Assembly: GCA_017408585.1 (NCBI GenBank)
Contig: JAFQUJ010000017.1
Coordinates: forward strand, 124,001-188,000
Source: Clostridia bacterium
Lineage (GTDB): Bacteria > Bacillota > Clostridia > Oscillospirales > CAG-272
DNA length: 64,000 bases
Reading direction: 5' to 3'
Shown here: positions 1-64,000 of the stretch, piece after piece
How the letters are laid out: every line of letters starts with the position of its first letter
How positions within the stretch are numbered: position 1 is the first letter of the stretch
Notes under the pieces: model-generated
Told to the model about the DNA's origin: nothing
The model's input: the letters and a program-made list of their open reading frames with translations, nothing else
Databases searched by the model: none
Program-made: the position numbers and the translations under genes

Positions 1-311
1 TAGCCCTCCTCGCTCATTGCGATGCTCTCGCCATTGGTTGCGATAAGTCTGTAACGATAAAGGCCTGCCTTGTCAAAGTAAACCTCGAACTTTGGACATT
101 TTAGCTCGGTTGGATTTTTGAGTGTTTGGTCCTCAATCCTTCCCTCCTCTACGCATCTCTTTGCGTTTCTTGCGATGCTGTCCATGCCCTGCTTGCATGA
201 TGCCTTGCTTGCATAAATCTGCGAGGAAACTGCGATTTTTTCCTTGTTTGCAGCAAGAAGGCAAAAGTTAAACTTGCCGGTTGGTGTTTTCTTGATGATG
301 AATGTGCCCAT
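1..311 (-). CDS. DUF1508 (YegP-like) protein, C-terminus cut by window edge
   Basis: The first 103 codons of a minus-strand gene lie in the window; the rest is off the left edge. The protein begins MGTFIIKKTPTGKFNF, continues with an AANKEKIAVSSQIYASKASC segment, and a second similar half starts near residue 80 (GLYRYRLIATNGESIAMS). That K-T-P-TGKF...AANGE..A.S..Y.SKA pattern is the small beta-rich DUF1508/YegP fold. Its role in the cell is not established; such proteins are usually small and cytoplasmic. The start is set by an AGGAGAA ribosome site just before the ATG at 311. There is no signal peptide. Confidence 0.75.
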   Translation of the reverse strand, partial: MGTFIIKKTPTGKFNFCLLAANKEKIAVSSQIYASKASCKQGMDSIARNAKRCVEEGRIEDQTLKNPTELKCPKFEVYFDKAGLYRYRLIATNGESIAMSEEG

Positions 312-482
312 AATTCTCCTCCGTTTTCCGTCATGTGACGATATATATAATAATTTTAATATGCTGGGGCTAGTCAAGGGTATATCCTATATTCATTATA
401 TCAAATTTTTGTCCCCTTGTAAATAGCTTTTTGTAGAAAAAGGTCACATTTTTACTGTTTTTGTCAAGAAAAGCGTAAAAAA

Positions 483-507
483 TGAGCATAGCGTTTTTCG
501 CTATGCT
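483..507 (-). terminator. Intrinsic terminator of the 0.5-1.35 kb minus-strand unit
   Basis: A perfect 10-bp stem (GAGCATAGCG / CGCTATGCTC) with a five-base loop is followed on the minus strand by CATTTTTT. It closes the unit that starts at the promoter near 1.35 kb. A shorter T-run is also present on the plus strand. Confidence 0.8.
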
Positions 508-544
508 CACTATTTTTTATTCAGGAGTTATTTAAGACGCTATT

Positions 545-682
545 TAACTAGTACATTGGTCTATCCTCTTTTTCTAGATTTTGTCTTAGACTATTTAGTA
601 CGATTATTTAGTACATTGGTCTGTCCTCTTTTTTCTAGATTTTGTTTTTTGAATAGCTAACTTAGTACATTGGTCTGTCCTT
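545..682 (-). repeat. Three direct repeats, period about 54-60 bp
   Basis: The core reads GGAYAGACCAATGTACTAR on the minus strand, at about 551, 611 and 665. Each core is preceded by AAAAAGA or AACAAG and, in two copies, by CAAAATCTAGAAA. Each includes ATG-TAC-stop a few bases behind a purine-rich AGAGGA or AAGGA. Period and content do not fit a CRISPR array. Confidence 0.7.
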
Positions 683-870
683 GTTTTATTCCTTTGACTT
701 TCGAAATATGCTAATATCTTATTTGGTTTTGGTTTATCTGGTTACTATTTGAAGATTAAACCCTTGCCTTTCTTAGAATTTCTTAGTTATGATTTTCGTT
801 ACTTGAAAATTAAATCCTCGCTTTATTTTTGAAAGTCCTATTCGTATGATATTCAATTTTTATTTTATTC

Positions 871-1076
871 TTATTTGTTTTCGGTGTGGTATTGCCAGGC
901 TTCACTAACTAGCTCATCCTCACCTGCATAACCGAGCCACTAAAATTACCGTTTGCGCTCTTTTCTTTAATATCTTTTACAAATCTCTTCGCTACTTGGC
1001 TCTTTTATCTCATTAAGGCACGCTCCTTAATGGTGCTTGCGGTTACGCTATTAAATTGTGCTGGTTCTGTTGCCAT
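871..1076 (-). pseudogene. Possible decayed small gene or frameshifted sORF region
   Basis: A strong AGGAGGT site (1085-1091) lies 8 bp before the ATG at 1076. The first frame gives a 23-residue peptide MATEPAQFNSVTASTIKERA.. and ends at a TAA (1005-1007). Protein-like sequence goes on after that stop in two frames: KSQVAKRFVKDIKEKSANGN in the same frame, then GYAGEDELVSEAWQYHTENK in the next frame, ending at 871. This suggests a gene of about 65-70 codons broken by a stop and a frameshift. Alternatively only the 23-residue peptide is made. I do not recognise the family. Confidence 0.35.
1005..1076 (-). CDS. Small ORF, 23 residues, strong ribosome site
   Basis: ATG at 1076 to TAA at 1005. 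The peptide is MATEPAQFNSVTASTIKERA followed by LMR. The AGGAGGT at 1085-1091 with 8-bp spacing is as good as any ribosome site in the window, so translation is likely even if the downstream frame is broken. A second possible micro-ORF, MQIGI-stop, sits about 30 bp upstream in the leader. The function is unknown. Confidence 0.4.
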   Translation of the reverse strand: MATEPAQFNSVTASTIKERALMR

Positions 1077-1351
1077 TGGATCGTACCTCCTATTCTTAGA
1101 CTAGTCAAATCCCGATTTGCATTTTGACCTTTCTCGTCAGCCAAAATCAACTTGGGTGGTATCTTACCACTTGCGTGCTTGGTAATCCCTTTCCCTTGTC
1201 ATCTATATACACCGTGGGAAAAACCGAGATTTTTCAAGAGGGCTATTCTGGGATTTGTAGCGCTACTTTGATTTTTCTAAATCTTGTATCTACTACTAAT
1301 CTGTGCTCCTCTTTGTACTTTTATTGTAGCACACTTTTTTCGTTTTGTAAA
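1077..1351 (-). promoter_or_regulatory. Sigma-A promoter and long structured leader of the sORF unit
   Basis: On the minus strand TTTACA (1346-1351) and TACAAT (1323-1328) are separated by 17 bp, with TGTGC just before the -10. The roughly 240-nt leader that follows contains self-complementary segments: GTGGTA with TACCAC, CAAATC with GATTTG, and TTACC with GGTAA, the last competing with the first. This looks like a folded 5' leader. I could not match it to a riboswitch or ribosomal-protein leader that I know. Confidence 0.55.
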
Positions 1352-1588
1352 GGGGTTTTGTGAATTTTTTCTAAAAACGCCTCAAAAATTGCCTTTGCTT
1401 TTGTGCATAGTTGCTGAATTTCTATAATATATATATACTTAATATATAAGGTAGGATTTTTCAAAAAAATTCAAATTTTTTTGAAAATTTTTCGATTTTT
1501 ACATTGATTTTCTCCTCCGATGACATGATTTTGGCAAGAATTTTATAGATTATGGCAAAGGCAAGAAACGGATATTTTTTGAATTTTG

Positions 1589-1617
1589 TTTACAAAGGAG
1601 CGATTTGGTGGTAAAAT
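1589..1617 (+). promoter_or_regulatory. Promoter of the beta-CASP hydrolase gene
   Basis: TTTACA (1589-1594), 17 bp, TAAAAT (1612-1617), about 34 bp before the ATG at 1651. The 220 bp upstream are A/T-rich and hold nothing else that I recognise. Confidence 0.7.
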
Positions 1618-1650
1618 ATAAATAGAAGGAAATTGAGAGGGGGTAATTTT

Positions 1651-3279
1651 ATGAAGCTTACTTTTATTGGGGCGTCGCATGAGGTTACGGGCTCTTGCAC
1701 GCTACTTAATGCCTGTGGAAAGAATATTTTAATTGACTGTGGCATGGAGCAGGGGGCGGACATCTACGAGAACGCCGATTTGCCGATTTTGCCAATGGAC
1801 ATTGATGCTATTCTTTTAACTCACGCGCACATTGACCACTCGGGAAAAATTCCTGCTATGGTGGCAAGTGGCTATACCGGTCCTATTTACTCAACAGAGG
1901 CAACTCATAGTCTGTGCAAGATTATGCTAAAGGACAGCGCACACATTCAAGAATTCGAGGCAAAGTGGCGTAATCGCAAGGCAAGGCGCTCAGGCGAGGA
2001 GTCATATTCTCCTATATACACTATGGCTGATGCCGAAAAATCGCTTTCGCTCTTTGAGTCCTATCCATATAACGAGGACATAGAGATTTTTGGCGGAATT
2101 TCGATTTCGTTTCTTGACGCAGGGCATTTGCTTGGCTCGTCGAGCATTTACATTAAGATAAACGAGCATGGCAAGGAAACTACGCTTTTATTCTCCGGAG
2201 ATTTGGGAAATGTTGACAGGCCTCTAATTAGAAATCCCGAGAAGCCGACCAGAGCTGATTATGTTGTAATTGAGTCCACCTATGGTGACCGTTCTCATGG
2301 TGAAAGACCTGACTATGTGTCGCAATTTACTGAGATTATCCAAAAAACGCTCGACCGTGGTGGAAATGTTGTCATTCCGTCATTTGCGATTGGTCGAACA
2401 CAGGAGATTTTATATCTTATAAGAAAATTAAAGGACGATGGACTAGTTAAAAATCATGGTGACTTTCCTGTTTATGTTGACAGTCCGCTTGCCATTGAGG
2501 CAACTGAAATTTACTCGTCGGGCTTATATGGCTATTACGACGAGGAAACTCTTGCCCTGCTGGAAAATGGCATTGACCCTATAAAATTCAAGGGACTTAA
2601 AACTGCGATAACCAGTGAGGAGAGCCGAGCGATTAACGAAAGCAACTCGCCCTGTGTGATAATTTCAGCATCGGGAATGTGCGAGGCAGGCAGAATTCGT
2701 CACCATCTAAAGCACAATCTTTGGCGTAGCGAGAGCACGATTTTATTCGTGGGCTATCAGTCAGAGGGAACGCTTGGAAGGGCTATTATTGACGGAGAAA
2801 AATTTGTTTCGCTCTTTGGCGAGGATATTGCAGTAAGGGCTGAGATTGCCACAATTGACGGAATTAGCGGTCACGCTGACAGGGGTATGCTCCTTGATTG
2901 GCTAGGCGCGCTTGAGGTGCCACCCAGATGTGTATTTGTAAATCACGGAAACGATGCAGTATGCGACACCTTTGCGACTCTAATTCAAGACTCGCTTGGA
3001 TATAAGGCGATAGCTCCCTTTAGTGGTGACGCATTTGACCTTTACAGTGGGGAGTGCGTCGAAAAGGGCGTTATTACGCGTGTAACTCCTAAGATTGTGA
3101 ATGCGAAAAAGCGTTCAAGTGCGATTTTCGAGCGTCTTATGAGTGCCGGCAAGCGTCTTTTGAGCGTAATTGAGCAAAATCGAGGTGGGGCAAACAAGGA
3201 TCTTGCGCGCTTCACAAGTCAAATCGAGGCACTATGCGACAAATACGAAATGCCCGATTATTCCAAAAAGAAAAAATAA
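1651..3279 (+). CDS. MBL-fold / beta-CASP metallo-hydrolase (RNase-like)
   Basis: A 542-residue cytoplasmic metallo-beta-lactamase-fold protein of the beta-CASP group (CPSF-73/YSH1-like), which usually cleave or trim RNA using two zinc ions. The N-terminus MKLTFIGASHEVTGSC is typical. The HxHxDH metal motif (THAHIDHSG) is at residues 58-63, GHLLGSS supplies a further histidine, and SGDLGN an aspartate. The beta-CASP part follows, with SASGMCEAGRI and the late GHADR histidine. The C-terminal lysine-rich tail ends KYEMPDYSKKKK. ATG 1651 is preferred over an upstream TTG because a GAGGGGG ribosome site lies 7 bp before it. The last 48 coding bases are copied three times downstream. The exact substrate cannot be told from sequence. 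Confidence 0.88.
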   Translation: MKLTFIGASHEVTGSCTLLNACGKNILIDCGMEQGADIYENADLPILPMDIDAILLTHAHIDHSGKIPAMVASGYTGPIYSTEATHSLCKIMLKDSAHIQEFEAKWRNRKARRSGEESYSPIYTMADAEKSLSLFESYPYNEDIEIFGGISISFLDAGHLLGSSSIYIKINEHGKETTLLFSGDLGNVDRPLIRNPEKPTRADYVVIESTYGDRSHGERPDYVSQFTEIIQKTLDRGGNVVIPSFAIGRTQEILYLIRKLKDDGLVKNHGDFPVYVDSPLAIEATEIYSSGLYGYYDEETLALLENGIDPIKFKGLKTAITSEESRAINESNSPCVIISASGMCEAGRIRHHLKHNLWRSESTILFVGYQSEGTLGRAIIDGEKFVSLFGEDIAVRAEIATIDGISGHADRGMLLDWLGALEVPPRCVFVNHGNDAVCDTFATLIQDSLGYKAIAPFSGDAFDLYSGECVEKGVITRVTPKIVNAKKRSSAIFERLMSAGKRLLSVIEQNRGGANKDLARFTSQIEALCDKYEMPDYSKKKK

Positions 3280-3630
3280 TTGTCTAGAACCTACACCTCA
3301 TCCACCGCCTTTGCGGTCCCCCTTCTCCTCGAGGGGAAGGCTGTAGCACTATGCGACAAATACGAAATGCCCGATTATTCCAAAAAGAAAAAATAATTGT
3401 CTAGAACCTACACCTCATCCACCGCCTTGGCGGTCCCCCTTCTCCTCGAGGGGAAGGCTGTAGCGCTATGTGACAAATACGAAATGCCCGATTACTCCAA
3501 AAAGAAAAAATAATTTGTTTAGAACCTACACCTCATCCACCGCCTTGGCGGTCCCCCTTCTCCTCGAGGGGAAGGCTGTAGCTCTATGCGACAAATACGA
3601 AATGCCCGATTATTCCAAAAAGAAAAAATA
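3280..3630 (+). repeat. Three tandem 117-118-bp copies of the gene's 3' end plus a dispersed element
   Basis: Each unit has the last 16 codons of the upstream gene with its stop, followed by about 65 bp that contain ACCGCC..GCGGT and CCTTCTCCTCGAGGGGAAGG, two near-palindromes. The coding-end copies start at about 3345, 3462 and 3580. The palindromic part resembles a short dispersed repeat that I recall as common in gut Clostridia (from memory, not checked). The first two units keep an open reading frame through the linker. Confidence 0.9.
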
Positions 3631-3652
3631 GCTGATAATTTTTAGCAAAATA

Positions 3653-3690
3653 AAAAGTAGGAATTTTAAAAATTCCTACTTTTGTTTTTA
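3653..3690. terminator. Bidirectional intrinsic terminator
   Basis: AAAAGTAGGAATT pairs with AATTCCTACTTTT. T-runs occur on both strands, so it can stop the hydrolase gene on the plus strand and the 3698-4351 gene on the minus strand. Confidence 0.85.
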
Positions 3691-3697
3691 TTTGTGC

Positions 3698-4351
3698 CTA
3701 GAAAACAAGCCTATATTTTATGGTGATAAAGCTTGCTTCCTCGTAGCCTAGGACATAATCATGCTCGTCACTAACCGTGTATGAGCATTCAAGCTCAGCA
3801 TCATAGGCGGGGAGCGTGACTATTCTGTTGATTTTGAAAATCGGCGTTGTTATGCTCTTCAAGGTAATTCTGTCTGACAAGAGCATACGATTTAGCTCCT
3901 CAAAGAACCATAGCGAATTTTCCTCGAAGCGAACCACTCCCTCGCGCTTAGTTCTCTTTTTGAAAAAGCTTCTTTTTTCCTTTTTCAAAACAAAGGATGG
4001 CTCTATTCTAATTTTCGAGCTTACCCTTAGCTCATCCTTGAAGGCCAGCGCCTGCTTTAATTGCTCCTCTGTTATTCCCTCCGGGTATGGAGCTTCAAAA
4101 TCAAAGCTCGTATAAACGAACGATTCAAAGCGATATGTGGCTGTTAATTCTCTTTTTCCTACCTCGCCCTCGTACTCGCCCGAGGTTACAAAGCGTCTTA
4201 TCTCGTCCTTTACTCCTTGATATACCGTCTGTAAATGCTTATATAATAGCTTTCTCTCATTGTCCTTTAGGAGAAGCGACAGAAGAGCAAGCGCCTCTTC
4301 CTTGCTTTTGGTGGTGGCCTCGATAGTTTTTAGCTCATCTAAAAAAGCCAT
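3698..4351 (-). CDS. Hypothetical protein, 217 residues
   Basis: I do not recognise a family. The protein is soluble, charged and without signal peptide or membrane segments. Residues 1-60 look helical (MAFLDELKTIEATTKSKEEA, then a leucine/lysine-rich stretch). The middle carries a basic patch (KKEKRSFFKKRTKREG), and the C-terminal half is beta-rich and ends FITIKYRLVF. The start at 4351 is chosen over ATG 4369 because AAGGAG lies 6 bp before it. It has its own promoter and shares a terminator with the convergent beta-CASP gene, so it is probably monocistronic. Confidence 0.65.
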   Translation of the reverse strand: MAFLDELKTIEATTKSKEEALALLSLLLKDNERKLLYKHLQTVYQGVKDEIRRFVTSGEYEGEVGKRELTATYRFESFVYTSFDFEAPYPEGITEEQLKQALAFKDELRVSSKIRIEPSFVLKKEKRSFFKKRTKREGVVRFEENSLWFFEELNRMLLSDRITLKSITTPIFKINRIVTLPAYDAELECSYTVSDEHDYVLGYEEASFITIKYRLVF

Positions 4352-4396
4352 ATGTTTCTCCTTTTTCATATTCTATTGGATATATAGATTATATTA

Positions 4397-4425
4397 ATTT
4401 TAGCATAACGAGATTGATTTGTCAA
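4397..4425 (-). promoter_or_regulatory. Promoter of the 3698-4351 gene
   Basis: TTGACA (4420-4425), 17 bp, TAAAAT (4397-4402) on the minus strand, with ATGC directly before the -10. Confidence 0.75.
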
Positions 4426-4445
4426 TAAAAATATTTTCGCAACGC

Positions 4446-4479
4446 AAAAAAGCGCTCTCTTTATAAAAAAGAGGGCGCT
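4446..4479 (-). terminator. Terminator of the MATE transporter gene
   Basis: A 12-bp stem (AGCGCCCTCTTT / AAAGAGAGCGCT, one mismatch) is followed on the minus strand by TTTTT. It lies directly after the stop of the transporter gene. Confidence 0.85.
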
Positions 4480-4485
4480 CTGTGC

Positions 4486-5814
4486 TTAATATTGATACTT
4501 TTTTCTTTTTAAAGCAAGGAAGAAAACGGTGACTGCAAACGCCATCAGCTCTGCTACGACGATTGACAGCCATATTCCGTCGATACCCCAAACGAGTGGC
4601 AAAAGAAGCACCGCTAAGATTTGGAACACGAGCGTGCGCAGAAATGAAATTATAGCCGAGGTGAGTCCGTCATTTAATGCTGTAAAGAACGACGAGCCAA
4701 ATATTGCCATTCCTGCAAAAATGAACGAGAAGCAGAAAATTCTAAATCCGTGCAGGGTGAGTGCGTATAGCTCGGGATTGTAGCCTACAAAGATTTTTGA
4801 GCAGAGCGGGGCAAGAAGCAAGCCCAGCGCCAGCATACATACAGAAAAGCTCATTATCACGACAGTGCTCTTTTTTCGTAGGCTTTTTAGCTCGTCATGG
4901 CTTTGCGCTCCAAAATGGTAGCCGACAACGGGTGCGATACCGACACTATAACCGATAAAGATTGAGATAAAGACGAAGTTTACATACATCATAACGCCAT
5001 ATGCGCTAACTCCGTTTTCGCCTGCGTATGCCATTAGCTGAATGTTGTAAAGCATACCGACAAGGGACATTGAAATGTTTGACATTAGCTCACTTGAGCC
5101 GTTTGTGCAAATTTTAGCAAGCGAGCGCATATCGTGGCTTGCGTGTCCAAGCCTTAGAAGGCTTGTATTTTTTCGTGAAAAGTAGATTACAGGAATTATT
5201 CCGCCGATAAATTGGCTTGTTGCGGTTGCCATCGCAGCGCCGGCAAGACCCCAACCAAAGCCTGCCATAAACAGCGCATCAAGCACCATGTTTGAGACTC
5301 CTGTAAGAATACTCATATAAAGGCCAAGAGTTGGTCTTTCGGCACAAATAAATATGCTTTGAAAGGATAGCTGAAGCATATATGCGGGTAAGGAAAGCGA
5401 GATAATTGTGCCATAAAGGGTGCAATCGTCAAGCATTTGTCCCGTTGCTCCCATAAGCGATGCCACGGGGCGCATTGTGAAAATTCCAATCACGCCAAGC
5501 GCAATCCCAAGAGCGATACCGACATATATTACCATTGAAAAGATTTTGTTTGCCTTTTCCTTGTCGCCCTCGCCAAGAGTTTTGGAGATAAGCGCACAGC
5601 CACCTGTGCCGAGCATAAAGCCGGGCGCGCCAAGTATCATAAGATACGGCATTATAAAATTGAGCGCCGCAAAGGGCGTGTCGCCTACTATATTTGACAC
5701 AAAAAGCCCGTCAACAACTCCATAAATCGAGGTGAAAATCATCATTATAATTGACGGAATTGTAAATCTAAAAAGCTTTTTGTATGTAAAATGCTCGTAA
5801 AGCTTTATCGCCAT
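4486..5814 (-). CDS. MATE-family multidrug/metabolite efflux transporter
   Basis: A 442-residue membrane protein with about 12 hydrophobic segments in two similar halves, which is the MATE layout. These pumps use a sodium or proton gradient to export cationic drugs or metabolites. The start MAIKLYEHFTYKKLFRFTIP followed by SIIMMIFTSIYGVVDGLFVS is the usual MATE opening, and FGSSFFTALNDG-like segments occur in the second half. The C-terminus is basic (LKRKKYQY). GGAGGTG precedes the ATG at 5814. It is a single-gene unit with its own promoter and terminator. The substrate cannot be predicted. Confidence 0.9.
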   Translation of the reverse strand: MAIKLYEHFTYKKLFRFTIPSIIMMIFTSIYGVVDGLFVSNIVGDTPFAALNFIMPYLMILGAPGFMLGTGGCALISKTLGEGDKEKANKIFSMVIYVGIALGIALGVIGIFTMRPVASLMGATGQMLDDCTLYGTIISLSLPAYMLQLSFQSIFICAERPTLGLYMSILTGVSNMVLDALFMAGFGWGLAGAAMATATSQFIGGIIPVIYFSRKNTSLLRLGHASHDMRSLAKICTNGSSELMSNISMSLVGMLYNIQLMAYAGENGVSAYGVMMYVNFVFISIFIGYSVGIAPVVGYHFGAQSHDELKSLRKKSTVVIMSFSVCMLALGLLLAPLCSKIFVGYNPELYALTLHGFRIFCFSFIFAGMAIFGSSFFTALNDGLTSAIISFLRTLVFQILAVLLLPLVWGIDGIWLSIVVAELMAFAVTVFFLALKRKKYQY

Positions 5815-5837
5815 ATGCTCACCTCCTAAAAATAGTC

Positions 5838-5875
5838 CTTGACAATACTAACATATAAAAAATTTAATGTCAAGG
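5838..5875 (-). promoter_or_regulatory. MATE gene promoter inside an inverted repeat
   Basis: TTGACA (5868-5873), 17 bp, TAGTAT (5845-5850) on the minus strand. CCTTGACA occurs at both ends in opposite orientation (5838-5844 and 5868-5875), so the promoter is framed by an 8-bp inverted repeat that could bind a regulator. Confidence 0.65.
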
Positions 5876-5937
5876 CTTTTCTTGTTTTTCATAGCTAAAA
5901 AGAAAATGAGCAAAATACCTCTTTCAAGAAAACGGAC

Positions 5938-5966
5938 AAAAAATCCCGACAGGTGTCGGGATTTTT
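5938..5966 (-). terminator. Terminator of the large surface lipoprotein gene
   Basis: AAATCCCGAC / GTCGGGATTT with a four-base loop, followed by a T-run on the minus strand. It sits 8 bp after the stop codon. Confidence 0.9.
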
Positions 5967-5973
5967 AATTTAA

Positions 5974-8349
5974 TTATTCCCAAATGACGATTTCGCCATT
6001 TGTGCCATAGTGCCAATAGTTGCCACTATCTGTTGGCTCGCCTTCGCTGTACCAATATACAGGGCGACTATTGTTCCAATCAGAAGACCAAGTGCTCGGC
6101 GCACTTGTTGCCTCGCAGTAAATTGTAAGGTTAGTGCAACCATAGAACGCACTATCACCTATTTTAGTTACGCTATCGGGTATAATTACGCTTGTAAGCG
6201 AGGTGCAATTTTTGAACGCAGAGCTTGGTATCGAGTCACCGCCGTTTATTACTACTGTTTTAAGGCTTGCTTTAGAAAGATACGAGATTACATTGGTAGG
6301 AACGGTAGCATTTTCTATCGGGCAACCCCCGAGCATAGAATAGCCTGCCCCCACGCTACTTGGCATTTCTATGCTTTTAAGAGAGGTACAGCCATAGAAC
6401 GCAGAGCTACCTATTTCGGTCACGCTATCGGGTATTGTTATGCTTGTAAGTGAGGTGCAACCGGAGAACGCATATCTCGGTATCTCGGTTATGCTATCGG
6501 GGATTGTCACACTCTCAAGCAAGGCGCAACCATCGAACACACGAGCTCCTATCGTCTTTACACTATCGGGTATTGTTATATTCTTAAGCGAGGTGCACTT
6601 TTGGAACACAGTGTCTCCAATTGTGGTTACACTATTGGGTATTGTAACACTTTCAAGCGAGGTACAGCTCGAAAATGCAGAGTCGCCTATCGTCTTTACG
6701 CTATCAGGCATTGTTACATCTTCAAGCAAGGTACAGCTCGAAAATGCAGAGTCGCCTATTGTCTTTACGCTATCAGGTATTGTTACACCTTCAAGCAAGG
6801 TACAGCCATAGAACGCTCTCTCGCCTATCTCGGTTACGCTATTTGGTATTTCTATGCTTTTAAGAGCATTACAGCTTTCGAATACAGCATTAGCTATCAC
6901 GCTTATGTTGTTCGGCATTGTTATGCTTGCAAGCGAGGTGCATTTTTCAAACGCACTCTCGCCTATCTCGGTTACGCTGTTTGGTATTTCTATGCTTTTA
7001 AATATGGTACAGCCATAGAACGCCCAACCACCTATCTTGGTTACGCCATTGCCGATTACCAGATCCTCAAGAGAGGTACAATTATAGAATGTATGTGTTC
7101 CAATCGAGCTCACGCTACTTGGTATTTCTATATCTGTAAGAGAGGAGCAACCATAGAACGCAGAAGAATGAATGAACCTTGTTCTCTCGTTTATTTCGCA
7201 GGAGGTGATTTCTGTTCCCTTTGCTATTACAAGGATTAAATATGGATTTTGGTCATTTCCAAGATAAAGCGCATTATCGTATTCGTTATATTTGAACGAG
7301 GTGCAATTAGAGAATACATAGCTTCCCACCTCGGTTACGCTATTTGGTATAGTTATAGTTTCAAGCGAGGTACAGTTTGAAAATGCAGAGTCGCCTATTT
7401 TGGTTACGCTATCGGGTATTATTACGCTTGTAAGAGCGATACAGCCCTTGAATGCGCTTCCGCCTATCGCAGTTATGCTACTTGGTATAGTTACACTTGC
7501 AAGTGAGGAGTTAGAAAAGAATGCATTCGTTCCTATCGCCTTTACGCTTTTGCCCTTGTAGGTTGCGGGAATTACCACCTCTGTTAAAGCTCCGTCATAT
7601 CTGTTTACGGAATAGCTATCGCCTTCAAGAGTGAATGTAAGGCCGTCGCAAATCGAAGCGCCATATATCGTTTTGTCGCCGTAAGCGCCCTTTTCAATTT
7701 TTGAAATCGGCTTTGTAAGTGACTCGTCCTCAAACCAGCCCTCAAACACATAGCCCGTCTTTGCCGTTCCCTCTGGCAAGGTGACAGAATCCTCTATGGT
7801 GTACTTAACAGAAGCGTTTGTGACATCACCTGCAAATGTAATAGTATATTCGACAGGCACCCATTTTGCAACAAGTGTCATATCCTCTGTTACTATGTGA
7901 CTGACAAATGACCATTTTTCATCGTCGGCATACCAGCCCTCAAGGGTGTAGCCGAGCCTTTCGGGGTCAAGTGGCTTTGATATCTTTCCACCCTTTTCAA
8001 GCACGACATCTTCGATTTTGCCCCCACCCTGTGTATCAAATTTGATGGTAACGGTGTTTTTGGGAGCTTCCGTTTCACTTTCTGTTTCCGTTTCGGTTTC
8101 ACTTTCCGTTTCTGTTACGGACTCACTTTCCTTTTCACCTTCCGTTTCCGTTACAGACTCGCTTTCCTTTTCACCTTCCGTTCCTGTTACGGACTCGCTT
8201 TCCTTTTCGCCTTCCGTTACAGCCTCGCTCTGTGACTCTCCTTCAGGCAACGAGCTTGACTCGCTTTGCTCGTCATCACTGCACGCGACAAGAGCAAGCA
8301 TAAGTGCAAGAGCAAGTATTAAAAATAGAATTTTCTTAAATCTAATCAT
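5974..8349 (-). CDS. Surface lipoprotein with InlB B-repeats and BspA-type leucine-rich repeats
   Basis: A 791-residue exported protein. Residues 1-22 form a lipoprotein signal peptide ending LALVAC, so the cysteine is probably lipid-anchored. A Ser/Glu/Thr linker follows with near-identical 14-residue blocks (EGEKESESVT). Next come two InlB B-type (Flg_new) repeats, each ending in a GYxxEGWY/F motif. The rest is a long run of roughly 23-residue LRR_5 repeats (LTSVIIPDSVTKIGDSAF-type). The C-terminal block ends GNYWHYGTNGEIVIWE. Such repeats mediate binding at the cell surface. ATG 8349 is chosen because GGAG lies 7 bp before it and the signal peptide starts there. Neighbouring LRR units are nearly identical at DNA level, giving long antisense open frames that are artefacts. 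Confidence 0.9.
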   Translation of the reverse strand: MIRFKKILFLILALALMLALVACSDDEQSESSSLPEGESQSEAVTEGEKESESVTGTEGEKESESVTETEGEKESESVTETESETETETESETEAPKNTVTIKFDTQGGGKIEDVVLEKGGKISKPLDPERLGYTLEGWYADDEKWSFVSHIVTEDMTLVAKWVPVEYTITFAGDVTNASVKYTIEDSVTLPEGTAKTGYVFEGWFEDESLTKPISKIEKGAYGDKTIYGASICDGLTFTLEGDSYSVNRYDGALTEVVIPATYKGKSVKAIGTNAFFSNSSLASVTIPSSITAIGGSAFKGCIALTSVIIPDSVTKIGDSAFSNCTSLETITIPNSVTEVGSYVFSNCTSFKYNEYDNALYLGNDQNPYLILVIAKGTEITSCEINERTRFIHSSAFYGCSSLTDIEIPSSVSSIGTHTFYNCTSLEDLVIGNGVTKIGGWAFYGCTIFKSIEIPNSVTEIGESAFEKCTSLASITMPNNISVIANAVFESCNALKSIEIPNSVTEIGERAFYGCTLLEGVTIPDSVKTIGDSAFSSCTLLEDVTMPDSVKTIGDSAFSSCTSLESVTIPNSVTTIGDTVFQKCTSLKNITIPDSVKTIGARVFDGCALLESVTIPDSITEIPRYAFSGCTSLTSITIPDSVTEIGSSAFYGCTSLKSIEMPSSVGAGYSMLGGCPIENATVPTNVISYLSKASLKTVVINGGDSIPSSAFKNCTSLTSVIIPDSVTKIGDSAFYGCTNLTIYCEATSAPSTWSSDWNNSRPVYWYSEGEPTDSGNYWHYGTNGEIVIWE

Positions 8350-8380
8350 TCTTATTCTCCAAAATTTATTTGTTAAATTC

Positions 8381-8409
8381 AGTATAGCACATATTGCGCA
8401 AGATTTCAA
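8381..8409 (-). promoter_or_regulatory. Promoter of the surface lipoprotein gene
   Basis: TTGAAA (8404-8409), 17 bp ending TGTGC, TATACT (8381-8386) on the minus strand. Confidence 0.75.
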
Positions 8410-8417
8410 TAAAAATC

Positions 8418-8456
8418 AAGAGCAATAATTAAGGTGCACCCTTAATTATTGCTCTT
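8418..8456 (-). terminator. Terminator after trxB
   Basis: A long perfect stem (AAGAGCAATAATTAAGG / CCTTAATTATTGCTCTT) with a short loop lies 12 bp after the trxB stop. On the minus strand it is followed by GATTTTTATTG. It overlaps the upstream edge of the next promoter. Confidence 0.8.
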
Positions 8457-8467
8457 TTCATCTTAAA

Positions 8468-9376
8468 TTAATGCTCAAGTGAGTCTATATAATCGCAGGC
8501 GGCAAGTGCTGCAATCGCACCATCAGCACACGCTGTGGCAACCTGTCTTATTCTCTTTTTGCGACAGTCGCCGGCCACGAATATGCCTTGTGTTTTTGTA
8601 ACACAGCTCTCGTCGCTATCTGCATAGCCATATGTATCGAGAGTGAGAACATTTTCAAAGGGCTTATTTTGTGGGATTAGTCCTATTGCAACAAATAGTC
8701 CGTCAATTTCAAGGTTGATTTCGCCATTTGCTCTTACGACCTTTATTGCGCTAAGAGAGCTATCGCCTAGGAGCTCAGCGATTTTTGCGCCCGTAATGAT
8801 TTCTACATTCTCCTTTTTGAAGAGCTGCTCTTGGAGCTTCTTTTCGCCTGTTAGATAGTCAAGATTTTGAATTACATACACCTTTTTGCAAAGGTCGCTG
8901 AGCAAAACTGCCTCTTGGAGCGCGCTATTTCCGCCACCGAGAACTGCAACTGTTTTGCCGGCATAAAAAGCGCCATCGCAAACTGCACAGAACGAAATTC
9001 CCTCGCCGATAAATTCGTGCTCTCTTGCAAGGCCGGGTAGGCGATGGGTTGCTCCTGTGGCTATAATTACAGCCTTAGCCTCGTATTCGCCACTATCGGT
9101 AATTACTACCTTATGTGTGCCCATATCCTTTATTTCGGTAACCTCGCAAACATCGATTTCTGCTCCCTGTGCGAGCATCTGGTCAATCATTTTTTCAGCA
9201 AATTCGTTACCTGTAAGAGAGTTAAAGCCGGGAATGTTTTCGACCTTTGGTGAGAAGGTGATTTGTCCGCCAAATGCGCCCTTTTCAAGCACGATTACGC
9301 TCTTTGATGCTCTGCGTGCGTAAAGCGCTGAGGTAAGGCCCGCAGGTCCTGCGCCAATTACTACTATATCGTACAT
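8468..9376 (-). CDS. trxB: Thioredoxin reductase
   Basis: A 302-residue flavoenzyme that passes electrons from NADPH through FAD to thioredoxin. The FAD-binding GAGPAG is at residues 8-13, the redox pair is C130-A-V-C133 in SFCAVCDGAFY, and the second nucleotide site is GGGNSA near residue 151. GIFVAGDCR near the C-terminus contacts FAD. The length fits the low-molecular-weight bacterial type. GGAG precedes the ATG at 9376. It lies just downstream of nrdD, whose fused thioredoxin-like domain could be one of its partners; this is inference. Confidence 0.95.
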   Translation of the reverse strand: MYDIVVIGAGPAGLTSALYARRASKSVIVLEKGAFGGQITFSPKVENIPGFNSLTGNEFAEKMIDQMLAQGAEIDVCEVTEIKDMGTHKVVITDSGEYEAKAVIIATGATHRLPGLAREHEFIGEGISFCAVCDGAFYAGKTVAVLGGGNSALQEAVLLSDLCKKVYVIQNLDYLTGEKKLQEQLFKKENVEIITGAKIAELLGDSSLSAIKVVRANGEINLEIDGLFVAIGLIPQNKPFENVLTLDTYGYADSDESCVTKTQGIFVAGDCRKKRIRQVATACADGAIAALAACDYIDSLEH

Positions 9377-9397
9377 ATTTTTCTCCTTTATAAAGTC

Positions 9398-9426
9398 ATT
9401 TCGGCGACTTTTTGGGTCGCCGAAAT
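9398..9426. terminator. Hairpin between nrdD and trxB
   Basis: An 11-bp perfect stem (ATTTCGGCGAC / GTCGCCGAAAT) lies between the nrdD stop and the trxB start. No good T-run follows on the minus strand, so it may be a weak terminator, a partial read-through site or an mRNA-stabilising hairpin. Confidence 0.55.
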
Positions 9427-9454
9427 ATTTATTTGTTGTTAGTTGGCTGAGCGC

Positions 9455-11827
9455 TTAGAGTCCGAGAAATTTCTTGATTTCGGATACATCAACATATTTC
9501 TCAACTACTCCGCCCTTGATTACAACGAGTGTTGGAGCTTGCTTTACGCCAAACTTGTTTACCATGTCGGCATTTTCAGCAATTGCGAGAACCTCCTCGT
9601 ATTTAACGCCTGCCTTTTCAAGGAAGGAGATTGCTACCTTACACTTTGGACAGGTTGGTGTCTTGAAGAGGTAGATTGCGTCCTGTGCTTCGCACGCGTC
9701 ACACGCTACGCTCTCGGGAGCCTCCTCTGCTACGCCATTTTTTGTGGGCTTAGAGGTTGCAATGTCATAAACTGCTCTATCTCTGTACTCCTGGCTCTTA
9801 CCATCGTTCCAGTTTTGAACAGGACGATAGTAGCCTGTGATACGGCTATAAACCTCTGTTGCCTCGCCACAGTCAGGACAAGTATAAACCTCACCTGCGA
9901 TATAGCCATGGTTCTTACATACAGAGTATGTTGGTGACATTGTGTAGTATGGGAGCTTGTAGTTCTCTGCAATCTTGCGAACGAGAGTTGCCGCTGCCTT
10001 CCAGTCAGGGAGCTTTTCGCCCAAGAATGCGTGGAATACTGTACCTGATGTGTAGAGAGTTTGAAGCTCGTCTTGAATGTCAAGGGCCTCGAAGATATCA
10101 TGTGTAAAGCCAACCGGCAAGTGTGATGAGTTGGTGTAGTATGGTGTATCACCGTTTACGCAAGGAGCTGTGATAATGTCGGGATAGTGCTTCTTATCAT
10201 GCTTTGCAAGACGATATGATGTGCTCTCTGCAGGAGTTGCCTCGAGGTTGTAGAGGTCACCATATTTTTCTTGGTAGTCGCTAAGACGCTCTCTCATGTG
10301 ATTGAGAACATCCTGTGTGAACTTTTGAGCCTCCTCGTGTGTGAGGTCCATCTTTAGCCATTTAGCGTTTAGGCAAGCCTCGTTCATACCAACAAGACCG
10401 ATTGTGCTAAAGTGGTTATTAAATGTACCGAGGTATCTCTTTGTGTATGGATAAAGTCCGTTATCAAGAAGCTTTGTGATAACTGTTCTCTTGACTTTAA
10501 GTGAACGAGCTGAGATGTCCATTATCTTGTCAAGACGAGCGTAGAAGTCCTCCTCGTTCTCTGCAAGATATGCAATTCTTGGCATATTGATTGTTACAAC
10601 GCCAACAGAGCCGGTGCTCTCACCACTACCGAAGAAGCCTCCTGACTTCTTGCGAAGCTCTCTTAGGTCAAGACGAAGACGACAGCACATTGAGCGAACA
10701 TCGCTTGGCTCCATGTCACTATTGATATAGTTGGAGAAGTATGGTGTACCGTATTTTGCGGTCATTTCAAAGAGGAGCTTATTATTTTCTGTTTCGCTCC
10801 AGTCGAAGTTTCTTGTAATTGAGTAGGTTGGGATTGGGTATTGGAAGCCACGGCCGTTTGCGTCACCCTCGATCATGATCTCGATGAATGCCTTGTTTAC
10901 CATGTCCATTTCTCTTTGACAATCCTTGTACTTGAAGTCAACCTCTTTACCACCGATAATACAGTTGAGCTCAGCTAGGTCAGAGGGAACTACCCAGTCA
11001 AGTGTGATGTTACTAAATGGTGCTTGTGTTCCCCAACGAGATGGTGTGTTTACGCCATAAACGAAGGATTGAATGCACTGCTTAACCTCTTTATATGAAA
11101 GGTTGTCAATCTTTACAAATGGTGCAAGATATGTGTCAAATGATGAAAATGCCTGCGCACCTGCCCACTCATTTTGCATGATGCCGAGGAAGTTTACCAT
11201 TTGGTTACATAGGGTTGAAAGGTGGCTGGCGGGAGCAGATGTGATTTTTCCTACAACTCCGCCAAGTCCCTCTTGAATTAGTTGCTTAAGTGACCAGCCG
11301 GCACAGTAGCCTGTGAGCATTGAAAGGTCGTGAATGTGAATGTCGGCGTTACGGTGAGCCTCTGCAATCTCGTCATCGTAAACCTCGCTTAGCCAATAGT
11401 TAGCGGTGATTGCGCCTGAGTTTGAAAGGATAAGACCTCCAACAGAGTAGGTAACCGTTGAGTTTTCCTTAACTCTCCAGTCGTTGATTTGAAGATAGTT
11501 ATCAACAAGCTCCTGATAGTCAAGAACGGTTGAGCCGATGTTACGAATCTTCTCTCTTTGTCTTCTGTAAAGAATGTATGCCTTTGCAACATCGTCGTAG
11601 CCTGCCTTGATAAGCACGCTCTCAACGCTGTCTTGGATTTTTTCAACTGAAATTCTATCGTTTTGAATTTTGCTCTCAAAATCTGCTGTTACCTTGAGCG
11701 CTAAAAAGTCAATAATGTCTTGGTTATACTGCTTGTTACAAGCGTCGAATGCCATCTTGATTGCGTTTGCAATCTTGGCAATGTTAAAGTTGGCAATTTT
11801 GCCATCTCTTTTGATTACTTCGTACAT
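9455..11827 (-). CDS. nrdD: Anaerobic ribonucleoside-triphosphate reductase with fused thioredoxin-like domain
   Basis: A 790-residue class III ribonucleotide reductase that makes dNTPs without oxygen by glycyl-radical chemistry. Residues 1-95 are an ATP-cone (MYEVIKRDGKIANFNIAKIA). The catalytic barrel follows. Near the end are the zinc site (CKNHGY..CPDCG) and the glycyl-radical loop RITGYYRPV. After a short linker (VACDACEAQD) the protein continues into an 80-residue glutaredoxin/thioredoxin-like domain with C-P-K-C in TPTCPKCKVAISFLEKAG and a cis-proline-type KQAPTLVV motif. Most NrdD proteins end soon after the radical glycine, so this is a fusion that could supply the reducing thiols in cis. 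It is transcribed from a promoter next to two NrdR boxes, and nrdG lies upstream. Confidence 0.95.
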   Translation of the reverse strand: MYEVIKRDGKIANFNIAKIANAIKMAFDACNKQYNQDIIDFLALKVTADFESKIQNDRISVEKIQDSVESVLIKAGYDDVAKAYILYRRQREKIRNIGSTVLDYQELVDNYLQINDWRVKENSTVTYSVGGLILSNSGAITANYWLSEVYDDEIAEAHRNADIHIHDLSMLTGYCAGWSLKQLIQEGLGGVVGKITSAPASHLSTLCNQMVNFLGIMQNEWAGAQAFSSFDTYLAPFVKIDNLSYKEVKQCIQSFVYGVNTPSRWGTQAPFSNITLDWVVPSDLAELNCIIGGKEVDFKYKDCQREMDMVNKAFIEIMIEGDANGRGFQYPIPTYSITRNFDWSETENNKLLFEMTAKYGTPYFSNYINSDMEPSDVRSMCCRLRLDLRELRKKSGGFFGSGESTGSVGVVTINMPRIAYLAENEEDFYARLDKIMDISARSLKVKRTVITKLLDNGLYPYTKRYLGTFNNHFSTIGLVGMNEACLNAKWLKMDLTHEEAQKFTQDVLNHMRERLSDYQEKYGDLYNLEATPAESTSYRLAKHDKKHYPDIITAPCVNGDTPYYTNSSHLPVGFTHDIFEALDIQDELQTLYTSGTVFHAFLGEKLPDWKAAATLVRKIAENYKLPYYTMSPTYSVCKNHGYIAGEVYTCPDCGEATEVYSRITGYYRPVQNWNDGKSQEYRDRAVYDIATSKPTKNGVAEEAPESVACDACEAQDAIYLFKTPTCPKCKVAISFLEKAGVKYEEVLAIAENADMVNKFGVKQAPTLVVIKGGVVEKYVDVSEIKKFLGL

Positions 11828-12032
11828 AATCCTTCTCCTTTTTATTATTTTTTCTTTTTATTTTTCATTTATTTTGGGCAAGGTAGGGCAATATTTGCGC
11901 GTCGCCTTCGCCAAAATTCGAGCAAAAATGAGTGGTTTTTCGCGAATTTTTGCGTAAAAATAGATGCTCCTTACCCTCGGGCTCGAAGTATCTTTCAACA
12001 GTTTTTTTGCGCTACCGCTTTTTCGTGATTAC

Positions 12033-12061
12033 ATTCTATCACAACTATTTCGGTTTGTCAA
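12033..12061 (-). promoter_or_regulatory. nrdD promoter
   Basis: TTGACA (12056-12061), 17 bp, TAGAAT (12033-12038) on the minus strand. Transcription would start near 12025, leaving a leader of about 200 nt before the nrdD ATG. The leader region (11840-12020) holds no other feature that I can name. Confidence 0.8.
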
Positions 12062-12069
12062 TAGAAAAA

Positions 12070-12117
12070 ACACAATATCTTGTGTTTTTTTAAAAAATTT
12101 TACACAAGATATTGTGG
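12070..12117 (-). promoter_or_regulatory. Pair of NrdR boxes
   Basis: Two 16-bp palindromes, ACACAATATCTTGTGT (12070-12085) and ACACAAGATATTGTGG (12102-12117), are separated by 16 bp. They match the NrdR-box consensus (acaCwAtATaTwGtgt) and its usual spacing of about three helical turns between centres. They lie just upstream of the nrdD -35 box, which supports repression of nrdD by NrdR when dATP is plentiful. Confidence 0.9.
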
Positions 12118-12137
12118 TTGACAAATCAACAAACATC

Positions 12138-12824
12138 TTAAATTCCCCTTATTTCGACACTCGAAACATGGCGAGAAATCGCATCCTTAAAGGCTTCGAG
12201 CGTTTTTTTATCGTGTGCGCTAAAACCCTCTGATATGAGGTTTCCGGAGTCGGTAAAGCTCTGCAAAAAATATTTTTTTGCGCCATCTATCCATTCGCCA
12301 ATTTTCTCTATGTCCTCAAGGGTGTGAAGCTCCCTTACTATTGTGGTTCTAAATTCGTAATCAATACCACTATTTTTTATAATTTCTACGCTTTTTTCGT
12401 ATGGAGTCATGTCGATTTTCGCAAGTCCCGTTGTGAGCGCGTACTTTTCCTTACTATTCTTTATATCCATCGCGATATAGTCAACAAGTCCTAGGTCAAG
12501 GAGCTCCTTTAATCTGTCGGGAAATGCTCCGTTTGTGTCAAGCTTGACAAGCAAGCCAAGCTCCTTTATCCTTTTTATAAGGTCTAGCGTGCCTCCTTGA
12601 AGCAGTGGCTCTCCTCCCGTGATGCACACGCCATCAAGAATTCCCTTCCTTTTATTTATATATGCCATTATCTCCTCTATGTCGAAAAGCTCTGCCTCGT
12701 CAATTACAAGTGATGCGTTATGGCAAAACGGGCACCTGAGATTACAGCCATAGGTGAATATTGTGCATGCTACCTTTCCGGGATAGTCAAGCATTGTCAT
12801 TTTTTGAAGTCCGCCAATTTTCAT
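12138..12824 (-). CDS. nrdG: Anaerobic ribonucleotide reductase activating protein (radical SAM)
   Basis: A 228-residue radical-SAM enzyme that installs the glycyl radical on NrdD. The 4Fe-4S cluster cysteines are C27, C31 and C34 in GCNLRCPFCHN. ITGGEPLLQGG is the SAM-binding GGE motif. The opening MKIGGLQKMTMLDYPGKVAC is typical of the roughly 230-residue NrdG/PflA-like group. It precedes nrdD on the same strand, but the NrdR boxes and a strong promoter sit between them, so nrdD can be transcribed separately. The start has GGAGAGAG before the ATG at 12824. Confidence 0.88.
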   Translation of the reverse strand: MKIGGLQKMTMLDYPGKVACTIFTYGCNLRCPFCHNASLVIDEAELFDIEEIMAYINKRKGILDGVCITGGEPLLQGGTLDLIKRIKELGLLVKLDTNGAFPDRLKELLDLGLVDYIAMDIKNSKEKYALTTGLAKIDMTPYEKSVEIIKNSGIDYEFRTTIVRELHTLEDIEKIGEWIDGAKKYFLQSFTDSGNLISEGFSAHDKKTLEAFKDAISRHVSSVEIRGI

Positions 12825-12855
12825 TTTCTCTCTCCTTTTCTTCTACTTTTTCTTT

Positions 12856-13089
12856 GGAAAAAGAAAAAGGTAGCAAAAAGAAATCATACTATAAAATTCC
12901 AAATCTACAAATTTATCCTTTCCCATCAAGCATTGCGTTCTCTCTGCTATCGGGAAAAAGAAAAAGATAGCAAAAAGAAATCATACTATAATACTATAAA
13001 TGTATAAATTTTATCCTTTTCCATCAAGCCTTGTACTCTCTCTGCTTTTGGGAAAAAGGAAAAGATAGCAAAAAGAAATCATACTATAA
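12856..13089 (+). repeat. Tandem repeat, about 97-bp period, 2.3 copies
   Basis: GGAAAAAGAAAAAG followed by RTAGCAAAAAGAAATCATAC occurs at about 12856, 12953 and 13051, separated by related A/T-rich sequence with CCATCAAGC. The first copy is preceded by the complementary CTACTTTTTCTTT, so it can fold as a hairpin. A related copy lies at 44616-44670. The region 12825-13199 has no gene that I can support. Confidence 0.75.
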
Positions 13090-13199
13090 AGCAAAAATAA
13101 TACGCCAAGGACAAAATTTTAGCTTATTCCCTCGCGTATTATATTTTATCATATTTGAAGCTATTTTGCAATAGCAAGATGTGCTAAAAGCGTGACAAT

Positions 13200-13442
13200 T
13201 TATTCCTCGCCCAAAAGCCAATTAATGCTAACCTTAAGACATTTAGCAAGCGCTACTATTTCATAGTCGGTGACAAAGCGCGTTCCTATCTCTATTCTGC
13301 TAAGGCTATCCCTTTCAATTATAACGCCCATCACCTGAAGCTGTGCGGCAAGGTCGATTTGGGTTAGTCCCTGTCTTTTTCTTGCCTCCTTAATTCGCTT
13401 TCCGCAAATGTTCTTTTTTCCGTTAAAATCGTAAATTTTCAT
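13200..13442 (-). CDS. Small XRE-family HTH regulator
   Basis: An 80-residue protein that is almost entirely a Cro/C1-type helix-turn-helix domain: RIKEARKRQGLTQIDLAAQL, then DSLSRIEIGTRFVTDYEIVA, then ALAKCLKVSINWLLGEE. It probably binds DNA as a dimer and has no ligand domain. It is divergent from a leucine-rich lipoprotein gene whose promoter is bracketed by two near-identical 23-bp sites, which are good candidates for its operators. GGAGAG precedes the ATG. Confidence 0.85.
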   Translation of the reverse strand: MKIYDFNGKKNICGKRIKEARKRQGLTQIDLAAQLQVMGVIIERDSLSRIEIGTRFVTDYEIVALAKCLKVSINWLLGEE

Positions 13443-13454
13443 ACTCTCTCCTTT

Positions 13455-13529
13455 TTGTGTTAAAAATAAGAATTTTTCTTGACATTATCACAAAAGAGTG
13501 CTATAATTGTGTTAAAGATAAGAATTTTA
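13455..13529 (+). promoter_or_regulatory. Promoter flanked by two 23-bp direct repeats (candidate operators)
   Basis: TTGACA (13479-13484), 17 bp ending GTGC, TATAAT (13502-13507). Two copies of TTGTGTTAAARATAAGAATT (13455-13477 and 13507-13529) sit just before the -35 and overlapping the -10 end, 52 bp apart (five helical turns). Binding there would block the promoter and could also cover the divergent XRE gene's own start region. Confidence 0.75.
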
Positions 13530-13556
13530 TATATTTTTTTAACAAGGAGAAGAAAA

Positions 13557-14864
13557 ATGAAAAGAAAAATTACAATTTTAGCATTAACAATAATACTTGC
13601 TTTATCCGTTTTTGCTTTTTCGTCGTGCTTTCTTATCCCCGACGAAATTCAATTTGAATTAAACGAGGACGGAGAATCATATTATGTTTCCAACATACGA
13701 AGCGGTGTAAAGGTTGCGGATATTCCCGCAGAATACGAGGGCAAGCCCGTTACCGCAATAGGAGAGAATGCCGGCGAGTACGCACACAGTTCTCTTAAGG
13801 AGCTAATCATTCCCGAGGGAGTTACCTCAATTGGCAAGGGCGCATTCAAGGGTTGCTCAAATCTTGAAAAAATAGTTATTCCAAGCACTCTTACATCAAC
13901 AGGAGAAATAGCATTTTATTTTGAATATTATGGCAAAAATCCTTCGTCAAGTCCGGAAATTCACCTTGCCGACCCCGAAAGCTATATCAAGGGTGAGCAC
14001 GCCTCCGTTCCAAAGGGTAAATTTTACTCAAACGGAGAGCTGATTACCTCTCTTGAAATAGATAGCTCCTCTAAATCACTTTTTGGAAACAGCCAAATAA
14101 CCGATGTCGTTATTAAGAGTGATTTGAGCAAGATACCCGACAAAATGTTCTCGCTATTTACCTCTCTTAAAGGTGTTGTGATTGAGGAGGGCGTTAAGGA
14201 AATTGGCTATCACTCGTTCTATGGTTGCTCTGCTCTTGAAGAGGTTATCCTTCCAAACGGGCTTGAAATTATAGGTAGTGGCGCATTTGAGAAATGCTCA
14301 ATGCTTAAAAAAATAACCATTCCACAAAGCCTTGAAAGGATTGGAGCGAACGCTTTTTATTATGCCGGCGAGGGCGCATACGAGCAGACAGGCAAAAATT
14401 TACAGGTACACATTTCAAGCATAGAAAATTGGTGTGGCATTTCCTTTGAGTTTGAGGGCAACCCATGTTTCTATGATTTGTACTTAAATGGCTCTGTTGT
14501 AACTACTCTTGACCTTAGCGGAGTTGAAAAAATAAGCTGGCACGCCTTTGAGAGCTGTTATTCAATTACAAATGTAATTATAGGCGACAAGGTAACCGAA
14601 ATCGGATACAACTCATTCTATAACTGCAACGCGCTTGAAAGTGTTATTATAGGCGCAAATGTAACTTACATAGGCCATGGCGCATTTAGCAGTTGCGAGG
14701 CTCTTGAGAGTGTAACCTTCAAGAGCACCTCGGGCAAGTGGCACTATATGTATGGAGAAAGCAAAACAGGGATTCTCTTTGAGCTTGGCACGCCGGAGGA
14801 AAACGCAGAGCTTTTCAAGGGAAGCTCCCTGGCAGATCACAACATAAAAAAGTACAAAGATTAA
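13557..14864 (+). CDS. Leucine-rich repeat (BspA-type) surface lipoprotein
   Basis: A 435-residue exported protein. It opens with a basic start and hydrophobic core (MKRKITILALTIILALSVFA), then FSSC, a likely though atypical lipobox. LRR_5 units follow, for example LKELIIPEGVTSIGKGAFKG, interrupted near residues 120-170 and 265-320 by non-repeat segments (VHISSIENWCGISFE). ATG 13557 is chosen over an upstream in-frame ATG because AAGGAGAAG lies before it and the signal peptide begins there. The next gene starts 9 bp after the stop, so the two probably form an operon controlled from the repeat-flanked promoter. Confidence 0.88.
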   Translation: MKRKITILALTIILALSVFAFSSCFLIPDEIQFELNEDGESYYVSNIRSGVKVADIPAEYEGKPVTAIGENAGEYAHSSLKELIIPEGVTSIGKGAFKGCSNLEKIVIPSTLTSTGEIAFYFEYYGKNPSSSPEIHLADPESYIKGEHASVPKGKFYSNGELITSLEIDSSSKSLFGNSQITDVVIKSDLSKIPDKMFSLFTSLKGVVIEEGVKEIGYHSFYGCSALEEVILPNGLEIIGSGAFEKCSMLKKITIPQSLERIGANAFYYAGEGAYEQTGKNLQVHISSIENWCGISFEFEGNPCFYDLYLNGSVVTTLDLSGVEKISWHAFESCYSITNVIIGDKVTEIGYNSFYNCNALESVIIGANVTYIGHGAFSSCEALESVTFKSTSGKWHYMYGESKTGILFELGTPEENAELFKGSSLADHNIKKYKD

Positions 14865-14873
14865 GAGGTGTTT

Positions 14874-15446
14874 ATGAACAGAACTAGTAGATTTTTTAAA
14901 TTTCTTCATCAGCTTATAATCAGAGTTCCGATATCGGCGATTATAAATTTTTTCGCCATATCTCCTATTGCTATGGGCTATGCCTATTTTGTTGAGGGCA
15001 CGGGAGTTTCCTCGCACACGGATACATCGGGAATTATAGTGTTCATATTTAGCTTTTTCTTTATGGTTGTCGGTTTTCGACTAAACAAATGGCGTTACAA
15101 TAGAAAGGGCAAGCAAACGGACTACTCTTTTGAAAGAGAGTACGAGGAAATAAGGTACGAAATACGAGCCGAATATAACAACTGGACAGACCAAATAGAT
15201 GTAACATCTCATGAAATGGGAAGAAACAACTATACGAGAACCGAGTGGGCATCAACCCAGTGGGGCAAAATCGCAGCGATAACCTCATTTATCGCCCTGC
15301 CCTGCCAATTGATTGCCCTTGCCTTTTCGTTTCTTGGCATATTTTTCAAATTTATCTATACCTCTACAAAGACCATTCCGTATGATCTTGGAGGCTTTAA
15401 CAAAATGACACATATACTTTTCGATTTTGTTATCATTAAACCATAA
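14874..15446 (+). CDS. Small membrane protein of unknown function
   Basis: A 190-residue protein that I do not recognise. It has a hydrophobic pair near residues 15-65, then a polar, charged section rich in Tyr/Glu/Arg (FEREYEEIRYEIRAEYNNW), then a hydrophobic segment around 130-160 (ITSFIALPCQLIALAFSFLG). This suggests three or four membrane spans with one cytoplasmic or external loop. The ATG at 14874 follows GAGGTG; an upstream GTG lacks a site. It is co-transcribed with the lipoprotein and may help display or export it (inference from position only). Confidence 0.6.
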   Translation: MNRTSRFFKFLHQLIIRVPISAIINFFAISPIAMGYAYFVEGTGVSSHTDTSGIIVFIFSFFFMVVGFRLNKWRYNRKGKQTDYSFEREYEEIRYEIRAEYNNWTDQIDVTSHEMGRNNYTRTEWASTQWGKIAAITSFIALPCQLIALAFSFLGIFFKFIYTSTKTIPYDLGGFNKMTHILFDFVIIKP

Positions 15447-15453
15447 TCAAAGC

Positions 15454-15483
15454 AAAAATGCAGTTCAAAGGAACTGCATTTTT
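15454..15483 (+). terminator. Terminator of the LRR lipoprotein operon
   Basis: AAAAATGCAGTTC / GAACTGCATTTTT with a four-base loop, 8 bp after the stop. The palindrome can also serve the converging minus-strand gene that ends at 15529. Confidence 0.85.
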
Positions 15484-15528
15484 AAATTATTTATCCGCGT
15501 TGAGAGGAGGTATCGCATAACATTACCC

Positions 15529-17004
15529 TCAGCATCTGTGAGCAGAAATGTAGCCCTTATACTCCCACAAAAAATCCTCCGCTGTATGATCCAGCGTTAC
15601 GGTGCATTTATCGTCCTTAAAGCAAAAGGACATAAACATATTGCCCAGATATTTGTCTATTATTTGAGCTACTATTACTATTTTATTGTTTTCGGTCCAG
15701 GCAAAGGAAACTGCGTCCTTATATTTTAAGCCATTGGTGCTTCTTACGCCTCCGTTTTCGTCTGAATAGCCCAGCTCCGGAAAATAGCCTAGGCGATTTT
15801 CGTTGACGGAAAATTCAAGCTCCAAAACATTACCTGCTCTTTCGTAAATCAGCTTGCCTTGTTTAGCGCTATCAAACTTAAAGGTAAAGCTTTTCAGCTC
15901 TGCTTGGTTCTCGTCGCACTCATAGGTTACGCCATCAAGCTGTTGCCTCATTGGTGAGTCCTCTTGTCCCTTGATTGCCCAGAGGCGAAGCGAGGAGCAA
16001 AGCTCGCAAAGCGCCTTGCACTCACCCTCGTTTTCGTCAAGGGGTGTATCGCTTAAATTATCGACCACCATATCAAAAAGGTTGTCAATTATGTACTCTC
16101 TTGCGTTCTCGCTGCCTTGATTGTCGGCTGTGCAAACGAAGATAAAATCCTTTTCGGGCAAGCAAATTGCCAGCTGGTCACCCATTCCAACCATAGCGAA
16201 CGCCCCTTGCTCGGTTATCCAAAATTGATAGCCATAGCCATGATGGGTTGCTTGATAGTGTGGGCTTGTGATATTACACACCTGCTTTGAGGTGGCAAGG
16301 CGCAAATATTCCTCGTTCATTAGGCGCTTACCCTGCCATGTACCATAATTCATAACAAATCGTGCAAAGGTAGCAAGGTCACGAGTGGTGCAAAGCATAG
16401 CGCTATCGCCCCATGAATCGCCATTTCTGGTCTTTAAAACTCTCGCGCTACCAAATGCGCCAAGATGTGTGAAAATTCTTTCGTTTAGAAAATCAAAGAG
16501 CGATTTTTTTGTCACCCTTTCGACAAGGCTTGATAGCACCTGTGAGCCTGCGCTATCATATGCCCATACCGTGCCCGAGGCGTGTCTTAGCCCTATATCT
16601 GTAAAATACAGGTGCGTTCTATCGGGATCGCTTTCGCTAAACCACGGCACGCCAAATCCTGTTGTAGTCATTTTAAGCATTTCCCTTATTGTTTGATTTT
16701 TTAGATTTTCGCAAAGGGGTGTGTCTATTTTATCGGGAAAATAGTCAGCGATTTTATCGTCAAGCGAGATAAGAGAGTCCTCGACGCAAAGCCCAATCGC
16801 AACTGACACAAAGCTCTTTGTAACGGAATACATTCTTTGAAGGTCGTCTGCCTTGTAGGGCGCATAATATGCCTCGCAAAAAATATCGTTTCCTCGCATC
16901 ATAAGCACACTGTGCATATGAAGCCCTCTTTTGTTTAGCTTTTCTATGTAATTTCTAACAAGTGTAGAGCTGATTCCCGCCCTCTCCGGTGTAATTTTAT
17001 TCAT
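15529..17004 (-). CDS. Beta-lactamase-like serine hydrolase
   Basis: A 491-residue class C beta-lactamase/penicillin-binding-protein-fold enzyme. The nucleophile motif SxxK is seen as SVTKS near residue 64, and the second motif as YDSAGS. HHGYGYQFW matches the HxG-type region near the active site. Family members are esterases, D-aminopeptidases or true beta-lactamases; here there is no signal peptide, so a cytoplasmic esterase or peptidase is more likely than an antibiotic-degrading enzyme. The C-terminal 150 residues look like a lipocalin-like beta domain. The promoter is back to back with that of the next gene. Confidence 0.85.
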   Translation of the reverse strand: MNKITPERAGISSTLVRNYIEKLNKRGLHMHSVLMMRGNDIFCEAYYAPYKADDLQRMYSVTKSFVSVAIGLCVEDSLISLDDKIADYFPDKIDTPLCENLKNQTIREMLKMTTTGFGVPWFSESDPDRTHLYFTDIGLRHASGTVWAYDSAGSQVLSSLVERVTKKSLFDFLNERIFTHLGAFGSARVLKTRNGDSWGDSAMLCTTRDLATFARFVMNYGTWQGKRLMNEEYLRLATSKQVCNITSPHYQATHHGYGYQFWITEQGAFAMVGMGDQLAICLPEKDFIFVCTADNQGSENAREYIIDNLFDMVVDNLSDTPLDENEGECKALCELCSSLRLWAIKGQEDSPMRQQLDGVTYECDENQAELKSFTFKFDSAKQGKLIYERAGNVLELEFSVNENRLGYFPELGYSDENGGVRSTNGLKYKDAVSFAWTENNKIVIVAQIIDKYLGNMFMSFCFKDDKCTVTLDHTAEDFLWEYKGYISAHRC

Positions 17005-17039
17005 AGCAATCTCCTTTTAACATTATTTCCTACATATAA

Positions 17040-17100
17040 ATAATATCATAAATAAAAGTGCATTTCAAGCCTTGACATTTGTTAATATTTAGTATATAAT
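17040..17100. promoter_or_regulatory. Back-to-back promoters for the 15529 and 17141 genes
   Basis: Minus strand: TTGAAA (17063-17068), 17 bp, TATTAT (17040-17045). Plus strand: TTGACA (17072-17077), 17 bp, TATAAT (17095-17100). The two -35 boxes are 3 bp apart, so both polymerases compete for the same DNA. Confidence 0.8.
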
Positions 17101-17140
17101 GTTGAATATATTAATTTTTTATTAAATTTTAGGAGATTTT

Positions 17141-18151
17141 ATGGAAAACAAGTTTTTAAGATTTTTGACTCACACCGTCATTGTAATTGCAATGTTTATA
17201 ATCTGTGGTGTGTTCGGTAGCCAAATAGAGCTTGCCAAGGCTTCGGGCGAGGGCTCTGTCTACGCAAACGGATTGTCGATTGCTGCGCTTCTCGTGTTCC
17301 CCTTCTTTATCATTCTTCACCTTGTTTTTGATGTTATGAGTGAGTGGGAAAATGTAGTTTTGAGCTTCCTTCGCGGAGCGCTCGCATTTATTGGCTGTAT
17401 TGGTATTGCACTTGGCTCTATTTTCACGCAGTTAGTAGCTGCAATGGATTTTGACGGAACACTTCCAAGCGTATTTCAGGCTGCGCTCGTTCCATGTGGA
17501 GCTTTTGCCGGCTTTGTTGCTCTTTATCTCTATATCGGCTCGGAAATGCTCGATATGCAAAGAAAATCGTTCTTAATTCCACCACTTAGCCTCGTTATCA
17601 GCTTTGTTGTAAACCTTATTTTCGCACTTCTCGGTTACTATATTCATCCATTCTTCTACACATGGCTATTGCTCATTATAATGGGAGTTGGAACAATTGT
17701 AGTTGTTATTTGCCTATTCAAGTTTGGAATTGACGATGTCACAGACCGTGTTTATCCGTCCGGATTCCCATCTCACAAGCCCACTCCAACACCAAGCACC
17801 TCCGGCAAGAGTAATCGTCAAAGGGTTACAGAGGCTGTGCTTGAGGGACTTGAGCACCTTTCAAAATACCCGGACGATCACATAAAGCACGATGAGTATG
17901 TTCTTCGCATTGATGCGCCGATGCCATTTGAGTTTGATGTAGATAAAAAAGAGGTATTCTTCAATGCAGATATGTATATGAACACCTATGACCAAGACGA
18001 GCTTCGTAGCTCTAAGTTCGAGCTTCAAGGCATTATTGAGTCACTTATTGCTGAGTGTCTTTCTAAGGGTGCAGAGTACGATAGCTACTTCGACCCTTCA
18101 ACATGGGACATTTTTGCATCGGTTATGCTTTATGACGCTGACAGATTTTAA
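17141..18151 (+). CDS. Membrane protein with cytoplasmic C-terminal domain, unknown function
   Basis: A 336-residue protein that I do not recognise. The first 210 residues carry about six hydrophobic segments (from FLTHTVIVIAMFIICGVFGS to the LLLIIMGVGTIVVVICLF region). A Pro/Thr/Ser linker (KPTPTPSTSGKSNRQ) leads to a soluble domain of about 115 residues that is acidic and holds EYVLRIDAPMPFEFDVDKKE. It is monocistronic, with its own promoter and a strong terminator. Confidence 0.65.
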   Translation: MENKFLRFLTHTVIVIAMFIICGVFGSQIELAKASGEGSVYANGLSIAALLVFPFFIILHLVFDVMSEWENVVLSFLRGALAFIGCIGIALGSIFTQLVAAMDFDGTLPSVFQAALVPCGAFAGFVALYLYIGSEMLDMQRKSFLIPPLSLVISFVVNLIFALLGYYIHPFFYTWLLLIIMGVGTIVVVICLFKFGIDDVTDRVYPSGFPSHKPTPTPSTSGKSNRQRVTEAVLEGLEHLSKYPDDHIKHDEYVLRIDAPMPFEFDVDKKEVFFNADMYMNTYDQDELRSSKFELQGIIESLIAECLSKGAEYDSYFDPSTWDIFASVMLYDADRF

Positions 18152-18162
18152 GTAAAAGAATA

Positions 18163-18190
18163 AAAGACCGAGATTTTTCTCGGTCTTTTT
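18163..18190. terminator. Bidirectional terminator
   Basis: AAAGACCGAG / CTCGGTCTTT with a six-base loop. It serves the membrane-protein gene on the plus strand and the MFS gene ending at 18189 on the minus strand. Confidence 0.85.
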
Positions 18191-19457
18191 ATTTTTCTTG
18201 TTGCTTTTTAATTTTAGCAAGCGATATGCTGACATAAAGCATTGTTAGCATGGTCATTAGGAATGCGATTATGGATAATACCTGCTGTGCATAGATTTGA
18301 ATACCGAAGAGGGTGTCGTTGTTGTTTTGAATGTATGACACCAAGGGCGAAACCGCAAGCGTTGCCAAAAATCCGCAAACGCCCGAGATTGCAAGCGATA
18401 CCGCAAGAGCGTCGGTGCGCTTTTGTGGCTCTACATAGTCATAGCAAAGGTTTATGAGCGCGCTGTTTATTCCACCCATAGCAATAGCATAAAGCACATA
18501 GTAAATCGTATATACTACATATCCGTTTTCGGGGCGACAAAAGGCGTTTACAAGGAAGCCCGCCCCTGCGATTGCAAAGCAAATTTTCAGCATTTTCGCA
18601 AAGGAAAACTTATCTGCATAGCGTCCCCAGACAAACGAAAAGCTTGCACGAGCGACGGCATAAATTGCGCTGAGAATTGAAATTCCGTAAATCGGGTCAA
18701 GGGCAAGCGTGTTGTTCTTATATGCGCCATAGAATGGGGTTGCAACAGAGGTTGAAACCTGCCACAAAACGAAAACTATGGTCACGCTAAAAATGCTTTT
18801 ATCCTTCAAGGCGCTAATAAGACCCAGCTTTTCTCTTTTGGGCTCTTGTGATGGAGTGTCCTGCTTTTCGACAGTAAATATCATTGAGAGCGTGTGCAAA
18901 AGCATTATAACAAAGATTGACACGCCACAAATTATGAAAGCGACTCTTATGTCCCTCTCCTTATAGTAGCTAATGATAGCGCCCATAGCGAAGTTGAACG
19001 CAACGCCACAGATAAGCGACACCGCTTCCTTTTTGGCGGTAAAGCGACCTCTTTGCTCATCGTCAACCAGTGACATAAACCAATTTATCTTTTTGGGGTG
19101 AGCCACATTATAGAAAAGGTACGCAAGAATTATTGCGACAACAAAGGTTACTTGCTTTGTGGTGCTAGACAGGCTTGTTAGTGGAATTATGTAAAGTGAC
19201 ATAAACAAAAGCTGATTAATTATGCTAAGCGCGATTACCTTAGTCTTAGCTCTGCCCCTGTTTAAAAGGATCGCCAAAAGCTGAAACAGACAGCCAAGCG
19301 AGATAATCGACGATAAAATTCCCGTCACGCTATCGCTAATTCCCAGCTCCTTTGTAAGCGAGGCAAGATACATATCGGCTACAAGAATTGAAATTAGGTA
19401 TTCAAGCCCTGCCTCGATTATGTATAAAGCACGGCCTCTTTTATATAATTTTTCCAT
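18189..19457 (-). CDS. MFS transporter
   Basis: A 422-residue protein with about 12 hydrophobic segments and a charged central loop (VEKQDTPSQEPKREK) between halves, as in the major facilitator superfamily. RGRFTAKKEA in the first half and FVWGRYADKFSFAKM in the second half are the loop 4-5 and loop 8-9 type motifs. The substrate is unknown. It ends in a basic tail (AKIKKQQEK). AAGGAAG precedes the ATG. It is a single gene with its own promoter. Confidence 0.88.
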   Translation of the reverse strand: MEKLYKRGRALYIIEAGLEYLISILVADMYLASLTKELGISDSVTGILSSIISLGCLFQLLAILLNRGRAKTKVIALSIINQLLFMSLYIIPLTSLSSTTKQVTFVVAIILAYLFYNVAHPKKINWFMSLVDDEQRGRFTAKKEAVSLICGVAFNFAMGAIISYYKERDIRVAFIICGVSIFVIMLLHTLSMIFTVEKQDTPSQEPKREKLGLISALKDKSIFSVTIVFVLWQVSTSVATPFYGAYKNNTLALDPIYGISILSAIYAVARASFSFVWGRYADKFSFAKMLKICFAIAGAGFLVNAFCRPENGYVVYTIYYVLYAIAMGGINSALINLCYDYVEPQKRTDALAVSLAISGVCGFLATLAVSPLVSYIQNNNDTLFGIQIYAQQVLSIIAFLMTMLTMLYVSISLAKIKKQQEK

Positions 19458-19489
19458 ATTGCTTCCTTGTGTTAAAATATTACATATCC

Positions 19490-19518
19490 ATTTTAGCCCA
19501 CCCTTTGAGCTTTGTCAA
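19490..19518 (-). promoter_or_regulatory. Promoter of the MFS gene
   Basis: TTGACA (19513-19518), 17 bp, TAAAAT (19490-19495) on the minus strand. Confidence 0.75.
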
Positions 19519-19584
19519 TACCTTTAAAAAAGATATTGCGCTTGTTTTCAAGAATATAAAATTGAATTAGCAAGGCATAAAGCA

Positions 19585-19613
19585 AAAAATGGCGTAGCCC
19601 TAGCTACGCCATT
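19585..19613 (-). terminator. Terminator of the zinc-ribbon protein gene
   Basis: AATGGCGTAGC / GCTACGCCATT with a short loop, followed by TTTTTGC on the minus strand, just after the stop at 19619. Confidence 0.88.
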
Positions 19614-19618
19614 GTCTT

Positions 19619-20926
19619 TTATTTAAAGAATTGTCCGTTCTTGAGTGGGTCTAGGCTCTCGTAGTAAGCGAAGAGCTTATCAAAGCCGAGCTCATCAAGT
19701 GATGCCGGAATTTGAGTGTCTATTATAAAGTCATAAAGAGCTTTGATTAGGTTACGGATTTCGTCTGCAACCATGTCGAGCGCAGCGTTTTCGATATCCT
19801 CGTCGATTGTGAGCGATGGGTCAACATATTCCTCGTCGCCCTCTTCTCCGTCGATATTTTCCTCGCCGTCCTCGGTGCTACTCTCGGTTTCGGTTTCGCT
19901 CTCCGACTCCACCTTAGCCATAGCGCTTGCCTTGCCGTTTTTGCTCTCGCTCTCGGTTTCCTCATCAGCTTCCTGCTCGGAGTCGCTCTCTGTTTCGCTC
20001 TCCTCGCCTTCTGCGTCGTCCTCGCCATCATTTGCTTTATTAGCAATATCTATCCATGTAAAGTTAGCGCTATAATCAACGCGAGCGGGGTCAAATGTTC
20101 CATAGTATTGACGAACAAAATCGAATTGCGACATAGCGGGGCTTGGATCATCGTATGAAACGAGCGCGCTCCACAAATATTCGCTATCCATATTCTCCTC
20201 GCTTATCTCCAAAATGATTTTGATATAGAAGCTATCAATGGTGCTTTTGTAGATAATGTAGAAGGTTGTTTCGTTTTCCTCGGTACAGCAAATCACTGTA
20301 TTTTTGTTTATCTTGTATTCGTATCTGTCAAGAGTTTCGATGTTTACCATCTTACCCTCGTCCTCAAGGATCTCGCTCTCGGTCTCGGCTTCGGTTTCGT
20401 CCTCACTTGGCTCAAGCTCGGTTTCCTCTTCCGTTTCCTTATCACCTTTTGCGCTAAGCGCGCCTACCTCCTCGGTGCTTTCGCTCTCCGATTCAGTATC
20501 GCTCTCGGTTTCCTTGTTCTTTTCCTCTTCCCTTCTTTGCTCCTCTAGGCGACTTGCTTCTTCAAGCTCAGACGCATATTCAAGCTCCTCGGGCGGAGTA
20601 CCCGTAACAAGCTCTCCCTCGCTCTTTATAAACTCGGTTATGCGAAGGAAATCGCTTTTGTTTACTTCCTTTAAGATAAGAGTTACCGCAATAAAGATAA
20701 CAAGCGCGATTGCCGCTATAATTCCCAAGATAACAAGAAGCTTTCTTAGGCGCTTCATTTTCTTTGCCTTCTTTTCTGCGGCAAAGGGGTCCTCCTCGGT
20801 GTAGGTGTGACCACAATGCAAGCAGAAGTCCTTGCCCTCGTCAAGAGGCTTGTGACAATGGTGACACTTCCTTATAACGACCTTTTCCTTTTTTTCCTTA
20901 GGCTGTTTTTGATTTTCGTTTCCCAT
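19619..20926 (-). CDS. Zinc-ribbon, single-span membrane protein with acidic Ser/Glu-rich segments
   Basis: A 435-residue protein. Residues 18-38 hold a zinc ribbon (CHHCHKPLDEGKDFCLHC). A basic stretch (KKAKKMKRLRKLL) leads into one membrane span (ILGIIAAIALVIFIAVTLIL), so the ribbon is probably cytoplasmic and the rest outside. Two long Glu/Ser/Thr/Asp-rich stretches flank a folded segment (YEYKINKNTVICCTEENETT onward). The C-terminal 60 residues look helical. Zinc ribbon plus span plus secreted part is common in Clostridia, but I cannot assign a function. ATG 20926 has GGAG 6 bp upstream; an earlier ATG does not. It is monocistronic. Confidence 0.75.
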   Translation of the reverse strand: MGNENQKQPKEKKEKVVIRKCHHCHKPLDEGKDFCLHCGHTYTEEDPFAAEKKAKKMKRLRKLLVILGIIAAIALVIFIAVTLILKEVNKSDFLRITEFIKSEGELVTGTPPEELEYASELEEASRLEEQRREEEKNKETESDTESESESTEEVGALSAKGDKETEEETELEPSEDETEAETESEILEDEGKMVNIETLDRYEYKINKNTVICCTEENETTFYIIYKSTIDSFYIKIILEISEENMDSEYLWSALVSYDDPSPAMSQFDFVRQYYGTFDPARVDYSANFTWIDIANKANDGEDDAEGEESETESDSEQEADEETESESKNGKASAMAKVESESETETESSTEDGEENIDGEEGDEEYVDPSLTIDEDIENAALDMVADEIRNLIKALYDFIIDTQIPASLDELGFDKLFAYYESLDPLKNGQFFK

Positions 20927-20959
20927 TTCGTTCTCCAAAAATTTTATAAGTTAAATATT

Positions 20960-20988
20960 ATTGTAGCACATATTTACATATTTGTCAA
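20960..20988 (-). promoter_or_regulatory. Promoter of the zinc-ribbon protein gene
   Basis: TTGACA (20983-20988), 17 bp ending ATGTGC, TACAAT (20960-20965) on the minus strand. Confidence 0.8.
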
Positions 20989-21041
20989 GTAGGAGCTCCC
21001 CCTGTGAGCAAAACAGGTGCAGCTGTGCGCTTTTGAGTATT

Positions 21042-22760
21042 TTATTGCTGTGGCTTGAACTGCAATTTATAAAGCCTTGCATACTCGCCATCAAGCGCCA
21101 AAAGCTCCTCATGTGTGCCCTTTTCGACAATTTCGCCACCACTTACAACTGCGATTTGATGCGCATTTTTAATAGTTGAGAGCCTGTGCGCTACAACTAT
21201 GGTGGTTCTGCCACGGCAAAGCTCGTCAAGTGCGCCTTGAATTAGAATTTCGGTTGTGTTATCAAGAGCGCTCGTTGCCTCGTCAAGAATGAGAATTGGT
21301 GGATTTTTAAGGAAAACTCTGGCAATTGATAGCCTTTGCTTTTGTCCACCGGAGAGCTTAACTCCCCTCTCGCCGATTATTGTATCATAGCCATGCTCGA
21401 GAGTCATTACATAGTCATGAATGCTGGCTCTCTTTGCTGCCTCAATTACCTCCTCGTCGCTAGCGTCGGGACGGCCATAGAGAATGTTATCTCTTATGCT
21501 TGCGTTAAACAGATACACATCCTGTTGAACTATACCGATATTGCGACGAAGGCTCTCTCTTGTGATTTTTTCAAGCTCTATTCCATCGAGCAAAAGCTTG
21601 CCTCGCTCAACATCATAAAAGCGTGGGATAAGGTGACAAATTGTCGTTTTTCCGCCACCACTAGGTCCAACCAGGGCAAGAATTTCGCCCTTCTTAATGT
21701 CAAGGGATAGGTTGTGTAGAACATCGACATCGCCCTCGTAGCCATATGAAACATCCTCGAAAACGATATGTCCCTCGGCTCTCTCTATTGGCTGTGCGTC
21801 GGGGTCGTCATGCTCGGGCTCTGTGTCCATGATTTCCAAAAAGCGCTTAAAGCCCGTTGTTCCGTTTTGGTATTGCTCCATAAAGCCGATAAGGGTATTT
21901 ACAGGGCCTATAAAGAGGTTGACTGATACGATAAAGGCGGTGTAGTCACCGAGCAAAATTTGGTCATTGTAAAGGAAGATACCACCCGCAATTAGCACAA
22001 TAACATTGAACACATCGGTGACAAAGGTGGTTGAGGAATGGAAAAGACCCATTGACTTGTATGCGCTCTTGCGACATTTTACAAATCTTTGGTTGCCCAC
22101 CTCAAACTTTCTTTCCTCCTCCTCGGCGTTGGTATATGCCTTAGTAACTCTAATTCCCGTAATGGAGCTTTCGATTGCTCCGTTTATTTCAGCTGTTGCC
22201 TTTCGAGTTTCGGTAAACGCCTCCTTCATTTTCTTGCGAAGCGCACGAGAAATGATAATAAGGAAGGGCACGCACGCAAAAATGATTAGCGTAAGGTAAA
22301 TATTGATTGTCGAAAGATACACAAACGACATGATAATCGAAATTGAGGAGATAAGAAGATTTTCAGGACCGTGGTGCGCCAGCTCGCTTATCTCCCACAG
22401 GTCATTTGTCATTCTTGTCATTATTTTTCCTGTTTCGTTATCGTCGTAGAACTTATAGGGGAGCTTTTGCAAATGGTTGAACATATCACTACGCATTTGC
22501 GCCTGCATTCTAACGCCTATTGTGTGTCCTTGATATTGAATGAAATAATTAAGTAGCGACCTTATAAGGTATAAGCCAAGAAGCACCGAGCCAAAAATCA
22601 CGATAAGGCGGAACTTCTCGTTTGGTATAAAGTCATTTAGCATATGGCGTGTGATTATTGGATAAAAAATCGCAATAACTGCCACCATAAGCGACGCTAG
22701 CATATCAAAGAAAAACAGCGTCTTGTGTGGTTTATAGTATGAAATAAATCGTTTTAACAT
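21042..22760 (-). CDS. ABC exporter half-transporter (fused permease and ATPase)
   Basis: A 572-residue MsbA/LmrA-type protein. Six membrane segments occupy residues 1-300. The ATPase part has the Walker A motif VGPSGGGKTT, the signature LSGGQKQR, the Walker B ILILDEATSALD and the switch histidine in VAHRLST. These proteins dimerise and export lipids, drugs or peptides. No second half-transporter is next to it, so a homodimer is likely. AAAAGGAC lies before the ATG at 22760. The next upstream gene encodes an unrelated flavin reductase-like protein about 80 bp away, so the two may share a transcript. Confidence 0.93.
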   Translation of the reverse strand: MLKRFISYYKPHKTLFFFDMLASLMVAVIAIFYPIITRHMLNDFIPNEKFRLIVIFGSVLLGLYLIRSLLNYFIQYQGHTIGVRMQAQMRSDMFNHLQKLPYKFYDDNETGKIMTRMTNDLWEISELAHHGPENLLISSISIIMSFVYLSTINIYLTLIIFACVPFLIIISRALRKKMKEAFTETRKATAEINGAIESSITGIRVTKAYTNAEEEERKFEVGNQRFVKCRKSAYKSMGLFHSSTTFVTDVFNVIVLIAGGIFLYNDQILLGDYTAFIVSVNLFIGPVNTLIGFMEQYQNGTTGFKRFLEIMDTEPEHDDPDAQPIERAEGHIVFEDVSYGYEGDVDVLHNLSLDIKKGEILALVGPSGGGKTTICHLIPRFYDVERGKLLLDGIELEKITRESLRRNIGIVQQDVYLFNASIRDNILYGRPDASDEEVIEAAKRASIHDYVMTLEHGYDTIIGERGVKLSGGQKQRLSIARVFLKNPPILILDEATSALDNTTEILIQGALDELCRGRTTIVVAHRLSTIKNAHQIAVVSGGEIVEKGTHEELLALDGEYARLYKLQFKPQQ

Positions 22761-22837
22761 CTTTTATTCGTCCTTTTGCTTTTGCCAAGCGTTGTAAAGC
22801 GGTCTTTTGGCGAAATATGTATTTTCAAGGTGTGTCG

Positions 22838-23395
22838 TTATTTGAGCTTTTTTCCGTCGCTAAATGCGTGTCCCACAATCTCGCCAAGAGCGATATAGTT
22901 ATGGTTTGCGCCATCATAGGTGATGGGTCTAAATTTTGTTAGGTCGATTTTGCCATCGGTCAAAATGCGCTCGTCTGCGCTGACATTTTTAATAACGCCT
23001 ATCAAAATCTCGCTCTCTGTGTCATAGCTTTCAAGCTCACATTCAAGGGTGAGTGGAAGCTCGTTTATAATGGGTGCGTTTACAAGCTCGCTTTTCGTTA
23101 TTGTAAAGCCTGCTTTTTCCATTTTATCCCGGGTGCTATTGCCGGATACAATTCCAACATAGTCGCACGCAACCACATTGTCTATATCAGCCATAGCTAC
23201 TGTAAAGTCGCCTGTTTTTAGAATGTTTTTTACTGTTTTATGGTCTGCGCTAAGGGTGATTGCCACCTTGTTCATATCGCACGCCATACCCCACGCGGCG
23301 TTCATGGCGTTTGGCACTCCGTTCTCGTCATATGTGCCGATAATTAACACGGGCATTGGAAATATGTATGGCTTTTCACCTAGATTAACTCTCAT
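22838..23395 (-). CDS. Flavin reductase-like (flavoredoxin) protein
   Basis: A 185-residue protein of the split-barrel FMN-binding family. The opening PYIFPMPVLIIGTYDENGVP and NAMNAAWGMACDMNKVAITL, with the later HKTVKNILKTGDFTVAM, match the flavoredoxin/flavin-reductase-like domain that binds FMN and moves electrons in anaerobes. The partner is unknown. AAAGGAG lies before the ATG. It sits between ldh and the ABC exporter on the same strand, 30 bp after the ldh stop, so it is probably co-transcribed with ldh. Confidence 0.85.
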   Translation of the reverse strand: MRVNLGEKPYIFPMPVLIIGTYDENGVPNAMNAAWGMACDMNKVAITLSADHKTVKNILKTGDFTVAMADIDNVVACDYVGIVSGNSTRDKMEKAGFTITKSELVNAPIINELPLTLECELESYDTESEILIGVIKNVSADERILTDGKIDLTKFRPITYDGANHNYIALGEIVGHAFSDGKKLK

Positions 23396-23425
23396 GATTT
23401 TCTCCTTTATGTACGCCCCTCGGGC

Positions 23426-24382
23426 TTAATTTAAGTCTAGTCCCTCAAAGATTTTCTTTAATTGCTCGGCGCTCGCTTGTAGCTTTTCTCTTTCTGCCTC
23501 GTCAAGAGCAATTGGCACATCAGCCTCAATTCCGTCGCTACCGACGATTGCAGGCATACTGAGCACTACGCCATCAACTCCACCCTGTCCGTGCATCATG
23601 TGGGATACGGGCAAGATTGATTTTTCATCTCTTGCGATTGCCTCGCAAATGCGCTTAACTGCTATCGCTATTCCGTAATAGGTTGCCCTCTTGCGCTCGA
23701 TTATCTCATAGGCGCTATTTTTTACCTTCTCGGCAATCTCAGCTGTTGCCATCTCGTGACAGAAATGACCACGCATTTCGCAGAAGCTATCAAGCTCAAT
23801 TCCGGATACATTGGCGGAGCTCCACGCAACCACCTCGCTATCACCATGCTCACCGATAATAAACGCGTGCACGCTTCGGCTATCAACCATAAGATGCTCG
23901 CCTAGCTGATATTTGAGTCTTGCGGTGTCAAGCACAGTGCCGGAGCCAATAACTCTGTGCTCGGGGAAGCCTGAGAGCTTGAGCGCAACCTGTGTGAGAA
24001 TATCGACAGGATTTGACACGATAAGGAGCACTCCCTCGCAACGCCTTTTCGCTATCTCGGGAATGATTTGCTTGAAGATGGCAACATTTTTGTTTACAAG
24101 GTCAAGCCTTGTTTCACCCGGCTTTTGTCCTGCACCGGCGGAGATGATTATAATGTGCGCATCAACTATATCGTCGTATGTGCCGGCATAGATTTTCATA
24201 TGTCTTGTAAAGGGTATTCCGTGGCTTATGTCCATAGCCTCGCCTCTTGCCTTTTCCATATCGGCATCAATTAAAACTATCTCTGAAAACAGCCCACCCT
24301 GCATTAGAGCAAAAACGCTTGCTGAGCCAACAAAGCCACAGCCAATCATGGCTACCTTCCTTGGATTTATATATTCGTTCAT
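23426..24382 (-). CDS. ldh: L-lactate dehydrogenase
   Basis: A 318-residue NAD-dependent enzyme that reduces pyruvate to lactate in the last step of fermentation. The NAD site is IGCGFVGSASVFAL near residues 13-26. The specificity loop is GAGQKPGETR; glutamine there marks a lactate rather than malate dehydrogenase. The substrate-binding arginine is in DTARLKYQL, and the catalytic histidine in IIGEHGDSEV. GAGGTAAAT precedes the ATG. A flavin reductase-like gene follows 30 bp later. Confidence 0.92.
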   Translation of the reverse strand: MNEYINPRKVAMIGCGFVGSASVFALMQGGLFSEIVLIDADMEKARGEAMDISHGIPFTRHMKIYAGTYDDIVDAHIIIISAGAGQKPGETRLDLVNKNVAIFKQIIPEIAKRRCEGVLLIVSNPVDILTQVALKLSGFPEHRVIGSGTVLDTARLKYQLGEHLMVDSRSVHAFIIGEHGDSEVVAWSSANVSGIELDSFCEMRGHFCHEMATAEIAEKVKNSAYEIIERKRATYYGIAIAVKRICEAIARDEKSILPVSHMMHGQGGVDGVVLSMPAIVGSDGIEADVPIALDEAEREKLQASAEQLKKIFEGLDLN

Positions 24383-24438
24383 TTTATTTACCTCGTCTTT
24401 TTGATAGTGTTCTCAAAAATTATTGCTTTATTACATAT

Positions 24439-24470
24439 TAAATAATATCATAAATAAATTTTTGTGTCAA
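24439..24470 (-). promoter_or_regulatory. ldh promoter
   Basis: TTGACA (24465-24470), 17 bp, TATTAT (24442-24447) on the minus strand. The 20 bp at 24439-24458, around the -10, are identical to those at the promoter of the 15529 hydrolase gene. Confidence 0.8.
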
Positions 24471-24482
24471 TATTTCAAATGC

Positions 24483-24511
24483 AAAAGCGAGCAGAAATTC
24501 TGCTCGCTTTA
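24483..24511 (-). terminator. Terminator of the metallophosphatase gene
   Basis: AAAGCGAGCAGAA / TTCTGCTCGCTTT, an almost loopless palindrome, followed by TTTTGC on the minus strand, 25 bp after the stop. Confidence 0.85.
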
Positions 24512-24536
24512 CTTTTTATTCAAACCCAAGCGCCCT

Positions 24537-25319
24537 TTAATCATCTATAACCAAGACATTGATTTTTCCTGTCCTTGCGGTGCAGGCGTCAAGAGCTATA
24601 ATTCCATCGTGGATAAATGGTGAAAAATCGGCGTCCTCGCCCCACTCACTACAATTTCCGTCAATGGTGCTGTGTCCCCACGAGGTGTGGAAATGTCCAC
24701 AAACGATTGTCTTTTTGTTTTCGAGCGCTCCACTTTTCCACGCGTCCATTCCATTGTACCATCTTGCGTCGCGCCATTCCTTTGGGGTTGCGTTACGCCA
24801 ATTTGACATAGCAAAAAAGCGCTTCCTCTCGTCAAGCCCCACCCTTACAATGCGACAGGGAATCCAACCGTGAACGAAAATGTAATGCTCCGTTTCAAAA
24901 TAATTTACCATCGACGGAATGATTTTTGAATAATATGGAGTGCGATATATGGTGTTTTTAAAGCGCTCGGTGTAGCGCTCAACATCCTCCTCGCTCATAC
25001 CCGAGAGAGCTAGCGCTGTGCCATATGTTCCGTTTTGATAATGGTGAGTGTATTTGATGTAATTTAGATACACCTCGAGGTTTTCTATCATTTCAACAAA
25101 TAAATCCTCGTGATTTCCTCGAATTAAAATCACCTCGTCACGCTCCATGAGCGATATAATAAGCTCTTGTAGCTCCATAGCCTTCTCGCCTCGGTCAAAT
25201 AAATCACCACAAATTATTAATTTGCGAGGCCCTGTGTCGCTAAAAAAGCCCTTTTCCGTCAAGGCTGAAATCAGCTCGTCATAAAACCCGTGTGGGTCTG
25301 CTACTACATAATATCTCAT
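24537..25319 (-). CDS. Metallophosphoesterase (PPP-type protein phosphatase or Ap4A hydrolase)
   Basis: A 260-residue enzyme of the calcineurin-like fold. The metal-binding signature is complete: DPHG near residue 8, GDLFDRG near 38 and RGNHE near 68, then a histidine in VHGW and another in CGHFHTSWG. This set fits PPP-type Ser/Thr phosphatases and the related symmetrical Ap4A hydrolases. Which of these it is cannot be decided from sequence alone. The start at 25319 follows GAGGTGAGAG; an upstream ATG at 25355 has no site. Confidence 0.85.
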   Translation of the reverse strand: MRYYVVADPHGFYDELISALTEKGFFSDTGPRKLIICGDLFDRGEKAMELQELIISLMERDEVILIRGNHEDLFVEMIENLEVYLNYIKYTHHYQNGTYGTALALSGMSEEDVERYTERFKNTIYRTPYYSKIIPSMVNYFETEHYIFVHGWIPCRIVRVGLDERKRFFAMSNWRNATPKEWRDARWYNGMDAWKSGALENKKTIVCGHFHTSWGHSTIDGNCSEWGEDADFSPFIHDGIIALDACTARTGKINVLVIDD

Positions 25320-25389
25320 TCTCTCACCTCTCTTTTCTATTATATATTTTATCATGCCAAAATGTGCTTAGGTCACAATTTCTAAGACA

Positions 25390-25417
25390 AACAAGCCCCG
25401 CAAAAGCGAGGCTTGTT
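25390..25417 (-). terminator. Terminator downstream of the infB repeat region
   Basis: AACAAGCC / GGCTTGTT with an inner GCCCCGC / GCGAG-type pairing and TTTGTCTT behind it on the minus strand. It probably ends the infB transcript after it has run through the repeats at 25.4-25.85 kb. Confidence 0.65.
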
Positions 25418-25422
25418 AAATA

Positions 25423-25570
25423 CAAAATGCGGAATGCGGTGCTTCGCAAGTGCGGATGAGCGGACACCCCGAGAGTTCAAGCGAAGCGACGAACGATTGG
25501 CTGGTGGTAGCCATGCAAGCGACCGAAGGGAGTCGCAGTGCGGAATGCGGAGTGCGGAATGAATAAATTC
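25423..25570 (-). repeat. Dispersed element, inverted partial copy
   Basis: The reverse complement of this stretch closely matches 33520-33660 and 50310-50455: short 9-10-bp reiterations around TGCGGAATGCGGAG, then GCGACTCCCTTCGGTCGC and GGCTACCACCAGCCAATCGT. It lacks the A/T-rich left part found in the other two copies. Confidence 0.8.
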
Positions 25571-25574
25571 AGTC

Positions 25575-25848
25575 GCAACGCAGAACGAAGCTATCAACAA
25601 CCGTTTCGAGCGTTTAGAGAAAGTTGTGCTAGGCTCTACTACTGCCACGGGCGATAGCGTACTAAGGCGTACGCTGAAGTCGAGGTAGTAGTTAGTAACG
25701 ACGCAGAACGACGCTATCAACAACCGTTTCAAGCGTTTAGAGCAAGTTGTGCTAGGCTCTGTGAGTCCTACGGGCGAAGGTGTATTTTATACATCGAGGT
25801 CGTAGGACGAGCTAGTAACGACGCAGAACGACGCTATCAACGCTTGAA
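25575..25848 (+). repeat. Two tandem copies of a structured element with conserved internal loop
   Basis: Two units of about 130 bp lie directly after the infB stop. Copy 2: outer stem GTCCTACG (25765-25772) / CGTAGGAC (25801-25808), inner stem GTGTAT (25780-25785) / ATACAT (25789-25794), internal loop GGCGAAG opposite CGAGGT. Copy 1: outer CTACTAC (25636-25642) / GTAGTAG (25685-25691), inner AGCGTAC (25656-25662) / GTACGCT (25669-25675), with a larger loop. Flanks such as CGCAGAACGACGCTATCAAC are shared. Confidence 0.85.
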
Positions 25849-25849
25849 A

Positions 25850-28531
25850 TTAGCGTGAAACCTCTTCTAGAACAAAGGCCTCAAGTATATCCCCTTCCTT
25901 TATGTCGTTAAACTTATCAAGTCCTACGCCACATTCGTAGCCGGCGGCCACTTCCTTGACATCGTCCTTGAAACGACGAAGAGATGATATTTTGTCCTCA
26001 AATATAACTATACCGTCACGGATAACACGAATTTGTGATTGACGGGTTACCTTACCGTCTTGAACATAACAGCCGGCGATTGTTCCAACATTTGGAACGC
26101 GGATTGTTTGTCTTACCTCGGCGTGACCGTTGATTACTTCCTTATAGGTTGGTGCAAGCATACCCTTCATGGCAGCTTCCATTTCCTCTATAATTTCGTA
26201 GATAATTCTGTGTGTTCTTATATCAACATTTTGTCTTGCGGCAGAGTCGATTGCACTCTTGTCGGGACGAACATTAAAGCCTACAATAATCGCATTAGAT
26301 GCTGCAGCGAGCATAACATCGCTCTCTGTAATTCCACCAACACCCATATGAATTACATTTACCTTAACCTCTTCGTTTGATAGCTTAACAAGTGATGCCT
26401 TAACTGCCTCGGCACTACCACCAACATCAGCCTTAACGATAACATTGATTTCTTGTGCGCCCTCGTTGATTTGTGCAAAGAGGTCATCAAGGTTAACCTT
26501 AGCATTTGCCTTGAATACCTCTTCTCTTGCCTTGGTCTTTCTTTGCTCCGCCAGCTCTCTTGCCATTCTTTCGTCCTCAACGGCATTAAACTCGTCACCT
26601 GCCATTGGAACTTCGGCTAGACCTATAATTTCTACTGCCTTACTTGGTCCTGCGCTCTTAACTATCTTTCCTGTATGGTCGGTCATAGCTCTTACATGGC
26701 CTACCGCTGTGCCTGCGATAACAACATCTCCACTATTAAGCGTACCATTTTGAACGAGAACTGTTGCAACAGGTCCACGGCCTCTATCAAGCTTAGCCTC
26801 GATAACGATACCCTTAGCGCGTCTGTTAGGATTTGCCTTTAGCTCCTTAACCTCAGCTACGAGAAGGATTGTTTCAAGTAGGTCATCAAGACCCATTCTG
26901 GTTTTTGCAGATACAGGAACGCAGATTACATCACCACCCCATTCCTCAGGAACGAGGTCATATTGTGTGAGCTCCTGCTTAATTGCCTCCGGATTTGCGG
27001 TTGGCTTATCCATTTTATTAATTGCTACGATAATATCGACGCCTGCTGCCTTTGCGTGATTGATTGCCTCGATTGTTTGTGGCATAATTCCGTCATCGGC
27101 TGCGACTACGATGATTGCGATATCGGTTGCCATAGCTCCACGCAGACGCATAGCTGTGAACGCCTCGTGACCGGGGGTATCAAGGAAGGTGATTGGCTTT
27201 TCATTGATAACAACGCTATATGCACCGATATGCTGTGTAATTCCACCAGCCTCGCCGGCGGTAACATTTGCATCTCTTATTGCGTCAAGAACAGAGGTTT
27301 TACCATGGTCAACATGTCCCATTACGCAGACAACGGGAGCTCTCTCCTCGAGCGAGCTTGCATCGTCCTCTGTTTCGTCAAACAGACGCTCCTCGATTGT
27401 GACAACAACCTCTTTTGTTACCTTAACGCCAAGCTCGTCAGCGATAAGATATGCTGTATCATAGTCAACCACTTGGTTTACGCTTGCCATAACGCCCATA
27501 AGCATAAGGCGCTTGATAACCTCGCTTGATGTAACCTTTAATCTTGTAGCAAGCTCACCAACTGTGATTTCGTCGGGAACTGTGATTGAGAGCTGTGTCT
27601 TTTTAGCCTTCTCAAACGCCTCGCGCTTAGTTCTTTCAAGAGCTAGGCGCTCTCTTTCTCTCTTGCTTGGGCGTCCGTTTGTACCACCCTCCTGTGAACG
27701 ATTGTTCTGCTTTTTAAGCTTTTGCTTGCCGGGGGTGTAGTTATCGTATGTGCCATAATCGGTTGTGTCATCATATCTTGAATGGTCAAAGCTTCCACTG
27801 CCTCTTGTATCAACTACACGAGTTGTACCGGTCTTTTTCTTAACCTCGACAACAACGGGACCGTTATTTTGAGGACGGCCGTTGTTATTTGGAGCACCAT
27901 TCTCTCTTTTTGGAGCACCCTGTGGCTGTCTTTGGTCATTTCTTTGGTTATTTCTTTGACCATCGCTTCTTTGAGGTGCGCCATTGTTATTTCTTTGATT
28001 ATTGCCTTGACGCTCGCCACGATTATCGTTTCTTTGCTCGCCTCTTGGCTGATTGTTTCCTTGTCTTTGTGGCTGTGATTGTGGCTGGCGTCTTTCAGCC
28101 TCTGCTCTAGCTCTCGCTTCAGCCTCTGCTCTTGCCCTTGCCTCTGCCTCAGCTCTTGCCCTTGCTTCAGCCTCAGCCTTAGCTCTTTCCTCAGCCTCAA
28201 TTCTTGCCCTCTCCTCAGCCTCGGCTCTAGCTCTTGCCTCTGCCTCAGCCTTTGCCTTAGCTTCAGCCTCTGCCTTTGCTCTTGCCTCTGCCTCGGGGTC
28301 TTTTCTTGGCTTGCCCTGTGGAACGCTTGTTTTCTTTGCAAGATACGCCTCAATGCTTACATTATCACATAGGGTTGTGAGATAGTTTGCGATAGCGTTT
28401 GCTGTTGCAAGCTCGAGAGTGTCAGCGCTTGCGCCCTTTTCAATTCCACAAGCCTCAAAAAGCTCGGGAATGTCCTTTATATCTATTCCAAAGTTCTTTG
28501 CGAAATCCTTAACCTTTATTACATTTGCCAT
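25850..28531 (-). CDS. infB: Translation initiation factor IF-2
   Basis: An 893-residue GTPase that places initiator tRNA on the ribosome. Residues 1-50 are the IF-2 N-terminal helical domain. A long low-complexity region follows, first Ala/Glu/Arg repeats ([18 protein letters not shown]), then Arg/Asn/Gln-rich sequence, as in many Clostridia. The GTPase core has [17 protein letters not shown] (G1), DTPGHEAF (G3) and INKMDKP (G4). The C-terminal domains include [20 protein letters not shown]. It is the last gene of rimP-nusA-rnpM-ylxQ-infB. The Ala/Glu region creates long antisense open frames that are not genes. Confidence 0.97.
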
Positions 28532-28536
28532 ATCAG

Positions 28537-28866
28537 TTACCTCGTTTCCTCGTTTGTTGTTCGGTGTAGCCTCAAAAGCTCACCTGCAAAATTTTTATCG
28601 ACTATGCCAAGCGCGCAAAGTGCACCGCTTTTGCCAATCGCGCTCGAAAGCTCGCTTGACGAAAAGCCTACCTTGATACATTCTACATTGTAAAATTTGC
28701 ATTTGTCTGTAATTTTCTTCTCGGTGTTGCCCGATGCGTCATTTGCGTAAAAAACAATCTTAACCTTGCCCTTTGGGAGTGCCTCTGTCACCATAGGAGT
28801 TCCGATTATTAACGCGCCTGCCTTGCGACACAAGCCAAGCATTGATAAAAATTTGTTCACTTGCAT
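28537..28866 (-). CDS. ylxQ: Ribosomal L7Ae-like RNA-binding protein (YlxQ)
   Basis: A 109-residue L7Ae/L30e-fold protein. The opening [20 protein letters not shown] is the typical YlxQ start, and [19 protein letters not shown] corresponds to the central strand-helix. The family binds kink-turn RNA, and in Bacillota it sits between ylxR and infB. It overlaps the end of rnpM (28857-28866) and ends 5 bp before infB, so translation is probably coupled. Confidence 0.88.
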
Positions 28867-29117
28867 AGCTCCTTTGATAGCTCGAGAAGAAGCTCCTCGC
28901 TAATTTGCGCCTCAAGATTTGTTTGAAGTCTTTTAGCCTTTACTGCCTTTTTAAGACACGCCTCGTTTCTGCAAATATATGCGCCTCTGCCTGATTTTTT
29001 GCCTGTCAAGTCTATACATATCTCGCCCTCGGGAGTGCGTACAACTCGTATAAGCTCCTTCTTGGGAAATGACTGCATACAGCCAAGGCATCTTCTTTGC
29101 GGTATCTTCTTTTCCAT
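28857..29117 (-). CDS. rnpM: YlxR-family protein (RNase P modulator RnpM)
   Basis: An 86-residue protein of DUF448. The hallmark motif RRCLGCMQSFPKKELIRVVR begins near residue 6, followed by KSGRGAYICRNEACLKKAVK. The family binds RNA; in Bacillus subtilis the homologue was found to modulate RNase P. ATG 29117 has AAGGAGG six bases upstream, while the ATG at 29123 is too close to it. The gene overlaps ylxQ by 10 bp. Confidence 0.88.
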   Translation of the reverse strand: MEKKIPQRRCLGCMQSFPKKELIRVVRTPEGEICIDLTGKKSGRGAYICRNEACLKKAVKAKRLQTNLEAQISEELLLELSKELCK

Positions 29118-29167
29118 GAGCATCCTCCTTGCTATTTTTTGAATTTATGCTATGAGCATGTAATAGG

Positions 29168-30232
29168 TTACTCGCTCTTTATGTCTATTTTATATCCTGT
29201 AAGTCTTGCGGCAAGACGGGCATTTTGTCCTTGCTTACCGATTGCCAAGGATAGCTGATCTGCGCTAACGATTACTCTTGCGCTACGCTCATTCTCAATA
29301 TCAACGCTGATAACGGTTGCGGGAAGAAGCGCGCTCTTGATGTACTCATATGGATCATCGTTATATGGGATAACATCAATCTTTTCGCCATTTAGCTCGT
29401 TTACAACTGCGTTTATTCTTGAACCACGATTTCCAATGCAAGCGCCAACTGCGTCAACGCTTGGATCTCTTGAATATACAGCAATCTTTGTTCTTGAGCC
29501 TGCCTCACGGCATACATTTTTAATAACAACTGTTCCCTCTTGAATTTCAGGAACTTCTGCCTCAAACAGACGCTTAACTAGGTCGGGGTGAAGTCTTGTA
29601 AGTGATACAACAGGGCCCTTATCGCCTGAATTTACTTGGAGAGCGTAAACCTTAATTCTGTCGTCAACACGAAGAACCTCGCCCGGAATTTGCTCACTCT
29701 TCAAAAGAACTGCCTGTGAAATGCCTGTATCTACAACAACATTTCCTGTTGAGTCCTCAACTCTTACGACGATAGCGGACATTATCTCGCCCTTCTTTTC
29801 CTCGTACTCTCTTACCTGTCTTAGCTTTTCAAACTCTCTTATAGCTTGAATAATTACCTGCTTTGCGTTTTGAGCGCTTAGACGACGGAACGCCTTGGTT
29901 TGTAGCTCGTACTCGTAATCTGCGCCTATGCTACGCTTTCTTGAACGGGTCTTATGCTTAATTCCCGCAGCCTTTCTCTCAGCCTCAAGCGCCTCGATTT
30001 GCTCCTTTGTGATTTCTGTGTTAGGGTCTTCAACAAAGGCTACAATCTTGTACTTGCGGTAAACCTTGATATCTCTTTTATCAGGATCAATAACTACGGT
30101 GATTTCAGCTGCACCGTACTCCTTCTTACAAGCTGCCGCAAGCGCTGCCTGTACCTTTTCAATCATATACTCTCTTGGAATGTGTCTTTCTCTTTCGAGG
30201 ATTTCAAGAGCCTCAAAAAATTCGTTGTTCAT
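29168..30232 (-). CDS. nusA: Transcription termination/antitermination factor NusA
   Basis: A 354-residue RNA polymerase-binding protein. The N-terminal domain (MNNEFFEALEILERERHIPR) contacts polymerase. The S1 domain follows near residues 135-200 and then two KH domains (GACIGNRGSRINAVVNELNG and LAIGKQGQNARLAARLTGYK). Length is normal for Gram-positive NusA, which lacks the acidic repeats of E. coli. It promotes pausing and intrinsic termination. A hairpin with T-run in the operon leader offers a route to autoregulation. Confidence 0.96.
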   Translation of the reverse strand: MNNEFFEALEILERERHIPREYMIEKVQAALAAACKKEYGAAEITVVIDPDKRDIKVYRKYKIVAFVEDPNTEITKEQIEALEAERKAAGIKHKTRSRKRSIGADYEYELQTKAFRRLSAQNAKQVIIQAIREFEKLRQVREYEEKKGEIMSAIVVRVEDSTGNVVVDTGISQAVLLKSEQIPGEVLRVDDRIKVYALQVNSGDKGPVVSLTRLHPDLVKRLFEAEVPEIQEGTVVIKNVCREAGSRTKIAVYSRDPSVDAVGACIGNRGSRINAVVNELNGEKIDVIPYNDDPYEYIKSALLPATVISVDIENERSARVIVSADQLSLAIGKQGQNARLAARLTGYKIDIKSE

Positions 30233-30249
30233 TTTTATTCTCCTTTTAT

Positions 30250-30711
30250 TTAAAATTCAAAATATATATTCATTTTTGCGATTGCTTTTCGTGGGATTTC
30301 GATATCCTCGTCACAATTTACGACGATTTTCTCGCTATCGTATGACACGAGCGTGCCAACTATCGCCTTTTGACCATTTATTGGTGCATAAAGCCTTGCA
30401 ATTACCACCTCGCCAATACAGCACTCCAGATGGAAATCTGTTTTTATCACTCTTTCTATTCCCGGTGAGGAAATGTCAAGGTGATATTCGTCCTTGATTG
30501 GATCTGCCTCGTCAAGCACGGGGTCGATTGCGCGTGACATTTTCTCGCAGTCCTCAATGCCGATTCCGTTTTCACTGTCAATTGTTATTGTCAGGTGATA
30601 CTCTGCGCCGATTTTTTCGTATTCAACATCCCAAATGATATATCCGAGCTCCTCGGCGATGGGCGTTGCAAGCGCTGTAACCTCGCTGACAATGCTTTTC
30701 GATGATTTCAT
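30250..30711 (-). CDS. rimP: Ribosome maturation factor RimP
   Basis: A 153-residue protein needed for assembly of the 30S subunit. Motifs are YIIWDVEYEKIGAEYHLTIT, then EDCEKMSRAIDPVLDEADP and YHLDISSPGIERVIKTDFHL, the last being the most conserved in the family. It is the first gene of the nusA-infB operon. GGAGGTG precedes the ATG at 30711, and nusA follows after 17 bp. Confidence 0.95.
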   Translation of the reverse strand: MKSSKSIVSEVTALATPIAEELGYIIWDVEYEKIGAEYHLTITIDSENGIGIEDCEKMSRAIDPVLDEADPIKDEYHLDISSPGIERVIKTDFHLECCIGEVVIARLYAPINGQKAIVGTLVSYDSEKIVVNCDEDIEIPRKAIAKMNIYFEF

Positions 30712-30749
30712 TTTTCACCTCCGAAAAATCTTAATCCTAGCAAAATAAA

Positions 30750-30773
30750 ATCTGCGAAGGGGGCTTCGCAGAT
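30750..30773 (-). terminator. Attenuator-like hairpin in the rimP-infB leader
   Basis: A perfect 10-bp stem (ATCTGCGAAG / CTTCGCAGAT, loop of four C on the minus strand) is followed at once by TTTATTTTG. It lies between the promoter and the rimP start. A partly complementary AATAGTATTG..ACTAT stretch precedes it and could influence folding. Confidence 0.75.
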
Positions 30774-30797
30774 AGTAACAATACTATTATTGTGGCT

Positions 30798-30826
30798 ATT
30801 ATAGCACACCAAATTCAAAATTGCAA
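30798..30826 (-). promoter_or_regulatory. Promoter of the rimP-nusA-infB operon
   Basis: TTGCAA (30821-30826), 17 bp ending TGTGC, TATAAT (30798-30803) on the minus strand. Confidence 0.8.
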
Positions 30827-30866
30827 TAGTTTTTTTATTTTTTTTGAAAAAATATAATATATATAG

Positions 30867-30895
30867 TTTACAAAACAAAATATTTGTGCTAAAAT
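30867..30895 (+). promoter_or_regulatory. Promoter of the CPBP protease-cysS operon
   Basis: TTTACA (30867-30872), 17 bp ending TGTGC, TAAAAT (30890-30895). Confidence 0.8.
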
Positions 30896-30928
30896 AGGTT
30901 GACAACTTCTAAAAAGCTAGGAGGATTT

Positions 30929-31756
30929 ATGAGCAAGGATAGAATTAATGGCGCTCTTACATCTATTTTAAAGGCTGCGGCGTTTTTTGGTATTTATTTC
31001 TTGTCGCAGGTGGTTGCCATTATCGCTTTCGTTTTTATTTTTGCCTTTATTGAGGCGTTTAAGGGTGTAACGGACATAAATGCGATTGCAAGCGTTTTGC
31101 TTGAAAAGACAATGGAGCTTACAATTATCTCAAATGTCATCGCAGTTATAGGCTGTATCGTTTTACTGATTTGGTTTAGAACCGAGGACGATGGTCTTGC
31201 TGAAAAGCTTGATTTTCGCCTTGAATTTGACAATATGTGGAAGGTTATCGGCTTTTCGCTCGCGCTTGGCGTGTTCGGTCAGCTTGCAATCTCGCTTATT
31301 TTAAATATCATTCCCTTCCCTGCGAGCTGGATTGAAATGCAAAATCAAAGCGCAGATATTATTATAAGCAGTCCGCTTTTCATTCAAATAATCGGTGTTG
31401 CCATTATGGCGCCTCTTGCCGAGGAGATTATATTTAGAGCCTGTATTCAAGGCACGCTTGAGCGTGGACTTCCCGCCTGGGCATCAATTCTTATCACATC
31501 TGTTATTTTTGGTCTTATGCACGGAACACCTATTTCATTTATTTATGCGACCACGCTAGGTATTCTTATGGGCTGGCTATATCACGCATTCAAGTCAATT
31601 GTTCCGTCAATGCTATTCCACTTCGGCTTTAACACGCTTTCTCTGTTCTTATCAGAGGACACTCCACTCTTTTTCTTTATCGCATCGTTTGTGGTGTTCG
31701 GCGTGTGCCTTGGCTTTTTGATTTATTACAGCATTAAAAATCGCGATTATTATTAA
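30929..31756 (+). CDS. CPBP-family intramembrane metalloprotease
   Basis: A 275-residue membrane protein of the Abi/CAAX-protease family with about eight hydrophobic segments. The two key motifs are EExxxR, seen as APLAEEIIFRACIQG, and the later histidine in FGLMHGTP; a third histidine is in SMLFHFGFN. Members cleave within or near the membrane, and some protect against bacteriocins. The substrate is unknown. ATG 30929 follows AGGAGG. The cysS gene starts 11 bp after the stop, so the two share a transcript. Confidence 0.88.
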   Translation: MSKDRINGALTSILKAAAFFGIYFLSQVVAIIAFVFIFAFIEAFKGVTDINAIASVLLEKTMELTIISNVIAVIGCIVLLIWFRTEDDGLAEKLDFRLEFDNMWKVIGFSLALGVFGQLAISLILNIIPFPASWIEMQNQSADIIISSPLFIQIIGVAIMAPLAEEIIFRACIQGTLERGLPAWASILITSVIFGLMHGTPISFIYATTLGILMGWLYHAFKSIVPSMLFHFGFNTLSLFLSEDTPLFFFIASFVVFGVCLGFLIYYSIKNRDYY

Positions 31757-31767
31757 GGAGAAATACA

Positions 31768-33180
31768 ATGAAGCTTTATAACACACTTACAAAAACCGTT
31801 GAAGAGTTTATTCCAAGAGAGGCAGGCAAGGTTAAAATGTACACCTGTGGCCCTACCGTTTACCACTTTGCGCACATTGGAAATCTTCGCACATATATGA
31901 TGGAGGATGTTCTCGAAAAGGCTCTCCGCTATGCCGGCTATGAGGTTTTAAGAGTTATGAACATCACCGATGTTGGTCACCTTTCAAGCGATGGTGACAC
32001 AGGTGAGGACAAGATGCTACTCGGTGCTAAGCGTGAGAAAAAGACCGTTTTGGAGATTGCAGAATTTTACAAGAACGCATTTTTTAGCGATTGCGAGAAG
32101 CTAAACATTAAGACTCCCGATATCGTTGAGGGTGCAACTCAATGTATTCCCGAATTCATAAAGACCATTGAGGGTCTTCTCGAAAAGGGCTTTGCGTATG
32201 TTGCTGATGGTAATGTTTACTTTGACACCTCTAAGGTTCAGGACTATTACGCTCTCACAGGTCATTCAAGCGAGGAGCTGATGGTTGGCGTTCGTGACGA
32301 CGTAACAGAGGACCAAAGCAAGAAAAACAAGAGTGATTTCGTTCTTTGGTTTACTAAGTCTAAGTTTGACGACCAAGAGCTTAAGTGGGACAGCCCTTGG
32401 GGCGTTGGCTACCCCGGCTGGCACATTGAATGCTCATGCATTAGCATGAAGCATTGTGGCGAGTATCTCGATATTCACTGTGGTGGCGTTGACAACATCT
32501 TCCCTCACCATACAAACGAGATTGCTCAAAGCGAGGCATATCTCGGTCACAAGTGGTGCAATTACTGGTTCCACATTCACCATCTAAACGACGAAACAGG
32601 AAAAATGTCGAAGTCCAAGGGTGAGTTCTTGACCGTTTCCCTGCTTGAAAGCAAGGGCTATGACCCTCTCGTTTACCGTTTCTTCTGCCTACAATCTCAT
32701 TACAGAAAGCCTCTCGTTTTCTCATATGAAGCGCTAGACCAAGCAAGTGCGACCTTTAACAAGCTTCTTGGCAGAATTGCAAGGCTTAGTCGCGACGGAG
32801 AGGTTGATTGCGATTTTGTTAAGGCTAACAGAGAGCGTTTCCTCGGTGCTATTGGAAACGACCTTAACACTGCTCTTGCGATAACTAACATTTATGATAT
32901 TTTGAAGGCTAACACAAACGATGCAACAAAGCTTGCTTGTCTTGCTGATATTGACAGCGTTCTTAGCCTAAATCTTGTAAGAGATACAGAGGAAAAGGCT
33001 GAGGGTGTGGCTGAAAAGACTGCACTTGAGTTGGAAATTGAGGCTCTTATCGCTGAAAGAGCTGAGGCGAAGAAATCGAGAAATTTTGCCCGTGCTGACC
33101 AGATAAGAGATGAGCTTAAGGCTCGTGGAATTACCCTTGTTGATACTCGTGAGGGCACTACCTACACAATCGACAATTAA
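31768..33180 (+). CDS. cysS: Cysteinyl-tRNA synthetase
   Basis: A 470-residue class I aminoacyl-tRNA synthetase that charges tRNA-Cys. The opening MKLYNTLTKTVEEF and CGPTVYHFAHIGNLRTY hold the zinc-binding cysteine and the HIGH-type motif. WHIECSCISMKHCGEYLDIH supplies the other zinc ligands, and GKMSKSKGEF is the KMSKS loop. The C-terminal part (KARGITLVDTREGTTY) is complete. AAGGAGAAAT precedes the ATG at 31768. Confidence 0.96.
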   Translation: MKLYNTLTKTVEEFIPREAGKVKMYTCGPTVYHFAHIGNLRTYMMEDVLEKALRYAGYEVLRVMNITDVGHLSSDGDTGEDKMLLGAKREKKTVLEIAEFYKNAFFSDCEKLNIKTPDIVEGATQCIPEFIKTIEGLLEKGFAYVADGNVYFDTSKVQDYYALTGHSSEELMVGVRDDVTEDQSKKNKSDFVLWFTKSKFDDQELKWDSPWGVGYPGWHIECSCISMKHCGEYLDIHCGGVDNIFPHHTNEIAQSEAYLGHKWCNYWFHIHHLNDETGKMSKSKGEFLTVSLLESKGYDPLVYRFFCLQSHYRKPLVFSYEALDQASATFNKLLGRIARLSRDGEVDCDFVKANRERFLGAIGNDLNTALAITNIYDILKANTNDATKLACLADIDSVLSLNLVRDTEEKAEGVAEKTALELEIEALIAERAEAKKSRNFARADQIRDELKARGITLVDTREGTTYTIDN

Positions 33181-33186
33181 TAAATT

Positions 33187-33211
33187 ATTGGTCGGCGCTT
33201 TGCCGACCAAT
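33187..33211 (+). terminator. Hairpin after cysS
   Basis: ATTGGTCGGC / GCCGACCAAT with a five-base loop lies 6 bp after the cysS stop. The T-run behind it is weak (TCTTATG), so termination may be partial and the small gene at 33261 may be reached by read-through. Confidence 0.65.
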
Positions 33212-33260
33212 CTTATGAATAGACCATTTATCTTAACACATTCAATCAAAGGAGCGTGCC

Positions 33261-33437
33261 ATGTCAGTTAATTGCGAAAGCTGTGAGCATTACGATTATG
33301 ACGAGGAAATAGGCGACTATGTGTGCGTAGTCGATCTCGACGAGGACGAATATCTTGATTATTTGACCAAGAAAAACAACACCTGTCCGTATTACAAATT
33401 TTACGACGAATACAAATCCGTTCAAAAGCAAAACTGA
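33261..33437 (+). CDS. Small cysteine-containing acidic protein (DUF6472-like)
   Basis: A 58-residue protein that starts MSVNCESCEHYDYDEEIGDY, continues VCVVDLDEDEYLDYL, and ends with KKNNTCPYYKF then YDEYKSVQKQN. The spaced cysteines (NCESC, YVC, TCPYY) and the acid-rich middle match a small family that I recall as DUF6472, found widely in Clostridia; its role is unknown. Four cysteines could bind a metal. GGAGCG lies before the ATG. The short length is likely to make gene callers skip it. Confidence 0.75.
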   Translation: MSVNCESCEHYDYDEEIGDYVCVVDLDEDEYLDYLTKKNNTCPYYKFYDEYKSVQKQN

Positions 33438-33457
33438 CGGGGCGGGCGAGCGCCCGA

Positions 33458-33665
33458 GGCAACTTCCGCGTTAATTTTGCTTTAATTTAATAAAACTCAC
33501 GAAGCAATTTTATTCACTCCGCACTTCGCACTCCGCATTCCGCACTTGCGAAGCACCGCATTCCGCACTGCGACTCCCTTCGGTCGCTTGCATGGCTACC
33601 ACCAGCCAATCGTTCTTCACTTCGCTTGAACTCTTGGGGTGTACGCACATCCGCATTCCTCATTC
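33458..33665 (+). repeat. Dispersed element, full copy
   Basis: About 200 bp, also present at 50253-50455: TTCCGCGTTAATTTTGCTTT, then AATTTAATAAAACTCACGAAG, reiterated GCACTCCGCATTCC, GCGACTCCCTTCGGTCGC, GCTACCACCAGCCAATCG and a closing CATCCGCATTC. It has no coding capacity. It lies between the DUF6472-like gene and dusB. Confidence 0.85.
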
Positions 33666-33702
33666 CTCATTCCACATTTCGCATTCACTTTGGGGGTATA
33701 TT

Positions 33703-34683
33703 ATGTTCGATTTCAAAAACAAAATAATATGTGCTCCTATGGCAGGGGTAAGTGACCATCCATTTAGGGTGATTTGTCGTGAGCTAGGGGCAGATTTATG
33801 CGTGAGTGAGATGATTAGCTCTGTTGCTATGCACTACGAGGACAAAAAGACCGCCACGCTCTCCGAAATTTGCGAGGACGACACGCCTCTCTCTCTTCAA
33901 ATATTTGGACACGACCCCGAGATTATGAAAGAAAGCGCTTATCTGCTCTCAAATGGCATATATAAGCACAGAAAAAACGATCGCGTGCCTGCATTTATTG
34001 ATATAAATATGGGCTGTCCTGTAAAAAAGGTTGTAAGCTCCGGTGATGGTAGCGCTCTTATGAGAGATCCTATGCTATGTGGTGATATTATTCGTGCGTG
34101 CGTTAGTGGCTCGAATGTAGGCGTTACTGTAAAAATTCGTGCCGGCTGGGACAAGAGCTCTATAAACTGCGTTGAGATCGCCAAAATTGCCGAGGACGCA
34201 GGTGCGTGCGCGATTACCATACACGCCCGTACACGCTCGCAAATGTATGAACCATATGCAGATTGGTCAATAATAAAGGCAGTTAAGGCCTCTGTTTCCA
34301 TTCCCGTTATCGGCAATGGTGATATCTTTTGCGCAGAGGACGCCCTTCGTATGCTCACCGAAACAGGCTGCGACTCTGTTATGATTGGGCGTGGCGCTAT
34401 GGGAAATCCGTTTATTTTCGAGCAAGCTCGTGCCTTGCTTGATGGCAGAGCCTATGATGCTCCCAGCGTTGAAAGACGCCTTGAATTTGCCCGTCGCCAG
34501 CTGACCATGATGGTAGAGGAAAAGGGTGAAAGAATTGGCGTGTGCGAGGCAAGAAAGCACCTTGCGTGGTACACTAAGGGCATGAAATTCTCATCCGGCG
34601 CTCGTTCTATGATAAACACCGTCACAACTCTTGACGATATAAACAGAGTGATTGATTTTTTAAAGGAAAGCGATAAAAACTAA
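33703..34683 (+). CDS. dusB: tRNA-dihydrouridine synthase
   Basis: A 326-residue flavin enzyme that reduces uridines in the tRNA D-loop. The FMN-binding opening ICAPMAGVSDHPFR is clear; LQIFGHDPE and DINMGCPVKKVVSSGDGSAL are family hallmarks, the latter with the catalytic cysteine. AITIHARTRSQMYEP and VMIGRGAMGNPFIF complete the barrel. The start MFDFKNKI at 33703 follows GGGGGT; the longer upstream frame runs through the dispersed repeat and is rejected. The EamA transporter gene follows 5 bp after the stop. Confidence 0.93.
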   Translation: MFDFKNKIICAPMAGVSDHPFRVICRELGADLCVSEMISSVAMHYEDKKTATLSEICEDDTPLSLQIFGHDPEIMKESAYLLSNGIYKHRKNDRVPAFIDINMGCPVKKVVSSGDGSALMRDPMLCGDIIRACVSGSNVGVTVKIRAGWDKSSINCVEIAKIAEDAGACAITIHARTRSQMYEPYADWSIIKAVKASVSIPVIGNGDIFCAEDALRMLTETGCDSVMIGRGAMGNPFIFEQARALLDGRAYDAPSVERRLEFARRQLTMMVEEKGERIGVCEARKHLAWYTKGMKFSSGARSMINTVTTLDDINRVIDFLKESDKN

Positions 34684-34688
34684 GCATT

Positions 34689-35621
34689 ATGAAAAAGAAG
34701 CTATTATCAGCGGGGCTGTGTCTGCTTGCCGCTATCGTTTGGGGCTCTGCCTTCAAGGTACAGGAGATTGCCTCAACAAACGCAGACAAGATTGATGCGT
34801 TCTTCTTTGGGGGACTTCGCTTTTTGCTTGGCGGTATTGTTCTTATCCCTCTTTGGTTTGTTTTTGAAAGAGAAAGGGATTTAACTCTTGAGCTAAGGCG
34901 CAAAAAGCACAAGTGCTCATTAATTTATGGCATTATAACGGGCGCAGTATTATTTGTTGCCTCTGCCCTTCAACAGTTTGGAATACAGATGACAGGAGAA
35001 AGTGGCAAGGCGGGCTTTATCACGGGAATGTATCTGATTTTCGTGCCTATCGCCTCATATTTTCTCTTCAAGCAAAGGGTTTCTCCTCTTGTTTGGGGTG
35101 CAGTTGCTCTATCGTTTGTGGGGCTTTACTTCCTTTGCCTCAATGGTGGAAAATTCACCCTTCAGCTAGGCGATATTTTAGTATTCCTTTGCGCATTCTT
35201 CTTTACTGCGCACATAATAGTTATTGATAGATTTATCGGCAGAGTCAGCGCCCTGCGCTACTCGTCAATTCAGTTTATCACCGTCGGCGTTTTAAACCTC
35301 ATTGTTGGGCTTTTCTTTGGCCACATAAGCTACGAGGGCTTCTTGCTTGTTTTATTCCCCATTCTCTACTGTGGCTTTATGTCAACAGGCGTTGCATACA
35401 CCTGTCAAATTATCGGTCAAAAATTCACTCCACCGGCAATCGCTGCGCTTTTGTTCTCCACCGAGGGACTTTTCTCGGTAATCTTCGAGAGCATAATCGA
35501 GGGCCGTGTTCCCTCGGGCACTATGATAGTTGGCTGTGTCTTAATGTTTATAGGCATCATTCTTTCGCAACTGCCAAGCGATATTTTCCAAAGGCGCAAA
35601 AAGCAAGGTGAAAAAGAATAA
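34689..35621 (+). CDS. EamA/DMT-family transporter
   Basis: A 310-residue membrane protein with ten hydrophobic segments in two similar halves, as in the drug/metabolite transporter superfamily. Each half carries the EamA pattern: LAAIVWGSAFKVQE at the start, and FCAFFFTAHIIVIDRFIGR in the second half. PPAIAALLFSTEGLFSVIFE is a typical late motif. The substrate is unknown. It lies 5 bp after dusB and shares its transcript. The tail is basic (FQRRKKQGEKE). Confidence 0.9.
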   Translation: MKKKLLSAGLCLLAAIVWGSAFKVQEIASTNADKIDAFFFGGLRFLLGGIVLIPLWFVFERERDLTLELRRKKHKCSLIYGIITGAVLFVASALQQFGIQMTGESGKAGFITGMYLIFVPIASYFLFKQRVSPLVWGAVALSFVGLYFLCLNGGKFTLQLGDILVFLCAFFFTAHIIVIDRFIGRVSALRYSSIQFITVGVLNLIVGLFFGHISYEGFLLVLFPILYCGFMSTGVAYTCQIIGQKFTPPAIAALLFSTEGLFSVIFESIIEGRVPSGTMIVGCVLMFIGIILSQLPSDIFQRRKKQGEKE

Positions 35622-35628
35622 AAGAAAA

Positions 35629-35660
35629 AATCCTCGACCAAACAGTCGAGGATCTTTTTT
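35629..35660. terminator. Bidirectional terminator
   Basis: TCCTCGAC / GTCGAGGA with a six-base loop. A-runs and T-runs on either side let it stop the dusB-EamA transcript and the minus-strand PC4-like gene. Confidence 0.85.
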
Positions 35661-35661
35661 A

Positions 35662-35883
35662 TTAGATATCCATTTCATTAAGTAGAGCCTTAAGGTTCTT
35701 GATTTCCTCTTCTGTAAGAGTGATACCCTTACCGAGCTTCTCGTGACCTTCTTGCCAAACACGAATGTCATATACAGGCTCACGATCGTTCCAACTAATA
35801 AGGTTGACTTCCTTTACCCAACCATTGTTGCTATCGGAAACTGTACCGAAATTCTTAACTATGTCAAACTTGAATTCAGCCAT
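35662..35883 (-). CDS. PC4/YdbC-type single-stranded DNA-binding protein
   Basis: A 73-residue protein. MAEFKFDIVKNFGTVSDSN, then GWVKEVNLISWNDREPVYDI and RVWQEGHEKLGKGITLT follow the YdbC/PC4 fold, which binds single-stranded nucleic acid as a dimer. The last part is a helix (EEEIKNLKALLNEMDI). ATG 35883 follows AGGAGG at about 10 bp; an upstream TTG is rejected. It is a single gene with its own promoter. Confidence 0.85.
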   Translation of the reverse strand: MAEFKFDIVKNFGTVSDSNNGWVKEVNLISWNDREPVYDIRVWQEGHEKLGKGITLTEEEIKNLKALLNEMDI

Positions 35884-35952
35884 TACAAACAAACCTCCTG
35901 TTAGAATATCGAAAAACCCACCATTTTTGGCAAATTTTCCTTAAGTAAGTTC

Positions 35953-35981
35953 ATTCTAGCATACTTTTTTCACAATTGCAA
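35953..35981 (-). promoter_or_regulatory. Promoter of the PC4-like gene
   Basis: TTGCAA (35976-35981), 17 bp ending ATGC, TAGAAT (35953-35958) on the minus strand. The rest of 35990-36096 is A/T-rich; a weak hairpin (ATTTTTAG / CTAAAAAT, 36045-36070) may end the LUD gene transcript. Confidence 0.75.
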
Positions 35982-36096
35982 TAATATTTTACAATTTTAT
36001 AATATATTTTTTAAAAATATTTTAAATATTATATAAAATAAGTAATTTTTAGGCTATTTTTGCTAAAAATCAAGGCTGTGTTATGTCAAGGCTTTA

Positions 36097-36732
36097 TCAA
36101 AAGCCGAGCTCCTCGTCAACAATAATCACCTTTATTCTGTCCTTTATTGTTGAAAATCTTGTCACAACCGTGTGTGCGCAAATCGTTTGACCCTCTATGT
36201 AGCAGTTGCCACACACACCCTCTTGGGCGCATGGTGTGGCTCTGTTTAGCCTTTGTGCGTTTTTGGGACACGCAACCTTCTTTATTCTCGCATACGCGTC
36301 CTTAAGGGTTGGCACTATCTTGTTTTTGCCCGCCACGATAATTACCATATCAGGACCATATATTAATGCTCCAAGGCGATTTCCGTTGCCATCTATGTTG
36401 ACTATTTCTCCACTCTCGCAGATCGCATTTGCGCTCATAAGGAACACATCACTAAGAAGCGCCTGTCTTTTCGCCTCGTTTTGCTCCTCCTTTGGCAGAG
36501 CATATGGGTCTAGGGTGTTATAGCGCTCGCTTAGCGCCTCTCGTATTCCACACTCGTCAAGCGTTTTAGAGCCACCCCATGAAATTCTAAGCTCCTCAGG
36601 CTTTTTTGCACACAGGGTGCGTCTTTTTTCGATTATTTCAAGGGCTAGCTCTCTTGCCATGTCCCTGTTTTGAACGAAGAACGCCTCGATTTGTGCGCGT
36701 TCAAAATTTTTAATTAAGCTCTCTATGCTCAT
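36097..36732 (-). CDS. LUD-domain (LutC-like) protein
   Basis: A 211-residue protein of the lactate-utilisation LUD superfamily (DUF162). Seen: LRISWGGSKTLDECGIREAL near residue 45, the ANAICESGEIVNIDGNGNRL segment typical of the fold, GPDMVIIVAGKNKIV, and a C-terminal cysteine-containing stretch (ATPCAQEGVCGNC). No LutA or LutB is nearby, so lactate oxidation is not implied; stand-alone LUD proteins have no settled role. ATG 36732 follows GAGGTG. It is the last gene of the three-gene operon with the hydrolase-acyltransferase. Confidence 0.88.
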   Translation of the reverse strand: MSIESLIKNFERAQIEAFFVQNRDMARELALEIIEKRRTLCAKKPEELRISWGGSKTLDECGIREALSERYNTLDPYALPKEEQNEAKRQALLSDVFLMSANAICESGEIVNIDGNGNRLGALIYGPDMVIIVAGKNKIVPTLKDAYARIKKVACPKNAQRLNRATPCAQEGVCGNCYIEGQTICAHTVVTRFSTIKDRIKVIIVDEELGF

Positions 36733-36740
36733 TTTACACC

Positions 36741-37433
36741 TCATAGGAAGAATTTCTTTTTAAGTGATTGACGAAGTGGCTTGCAAATCGCAATTATTAT
36801 GAGCATCATACCGATAATAAACATTGAAATAAGTGGGTAAATGCTCCAAACAAATTTTATTGCTCCGTCAAAGGTTTTGCTAATTAGCATTTCAAGAAGC
36901 ACTGCAAATGCGCCAACTGCAATAAATGCTCCACCATATATATAAAGCACTCCTCGCTTGGTGTATCTTCTAAGCGCTACAATTGCAGTTGTGATTATTG
37001 CTACAACTCCAACTGCGGGGAATGCAAACGGCATAAACCAGCCACCCTGTGTTTCTAAATCGATATATAACAGATATACAAGCGCTCCGACAAAGTCACA
37101 CGGAACAAAGATTACGGGGTTGGGGTGTCTAAACCAGAATGGAAGTGCTACGATTATATATGCGAGCGCAATTGCGCCCATAGCATAGCCCGACCAAAGA
37201 ACCCTTCCGTTAATTGACAAATCACACACAAGGCTCAAAACCAGTGGTATTGCAAATATCATTGTTATAATGAACATAAGCCCCTTTAGCTCAAATTTGT
37301 CGTGTGGCGTGTTGTCCCTTGGGTAAGTTTGCTCGCCATCAGAGATAAGGTCGGGGTGATACACCTTTGTTTGACACAAGGGGCATTCCGTTTGTCCGTT
37401 TGATAGCTCTACTCCACATTTTACACAATACAT
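36741..37433 (-). CDS. Zinc-ribbon membrane protein (DUF6320-like)
   Basis: A 230-residue protein. Residues 3-24 form a zinc ribbon (CVKCGVELSNGQTECPLC). About six membrane spans follow, from GLMFIITMIFAIPLVLSLVC to ISMFIIGMMLIIIAICKPLR. The pattern and the location beside a condensation/acetyltransferase gene match what I recall as DUF6320, whose members often pair with such enzymes. Its function is unknown. It starts 3 bp after the stop of the fusion gene and ends 8 bp before the LUD gene, so all three are co-transcribed. Confidence 0.75.
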   Translation of the reverse strand: MYCVKCGVELSNGQTECPLCQTKVYHPDLISDGEQTYPRDNTPHDKFELKGLMFIITMIFAIPLVLSLVCDLSINGRVLWSGYAMGAIALAYIIVALPFWFRHPNPVIFVPCDFVGALVYLLYIDLETQGGWFMPFAFPAVGVVAIITTAIVALRRYTKRGVLYIYGGAFIAVGAFAVLLEMLISKTFDGAIKFVWSIYPLISMFIIGMMLIIIAICKPLRQSLKKKFFL

Positions 37434-37436
37434 AGC

Positions 37437-39668
37437 CTACTCCTTTCTGCTGTTAGATTCGACACAGGGTCGTATATTTTCGCCCTTTAATACCTCGTAT
37501 AGCGCTCTTTCGAGCAAGGGCTCTTTAATGTTTCTTATGATGTTTAGATATGCCTTGCCATCATAGGTTATAAGTCCCGTGTTATAAGGTGCAGATGCCT
37601 GCACGCCCAGAACAAAGTCCATTCTCTTAACATGGCTCGCCATCTCCTCGGGGAGCTTAACTACTCCTAGATTTGACAGCGTAAAGCAGGACGCCTTCTC
37701 GCCTACCGCATTGAATATCAGCTTCATTACGATATTCTTTAAGAACAGAGGCGCAAGCTTCAAAATCATCATTTTTTCGCTCTCAACATTTGTCGAAATG
37801 CGTGAGCTTAACTGCTTTTCGGTATTCAAAAGCGTCATTTGAGATGAGAAAATCCTGCATAGCTCATCAAGCGAATACTCACCGAGCCTCGGGTCAACTC
37901 CGGGGGACACATAGAACACGAAATTACGCAAGGTTTTTGAGTTGTATATTTTTCTTAGGTTTACAGGGATTAGTATTTTTACAGGCTTTCGCCTTTTGGG
38001 GTTTTTCACCTTTATTTGTTGCAAATTCAAACACGCCTTCGCCAAAATGGCCGATAAATAGATGGTTACGGTAACGCCATGGCTCTTCGCCTTAGCGTAA
38101 AGCTCATCACTATCAAATATAAAGGTTGTGTTTGTACGGAAACCGTTTTCCTCGGGCGTTCCCGTAAGCTTAAAGGCAGCCGAATCGCTACGAGATGCGT
38201 GCACGGGGCTACTTATCCTCATAAAAGAATCCTCTAGCTCCTCGGGGCTTGGCTCTTCAAGAGAGTCAAGTATTCCGTCGCCTGTTGGAATTCCAATTCC
38301 GTGCTTTAGCTTTAAATATTCAGCCACCAGCGTTTTAAGGAATATCAGTCCACCATTACCATCTGTTAGTGCGTGGAAGAACTCAACGGCTATTCTCTTT
38401 TTATAAACGATTACACGGAATGCGCATTTTCGTATATCGTCAAACGCCATTCTCGACAAGGGATATGCCCTTTCCTCCATTATCGGTGGAGCCTTTGGCA
38501 CTTCCTCAATATAATACCAGAACATACCCGTTTTAAGTCTAACTGCAATTGACGGAAATCGTCTTGCGACAATGTCGAGCGCAACCGATAGGCACGCCCT
38601 ATCAACATCCTCGTCAAGCGTTGCGCTAAGGCGGAATACATTGCTCCAATTTCTGCGCCTTGCAGCAGGATAAATCTTTGCAGAGTTATCGAGCGCCAGC
38701 CAGCGAAGCTTCTTGCGATATGGTGTTGTAACCCTTAAAAACGCAATAATTTCCTTAAAGGCGCTATCTGACTCCTTCAAGTTATAAAGAGGATACGCGT
38801 GCCACATTTTTGGGGCAACAAGCAATCTGCTTCTCGCTCCGTGTGACAAAAGCGCCTCGTTTAGTCTAACCGAGTCGTCAAGCATTACCTCGTCACCACC
38901 CACCAAAATAAGTGACGGTGGCATTCCCTCAAGGTCAGCAAATATTGGTGATGCAAGTGGATTTGACTTTATTCTTATATCCTCTATGGCGTCACCTATG
39001 CATCTTGGCACAATTTTTCCATCTCCGTCAAGCGCGCCATGCATATAGCAATCGGCAAAGAGCTTTAATCTCTCATAGGTGATTGAAGGATCGTTTTTCT
39101 TGTTTACCTTATAGCTCTCGCCCGATAGAGTAAGGTCAGTCCATGGGGATATCGCAATAATTCCCGCAGGCAAGCTCTCACCATTCTCCTTTATTTTTAG
39201 GCAAAGCGAGTAGCAAAGGCCACCACCTGCGCTCTCTCCGCACAAAACTATTTTATCGGGAGTGTGTCCTAGTGATATAACATACTCGTATGCGCTATAT
39301 GAGTCGTCAATTGCACACGGGAAGGTATGCTCGGGCGCTAGACGATATGCAGGAGCATACACCACACAGCCAAGCCTTGACGCAAGCGTTGTCGCAAAGC
39401 CCTTGGCATATGAAATTTCGCCACAGGTGTAGCCACCACCATGAAGGTAGATAATTATAGTGTCGCTCAAAATATCGTTTGGCGTAATTTGCGCCATATT
39501 AAGCTCACCTAGACGAATCTCGGTTGCTTTTACGCGCTTTGAGCCCTTCGAGGCAATAATTTTGCCGATACGCTCCTGCCATTTTCTCATTCTTTCAAGA
39601 GAAAATCCGTTAGCTACAGAGTTTATCATGGCAAGCTGTGATCTCATGAACTTCGCTGATAGCTTCAT
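37437..39668 (-). CDS. Fusion of alpha/beta hydrolase and condensation-type acyltransferase
   Basis: A 743-residue two-domain protein. Residues 1-315 are a hormone-sensitive-lipase-type alpha/beta hydrolase: HGGG at 76-79 (oxyanion hole), GESAGGG at 144-150 with Ser146, and GGDEVMLDD near 258 with His290 (MWHAYPL) completing the triad. Residues 320-743 resemble a condensation/alcohol-acetyltransferase domain with an HxxxDG motif at 432-437 (FHALTDGNGG). Together they suggest formation and cleavage of an ester on one substrate, for example a lipid or polyketide-like product. The product is unknown. It leads an operon with the zinc-ribbon membrane protein and the LUD protein. Confidence 0.82.
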   Translation of the reverse strand: MKLSAKFMRSQLAMINSVANGFSLERMRKWQERIGKIIASKGSKRVKATEIRLGELNMAQITPNDILSDTIIIYLHGGGYTCGEISYAKGFATTLASRLGCVVYAPAYRLAPEHTFPCAIDDSYSAYEYVISLGHTPDKIVLCGESAGGGLCYSLCLKIKENGESLPAGIIAISPWTDLTLSGESYKVNKKNDPSITYERLKLFADCYMHGALDGDGKIVPRCIGDAIEDIRIKSNPLASPIFADLEGMPPSLILVGGDEVMLDDSVRLNEALLSHGARSRLLVAPKMWHAYPLYNLKESDSAFKEIIAFLRVTTPYRKKLRWLALDNSAKIYPAARRRNWSNVFRLSATLDEDVDRACLSVALDIVARRFPSIAVRLKTGMFWYYIEEVPKAPPIMEERAYPLSRMAFDDIRKCAFRVIVYKKRIAVEFFHALTDGNGGLIFLKTLVAEYLKLKHGIGIPTGDGILDSLEEPSPEELEDSFMRISSPVHASRSDSAAFKLTGTPEENGFRTNTTFIFDSDELYAKAKSHGVTVTIYLSAILAKACLNLQQIKVKNPKRRKPVKILIPVNLRKIYNSKTLRNFVFYVSPGVDPRLGEYSLDELCRIFSSQMTLLNTEKQLSSRISTNVESEKMMILKLAPLFLKNIVMKLIFNAVGEKASCFTLSNLGVVKLPEEMASHVKRMDFVLGVQASAPYNTGLITYDGKAYLNIIRNIKEPLLERALYEVLKGENIRPCVESNSRKE

Positions 39669-39771
39669 TTTGCACTCTCCCTTCTTGCTTTTTGCCTAGC
39701 AACAGCAAATTTGCACCCCTTTGCTATCGCCATGATAGTGCGCAAAATTGCTTTCCGGTCTTATCTTATAT

Positions 39772-39800
39772 ATTTTACCATAGTACGCGCAAATAATCAA
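39772..39800 (-). promoter_or_regulatory. Promoter of the hydrolase-acyltransferase operon
   Basis: TTGATT (39795-39800), 17 bp, TAAAAT (39772-39777) on the minus strand. The rest of the gap 39669-40192 holds the upstream region of the next gene and several near-palindromes, but no gene that I can support. Confidence 0.7.
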
Positions 39801-40192
39801 TATATTTTTCGCTGTGCGTCTGCTTTTTATTCATTTCAATATATTTTCAAATGTTCATATATTTGTTTTGGCGTTTTCACTCCCACAGGATTGCGGGGTG
39901 TTATTATGACGATTTTTTGCCATAATTATGGAGCTTGTCCCCCGAAAATCGCCACCAAAATGCCTTTTTTCACTATCATTCCCCCACGCATGAACGATTG
40001 TTCATTCAATAATATAAATGTAACTTTGCAAAAAAATCGCAATTTTTCGCAAATTTTTTTAAAAAATATGCATTTTGTCAAGCGAATTTATCGTTTTGAT
40101 AATGCAACAAGCGAAAGTTTGTTGTAAAATATAATTATAAGTGAGAAAATATCATAGAGAGAAAACATTATTTCAAAAAACAGGAGAGTTTT

Positions 40193-40474
40193 ATGATTGC
40201 CGACAAAATCAAGCTTTTAAGAGAAAAGGCTGGCATCACTCAAGCAGAGCTCGCAAGACGACTTGGCGTTACACGCTCCGGAATGAATGCGTGGGAAATG
40301 GGAATTTCCGAGCCATCTACCAAATATGTTTCGAAGCTCGCCACTCTTTTTAAGGTTTCGACAGACTTTTTACTTGATATGCCACAAACAAAGTCCATCA
40401 GCGTCGAGGGACTAAGCGACAGAGAGGTTGCCTCTATTGTGGAAATTATTGATTGCTATAAGAGCAAAAGATGA
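40193..40474 (+). CDS. XRE-family HTH regulator
   Basis: A 93-residue protein. Residues 1-62 are a Cro/C1-type helix-turn-helix domain (IKLLREKAGITQAELARRLG, then VTRSGMNAWEMGISEPSTKY). The rest is a short acidic/helical tail (LSDREVASIVEIIDCYKSK) that may aid dimerisation. It stands alone with its own promoter and terminator and a possible operator of its own: CAACA..TTTGTTG inverted repeat near 40105-40124. AGGAGAG precedes the ATG. Confidence 0.88.
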   Translation: MIADKIKLLREKAGITQAELARRLGVTRSGMNAWEMGISEPSTKYVSKLATLFKVSTDFLLDMPQTKSISVEGLSDREVASIVEIIDCYKSKR

Positions 40475-40498
40475 AAAGAGCCAAAATGGCTCTTTTTG
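40475..40498 (+). terminator. Terminator of the XRE gene
   Basis: AAAGAGCC / GGCTCTTT with a five-base loop then TTT, just after the stop codon. Confidence 0.85.
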
Positions 40499-40545
40499 CT
40501 TTGTATAGGAATTCACACATATGTTATAGGGTTATAATATAAAAG

Positions 40546-40573
40546 AAAAGCGAGCGAAATTTCGCTCGCTTTT
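40546..40573 (-). terminator. Terminator of the metY-metA operon
   Basis: A perfect palindrome (AAAAGCGAGCGAAA / TTTCGCTCGCTTTT) lies just after the metA stop. It is followed by CTTTTATATT on the minus strand. Confidence 0.85.
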
Positions 40574-40576
40574 AGC

Positions 40577-41515
40577 TTATTCTTCCTCGTTTGGCTTGAT
40601 TTGAATTTTACTTCTATCGTATGGGGTTACCTGATATACATAGTAGTTAAGCCAGTTTGAGTAAATCATGTTTGCCGTCGAGAACCAATTTGGAATTACA
40701 AGCGTGTTCGCTACATTTCTAAAATAGTTCTTTGGTGGGTCGATTTGAAGTCCCTTCAAAAGATCTCTTTCGTATTCACCCCTCAAGGTGTCACGGTCAT
40801 ATTCCATGTGGCCCATGAAATAGAACTGTCTTCCATCAATTGAGCGCGCAATCGACACGCCAACCTCGTCGCTTCCCGCAAGAATAATAAGGTCATCCTT
40901 CGCCTTTTCAAACTCGTCAACAGGGATTGTTGTGTGGCGAGAGTGGGGCATAAAGAATTCCTCGTCTGTACCCTTTAAAATTGGGTCGAAAAGAACATAT
41001 TTTCTGTGTGGGAAAACGCCAAAAAGCTTTCTGTCAAGAGACGCCTTGTTCATTCCATAATAGTAATGAAGCGCCGCCTGTGCGCCCCAACAAATGAAAA
41101 TCGTGCTTTGAACATTGGTTTTGGCGTAATCGAGAATCTCAGTTAGCTCCTGCCAATATTTTACATCCTCAAATTCCATTTGTTCAACCGGTGCGCCCGT
41201 GATTATCATACCGTCAAAGCGCTCGTTTTTAACCTCGTTGAAGGTCTTGTAAAAGCGTTGAAGGTGTTGTAGTGGCGTATTTTTTCCAATATAGGTTTCT
41301 GTTCCTATAAGAGTTACCTTGATTTGAAGCGGAGAGTTAGAAAGAAGCCTTATCAGCTGTGTTTCCGTTTCAATTTTTGTGGGCATCAAATTCAAAATTG
41401 CAATCTCGATTGGACGAATGTCCTGTGAGGCAGCCCTTTCGTGATTCATAACGAAAATGTTTTCCTGCGACAAGGTTGAATACGCAGGAATGTCCTGCGG
41501 AATTATAATTGGCAT
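40577..41515 (-). CDS. metA: Homoserine O-acetyltransferase (MetA type)
   Basis: A 312-residue enzyme of the MetA/HTS family that activates homoserine for methionine synthesis. Catalytic Cys142 lies in IFICWGAQ, and the His235-x-Glu237 pair in FMGHMEYDRD. Residue 111, in ITGAPVEQMEF, is glutamate. In Bacillus cereus MetA a glutamate here was linked to acetyl-CoA use, while glycine at the equivalent place in the E. coli type goes with succinyl-CoA. The linked metY supports the acetyl route. It is the second gene of the metY-metA operon, 32 bp after metY. Confidence 0.93.
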   Translation of the reverse strand: MPIIIPQDIPAYSTLSQENIFVMNHERAASQDIRPIEIAILNLMPTKIETETQLIRLLSNSPLQIKVTLIGTETYIGKNTPLQHLQRFYKTFNEVKNERFDGMIITGAPVEQMEFEDVKYWQELTEILDYAKTNVQSTIFICWGAQAALHYYYGMNKASLDRKLFGVFPHRKYVLFDPILKGTDEEFFMPHSRHTTIPVDEFEKAKDDLIILAGSDEVGVSIARSIDGRQFYFMGHMEYDRDTLRGEYERDLLKGLQIDPPKNYFRNVANTLVIPNWFSTANMIYSNWLNYYVYQVTPYDRSKIQIKPNEEE

Positions 41516-41547
41516 AAATTCTAACCTCCTTTGCCGAAATTTGTTAT

Positions 41548-42816
41548 TTAAATGCTTTCCAGAGCATTTTTTATATCTGCAATAATGTCGTCCACATTCT
41601 CAATACCGACGCTTAGACGAATTAGATTGTCTGCTATTCCAATTGCCTCAAGGTCTGCCTTTGAGAGCTGACGGTGGGTTGTTGATGCAGGGTGAAGAAC
41701 GCATGAGCGTGCGTCAGCTACATGTGTTACTATCTTTATCATTTTTAGCTTTTCCATAAAGAGCGCTGCCTTTTCGCTTCCTCCCTTAACGCCAAAGCTC
41801 ATCATACCGCCCATTCCGTCGGGGAGATACTTTTTAGCGAGTGCGTAGTAGGGGTCACTCTCAAGGCTTGGGTGCTTGACCCACTCAACCATATCGTTCT
41901 CGGAGAGGAATTTTGCAACCTTTTGTGCGTTTTGGCTGTGTCTTTCCATACGGAGAGCAAGCGTTTCCATGCCGAGATTGGTCAAGAATGCGTTTTGTGG
42001 GCTCATGATTGCGCCCATATCTCTCATCATTTGAACTCTGCACTTAACGCCAAAGGCTGTTTTGCCAAGGGTCGAGTAAACGAGTCCGTGATAGCTCTCG
42101 TCGGGAACGAGGAATTCCTCGTATCTGTTTGTTGCGGTGAAGTCGAAGTTTCCGCCATCGACGATACAGCCACCGAGGGCTACTGCATGGCCATCAAGAT
42201 ATTTTGATGATGAGTAAAGAACAACATTAGCACCAAACTCCAAGGGGCGACAAAGAACAGGTGTGACAAGAGTGTTGTCAACCATGAAGAGCACCTTGTG
42301 CTTTTTAGCGATTTGAGCGATTTTGTCGAAATCGAGCACTACGATGGTAGGGTTTGCAAGAGTTTCTGCAAAGATTACCTTTGTTTTTTCGTCAACGAGC
42401 GCCTCGATGTTCTCTTGGGTGTCGTCGGGATCGAAAAATCTGCACTCAATTCCATATTTTTTAAGAGTTATTGAAAATAGATTGTATGTTCCACCATAGA
42501 TTGCGCGCGCAGAAACGATATTGTCGCCTGCGTTGCAAACATTGAGAACTGCAAGCAAGGTTGCGCTCATGCCTGACGCACAGGCGATAGCACAAGAGCC
42601 ACCATCAAGGGCGCAAAGCTTGTTCTCAAATGCGGAAACGGTTGGGTTGGCAAGACGAGTATAGAAATATCCGTCAGCCTTTAAATCGAATAGGTCAGCA
42701 AGACCCGATGCAGTGTCGTATGCATAGGTTGTGCTTTGAACAATCGGCACAACTCTTGGCTCGCCATTCTTTGGCTCGTAGCCTGCTTGCACGCATAAAG
42801 TGTCTAGTTTTGACAT
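41548..42816 (-). CDS. metY: O-acetylhomoserine sulfhydrylase (MetY)
   Basis: A 422-residue PLP enzyme of the Cys/Met metabolism family. It joins O-acetylhomoserine with sulfide to give homocysteine. Typical motifs are GYFYTRLANPTVSAFENKLC near the N-terminus, CASGMSATLLAVL, and VLYSSSKYLDGHAVALGG with the PLP lysine. RLSVGIENVDDIIADI closes the protein. Length fits the MetY subgroup better than the shorter cystathionine gamma-synthases, and metA is next in the operon. ATG 42816 follows GAAGGTG; an upstream GTG is less likely. Confidence 0.9.
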   Translation of the reverse strand: MSKLDTLCVQAGYEPKNGEPRVVPIVQSTTYAYDTASGLADLFDLKADGYFYTRLANPTVSAFENKLCALDGGSCAIACASGMSATLLAVLNVCNAGDNIVSARAIYGGTYNLFSITLKKYGIECRFFDPDDTQENIEALVDEKTKVIFAETLANPTIVVLDFDKIAQIAKKHKVLFMVDNTLVTPVLCRPLEFGANVVLYSSSKYLDGHAVALGGCIVDGGNFDFTATNRYEEFLVPDESYHGLVYSTLGKTAFGVKCRVQMMRDMGAIMSPQNAFLTNLGMETLALRMERHSQNAQKVAKFLSENDMVEWVKHPSLESDPYYALAKKYLPDGMGGMMSFGVKGGSEKAALFMEKLKMIKIVTHVADARSCVLHPASTTHRQLSKADLEAIGIADNLIRLSVGIENVDDIIADIKNALESI

Positions 42817-42879
42817 AATTTTCACCTTCTAAAATAAAGTTTTAAAATCCACTATGTTCAGGAATTTAGAAACAAATTA

Positions 42880-42962
42880 GGCAAGGCGCACCGCACATTG
42901 CGGGCGAAGATGTACTTTTCGTACATCAAGGTCGCAATGCAGGAGCAACGATGCATAATGCA
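42880..42962 (+). repeat. Structured element with conserved internal loop (copy 5)
   Basis: Outer stem CATTGCG (42896-42902) / CGCAATG (42933-42939). Inner stem ATGTAC (42910-42915) / GTACAT (42921-42926). Internal loop GGCGAAG opposite CAAGGT. Flanks GGCAAGGCGCACC and GGAGCAACGATGC match the copy at 44.9 kb. It lies just after the stop of the UPF0210 gene. Confidence 0.85.
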
Positions 42963-42967
42963 GTTTA

Positions 42968-44326
42968 TCAATTCCTCAACGAGTGAATTGGCGCGGGAAT
43001 TCGTCCACCCCTGTTAATAAACTCCTCGCTTGAGTATTTATTTAGTGGCATAATCGGTGCGTGACCGAGAAGTCCGCCAAATTCAACGCTTTCGCCTACA
43101 TCCTTACCGATTACGGGGATTAGACGAACAGCGGTGGTCTTATTATTAATTACGCCTATGGCAATTTCGTCGGCAATAATTCCGCTAAGAGTTGATGCGC
43201 TTGTATCTCCCGGGACTGCAATCATGTCAAGTCCTACGGAGCAAACCGCGGTCATTGCCTCCAGCTTTTCTATTGTGAGCGCACCACACTCAGCTGCGCT
43301 TATCATGCCTGCGTCCTCAGATACGGGAATGAATGCACCACTAAGTCCACCTACATGGCTTGATGCCATAACGCCACCCTTTTTAACTGCATCGTTTAGC
43401 ATTGCAAGGGCTGCGGTTGTGCCATGTGTGCCACATTTTTCAAGACCCATATTTTCAAGAATGTGAGCCACGCTATCACCAACTGCAGGAGTTGGAGCAA
43501 GTGACAAATCTATAATTCCATATGGTGTGTTTAGGCGTCTTGATGCCTCGTATGCAATAAGCTGACCTACTCTTGTAATCTTGAAGGCTGTCTTCTTGAT
43601 TACATCGGCTAGGCGTGAGAAGTCGCAATAGCCCTCACGCTTGATGGCTGATGCTACAACACCCGGTCCACTGACGCCTACATTGATTACTGTGTCACTC
43701 TCGCCCATTCCGTGCATAGCGCCTGCCATGAATGGATTATCCTCGGGAATGTTGGCAAATACTACAAGCTTTGCACAGCCAATTGAGTCTTGGTCCTGTG
43801 TCAAGATTGCAGTTTGACGCATAATCTCGCCCATGCGCTTTACTGCGTCCATGTTAATGCCTGCCTTTGTTGAGGCTACATTCACGCTTGAGCATACCTT
43901 TGTTGTGGTCGCAAGCGCCTCGGGAATTGCCTCGATAAGAGCGCTAGCGCCTCTTGTCATTCCCTTTTGAACGAGCGCTCCAAAGCCACCGATAAAGTTA
44001 ATTCCAAGCTCGTTTGCAGCCCTTTCAAGCACGCCCGCCAGACGCACATATTCATCCGGGCCAAAGTCAGCGCCAACAAGCGAAATCGGTGTTACGCTTA
44101 CTCGCTTGTTGATGATTGGAATACCATATGTGTGCTCAAGGTCAAGCGCAGTCTTAACAAGGTCGCGTGCGCTTTTTGTGATTTTGTCATAAATTTTTGT
44201 TTCAAGACGAGCTCTGTCGTCGCTTATGCAGTCGAGAAGCGAGATACCCATAGTTATCGTACGAATATCAAGATTCTCCTGCTTTATCATGTTTATAGTT
44301 TCAAGAATATCGTTTGTGTTAAGCAT
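42968..44326 (-). CDS. UPF0210/DUF711 (PFL-like) family protein
   Basis: A 452-residue protein, the usual length for DUF711/UPF0210. Recognisable segments are [19 protein letters not shown] near residue 20, [16 protein letters not shown] near 218, [19 protein letters not shown] and [20 protein letters not shown] near the C-terminus. The family is related in fold to glycyl-radical enzymes but lacks a proven activity. It lies 8 bp after an ACT-domain gene, a pairing conserved in many Bacillota, which suggests amino-acid sensing. Confidence 0.9.
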
Positions 44327-44334
44327 TTTTCACC

Positions 44335-44604
44335 TCATATGCGGTGCATTGTGTTAAAAATGTCCTCATGCATTACTCTTATGTCGAGGTTTTTCTGCAC
44401 TCCAACAGCCTCAAGCTCCTTTTGGAAGCTCATAAAGGTTGATGACATATTGTCAATCTCAACGAGCATGATCATCGCAAAATAATCTTGAATAACGCTT
44501 TGTGTAATATCTACGATATTAACGCCAAACTTTGCGCATTCAGCGCTTACCGTGGCAATAATGCCTACACTGTCTTTTCCAATTACTGTAATTACTGCTT
44601 TCAT
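44335..44604 (-). CDS. ACT-domain protein (UPF0237)
   Basis: An 89-residue protein made of one ACT domain. MKAVITVIGKDSVGIIATVS, then AECAKFGVNIVDITQSVIQD, follows the beta-alpha-beta start, and YFAMIMLVEIDN the later strands. ACT domains bind small ligands, mostly amino acids. It precedes the UPF0210 gene by 8 bp in one operon. Confidence 0.92.
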   Translation of the reverse strand: MKAVITVIGKDSVGIIATVSAECAKFGVNIVDITQSVIQDYFAMIMLVEIDNMSSTFMSFQKELEAVGVQKNLDIRVMHEDIFNTMHRI

Positions 44605-44615
44605 AATATATGCCT

Positions 44616-44670
44616 TTCTCGCACTTTTTCTTTAAGAGAAGAAAAAGTGCGCAAAAAGAAACTAAACTGT
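44616..44670 (+). repeat. A-rich hairpin repeat, related to 12856-13089
   Basis: GCACTTTTTCTT pairs with AAGAAAAAGTGC, followed by GCAAAAAGAAACTAAAC. The same layout (stem, then GCAAAAAGAAA) occurs in the copies near 12.9 kb. It sits upstream of the ACT gene. Confidence 0.7.
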
Positions 44671-44769
44671 GAAATTATTTGTTTTTCGTGATTTTGCTCA
44701 CGCTTGATAGTCAAGAAGCTGTATTTCGCACAACATTCTTGCGGTTTTCGGGCATTCAGGCGGTGAAAG

Positions 44770-44995
44770 ACAAGGCTCTGCTTTTTCTGCGGACGATGGC
44801 TATCTTGCGATAGTCGAGGTCGCAGGAAAAGGTAGTAACGCAGGATTTCGACAGCATCAATGCTCGAAAATTAGCCACCGAGACTCGTTTGGGTGGATAG
44901 GAGCAAGTTGTTCAAGGCGCACCACAGCCGACAGGCGAAGGCTATCACTTGATAGTCGAGGTTGTCGGCGAGGAGCAACGAGGAAGAACGATGCT
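44770..44995 (+). repeat. Two structured elements with conserved internal loop (copies 3 and 4)
   Basis: Copy 3: outer CTTTTTCTGCG (44781-44791) / CGCAGGAAAAG (44821-44831), inner GCTATC (44799-44804) / GATAGT (44809-44814), loop GACGATG opposite CGAGGT. Copy 4: outer GCCGACA (44927-44933) / TGTCGGC (44963-44969), inner GCTATC (44941-44946) / GATAGT (44951-44956), loop GGCGAAG opposite CGAGGT. Copy 4 abuts the livF stop. The gap 44671-44769 holds nothing else that I recognise. Confidence 0.85.
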
Positions 44996-44997
44996 CA

Positions 44998-45708
44998 TTA
45001 GCCTCCCAAATATGCCTTTTTAATGTCCTCGGACGCCAGCAACTCCTCCCCCGTGCCCGAAAGAACGATTTTTCCGTTCTCTAATACATAGGCTCTGTCG
45101 CTTATGGCGAGGGATTTGTTTGCGTTTTGCTCTACGAGCAGAATTGTTGTACCCTTTTCGTGAAAGTGCTTGATTATTTCAAACACTTGGTCAACGAGAA
45201 GCGGGGATAGACCCATTGATGGCTCGTCAAGCATCAAGAGGTCAGGCTTTGACATCATGGCTCTGCCCATGGCGAGCATTTGCTGTTCACCACCCGAGAG
45301 CGTTCCTGCTACTTGATTTTTTCTTTCCAAAAGACGAGGGAAAATTTTGTAAATCTCGTCAAGGTCCTCTGATATTTGCGCTTTATCTTTCTTAGTATAA
45401 GCGCCCATCAAAAGATTTTCATATACTGTCAACTCGGAGAAAATTCTTCTTCCCTCGGGAACTTGAGTCATGCCGAGCCTTACGATTTTGTGTGCAGGCA
45501 TATTTGTTATTGGCTGACCGTCATAAATAACCTCTCCTGCACGAGCATGGATAAGTCCCATAATGCTTTGCATTGTGGTTGTCTTTCCTGCGCCGTTTGC
45601 GCCAATAAGTGTAACGATTTCACCCTTGTTTACCTCGAAGGAAATGCCCTTTATGGCTTGAATTACGCCATAGTAAACTTCAAGATTTTTTACCTCTAAA
45701 AGTGCCAT
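44998..45708 (-). CDS. livF: Branched-chain amino acid ABC transporter ATPase LivF
   Basis: A 236-residue ATPase of the HAAT system that powers uptake of Leu/Ile/Val. The Walker A motif is LIGANGAGKTTT near residue 34, the signature LSGGEQQML near 136, and Walker B LLMLDEPSMG near 156. QVPEGRRIFSELTVYENL is the LivF Q-loop hallmark. It is the last gene of livK-H-M-G-F. Confidence 0.95.
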   Translation of the reverse strand: MALLEVKNLEVYYGVIQAIKGISFEVNKGEIVTLIGANGAGKTTTMQSIMGLIHARAGEVIYDGQPITNMPAHKIVRLGMTQVPEGRRIFSELTVYENLLMGAYTKKDKAQISEDLDEIYKIFPRLLERKNQVAGTLSGGEQQMLAMGRAMMSKPDLLMLDEPSMGLSPLLVDQVFEIIKHFHEKGTTILLVEQNANKSLAISDRAYVLENGKIVLSGTGEELLASEDIKKAYLGG

Positions 45709-45717
45709 GTTTCCTCC

Positions 45718-46566
45718 TTAGTTTCCTATATATGCCTTAATTACATCGGGATGGTTGAGCGCCTCTTGGGCTGTACCCTCAGTAAGAGCTGTACCGAAGT
45801 TAAGAACGGTTACTCTGTCGCAAAGTCCCGATACGAATTTAAGGTCATGCTCAATTAAAAGCACGGTCATATCGAATTTGTCACGAATCAAACGAATTGT
45901 GTCCATTAGATCCGCGGTTTCGTGTGGATTCATTCCCGCAGCAGGCTCGTCAAGGAGCAAAAGCCTTGGATTTGTAGCGAGCGCGCGAGCTATTTCAAGC
46001 TTTCTTTGCTTACCATATGGAAGGTTGCAGGCAAGGTTGTTTCTCTCCTCGAGAAGTCCAAAGATTTCAAGGAGCTCCTTCGCCCTTGCTCTCATAGCCT
46101 TTTCTACCCTCTTGTGCCTTGGCAAACGGAAAAGGCTCTCAAAGAGTGAGCATTTATATTCCGGCTGATTTGCAAGTCCTACCATTACATTTCTTACAAC
46201 TGTCATGTTGTTGAAAAGACGAATGTTTTGGAAGGTTCTCGCAATTCCCTTGTGGTTGATTTTATCCTGTGTGAGTCCCTTTAGCTCCTCACCATTTAGA
46301 TAAAATGTTCCCTCAGTTGGTGTATAAACGCCTGTGAGAAGGTTGAATATTGTGGTTTTACCTGCACCGTTAGGACCGATAAGACCATATATTTCGTTCT
46401 TTTTAATTTTTAGGTTTACATTTTGTGCAGCCTTAAGACCACCAAACGAAATGCCGAGATTTCTTGTTTCAAGAACATATTCGCTCTCAATTTTTTCTCT
46501 TACAAGAGATTTTTTAAGGATTTTAGTATTAACAAAGCTCTTTATTGAGTCTATAAATTTTGCCAT
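45718..46566 (-). CDS. livG: Branched-chain amino acid ABC transporter ATPase LivG
   Basis: A 282-residue ATPase, partner of LivF. Walker A is LIGPNGAGKTTIF. The LivG signature ARTFQNIRLFNNMTVVRNVM follows, then LPYGKQRKLEIARAL (the LivG variant of the ABC signature) and LLLLDEPAAGMNPHE. It has about 30 extra N-terminal residues (MAKFIDSIKSFVNTKILKKS) compared with the usual start. It overlaps the end of livM by one base, and livF follows after 9 bp. Confidence 0.95.
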   Translation of the reverse strand: MAKFIDSIKSFVNTKILKKSLVREKIESEYVLETRNLGISFGGLKAAQNVNLKIKKNEIYGLIGPNGAGKTTIFNLLTGVYTPTEGTFYLNGEELKGLTQDKINHKGIARTFQNIRLFNNMTVVRNVMVGLANQPEYKCSLFESLFRLPRHKRVEKAMRARAKELLEIFGLLEERNNLACNLPYGKQRKLEIARALATNPRLLLLDEPAAGMNPHETADLMDTIRLIRDKFDMTVLLIEHDLKFVSGLCDRVTVLNFGTALTEGTAQEALNHPDVIKAYIGN

Positions 46567-47708
46567 TACTTATTTCCTCCTCTCTCGCCGATATCTGCGC
46601 TATTATCGCCTGTGTTGTCAATCACAACATCAGTTGAGAGTACCTCGTCCATTGAAATCTTAGTTGGAACAACATCCCATCTTGCTGTATCGTCACGAAC
46701 TCTTGACGGGTCGTGCTTGGGCTTGATAATCTTTTGCATAAGATTTCTAAGGTTATACTTTTCACGGAAGCTCTTAAGAGCAGGTGCGTTATTATAAATA
46801 ACAAGGAGAATAAGAATAAGTGCGTAGAATAGATTTTGAAGCACCGCAAGCTCTCCTGTGAGGACAAGTGGGAGCTTTGTGTTAAGATATGTGATAAGGG
46901 TAGCGGCAATAATTGAGCCATTAATGCTTCCCATACCGCCAAGAACTACCATAACGAGAATTTCGATTGAGTAGTTGTAGCCAAACTTTGATGGCTGAAG
47001 ATTAAAGTTAGCATAGCTATAAAGCACACCTGCTATACCTGCAAGAGCAGATGAAATTGTAAATACGGTGAGCTTATACTTTGTTACATTTATACCTGTT
47101 GCCTTTGCGGCAATTTCGTTATCACGGATTGCAGTAATAGCGCGTCCGTGCTTACTTCTTAATAGGTTTTGAACTATCGCAATAGTTGCCAAAACGAGCG
47201 CAAGACCGATAATGAATAGGTATTTTCTATCAAATCTTGGTGTTGCCATTCCCTGTGCGCCACCAAATGCCTGAGCGTTTGTGAAGATAACTCTTACAAT
47301 TTCGCCAAATGCGAGTGTTACGATTGCAAGATAGTCACCCTTCAAGCGAAGTGCAGGCAAGCCGATGATAAATCCGCAAAGTCCTGCGCTTGCAGCGCCT
47401 ATAATGAGCGAAAGTATAAGAACAAGGAAATTGCTATCGTGCTGTGAGCCACCGAGTGCCTCAACGATAAGCTGTGAAACCTTACCACCGAGGTATGCAC
47501 CAACGCACATAAATGCTGCGTGGCCGAGTGATAGCTCACCAAGGAAGCCTACAACAAGTCCAAGTGATACTGCAAGAATGATGCTTATTGCGATTTTTTC
47601 AAGAAGGTATGCAGTTGAAGCAGAAAGTCCACTTCCCTGTACACCACAAATGAGCATTACTAAGCCGATTATGATGAAGCTTAGATATCTCTTCATAAAT
47701 TTCATCAT
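46566..47708 (-). CDS. livM: Branched-chain amino acid ABC transporter permease LivM
   Basis: A 380-residue inner-membrane permease. About ten hydrophobic segments cover residues 8-315; ALRLKGDYLAIVTLAFGEIV is the conserved cytoplasmic loop that meets the ATPase, and NEIAAKATGINVTKYKLTVF follows. The last 55 residues are polar and acidic (VLSTDVVIDNTGDNSADIGE), an extension beyond the usual length. ATG 47708 overlaps the livH stop by four bases, so translation is coupled. Confidence 0.94.
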   Translation of the reverse strand: MMKFMKRYLSFIIIGLVMLICGVQGSGLSASTAYLLEKIAISIILAVSLGLVVGFLGELSLGHAAFMCVGAYLGGKVSQLIVEALGGSQHDSNFLVLILSLIIGAASAGLCGFIIGLPALRLKGDYLAIVTLAFGEIVRVIFTNAQAFGGAQGMATPRFDRKYLFIIGLALVLATIAIVQNLLRSKHGRAITAIRDNEIAAKATGINVTKYKLTVFTISSALAGIAGVLYSYANFNLQPSKFGYNYSIEILVMVVLGGMGSINGSIIAATLITYLNTKLPLVLTGELAVLQNLFYALILILLVIYNNAPALKSFREKYNLRNLMQKIIKPKHDPSRVRDDTARWDVVPTKISMDEVLSTDVVIDNTGDNSADIGERGGNK

Positions 47709-48577
47709 ACCTTCTCCCTCCTTTTCTTACCGAGGAAGCCGGTAGGCTTAACTAGCAATATTATAATGAGTATTGCAAACTCGATAGCGTCTGTGTATGG
47801 TGCAATAGCTGATACAGAGTTTGCAAAAACCTCGACAACGCCGAGCAAAATACCACCGAGCATAGCGCCGGGAATTGAGCCGATACCACCGATAACCGCA
47901 GCGGAGAACGCCTTGATGCCGGGAAGAGAGCCGAAGGTGCTGTAAATACTCGGTGAACGCATTAGGTAGAATGTTCCTGCAAGAGCCGCAAGAGCTGAGC
48001 CTATTGCGAAGGTAATCATAATTATGAGGTTTACATTGATGCCCATGAGCTGAGCTGCGCCCTTGTCCTCGGAAACAGCAATCATTGCACGACCTGTCTT
48101 TGTGTATTTTACAAAGAGGTTGAGCGCAACCATTACAGCTATACAGGAAACAAGCGTTACGATAGTGGAAACGCTTATTTTGAGTGAGCCGATATTGAAG
48201 CTGCCAAGGTCAAGTCCTGTTACCATTTTTGTACCCGAGCCGAAGAACATTTGCGCAAGGCTCTGCAAAAGATAGCTGACACCGATAGCGGTGATAAGAA
48301 CCGCAAGAGGTGATGCGCCACGAAGTGGCTTATATGCTACTCTTTCAACAACAACGCCAAGTCCCACGCAGAATATAATAGCAAGAGCAATGGCAATAAG
48401 CGGGTGAACGCTTTGCGCAGTAAATACGAGAATTGTATAGCCACCGACCATTATGATATCACCGTGCGCAAAGTTAAGCATCTTTGCAATACCGTAAACC
48501 ATTGTATAGCCGAGAGCTATCATAGCGTAAATACCGCCAAGACTAAGTCCGCCTATAAGGTTTGTTATAAAATTCAT
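47705..48577 (-). CDS. livH: Branched-chain amino acid ABC transporter permease LivH
   Basis: A 290-residue membrane permease with about eight spans. The start FITNLIGGLSLGGIYAMIAL and GYTMVYGIAKMLNFAHGDII are the standard LivH opening. The loop SEDKGAAQLMGINVNLIIMI contacts the ATPase. It pairs with LivM to form the channel. A hairpin lies between its start and the livK stop. Confidence 0.95.
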   Translation of the reverse strand: MNFITNLIGGLSLGGIYAMIALGYTMVYGIAKMLNFAHGDIIMVGGYTILVFTAQSVHPLIAIALAIIFCVGLGVVVERVAYKPLRGASPLAVLITAIGVSYLLQSLAQMFFGSGTKMVTGLDLGSFNIGSLKISVSTIVTLVSCIAVMVALNLFVKYTKTGRAMIAVSEDKGAAQLMGINVNLIIMITFAIGSALAALAGTFYLMRSPSIYSTFGSLPGIKAFSAAVIGGIGSIPGAMLGGILLGVVEVFANSVSAIAPYTDAIEFAILIIILLVKPTGFLGKKRREKV

Positions 48578-48601
48578 TTTTAGTTTCTCCTATACCTTAA
48601 A

Positions 48602-48632
48602 TTTGCCGATGTGGGAAAACCACATCGGCAAA
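48602..48632 (-). terminator. Hairpin between livK and livH
   Basis: A 13-bp stem (TTTGCCGATGTGG / CCACATCGGCAAA) with a four-base loop lies just after the livK stop. There is only a short T-run on the minus strand, so it is more likely a partial terminator or 3'-end protector that raises binding-protein mRNA over permease mRNA. Confidence 0.7.
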
Positions 48633-48642
48633 TTACAGTCAA

Positions 48643-49809
48643 TTATTGAGCGTTTGCCGCCTTTACAATGTACTTAACAGCGTTCTTTTGAACCTTACCG
48701 TTTGTGCCCCATGTAATGTTAGAGCCGGTAACGCCTGAGTAAGTGTAGCCACCGTTAAATTCAGCCTTGAGTATATCGCAAAGTGCGCTTGCTGTGATAT
48801 CGGAAGGAATTTCCTTACCGCCATCAATAGCACTCTTCATTGCGCCATAGATTGCATATACGCAGTCATAAGCAGCTGCGCCGAACTGGCTAAGAGTGTC
48901 CTTGCCATACTTTGCAACATAGTTGTCTATAAATGTCTTAGCAGCGCCCTCGGTTGCCTTTGAGTTGAAGTGTGAGAGCATTGAGATTTCTTGTGGAATC
49001 TCGTTGATGTTGAAGCCGTCAATGCTTCCGTCAATGCCATCAAGACCGTCGCATCCGTAGTAAGTAGCGTTAGGAGCGATTGTGTCCTTAGCCTGCTTCA
49101 TAAATGTTGATGCAGGTGTGTAGTAGATAGGCATGAAGATGAAGTCGCATGAAGCGAGCTGGCTGATTTGACCACTGAAGTCAGCGAGCTTATCATCTGT
49201 GAATGCTGCGTCGATTGTTGTGATGTTAGAATTGAGTGATGCCTTGAACTGAGTGTAGATACCACTTGAATATGGGTCTGCACTGTTGTAAAGGATACCG
49301 ATTGTCTTGTTTGATGTGAAGAGTCCGTTTACATACTCTGCTGCAACCTTACCTTGGTCGCCATCAGCGAAGCACATTTGGTAGCCGTTACCAGCTGTAC
49401 CGGGGATATCGTCACCTGTTGCAGATGGTGTGAGGAAGAATACATTGTCTTGTGCAGAATACTTTGTAAACTCACGACCGGGAGCTGTTGTAACAGTTCC
49501 AAGTGAAACCTGCATACCTTGCTCTACAAGAGAAGCATAGTTTGTTGAGATGTTTCCGGCGTCGTGCTTGTCATCAAGGAATACAAGCTTGAAGTTTACT
49601 CCGTTGAGTCCGCCGTTTGCGTTGATTTCATCTACTGCCATTTGAGCTGCGTTTCTTACAGCCTCGCCGTAAACTGCTGCAACACCTGTAACAGGACCGG
49701 AAACGCCGATTACATACTCTTCGTCGCTACCGCCACAAGAAACAAGGCATCCAACAGCCATCACGCAAGCAAGAGCAAGACAGATGATTTTGGTGATTGT
49801 CTTTTTCAT
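48643..49809 (-). CDS. livK: Branched-chain amino acid ABC transporter substrate-binding lipoprotein
   Basis: A 388-residue exported protein of the Leu/Ile/Val-binding family. The signal peptide MKKTITKIICLALACVMAVG ends at the lipobox CLVSCGG, so the protein is anchored outside the membrane. Two-lobed periplasmic-binding-fold motifs follow: EYVIGVSGPVTGVAAVYGEA, AAQMAVDEINANGGLNG, KLVFLDDKHD, and later AAYDCVYAIYGAMKSA. ATG 49809 is preferred over 49851 because GGAG lies upstream of it and the signal peptide starts there. It is first in the liv operon. Confidence 0.94.
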   Translation of the reverse strand: MKKTITKIICLALACVMAVGCLVSCGGSDEEYVIGVSGPVTGVAAVYGEAVRNAAQMAVDEINANGGLNGVNFKLVFLDDKHDAGNISTNYASLVEQGMQVSLGTVTTAPGREFTKYSAQDNVFFLTPSATGDDIPGTAGNGYQMCFADGDQGKVAAEYVNGLFTSNKTIGILYNSADPYSSGIYTQFKASLNSNITTIDAAFTDDKLADFSGQISQLASCDFIFMPIYYTPASTFMKQAKDTIAPNATYYGCDGLDGIDGSIDGFNINEIPQEISMLSHFNSKATEGAAKTFIDNYVAKYGKDTLSQFGAAAYDCVYAIYGAMKSAIDGGKEIPSDITASALCDILKAEFNGGYTYSGVTGSNITWGTNGKVQKNAVKYIVKAANAQ

Positions 49810-49876
49810 TTTCTTTTCTCCTTTGAAATGAACTTTTTGTTTTGTTATCAAATGGGTTTAAGCATTTAATGAATGT

Positions 49877-49906
49877 AGTATATCACAGTAAATATTCAAT
49901 TGTCAA
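49877..49906 (-). promoter_or_regulatory. Promoter of the liv operon
   Basis: TTGACA (49901-49906), 18 bp, TATACT (49877-49882) on the minus strand. The gap 49910-50040 is A/T-rich, and I see nothing else in it. Confidence 0.75.
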
Positions 49907-50054
49907 GACATATTTTCAATTTTTTTATTCTTTTTTATATTTCTTATATTATTCGCACGATTTCGCCACGCTTTTAATGAATATATTCAAAATTTGGCGA
50001 ATATTTATTCAGCTATGCATTTAATATGCAAAATTGCTTACAGGTTATAAAAGT

Positions 50055-50081
50055 AAAAGCAAGGCAATTGCCTTGCTTTTT
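50055..50081. terminator. Palindromic terminator
   Basis: AAAGCAAGGCAA / TTGCCTTGCTTT, with TTTTT on the plus strand and TTTTAC on the minus strand. It probably ends the minus-strand SLOG gene transcript, whose 3' region would contain the repeats at 50.1-50.45 kb. Confidence 0.75.
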
Positions 50082-50097
50082 GTCGATTTTTTATTTA

Positions 50098-50131
50098 TGC
50101 AACACAGTTGCAATTCATGTGCCAAAGGCAC
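50098..50131 (+). repeat. Two mini-hairpins joined by ATTCAT
   Basis: TGCAAC-aca-GTTGCA (50098-50112), then ATTCAT, then GTGCC-aaa-GGCAC (50119-50131), then AATTCATT. The layout is the same as in the six-hairpin array at 53.9 kb. Confidence 0.75.
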
Positions 50132-50455
50132 AATTCATTCCGCACTGCGACTCCCTTCGGTCGCTTGCATAAGTTCCAATACCCAATCGCACATCGCTTT
50201 CGCTCGTGTTCTTGGACTGTCACTTATCCGCACTCGACGCGGGTCGAGAGCCAAATTCCGCGTTAATTTTGCTTTGATTTAATAAAACTCACGAAGCAAT
50301 TTTATTCACTCCACATTCCTCATTCCGCACTCCGCACTTGCAAAGCACCGCATTCCGCACTGCGACTCCCTTCGGTCGCGTGCATGGCTACCACCAGCCA
50401 ATCGTTCGTCGCTTCGCTTGAACTCTCGGGGTGTCCGCTCATCCGCATTTTATAG
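50132..50455 (+). repeat. Dispersed element: partial copy then full copy
   Basis: A partial, diverged copy at about 50137-50245 (CGCACTGCGACTCCCTTCGG, then CATCCGCACTCG-like end) is followed by a full copy at 50253-50455 nearly identical to 33458-33665. The full copy reaches up to the stop of the SLOG-type gene. Confidence 0.8.
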
Positions 50456-50950
50456 TGTTTCCACTACCGCCATTCCCTTGTCGCATAGGTTAAAAATTTG
50501 GCGTCCGCTTCTCTTTGCGTATCTTATCGTTTGGGCAGTTCCCGAAACTCGCTTTCCGTTGAAATATGAAACGCAATACAGGCTATTATCAACCATTTTA
50601 TAGTTGCGCGCCTTCATAACGCCATCGTGGTAGGGGGTATCGGGGCAATCTATGTAGCTTGCATATTTTAGAAGCGTTTTCATTCTGTTTTTGTCACGCA
50701 TATCCCACTTTGCGTCATAGTTGTTGCATGGCAAAAACAGCCACAGCTGAACCTCCGGGTGCTCTATTTGAAGCTCAAGCACAAGATATGCGATTTCCAT
50801 ATCAAAGCCAATAGCGCCACCGCAAATGAAGGTGTCAACACCCTTTTCGTATAGCTGTTGCATGAGCTGATATGCCTTCCTTTTGCTGAAATCTCTGCCT
50901 ATGGTGCGGTGACCTGTAAAGCAGACTCTTTTTTCAATTCCCTCGTTCAT
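50450..50950 (-). CDS. SLOG-superfamily protein (DUF1273/YpsA-like)
   Basis: A 166-residue soluble protein. VCFTGHRTI near residue 9 and FICGGAIGFDMEIAYLVLEL near residue 41 are the glycine-rich nucleotide-binding loops of the SLOG (Rossmann-like) superfamily, close to DUF1273. LWLFLPCNNYDAKW and YCVSYFNGKRVSGTAQTIRY complete the fold. SLOG proteins sense nucleotides or modified bases; no specific function is known for this type. Its stop overlaps the edge of the dispersed repeat. Confidence 0.83.
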   Translation of the reverse strand: MNEGIEKRVCFTGHRTIGRDFSKRKAYQLMQQLYEKGVDTFICGGAIGFDMEIAYLVLELQIEHPEVQLWLFLPCNNYDAKWDMRDKNRMKTLLKYASYIDCPDTPYHDGVMKARNYKMVDNSLYCVSYFNGKRVSGTAQTIRYAKRSGRQIFNLCDKGMAVVETL

Positions 50951-51127
50951 TTTCCCTCGAAAAGCTCAGGTTATTTAGCGCCCTTTACTCGCACATTGTG
51001 CTGTAAATCAATTTTATCATAATGATGTGAAAAAATCAACAAAATCGTATGAAATTTTCCGATATTTCCCAATCAAAGAGAGCATCAAGGGCTAAAATCT
51101 CACACAGGGCGCACAAAAAAGCTCAAA

Positions 51128-51174
51128 ATCGACAGCGCAAGGTGACAATTTTAAGCCTCAATCGGTTGTATAAT
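51128..51174 (+). promoter_or_regulatory. spoIIE promoter with long spacer and possible 0A box
   Basis: TATAAT (51169-51174) preceded by TTG, with GTGACA (51142-51147) 21 bp upstream instead of 17. The reverse strand carries TGTCGAT (51128-51134), one base off the Spo0A box TGTCGAA. In Bacillus subtilis the spoIIE promoter has an over-long sigma-A spacer and is switched on by phosphorylated Spo0A, and this layout matches. Confidence 0.5.
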
Positions 51175-51183
51175 AGTCAAAAA

Positions 51184-51211
51184 GCCCCCTAAAAAATATG
51201 CGATTGGGGGC
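51184..51211 (+). other. Hairpin at the 5' end of the spoIIE transcript
   Basis: GCCCCC (51184-51189) pairs with GGGGGC (51206-51211) near the predicted start site. It may protect the mRNA. The rest of 50951-51342 holds only the promoter and the leader sORF. Confidence 0.55.
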
Positions 51212-51302
51212 GAGAATATTCCTTTTAGACCGGCTTTATTTGATAATAATTCATTTTCTAGCTTAACTACATTTAATTTTTATAAATTCAAAGGAGGATT
51301 TT

Positions 51303-51350
51303 ATGAAATTGTTAAGAAGATTTTTTGATTTAGGGGGTATTTATGAATAA
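51303..51350 (+). CDS. 15-residue leader ORF overlapping the spoIIE start
   Basis: ATG 51303 follows AAAGGAGGA and reads MKLLRRFFDLGGIYE, then stop at 51348-51350. The stop lies 3-8 bases past the spoIIE ATG (51343), so the two frames overlap. The spoIIE ribosome site GGGGGT is inside this ORF. It could couple translation of spoIIE to the leader. No product is known. Confidence 0.45.
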   Translation: MKLLRRFFDLGGIYE

Positions 51351-53859
51351 GACCTTTTCCTCTAAATTCAAGGGGCTACGAATATCGGAGCAGGCAAGGG
51401 ACTTGCTTTTGGAGATAGGCGTGCTCATTGTCGCATTTTTTATGAGTGGGGTCAAGTTCTTTTTCGATACATACCCCTTCGCACTCGCCCTTTGCGCATC
51501 CAGCAGACGACACGCTCCGTTTGCTCTTGCCGGCTCTGCGCTCGGTGCGGTTTTGATGCTTGATGCGCCAATTCCCTATCTTATCACCCTTCTTGCGCTT
51601 TTGGCGCTTAGGCTTTTGGGTAGCGTGTGGCTCGGCGATGACGGTGAGCGCGTTTTAGAGCTTGGGAAGCGCCCACACCCGAGCTTCATGTCAAGGCTGT
51701 TTTGCGAGAGAGCCTCTGTCAGAGTCGGCATCGGAGCACTTTGCGCACTCGGCTTGTCAATTTACAGAGTTGTCGATGGCGGATATTCGTATTTTGACAT
51801 TTTCGTGCTCATATTCAGCGTTGTGCTAAGCTCTATTTTGACCTATTCGTTTTGCAATTTGTTTGAAAAAAGCGACACAGGGTCGCACGCCCTCGGAGCT
51901 TGCGCTGTTCTTTTTGTGCTTGTTTGGGCTATTCGAGGCTGGGAGATATTCGGGCTTGATTTATCCATTATAATCTCGTATGGCGCTACCCTCTATGCCT
52001 CAAAATACCTATCCGGCGCTCGTAGCGTTGCGCTTGGCGCTCTGCTCGGGCTTTGCCACGGCGTCGCCTTTGCGCCTGTGTTTGCAATTTGCGCCCTTAT
52101 CAGCTCTCTTTTGTGGAGCTTTTCCTACTATTTATCTATAATCAGCGCTCTTGTAATGAGCATAGGCTATGGCGTTTTTGCCAGTGGCTACGAGGCTATC
52201 GTGTATCTGTTGCCCGAGCTTTTGCTCTCATCGCTTGTCATGTATCCACTGACTCGATTTGAAATTTTGCCAACTCCTGTGGCATTAAAGGAAGAACGCA
52301 CAGGCGGTGGCGAGGAGTTTGTTTTGAGTGCAAGGGCAACCAAGCTACAAGAGGCGTTAAAAGACGCAACTCTCTCGCTTAAGGAAATTTCCAAAACGCT
52401 TTTAGAGCTAAGCGCTCGCTCAAAGAACCCCGACAGAGAATTTTGGCGTGACACTTGTCTTGAAATTTGCGAAACGCACTGCTATCAATGCCCCAAAAGG
52501 TCGATTTGCTGGGAGCGTGATGTTATAACAACAAGGGACAACCTCGCAAGGCTTGGCGACGGGGCGTTTGGCGAAAAAACGCTCACCACGGAAAGCGTTG
52601 ATGAGAGGTTCTTGCACAGGTGTCCCAACATTGACAAAATCATTGACGAGCTAAATACCTTAAAGCGTGATTTTGAGGCGTCAAGGCTGAAATATGACAA
52701 GCTCGAAATTAGCGCTGACGATTACGAGATGTCATCAAGATTGCTCGAGGGAATTTGCAAGAGCATCGACCTGTCCCCAAAGGGCAACCCCGTCCTTAGC
52801 GACAAGGCTACACGGGCTTGCAAGAGGATTGGACTTGCCTTTGATAGCTTACAGGTGTTCGGCGAGGAGCGTTTAGAAATAATTATCGCAAATATCGACA
52901 CAGGGGCGTCTAAATGCTCACTTGAAGAGGTGAGATTAGCGCTTGAAGAGGCGCTTGCCTCTCCACTTTGTACGCCTGTAATTGAGGCTCAATACGGAGC
53001 GAGTGTCATGATTTGTCGCTCTAAGCGTCAATATAGCGTTCTTTGCGCAAGCAAGCGTGTATCAATGCTAGACGGACAAGAGGCAGGCGACGCAATCACC
53101 ATCTTTGAGGGCATACAGGACAAGCAATATATGCTACTTTGCGACGGAATGGGAAGTGGCAAGGACGCCTTTGAGGCATCGTCGCTGTGCGTTGAGCTTT
53201 TAAAACGCCTTTTGAGTGCGATAAGTGATAAGGAGCTTTGCCTGTGTATGTTAAATAGCTTTCTTCGAGCGAAAAGCCTCGAATGCTCGTCAAGCGTGGA
53301 TCTTTTGGAAATAGATTTGCTGAGCGCACAGAGCGTGCTCGTCAAAAGTGGCGCAGCGCCTACCTTTGTTAAGCGAGGCGAGAATGTTTTTAGGCTACAT
53401 TCTAAGACTGCGCCTATTGGAATTATGCGCTCCCTTGATGCTGAAAGAATTGATTTTAGCTTGCGAGACGGTGATTTTGTGATTATGATAAGCGACGGAA
53501 TTGCAAGCGACGAAAAGGATAGCAAATATATTGTCGATTTTCTTGCAAGCGTCGAAATCGTCCCCGATGGCGAGGGCGAGAGCATTTCAAGAGCTAGCAC
53601 CGAGAGCGTTCCAAGCGCCACCTCGACGCCTAGCACTCCTACAAGCGAGAGCGATCCACTTTGGTCACTTTTAAATGTAGAGCCCGAGGTCAAAAATCCC
53701 CCGAGGCGTATCTGTATTAGCGATTTGCCCGATGCAATTATCGCTCTTGCGAGAGCAAAAAATTCGCAGATGCGTGACGATATGTGCGTCGGCGTCTTAG
53801 CGGTGAAATGCTACGAAAATGAGGAACAAGGTGCTTCGCAAGTGCGGAACGAGGAATGA
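51343..53859 (+). CDS. spoIIE: Stage II sporulation protein E (membrane-bound PP2C phosphatase)
   Basis: An 838-residue protein. SpoIIE dephosphorylates the anti-anti-sigma factor SpoIIAA to release sigma-F in the forespore. About ten membrane spans cover residues 20-310. A cysteine cluster typical of the family (ICETHCYQCPKRSICW) lies near residues 373-390. The C-terminal PP2C domain has the metal-binding LLCDGMGSGKDAFEASSLC near residue 595, a MISDGIASD motif and RDDMCVGVLAV. A Ser/Thr/Pro-rich stretch of about 45 residues (ASTESVPSATSTPSTPTSES) is inserted late in the phosphatase domain. It is strong evidence for sporulation. Confidence 0.94.
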   Translation: MNKTFSSKFKGLRISEQARDLLLEIGVLIVAFFMSGVKFFFDTYPFALALCASSRRHAPFALAGSALGAVLMLDAPIPYLITLLALLALRLLGSVWLGDDGERVLELGKRPHPSFMSRLFCERASVRVGIGALCALGLSIYRVVDGGYSYFDIFVLIFSVVLSSILTYSFCNLFEKSDTGSHALGACAVLFVLVWAIRGWEIFGLDLSIIISYGATLYASKYLSGARSVALGALLGLCHGVAFAPVFAICALISSLLWSFSYYLSIISALVMSIGYGVFASGYEAIVYLLPELLLSSLVMYPLTRFEILPTPVALKEERTGGGEEFVLSARATKLQEALKDATLSLKEISKTLLELSARSKNPDREFWRDTCLEICETHCYQCPKRSICWERDVITTRDNLARLGDGAFGEKTLTTESVDERFLHRCPNIDKIIDELNTLKRDFEASRLKYDKLEISADDYEMSSRLLEGICKSIDLSPKGNPVLSDKATRACKRIGLAFDSLQVFGEERLEIIIANIDTGASKCSLEEVRLALEEALASPLCTPVIEAQYGASVMICRSKRQYSVLCASKRVSMLDGQEAGDAITIFEGIQDKQYMLLCDGMGSGKDAFEASSLCVELLKRLLSAISDKELCLCMLNSFLRAKSLECSSSVDLLEIDLLSAQSVLVKSGAAPTFVKRGENVFRLHSKTAPIGIMRSLDAERIDFSLRDGDFVIMISDGIASDEKDSKYIVDFLASVEIVPDGEGESISRASTESVPSATSTPSTPTSESDPLWSLLNVEPEVKNPPRRICISDLPDAIIALARAKNSQMRDDMCVGVLAVKCYENEEQGASQVRNEE

Positions 53860-53875
53860 GGAATTAGGAGTGATA

Positions 53876-53986
53876 TGCTCCTGCGGAGCATTAATGCACA
53901 CAAGGTGTGCAATTCGTGACACGGAGTGTCAATTAATGGCGTTAGCCAATTCATGTTGCACAGCAACTATTCATGCCCACAGGGGC
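53876..53986 (+). repeat. Array of six mini-hairpins with ATTCAT-like linkers
   Basis: TGCTCC-tgc-GGAGCA, GCACAC-aag-GTGTGC, TGACAC-gga-GTGTCA, TGGC-gtta-GCCA, GTTGC-aca-GCAAC and GCCC-acag-GGGC follow one another, joined by TTAAT, AATTC, ATTAAT-type and ATTCAT linkers. Every stem has a different sequence. It lies between spoIIE and the next promoter. Confidence 0.85.
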
Positions 53987-53995
53987 TCACCGCCC

Positions 53996-54024
53996 TTGAC
54001 AAATACGATATTATGTGCTAAAAT
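53996..54024 (+). promoter_or_regulatory. Promoter of the nucleotidyltransferase-like gene
   Basis: TTGACA (53996-54001), 17 bp ending TGTGC, TAAAAT (54019-54024). Confidence 0.8.
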
Positions 54025-54055
54025 GAAAATAATGTTAAGTCAAGGGGGTGTGAGA

Positions 54056-55237
54056 ATGTATTCTTCAGCTGATGCAAAATGCTTTTTGTCGCTTGTTAGA
54101 TGCGCATTGCGTGACGAAGAGCCAGGCGAGATACCAAGCGATGTAAATCTTACGAGCGTGTTTTCGCTTGCGAAAATGCACAATTTGTGTGAGCTAATTT
54201 CATATTCTCTGCCCAAGGCTAAGCCTACGCCTGCACCCGAGCTCCTTGAGGCGTTAAGAAAAATCAAGCATGCGGGAATAGCTCAGCAAATCCATCAGGA
54301 TGTCGAGCTTGACACAATAAAAGCCGGCTTTGAGAAAAACGGAATAGATTTTGTGCTCTTGAAGGGTGGCGTTATCAAGGACCTTTACCCCTCACCCGAT
54401 ATGCGTAGCATGTGCGACCTTGACATTTTAATTCGCCCCGATAAGATGGCTATGGCGAAGGAAATTATGCTCACTCAGCTAGGCTATAAGGCAGAAAACA
54501 TTGTCGAGGGCGAGCACGATCTAGGCTTTGGAAAGCCCCCGTTTATAAATATTGAGCTCCATCACGCAATAACGGATAGACTAGGAAATCGCGAGGCGTA
54601 CGAATACTATAAGGACGCATGGGAGCTTGCTATTCCTAAGAGCGAGGGCGCGCACGAGCACATCTTTTCAAAGGAAGACTTTTACATTCACCATATTGAG
54701 CACCTAGCAAAGCACTATCGCTATGGTGGGTGTGGAGTGCGTCCGTTTTGCGATATTTATGTGTTCTTGAGGGCGCATGGCGATACTATTAAATGGGACT
54801 ATATTTACGAAATCCTAAAAAGGATAAGGCTTTTCGACTTTGAGGCTCACATAAGAGCGCTGGCTCTAAAATGGCTTGATAATGGCGAGGGCGACGAGGT
54901 AAGCGACGCTATTGAGGAATATGTTCTTCATGGCGGTAGCTTTGGACTTGCCGAGGATAAGCAACTCACAACCGTTGCGAGATTGCACACCAAGAATGGC
55001 AAAATAAAAAGGTTTGGCTATTTCTTCAAAAAGATATTTTTGCCATATCGCCCAATGACCGTTGGCTACCCTGTGCTCAAAAAAGCGCCTATTTTGCTTC
55101 CGTTCTGTTGGATACACAGGATTTTCAATCGACTGCTCTTCAAGCGCGATCGAGTAAAGGCCCAGCTTGAAATCACCGCTGACGATTCTAAGGTATTGAC
55201 GCTTGTCAAGCACCTAAACAGCATAGGGCTTGAATAG
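54056..55237 (+). CDS. Nucleotidyltransferase-family protein (PF14907-like)
   Basis: A 393-residue soluble protein. FVLLKGGVIKDLYPSPDMRS followed by MCDLDILIRPDKM near residues 100-130 is the glycine-Asp-x-Asp core of the uncharacterised nucleotidyltransferase family PF14907. HHIEHLAKHYRYGGCGVRPF and CDIYVFLRAHGDTIKWDYIY follow, typical of this group. The last 100 residues are basic. Members often sit in polysaccharide or peptide clusters, but none is present here. ATG 54056 follows GGGGGTG; a longer upstream frame would run through the hairpin array and is rejected. Confidence 0.8.
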   Translation: MYSSADAKCFLSLVRCALRDEEPGEIPSDVNLTSVFSLAKMHNLCELISYSLPKAKPTPAPELLEALRKIKHAGIAQQIHQDVELDTIKAGFEKNGIDFVLLKGGVIKDLYPSPDMRSMCDLDILIRPDKMAMAKEIMLTQLGYKAENIVEGEHDLGFGKPPFINIELHHAITDRLGNREAYEYYKDAWELAIPKSEGAHEHIFSKEDFYIHHIEHLAKHYRYGGCGVRPFCDIYVFLRAHGDTIKWDYIYEILKRIRLFDFEAHIRALALKWLDNGEGDEVSDAIEEYVLHGGSFGLAEDKQLTTVARLHTKNGKIKRFGYFFKKIFLPYRPMTVGYPVLKKAPILLPFCWIHRIFNRLLFKRDRVKAQLEITADDSKVLTLVKHLNSIGLE

Positions 55238-55280
55238 CCATCAAAAGCGCACCCTGTGTGCGTAATTATCATAATAAACA

Positions 55281-55316
55281 AATGAGCAAGAACGCTTTGT
55301 TCTTGCTCATTTTTAT
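55281..55316. terminator. Bidirectional terminator
   Basis: AATGAGCAAGAAC / GTTCTTGCTCATT with a five-base loop, with T-runs on both strands. It separates the converging nucleotidyltransferase-like gene and pncB. Confidence 0.88.
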
Positions 55317-56774
55317 TTAGTCTGCCTTGTTGCCTCTTTTTAAATTTAGAAGCGCGTGCTTTTCGTCCCAGAGGGCTTGTGAGAGGTCAACATAGTAGTT
55401 GTGAGGGTTCTCAAAGCGAAGCACCTCGTCCCACATGGAGTCAAGCTCTTCCTTGCACCTTGCGCGTATTTTTTCGACACAGGGTGAGGTATAAATACAT
55501 TCGCCACCCTTGAAAATTTGAACTCTTAGCGCCTTCAAGGTGTAATTTTCCATTCGCTTGCGCTTCCATACATATTCGCTATCAAATAGCTCGTATGGCA
55601 AGCTCTCGTCTATTACCTCGTCATGTAGGGTGATAAGGTCTGCCTCCGCCTTGCCCGTTTCCTTTGAATAGAAGCGATACAGCTCCTTGAAATCGGGGTT
55701 GGTGATTTTTCCTGCATTTTCACTTATTTTGATTTTTGGAATGATTTTTCCATCACGCTCAATGGCGCAAAGCTTATACACACAGCCAAACACGGGCTCA
55801 CTCTTGGCGGTAATCAGCCTCTCGCCGACACCGAAGGCATCGACACGCGCGCCTTGGAGCAAAATATCTCTTATAATGTACTCGTCCAAGGAGTTGGAAA
55901 TTACGATTTTACAGCCACAGAGTCCTGCATTATCAAGCATTTTACGAACCTTTTTTGAAAGATAGGTAATATCGCCCGAGTCAATTCTTATTGCACAATT
56001 CTTTTGTTGCTCGGGGGTTAAGATGGCCTTAAACGCCTTTATCGCATTTGGCACGCCACTCTTTATAACATCGTAGGTGTCAACCAAAAGCGTGGGGGCG
56101 ACAGGATAAAGCTTAAGGTACGCCTCGAACGCCTCGTATTCGCTGTCGAACATTTGCACCCATGAATGCGCCATCGTTCCACTAGCGGGCACGCCAAACA
56201 TTTTATCGGCAATCGCACACGCACTAGAGGTACAGCCACCGATATACGCTGCACGAGCGCCATAGATTGCACCATCAGCGCCATGAGCCCTGCGAGAGCC
56301 GAACTCAGACACGGCTCTGCCCTGTGAGGCGCGAACTATTCTTGATGCCTTAGTTGCGACAAGGCATTGATGGTTCAGCGTCAAAAGCACAAAGGTTTCA
56401 ATAAATTGAGCCTCGATTGCGGGAGCGCGAATGGTCATGATAGGCTCGTGTGGAAAGATTACAGAGCCCTCCTCGACGCTCCAAATATCGCCTGTAAAGC
56501 GAAAGCCCCTTAGATATTTGAGAAACTCCTCGTCAAAGATGCCCTTTGAGCGAAGATATTCAATGTCGCTATCGTCGAATTTTATTGCCTTAATGTATTC
56601 GATAATCTGCTCAAGCCCTGCGAAAATTGCGTAGCCACCACCATCGGGAACGCGTCTAAAAAACACATCAAAATACGAGACTTGGTCTCCAATTCCGGAG
56701 TGAAAATAGCCTCTTGCCATTGTAAGCTCATAAAAATCGCAAAGCAAGGTTAGCTCTCTTTTTCCTATATTCAT
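55317..56774 (-). CDS. pncB: Nicotinate phosphoribosyltransferase
   Basis: A 485-residue enzyme that makes nicotinate mononucleotide from nicotinate and PRPP, feeding the NAD pathway. ELTLLCDFYELTMARGYFHS is the standard opening; VSYFDVFFRRVPDGGGYAIF, EFGSRRAHGADGAIYGARAA and TLLVDTYDVIKSGVPNAIKA include the PRPP-binding region. IRIDSGDITYLSKKVRKML is a late hallmark. ATG 56774 has TGAGG about 9 bp upstream. The gene faces nadE, which completes the same pathway. Confidence 0.95.
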   Translation of the reverse strand: MNIGKRELTLLCDFYELTMARGYFHSGIGDQVSYFDVFFRRVPDGGGYAIFAGLEQIIEYIKAIKFDDSDIEYLRSKGIFDEEFLKYLRGFRFTGDIWSVEEGSVIFPHEPIMTIRAPAIEAQFIETFVLLTLNHQCLVATKASRIVRASQGRAVSEFGSRRAHGADGAIYGARAAYIGGCTSSACAIADKMFGVPASGTMAHSWVQMFDSEYEAFEAYLKLYPVAPTLLVDTYDVIKSGVPNAIKAFKAILTPEQQKNCAIRIDSGDITYLSKKVRKMLDNAGLCGCKIVISNSLDEYIIRDILLQGARVDAFGVGERLITAKSEPVFGCVYKLCAIERDGKIIPKIKISENAGKITNPDFKELYRFYSKETGKAEADLITLHDEVIDESLPYELFDSEYVWKRKRMENYTLKALRVQIFKGGECIYTSPCVEKIRARCKEELDSMWDEVLRFENPHNYYVDLSQALWDEKHALLNLKRGNKAD

Positions 56775-56805
56775 ATCAAAAAACCTCACAATTTAAAAAA
56801 ATCTC

Positions 56806-56871
56806 TTGAAATAATGCGCAAAGAAATGTATAATCTAAATATATAATACCCCAAAATAGTATAAAAGTCAA
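56806..56871. promoter_or_regulatory. Overlapping opposed promoters of nadE and pncB
   Basis: Plus strand (nadE): TTGAAA (56806-56811), 17 bp, TATAAT (56829-56834). Minus strand (pncB): TTGACT (56866-56871), 17 bp, TATTAT (56843-56848). Predicted start sites are about 56841 and 56836, so each transcript begins inside and runs through the other promoter. A TGG..TATA..CCA palindrome lies at about 56879-56893. Confidence 0.75.
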
Positions 56872-56915
56872 GCATAAATGGCGTATATACCATCATTCAC
56901 GGAAGGAGTGCCCCT

Positions 56916-58844
56916 ATGAAAAACGGATTTTTAAAGGTAAAATGCTATTCGCCCGAGCTACATGTGGCAGATGTAAAATTCAATACCGCAAGGATAATTC
57001 AAGCTATTTGGGATAGCGACAGCGAGGGGGTTAAGCTCCTTGTTCTGCCCGAGCTTTGCGTCAGTGGCGCCAGCTGTGCAGATTTGTTCCTTCAGCGCTC
57101 GCTTATCAGCGCGTGCGAGAGCGCCATTTTAGATATTGCCGAGGCAAGCTATGAGCATGAGCTTTTAGTTGTTGTCGGCGCGCCACTTTTAAATCACGAA
57201 AAGCTTTATAACTGCGCAGTTGTTATATTTAACGGTCAAATTCTTGGCGTCGTGCCAAAATCAAAGCCGTTAAACTGTGGTGCAAGCTACGAGCTTCGTC
57301 ATTTTAGCGCACCCTGTGGCGCAGATAGCAACATAAGAATAGGCGAAATGTACTACCCCTTCTCGCCCGAGCTGATATTTGAATGTGTCACAATGCCATC
57401 TCTTAAGCTCGGCGTTGAAATCGGCTCTGACCTATTCTGCTGTGACTCTGCTTCTACAAGACTTGTATCGCTTGGCGCAAGCATTATTGCGTGTCCTATG
57501 GCAAGCCCGATAGCTGTCGGTAGCGAGGAAAGAGCTCTCCTTGTCGCCAAGGCAAAGAGCCTAACGCATAAATGCGCATATCTTGTCGCAAGCGCAGGCG
57601 AGGGTGAGAGCACAACCGATACTCTGTTTGCCCCCCATAATATCATTTGCGAAAATGGCAAGGTTTTATCAGAGAGTGTGCCATTTTCAGACACAGAGTG
57701 CGTCGCATCAAGCGAGCTTGACCTTGAGCTAATTGCCTCGGAGCGTCAAAGGGATAACACCTTCACGCTTGACAGATACGAGCACGAAAACAGTAAATTT
57801 TTCATTTTAAAGCAAGAAAAAACAGCCCTTACACGAGCCATTGATAAGCTCCCCTTCGTTATTGACGAGGGCGGAGATAAGGCGAGGGCAAGATACGAGA
57901 AAATTCTCACAATTCAAGCACGAGCGCTTGCAAAAAGGCTCGTGTCCTCGCACTCAAAAAGCGCTGTTATGGGAATTTCGGGCGGTCTTGACTCGACGCT
58001 TGGCATGCTTGTGGTTTTGCGTGCTTTCGACTATCTCGGCTGGGACAGGAGCGAATTTTATTGTATCTCAATGCCCTGCTTTGGCACTAGCGCAAGAACG
58101 AAATCGAACGCCCAACGCCTTTGCGAGCTTTGCGGTGTAACCTTTAAGGAAATTGATATTTCAAATGCGGTAAGAGTCCACTTTGCCGATATCGGTCATG
58201 ACGAGAACGATCACAGCGTCGCCTTTGAAAATGCACAGGCAAGGGAGCGCACTCAAATCCTTATGGACTTCTCTAACAAGGTTGGCGCGCTTGTTGTTGG
58301 AACGGGTGACCTAAGCGAAATTGCGCTGGGCTGGTCAACCTATAATGCCGACCATATGTCAATGTATAATCCAAATTGCGATATTTCAAAAACGCTTGTG
58401 CGTGCGCTTGTAGGCTATGAGGCTGCTCGCTTGGGCAAGGAGCTATCCGAGGTGCTAAGCGATATTTTAGGCACACCCGTGTCGCCCGAGCTCCTCCCAC
58501 CCGACAAGAGTGGAAAAATCGCACAAAAAACAGAGGACCTTGTCGGCCCATACGAGCTACACGATTTCTTCCTCTATTATTTTATAAGATATGCGTTTGC
58601 TCCGTCAAAGATTTATCGTCTTGCAAAATACGCCTTTGACGGTGAATATGATGATGACACAATCTATAAATGGCTTCAAATGTTTATCAAGCGCTTCTTC
58701 ACACAGCAATTCAAGCGCTCCTGCTCACCCGATGGCGTTAAGGTTGGCTCTGTTGCTCTTTCTCCAAGAGGAGATTTGAAGATGCCAAGCGATGCTACCT
58801 ATTGGGCATGGCTTGACGAGCTTGAAGCAAACAAGGATTTTTAA
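56916..58844 (+). CDS. nadE: NAD synthetase, glutamine-type layout but catalytic cysteine missing
   Basis: A 642-residue protein with the layout of glutamine-dependent NAD synthetase: an N-terminal nitrilase-type glutaminase domain and a C-terminal ATP-pyrophosphatase synthetase domain. The synthetase part is intact (MGISGGLDSTLGMLVVLRAF near residue 350, VVGTGDLSEIALGWSTYNAD, LLPPDKSGKIAQKTEDLVGP). In the glutaminase part, catalytic Glu46 (LPELCVSG) and Lys115 (VVPKSKPL) are present, but the motif normally read as GVEICEDLW is GVEIGSDLF: position 170 is glycine, not cysteine. Cys175 and Cys176 are close by. The enzyme may use ammonia or a different nucleophile. Confidence 0.9.
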   Translation: MKNGFLKVKCYSPELHVADVKFNTARIIQAIWDSDSEGVKLLVLPELCVSGASCADLFLQRSLISACESAILDIAEASYEHELLVVVGAPLLNHEKLYNCAVVIFNGQILGVVPKSKPLNCGASYELRHFSAPCGADSNIRIGEMYYPFSPELIFECVTMPSLKLGVEIGSDLFCCDSASTRLVSLGASIIACPMASPIAVGSEERALLVAKAKSLTHKCAYLVASAGEGESTTDTLFAPHNIICENGKVLSESVPFSDTECVASSELDLELIASERQRDNTFTLDRYEHENSKFFILKQEKTALTRAIDKLPFVIDEGGDKARARYEKILTIQARALAKRLVSSHSKSAVMGISGGLDSTLGMLVVLRAFDYLGWDRSEFYCISMPCFGTSARTKSNAQRLCELCGVTFKEIDISNAVRVHFADIGHDENDHSVAFENAQARERTQILMDFSNKVGALVVGTGDLSEIALGWSTYNADHMSMYNPNCDISKTLVRALVGYEAARLGKELSEVLSDILGTPVSPELLPPDKSGKIAQKTEDLVGPYELHDFFLYYFIRYAFAPSKIYRLAKYAFDGEYDDDTIYKWLQMFIKRFFTQQFKRSCSPDGVKVGSVALSPRGDLKMPSDATYWAWLDELEANKDF

Positions 58845-58950
58845 AAATCGCACACAGGGTATCGCTTTTACCAGGTTGCAACTTGAATTTAAAACTATTA
58901 CAAACAAAAATATATGCCCGTGGGAGCGTTCCCACAAGGAGAATTTAAAA

Positions 58951-59430
58951 ATGGATAAGCTTTTAACTTTACTTGAAAACGACGCTACTCTAACAGCTGA
59001 GGAGCTTGCTCTTATGCTCAAAAAGGAGGTTGGCGAAATTAAGGATATCATTCAAAAATACGAGCGTGATGGCGTGATTTTAGGCTATCAAACGGTTGTT
59101 GACTGGGACAAAACAGACAGAGAGTATGTCAGCGCTCTTATCGAGGTTAAGGTAACACCTCAAAGAGATAGAGGCTTTGATAAAATCGCTGAAAAAATCA
59201 CTCTTCACCCAGAGGTTAAGTCACTTTATCTTATGTCGGGTGGCTTTGATTTCACCGTTCTTATCGAGGGTAAGACAATGAAGGAGGTTGCTTATTTTGT
59301 TGCGCAAAAGCTCGCTCCTATCGAGTTTGTAACCTCTACTGCTACTCACTTCGTTTTGAGAAAATACAAGGACAAGGGCGTAATTTACTCTGCTCCTGTT
59401 ATTGACGAGAGAGGAAATATGCCCCTATGA
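58951..59430 (+). CDS. Lrp/AsnC-family transcriptional regulator
   Basis: A 159-residue regulator. Residues 1-55 are a winged helix (LLTLLENDATLTAEELALML, KKEVGEIKDIIQKYERDGVI), and the rest is the ligand-binding RAM domain (VSALIEVKVTPQRDRGFDKI onward). Such regulators usually sense an amino acid and control a nearby metabolic gene. The start at 58951 follows AAGGAG. A GTGGGA / TCCCAC hairpin lies 15-30 bases before it (58920-58935). The stop overlaps the aminotransferase start by four bases, so they form a coupled pair. Confidence 0.9.
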   Translation: MDKLLTLLENDATLTAEELALMLKKEVGEIKDIIQKYERDGVILGYQTVVDWDKTDREYVSALIEVKVTPQRDRGFDKIAEKITLHPEVKSLYLMSGGFDFTVLIEGKTMKEVAYFVAQKLAPIEFVTSTATHFVLRKYKDKGVIYSAPVIDERGNMPL

Positions 59431-60596
59431 TAGACTATTCAAGAATGCTCTCACAAACGGTTCAAGAGCTAAAGCCGTCGGGTATTCGTAAGTTCTTCGA
59501 TATGCTTGCGGATATGGGCGACGATGTTGTTGCTCTCACCGTTGGTCAGCCCGATTTTGTCACTCCGTGGCACATTCGAGAGGCAGCAATTGACTCTCTT
59601 GAAAAGGGCAAGACCTATTATACCTCAAACGCAGGTATGCCTGAGCTTCGCACGGAGATTTCAAGGTATATGAAGCGTAAATTTAACCTCGATTATCAAA
59701 GTGACGAGGTTGTTGTAACAGTTGGTGGTAGCGAGGCTATCGATATGGCAATTCGCGCGCTTGTAAACCCGGGCGACGAGGTTATCATTCCTATGCCGTC
59801 ATTCGTTTGCTATGAGCCTATTGCTAAAATGTGTGGCGCTAAGGTTGTCACAATTGAAACTAAGATTGAAAACAATTTCAAGCTCACGCCAAAGGAGCTA
59901 AGGGACGCTATAAGCGAGAAAACAAAGCTACTTATTTTGCCATTTCCCAACAATCCAACCGGCGCTATTTTGGATAAGGACGACCTTGAGGGGCTTGCCG
60001 AGGTGCTCAGAGGCACAGATATTGCGGTGCTATCCGACGAGATTTATGCTGAGCTTACATATGGCAAGACTCATGTATCAATCGCTAGCATTGATGGTAT
60101 GTACGAGCGTACAATTATCGCAAGCGGATTTTCAAAGGCGTACGCTATGACAGGCTGGCGTCTTGGCTACATTTGCGCGCCGGAGCCAATTGCTAAGCAG
60201 ATTTTGAAGCTCCATCAATTCGCTATCATGTGTGCTCCTACCGCATCACAGTTTGCGGCAATTGAGGCCATGAAAAACGGCGACGAGGATATTGAATATA
60301 TGCGCGACGAGTACAATCGCAGAAGAACCTTCATTCTCGAGGGGCTTCGCAAAATAGGGCTTGAATGCTTCGAGCCGGAGGGCGCATTCTACATTTATCC
60401 CAATGTTGGAAATTTCGGCCTTTCAAGCGAGGAATTTTGCGAGAGATTGCTCTTTGAGCACAAGTGCGCTATCGTCCCCGGCACAGCCTTTGGCGAGGGT
60501 GGCGAGGGCTTCGCAAGAATTTCCTATGCATACTCAGTTAAGCACATCGCCGAGGCACTCAAGCGCATTGAGGCGTTTGTAAAAACACTAAAATAA
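59427..60596 (+). CDS. Class I/II aminotransferase (PLP)
   Basis: A 389-residue PLP enzyme of the AspC-like fold type I group. VVALTVGQPDFVTPWHIREA near residue 35, YTSNAGMPELRTEISRYM, LILPFPNNPTGAILDKDDLE and VLSDEIYAELTYG are hallmarks. The PLP lysine is in ASGFSKAYAMTGWRLGY. The arginine near the C-terminus (GFARISYAYS) binds the substrate carboxylate. The substrate amino acid is unknown. It overlaps the Lrp-type regulator by ATGA. Confidence 0.93.
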   Translation: MIDYSRMLSQTVQELKPSGIRKFFDMLADMGDDVVALTVGQPDFVTPWHIREAAIDSLEKGKTYYTSNAGMPELRTEISRYMKRKFNLDYQSDEVVVTVGGSEAIDMAIRALVNPGDEVIIPMPSFVCYEPIAKMCGAKVVTIETKIENNFKLTPKELRDAISEKTKLLILPFPNNPTGAILDKDDLEGLAEVLRGTDIAVLSDEIYAELTYGKTHVSIASIDGMYERTIIASGFSKAYAMTGWRLGYICAPEPIAKQILKLHQFAIMCAPTASQFAAIEAMKNGDEDIEYMRDEYNRRRTFILEGLRKIGLECFEPEGAFYIYPNVGNFGLSSEEFCERLLFEHKCAIVPGTAFGEGGEGFARISYAYSVKHIAEALKRIEAFVKTLK

Positions 60597-60600
60597 AAAC

Positions 60601-60629
60601 AAAAATGCGACCCTGTGGTCGCATTTTTT
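60601..60629 (+). terminator. Terminator of the Lrp-aminotransferase operon
   Basis: AAATGCGACC / GGTCGCATTT with a four-base loop then TTTT, directly after the stop. Confidence 0.88.
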
Positions 60630-60718
60630 CATAAGAATATTAACTGCGTACAGGCGATGCTTCGCGCATCAAGCCCTCATCTTTCGTGATTAACCTCAAA
60701 AATATTGTTTGTAGAGTA

Positions 60719-61495
60719 TTAAAGATAATTCACCGCCAAAATCACAATGCTTGTAGCTATCATTACAATGCCAACCACGCGATTTAAGGTTTTTGCGTTT
60801 GATTTATTAGCAATTTTCGCTGCAATTCTTGCCCAAATCAGTGTAAACACAACGCACAGCACAAGGCAAAGAATGTCGGGAAGTCCCCCGATAATAAAAT
60901 GGCTGATGCCACCGGTCAGAGCCGTAAACGCCATAATAAACACGCTTGTACCAACCGCCAAATGCATAGGATAGCCAAGAAAGGTCGTCAGAACAAGCAG
61001 CAGCATCATTCCACCGCCTGCGCCTACAAAGCCACAGATAAAGCCAACGAATACGCCACCGATGATCGCCTTGACCAGTCTGCTTTTTTGAGAACCGGCT
61101 TCTAATTGCTCTCTTGTTTTGTTGACAGGCTTTAAAAGAAAGCGTAATCCTATTATAATCAACGCTATCTGCATCGTACCACTCATAGCTTGCTCGGGCA
61201 GAAGGCTTGCCACAAAGCTTCCAACCGTCGTTACGACAAGAACACTCGCAAGCAATGGCAAGCTGTTTTTAACATCCAAATTTCCGCTTTTTTTATAGGT
61301 ATATGCGCTGACGAGGCTTGCCAAAACATCGCTGATAAGTCCTATTCCAACCGCATCGTAGGCAGGGACTCCCAAAAAGGTAATTAACATAGGGCCTATA
61401 ATGGCAGCGGCACTCATACCGGCAAAGCCCGTTCCAATGCCTGCACCGGCTCCCGCAAGAAAGCACACAAGTATTTTTATTAAAATATCGCTCAT
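60719..61495 (-). CDS. TauE/SafE-type (TSUP) membrane exporter
   Basis: A 258-residue membrane protein with about eight hydrophobic segments in two halves. LVCFLAGAGAGIGTGFAGMS, then PMLITFLGVPAYDAVGIGLI, and GGVFVGFICGFVGAGGGMML, then LGYPMHLAVGTSVFIMAFTA, are the repeated TSUP motifs. The family moves sulfur-containing or organic anions such as sulfite, taurine or acetate derivatives. The substrate is unknown. Confidence 0.9.
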   Translation of the reverse strand: MSDILIKILVCFLAGAGAGIGTGFAGMSAAAIIGPMLITFLGVPAYDAVGIGLISDVLASLVSAYTYKKSGNLDVKNSLPLLASVLVVTTVGSFVASLLPEQAMSGTMQIALIIIGLRFLLKPVNKTREQLEAGSQKSRLVKAIIGGVFVGFICGFVGAGGGMMLLLVLTTFLGYPMHLAVGTSVFIMAFTALTGGISHFIIGGLPDILCLVLCVVFTLIWARIAAKIANKSNAKTLNRVVGIVMIATSIVILAVNYL

Positions 61496-61640
61496 AATAT
61501 ATCCTCATTGATTTATGGATTTTTGATGATTTCATTATATCATATTCGTGTGAACAATATATCATATTTATGTGAACAATTCAATCGTTTTGCTGTGTTT
61601 TTATTTATTGTGACACAAAATTTCAGGAGCAAAAGCAGAA

Positions 61641-61678
61641 AAAATGCAACACAGACTCTCATCTATGTTGCATTTTTT
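61641..61678 (-). terminator. Terminator of the secreted repeat-protein gene
   Basis: AAATGCAAC / GTTGCATTT with a longer inner loop that can pair partly, followed by TTTTTTC on the minus strand, 10 bp after the stop. Confidence 0.75.
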
Positions 61679-61687
61679 ATTTTTAGA

Positions 61688-63457
61688 TTAAGCTATTTCC
61701 TCTTCCTTTGAGGTAGGTAGTGCTGCTACATAGTCAAGAGTTACGCTCTTGAATGAGCCACCTGTAACGAGTGAAGAATCAACTGCCTCTCCGCTATCTG
61801 CTTGAATGAAGGTTACATTGTCGCCATCAATTACATATGCACAAATAATTAGCTTAAGCTCGCTATTTGCAGTTGCGCCAAAGTTGATTGAGCAATCGAA
61901 TTTGCTATACTCATTATCAATTTCAACCTGAAGAGCCTTAGTGGTATTTACCTTATTGCTTTCGTCAAAGAAGCTCTTACCATCAAACCTTTCTGCGTTT
62001 GCAATTACGATACCATATTTTAGGTTTGTTCCATTTACACTCTCATAAGTGCCGAGAACTTCATGGTTGATTGTATAACCACCATTGATTGCCATCTTAT
62101 CCGGGCTAAGTGAATATCCACTTGCAGTAAAGAGTGGATCTACCTTTTCAGATGCGTTGCATACCTCGCACTCGCTCCAGTTTGCGCAAGATGTTACCTT
62201 TGCACCATCATTTGTAAAGCCTTGTGCAAAAACAACCTTTGTTACAGGATTGTGTGATGAAAATTCGGTTACAAGCTTAACAAGACATACAGTACAGGTG
62301 TAGCCTGTGCAGTCCTTTTTATCCTCGGGATTTTGAGTGTGAACGCCCTCGTTATACGCCTCACAATAGCTGTAATCGTAAACGAAATATTTTCCGCTCT
62401 TGTCTTGGAGCTTTTGATAATTTGCGTATGAGATAAGGTTTGCGTTGCTTTCACCAATAACATCAACTAACGGAGAGTTATTAGTCATATCAGAGGCGTC
62501 AATAAGAGCGATAGCCTCTGCCTCTGTACCTACAAAGAACACCTTTTCAAGCGCTGTATTATTAAATGCTCTTGCATAAATTTTTGTTGTTGTGTTATTG
62601 ATATAGATTGTCGTTAACGACTTACAGTCATTGAACTGTGAGCCTGCGATTGATGTAACACCTGTTGGGAAAACAAAGCTTGTGATTGCTGTGCCTTGGA
62701 TATTCCAGTCATTAAGACTTGTAACTGTGCTTGGAAGCTTAAGTCCAACAATCGGAACGCCATTGAATGCGCCATTTCCGCTGATAGCACAAAGCTTTGT
62801 GCCTGTAAGGTCAAGAGTCTCACCCTTGAACAAGAGTGACGATTGACCAAATGTTTGACTACCACCGATTTGTCTTAGCTCTGTCAAATCCTCGAGGTTA
62901 ATATACTTTAGACTTGTACAGCCACAAAAAGCCTGCTGTTGAAGAGCAACTGTATCAAGACGGCAGAATGCATATTCAAGCACCGTGTTGCTCCATGCGA
63001 TAGTCTTTAAGCAGTTAACGGGCTGTCCAATATCTCTGTTGTTGTTAATCAAAACATCATCGTCCATTAGGTTAAGAACTACGATATTGCCCTTAGCAAT
63101 GTTTCCACTGTCAAGCTCAATCCACATATCGGAAACCTCGTATGCGGTCACGCTACCTACTGTTGAGTTACCAACACCGAATGCATAAGTACACTTATAA
63201 ATCACTCTTGCGTCATCGGCACGAATTGACTCGAGAATTGAGCCATTCTTATACCAGATAAGTGCATTGCCCTCTGCATCGAATAGGTTTACTGTTGTTA
63301 TTGCGTTACCCTCTGCGTCGATATATGAGCCACTAAGAGTAACTGTTGCACTTAGGTCAACCTTGCCGGCGTGAACAGACTCAGCTGACACCACAAAAGC
63401 AAGTGTAAGAGCCAAAGCGATTACCATAACAACGGTTAAAAATAATCTTTTTTTCAT
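61688..63457 (-). CDS. Secreted protein with leucine-rich repeats and cysteine-rich middle
   Basis: A 589-residue exported protein. The signal peptide MKKRLFLTVVMVIALALTLA is followed by FVVSAES, a signal-peptidase I-type site rather than a lipobox. The first third is beta-rich with an internal DAEGNAIT / DAEGNALI duplication. LRR_5-like units follow (LKLPSTVTSLNDWNIQGTAI, VFPTGVTSIAGSQFNDCKSL). A cysteine-rich segment near residues 375-450 has spaced pairs (CTGYTCTVC and CANWSECEVC). The C-terminal part (NHEVLGTYESVNGTNLKYGI) is beta-rich. It is probably a cell-surface or secreted binding protein. GGAG lies before the ATG at 63457. Confidence 0.82.
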   Translation of the reverse strand: MKKRLFLTVVMVIALALTLAFVVSAESVHAGKVDLSATVTLSGSYIDAEGNAITTVNLFDAEGNALIWYKNGSILESIRADDARVIYKCTYAFGVGNSTVGSVTAYEVSDMWIELDSGNIAKGNIVVLNLMDDDVLINNNRDIGQPVNCLKTIAWSNTVLEYAFCRLDTVALQQQAFCGCTSLKYINLEDLTELRQIGGSQTFGQSSLLFKGETLDLTGTKLCAISGNGAFNGVPIVGLKLPSTVTSLNDWNIQGTAITSFVFPTGVTSIAGSQFNDCKSLTTIYINNTTTKIYARAFNNTALEKVFFVGTEAEAIALIDASDMTNNSPLVDVIGESNANLISYANYQKLQDKSGKYFVYDYSYCEAYNEGVHTQNPEDKKDCTGYTCTVCLVKLVTEFSSHNPVTKVVFAQGFTNDGAKVTSCANWSECEVCNASEKVDPLFTASGYSLSPDKMAINGGYTINHEVLGTYESVNGTNLKYGIVIANAERFDGKSFFDESNKVNTTKALQVEIDNEYSKFDCSINFGATANSELKLIICAYVIDGDNVTFIQADSGEAVDSSLVTGGSFKSVTLDYVAALPTSKEEEIA

Positions 63458-63504
63458 GTTTTTTATCTCCTTTTTAAAATTTTTAGGGGTATTTATCTAT
63501 CTTA

Positions 63505-63533
63505 ATAATACCATTATATAGCATTTTTGTCAA
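63505..63533 (-). promoter_or_regulatory. Promoter of the secreted repeat-protein gene
   Basis: TTGACA (63528-63533), 17 bp, TATTAT (63505-63510) on the minus strand. A run of ten G (minus strand, 63556-63565) lies about 22 bp upstream of the -35. Confidence 0.8.
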
Positions 63534-63555
63534 GGCGTTTTGCACAAAAAACGAT

Positions 63556-63565
63556 CCCCCCCCCC
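63556..63565 (+). repeat. Homopolymer of ten C
   Basis: Ten consecutive C on the plus strand in an otherwise A/T-rich gap, just upstream of the promoter above. Runs of this length are prone to slip during replication. Confidence 0.9.
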
Positions 63566-63641
63566 GATTTTTGTGCAATTCGCCAAAAGCGCGAGAGCTT
63601 TTGGTCTGTTTATCATTTTGGCAAAGGCTTCTTACACAAAA

Positions 63642-63666
63642 AAAGCCCTCGATGTTCGAGGGCTTT
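63642..63666 (-). terminator. Terminator of the prolyl-tRNA deacylase-like gene
   Basis: AAAGCCCTCGA / TCGAGGGCTTT with a three-base loop. T-runs follow on both strands. Confidence 0.88.
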
Positions 63667-63673
63667 CTTTATT

Positions 63674-64000
63674 CTATTCTCTTGGAATGTCAAGAACGAT
63701 TGGCACATGGCCCGTGGCGTTAAGAAATGTTTCAAAAACGCTTTTGGTCGGGATTTTAAGGCTTGATGTGTTTGCGCAAGGGTGACAGCCGACAAAGTCG
63801 GGGCCCATTACCTCTCTATCGACGAGGAGCTGAATGTTATGCTCCTTATCGTTCATAAGCCCCATTATACTAACCGAACCGGGTAGCACATCAAGAAACC
63901 TTTCAAGATATTCCGGCTCAGCAAAGCTAAGGCGTGCTGAATTTATCATATGCGACACATCCTTAGTCTTGAACTGCTTATTTGCCGGCATCATTAAAAG
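63674..64000 (-). CDS. Prolyl-tRNA deacylase-like (PrdX/YbaK family), N-terminus off window
   Basis: The last 109 or so codons of a minus-strand gene that begins beyond the right edge. MPANKQFKTKDVSHMINSAR, GSVSIMGLMNDKEHNIQLLV and DREVMGPDFVGCHPCANTSS are the core of the trans-editing domain that removes alanine from tRNA-Pro. The closing segment FLNATGHVPIVLDIPRE is typical. The frame stays open to position 64000; an internal ATG at 63994 is probably not the start, because family members are longer. Confidence 0.83.
   Translation of the reverse strand, partial: LLMMPANKQFKTKDVSHMINSARLSFAEPEYLERFLDVLPGSVSIMGLMNDKEHNIQLLVDREVMGPDFVGCHPCANTSSLKIPTKSVFETFLNATGHVPIVLDIPRE

Follow-up and report, generated by a model that had tools for sequence, protein, structure and literature searches.

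The window analysed here, a stretch of 64,000 nucleotides from a Clostridia bacterium, carries five hairpin elements behind the 3' ends of minus-strand genes (Table 1). The host genes are infB, coding for translation initiation factor IF-2, a DUF711 (UPF0210) gene, and an ABC transporter ATPase gene that has ABC_tran as its only Pfam match and that was named livF in a first-pass annotation. The five hairpins and their location behind the infB, UPF0210 and livF-type genes had been reported in that annotation; both were recovered by inspection of the sequence, and the cores were placed with a covariance model.

Table 1. Host genes and hairpin elements of the window. Outer pairs are those of the additional outer stem in its best register.
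Feature	Position	Strand	Core	Outer arms	Outer pairs	Remarks
Copy 1	25599..25728	+	25631-25691		6/8	degenerate, tandem to copy 2
Copy 2	25727..25849	+	25754-25811	TTTCAAGCGTT 25727-25737; AACGCTTGAAA 25839-25849	11/11	whole element, gene-proximal behind infB
infB (IF-2)	25850..28531	-				stop codon abuts copy 2
Copy 5	42856..42980	+	42884-42943	42856-42866; 42970-42980	10/11	
DUF711 (UPF0210) gene	42968..44326	-				gene end is far arm of copy 5
Copy 3	44745..44870	+	44773-44831	44745-44756; 44859-44870	11/12	
Copy 4	44888..45010	+	44915-44973	44888-44899; 44999-45010	10/12	
ABC transporter ATPase, livF-type	44998..45708	-				end (YLGG stop) is far arm of copy 4

The element, its fold and its range

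A layout common to all five hairpins had been proposed. It holds for four copies, which score 70.6-74.2 bits and are also the seeds of the covariance model, while copy 1 is a poorer member with 37.5 bits. The core consists of an 8-bp outer stem, the loop GGCGAW (replaced by GACGAT in one window copy), a 7-bp inner stem, an apical loop of 3-5 nt and the motif RAGGT on the opposite side. The extent first given to the hairpins was too short, as a further outer stem makes the element about twice as long, ∼125 nt. Copies 1 and 2 have a start-to-start spacing of 123 bp, and RNA folding of the window copies on the plus strand gave z-scores of -2.4 to -5.5. In a set of four window copies and one from the same contig, 94.4% of the cells were paired and 11 of 15 pairs had changed on both sides; each of these counts was reached by 0 of 500 shuffles, and sliding the register left 1-4 pairs. 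A coding explanation was rejected: short peptides can be read in one frame, but apical loops of 3, 4 and 5 nt break it. An intrinsic terminator seems unlikely as well, no T-run being seen by eye 3' of the hairpin in the inspected copies.

The whole element folds into six helices with constant internal loops, and its core occupies 59 positions. Across 19 aligned copies the 38 pairs were 88.4% paired and 31 of them had changed on both sides, with a score of 0.649 compared to 0.081-0.135 for slid registers. The internal loops, put forward in the first-pass annotation as a possible protein-binding site, were the most constant part of the element, and this alignment bears out the earlier view that the fold was kept while the sequence of the stems was lost.

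The covariance-model search that had been suggested for the source genome and its relatives returned many copies. There were 30 matches in the source genome, and 25 of the 29 genomes examined from the genus carry the family, with 1 to 30 copies each. No match was found in 5 other genera of the same family and 23 other genomes of the order gave one borderline match; within the collections searched, the family occurs in one genus only. The genus-wide analyses are based on a sample of 174 copies, a part of all copies in the 29 genomes. Tandem arrays have a unit of ∼122-125 bp, and near-identical copies lie far apart (C19:35924 and C19:86814), which together with the varying copy number points to spread by copying. 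Fifteen same-locus pairs among the 60 rows listed held 25 single and 4 double changes. Since local duplicates differ mostly by single changes, arm correction is not fast.

In agreement with the statement that the hairpin is no named RNA, Rfam had no match at gathering scores over the 64-kb window and none with E up to 5 at 25550-25860. At 44500-45000 this relaxed search gave 17 sub-threshold matches, most of them on another hairpin at 44600-44680; sR53 matched over copy 4 with E 0.99 and 13.7 bits, where the gathering score is 49. As all of these were sub-threshold, a known RNA was rejected. The pattern was found 0 times in viral contigs, a distant search with one copy (44890-45000) had no match in phages or plasmids, and the open-licence literature matches listed held no published description of the hairpin family. 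A lack of further copies, of covariation or of novelty had been named as counting against the family; instead, copies were many, covariation was strong and no known match was found.

Host genes and outer arms

Of 107 arrays, 91 have a stop codon no more than 45 nt from the core, and the ORF to the right is on the opposite strand in 140 of the 158 copies that have a right-hand ORF. Twenty same-gene groups account for 65 of 90 arrays, the same genes are occupied again in distant species, and, judged by eye, the occupancy of infB needs only 3 changes on a tree of 27 genomes. Such repeated occupancy of the same genes represents long retention, which could mean a function for the host. The host genes checked with Pfam (infB, DUF711 and the ABC ATPase) have no obvious common function. 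Other arrays of variable palindromes also sit behind stop codons in the same genus.

In copies 4 and 5 the far outer arm falls within the 3' end of the adjacent gene; that of copy 2 directly adjoins the stop codon. At least 7 of 9 outer pairs were formed in 110 of 166 copies compared to 11.7% of mismatched controls, as counted in a corrected fixed-register window (own 6.98, control 5.44); a window placed too far out gave 6.23 and 5.32. When the outer arms were aligned locally with no fixed register, the contrast was small (7.22 for the own arm, 6.51 for the control), and 12 of 166 copies exceeded the 95% control level. The mean number of outer pairs, out of 9, was 7.74 for the own arm (65), 6.05 for the same gene in another genome (210) and 5.50 for unrelated ends, and the own gene end fitted better than that of the other genome in 18 of 20 same-gene groups. 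On average, the arms match each genome's own gene end.

A strict scan of single sites had a mixed outcome. At the livF-type gene, an exact inverted copy of the genome's own gene end is present in G027 (11 nt) and in G007 (8 nt); 20 empty livF sites scored 4-7, all below these two, and the occupied sites of G000 and G009 scored only 6, within the range of the empty sites. At the UPF0210 gene G000 scored 8, G009 6 and G007 5, and two of 27 others scored 10 and 11. This outcome slightly lowers the weight given below both to the preferred reading and to that of a self-templating hairpin. In a look for target duplications, gene-end copies were seen by eye after some elements and the overall contrast was weak (8.13 and 6.95); the clean empty sites available came from strains that are not very closely related, and the element ends given here are provisional.

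Watson-Crick pairing and the RNA alternative

Functional RNA structure is conventionally demonstrated by covariation. In the 20 core pairs of 170 aligned copies, 89 G-T and 73 A-C mispairs were counted, about the expectation of random decay, along with 280 other mismatches, and G-T made up 3.1% of the pairs. As a control, the RNase P RNA of 27 genomes of the same genus had a G-T to A-C ratio of 346:9 with 10 others, and 12.0% G-T. The ratio was 9:10 in stem S3, which is outside the search model, for copies with at least 5 of 6 Watson-Crick pairs, and 13:4, with 49 others, in stem S1 for copies with at least 6 of 7. Two pairs prefer G-T on the plus strand (69-86, G-T 97 and A-C 0; 21-134, G-T 44 and A-C 12). 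This preference would fit RNA or a strand-specific protein contact. Compared with an Rfam-type structured RNA, the family has the covariation and lacks the tolerated G-U pairs. The first-pass annotation had allowed for a fold kept either as RNA or as single-stranded DNA; the lack of a G-U excess relative to RNase P RNA favours DNA. Measured against an RNA from the same genus, the family covaries strongly yet lacks the G-U pairs permitted in RNA, and this provides a simple test by which DNA hairpins can be separated from RNAs in motif searches.

A functional RNA, either a structured 3' untranslated element of the upstream gene's mRNA or an antisense RNA, is rather unlikely. The stop codon and last codons would then be part of a long hairpin whose effect is slower ribosome release or a protected mRNA, and copies spread by duplication would be under selection for the RNA fold. 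Such a role would suit a stop codon close to the core, elements kept at the same genes across several species, arms that match each genome's own gene end and the two fixed wobble positions. Outside these two positions, however, the G-U excess of RNase P RNA is missing, the wobbles are on the strand antisense to the gene, Rfam has no match over the window and the three host genes have no obvious function in common.

Proposed explanation and known systems

No transposase, integrase or retron was tied to the family as a whole; among insertion sequences, Y1 and REP-type partners were searched. As engines, a Y1 transposase (12 of 29 genomes), a reverse transcriptase (3 of 29) and an integron integrase (TIGR02249 above cut-off in 0 of 29) are not supported; neither of the first two was found in the copy-rich genomes G000 and G016. 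REP-associated tyrosine transposases (RAYT) are enzymes of a type that acts on folded single strands, and in G008, with 27 copies, three copies lie between infB and the gene of a REP-type protein that passes the NCBIfam REP_Tyr_transpos cut-off (86.2 vs 80 bits). That the family is a REP-like element moved by such an enzyme through its single-strand hairpins is nevertheless improbable. Relatives of this protein occur in 14 of 29 genomes but were not found in the copy-richest, G000 (69% complete) and G016, and genomes with the protein have a median of 2.5 copies, those without it 9. Among the 12 REP-type loci searched, full copies were present only at G008 and one more had a partial match of 17.8 bits, and a second REP-type protein, in G010, stays below the cut-off with 71.3 bits.

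Polymerase template switching could make the repeats and keep their arms matched with no dedicated enzyme, if a folded-back nascent strand copied the gene end in inverted form and later mismatches were overwritten. PMC8604942 describes how template switching homogenises the arms of inverted repeats. Watson-Crick stems of free sequence, the coding ends that G027 and G007 repeat exactly in inverted form, the other variable palindrome arrays behind stop codons in this genus, and the copy-rich G000 and G016 with no Y1 transposase, REP-type transposase or reverse transcriptase detected would all be compatible with this. We consider it distinctly unlikely, as overwriting should also have affected the internal loops, which are instead the most constant part, recent local duplicates hold mostly single uncorrected changes, and the spread to distant genes is left unexplained.

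The reading we prefer, with a probability of roughly 0.5, is that of a non-coding palindromic repeat of one genus that was mobile at least once, is recognised as a folded hairpin and has its pairing kept at the DNA level. Family members would be, or would have been, mobile as DNA and would be recognised, presumably by an enzyme, as folded DNA hairpins in which the constant internal loops and fixed mismatches serve as marks, so that the stems would need to be complementary only. New copies would insert immediately after stop codons with a single orientation, the outermost stem would be formed with the end of the host gene, and local multiplication would give rise to tandem arrays. What keeps the arms complementary in the DNA may be selection for a hairpin with Watson-Crick pairs, or template switching in replication, by which one arm is copied onto the other. 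It is unlikely that the element is a self-templating mobile hairpin, in which shape-recognised DNA at stop codons copies the gene end inverted and codons thereby join the element; its stems would drift while DNA copying keeps them paired, and the covariation would imitate that of RNA. The family is a natural case of a repeat that follows changes in the last codons of the adjoining gene, which makes the maintenance of a hairpin by selection or template switching testable.

Integron attC sites are single-strand hairpins behind stop codons with little sequence conservation and fixed unpaired marks. By analogy with these features, the position behind a stop codon, the single orientation, the variable stems and the fixed unpaired marks of the present family would suit an attC-like site served by an integron integrase encoded elsewhere. 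With no integron integrase above cut-off in the 29 genomes and no cassette arrangement at the checked genes, this is highly improbable. In the account of IS1272 in PMC5678879, inverted repeats, some of them near gene 3' ends, are insertion targets. The present elements are likewise inverted repeats near gene 3' ends, but IS1272, according to that account, has a transposase and replaces its target repeat, whereas these elements are too short for a transposase and no score above 7 for inverted copies was reached at the 20 empty livF sites. As to a MITE, which has constant terminal inverted repeats shared with an IS, the terminal arms of the present elements are inverted repeats that differ from copy to copy.

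REPs are described in PMC3733652 as palindromic, extragenic and near gene ends, with GTAG REPs often supplying the stop codon. The present family resembles the GTAG and CGTC families in being palindromic and next to gene ends, and a REP-type transposase adjoins one array, in G008. REPs are, however, given there as 20-40 bp with constant tags, whereas the elements here are ∼125 nt, have no constant GTAG or CGTC foot among their invariant columns and occur in G000 and G016 with no such transposase detected. ERIC (127 bp) and YPAL (about 168 bp) are, in the description of PMC2229807, non-coding imperfect palindromes in intergenic regions; ERIC is co-transcribed with its neighbours, and YPAL targets span or adjoin dyad symmetry. 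Judged from the descriptions of these repeats rather than their sequences, the family is like YPAL/RU-2 and ERIC of Yersinia and enterobacteria in being a gene-adjacent, non-coding imperfect palindrome of 100-200 bp in many copies. It differs in belonging to another phylum, in stems that vary freely yet stay paired, and in an outer arm that matches the end of the host gene, with the stop codon mostly within 45 nt. On our best reading, the closest kind is a palindromic repeat of the ERIC/YPAL/REP type.

Family and distribution of the hairpin element

All five hairpins described in the first-pass annotation were found at their positions in the window, and four of them, together with one copy from the same contig, were used to build a covariance-type search model. 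The model gave 30 matches in the source genome (1.48 Mb, 69% complete; E up to 1), the weakest at 1.7e-4. In a search of 57 genomes, the element was detected in 25 of the 29 genomes of the genus, the source genome counted in, and in none of the five genomes of other genera in the same family. Among 23 other genomes of the order one was matched (E 0.012, 28 bases), and this lone match outside the family is probably due to chance. A strict exact pattern, which misses members diverged beyond it, was run against 84,980 species genomes and returned 27 stretches, all from Oscillospiraceae or Clostridia metagenome assemblies; 26 were ascribed to genomes of the genus already in the set. At least 174 distinct copies were extracted among the matches listed.

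Fold and level of pairing

An alignment of 19 copies, picked for clean spacing, showed the element to be a rod of six helices: the outer helix X (9-11 bp), S4, S3, S1b, S1 and S2. Over 38 pairs, a count that takes in one out-of-register pair that never forms (column 54 with column 100), 88.4% of cells were paired and both sides had changed in 31 pairs. The pairing score was 0.649, versus at most 0.135 with slid partners. The parts constant in more than 85% of 170 copies (four of the 174 were excluded for short flanks or odd length) include AGGCG, CGA, AGGT and CAAC.

A fold kept as RNA is expected to contain frequent G-U pairs. Across the 170 copies, the 20 core pairs, which exclude the mostly G-T pair 69-86, comprised 2827 Watson-Crick, 89 G-T, 73 A-C and 280 other combinations. 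The control, RNase P RNA from 27 genomes (28 were matched, one partially and therefore excluded), gave 2543 Watson-Crick, 346 G-T, 9 A-C and 10 others on a consensus fold that was predicted from its own alignment and is thus biased towards pairs. In helix S3, which lies outside the search model, the ratio of G-T to A-C in clean copies was 9:10. At two exceptional positions G-T was preferred on the + strand in the 170-copy set. As G-U-type pairs are not frequent, we conclude with moderate confidence that the pairing is maintained at the DNA level.

Gene ends, outer arms and inheritance

An ORF lay on the right-hand side in 158 of the 171 copies with sufficient flank, and 140 of these ORFs were on the opposite strand, pointing at the element. 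A usable ORF was available for 107 of 115 arrays; its stop codon was within 45 nt of the core in 91, with distances peaking at 21, 30 and 36 nt, and the remaining 16 mostly had short or doubtful ORFs. The gene-side arm is often coding. In a fixed register, at least seven of nine outer pairs formed in 110 of 166 copies, versus 11.7% with shuffled partners.

Orthologues of the livF-type ABC transporter ATPase gene end in KAYLGG in 23 of 24 cases and in KDYLGG in the remaining one. By eye, the site behind this gene carries the element in genomes G000, G009 and G027, and looks like a deletion remnant in G007. A strict scan for exact inverted copies of the gene end gave lengths of 11 nt (G027) and 8 nt (G007), versus 4-7 nt at 20 empty sites; it gave just 6 nt in the occupied G000 and G009, and the G000 arm paired at 10 of 12 positions in its best register. 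At the UPF0210 gene, 22 of 30 loci were without a repeat from the stop codon towards the start of the next gene (by eye). The strict scan at this gene scored 8 in G000, 6 in G009 and 5 in G007, with two of the 27 others at 10 and 11. Under a simple similarity rule, 65 of the 90 arrays with an assigned gene formed 20 groups representing the same gene in different genomes. The own arm scored 7.74, an orthologue's arm 6.05 and an unrelated arm 5.50; the own arm was higher than the orthologue's in 18 groups, equal in one and lower in one.

The sister genomes G023 and G011 share an array (L115, L131) of two unit types, both of which have a stop codon and arms of their own; the order of the types next to the gene differs between the two genomes. 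Here the outer arm moves together with the unit. Some units of this array have unmatched outer arms. The outer arm may thus have been copied from the gene at some sites and carried in with the unit at others.

Core identity was 0.597 between copies at the same gene and thus did not exceed the 0.612 between copies at other places, so either cores turn over or insertions recur. Occupancy behind infB required three changes on a tree of 27 genomes, from which G009 and G006 were left out for short sequences; none of 500 shuffles gave so low a number, and infB occupancy is therefore largely inherited. Copy pairs with one or two loop differences had on average 3.1-4.0 double Watson-Crick changes and 1.3-1.7 single ones (all pairs); the 15 same-locus pairs among 60 listed rows had 25 single and four double changes. 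Two near-identical copies at distant places (L030, L031) have the same additional repeat, GAACCCCCGAAGC..., in their left arms.

At infB and UPF0210 ends of other genus genomes (L205, L202, L174, L148, L173), arrays of short palindromes were seen by eye directly behind stop codons; their stems differ and the spacer is constant (ATATCGA, AGTGATATT, AATTTACCT, TGAATTG). In G006, the first palindrome of such an array, judged by eye, repeats the end of infB in inverted orientation.

Candidate engines and known repeats

A Y1 transposase family was present in 12 of the 29 genus genomes, and was not found in the copy-rich G000 or G016. In G008, a 170-residue protein scoring above the cut-off for REP-associated transposases is encoded after infB, with three element copies in between. 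Relatives of this protein were found in 14 of the 29 genomes, G000 and G016 once more not among them, and element copies tended to be fewer where such a relative was present. Only the G008 locus, of 12 loci of this type searched, had full element copies beside it. Reverse transcriptase was found in three of the 29 genomes.

Three further repeats were located in the window. Motifs of the GTGCGGAATGCGG type from the 202-nt repeat are also present near 25539-25560, and the ORF holding the 69-bp repeats likely encodes a repeat protein.

Coordinates of the transposase gene and of further repeats
Feature	Location	Strand	Details
REP-associated tyrosine transposase gene	G008, locus L240, 1459-1971	-	NCBIfam NF047646, 86.2 bits, above cut-off
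202-nt repeat	window 33456-33657 and 50248-50449		92% identical
Tandem repeat, ~117 bp	window 3229-3633		3-4 copies, 94-100% identical
69-bp repeats, many	window 6123-7577		within minus-strand ORF 5974-8409

In its way of working the element is closest to the ERIC/YPAL and REP repeats, and attC sites also resemble it. It differs from REP repeats in size and from integron attC sites in that no integron integrase scored above cut-off in the 29 genus genomes. We assign it, as a variant, only to small palindromic repeats in the wide sense.
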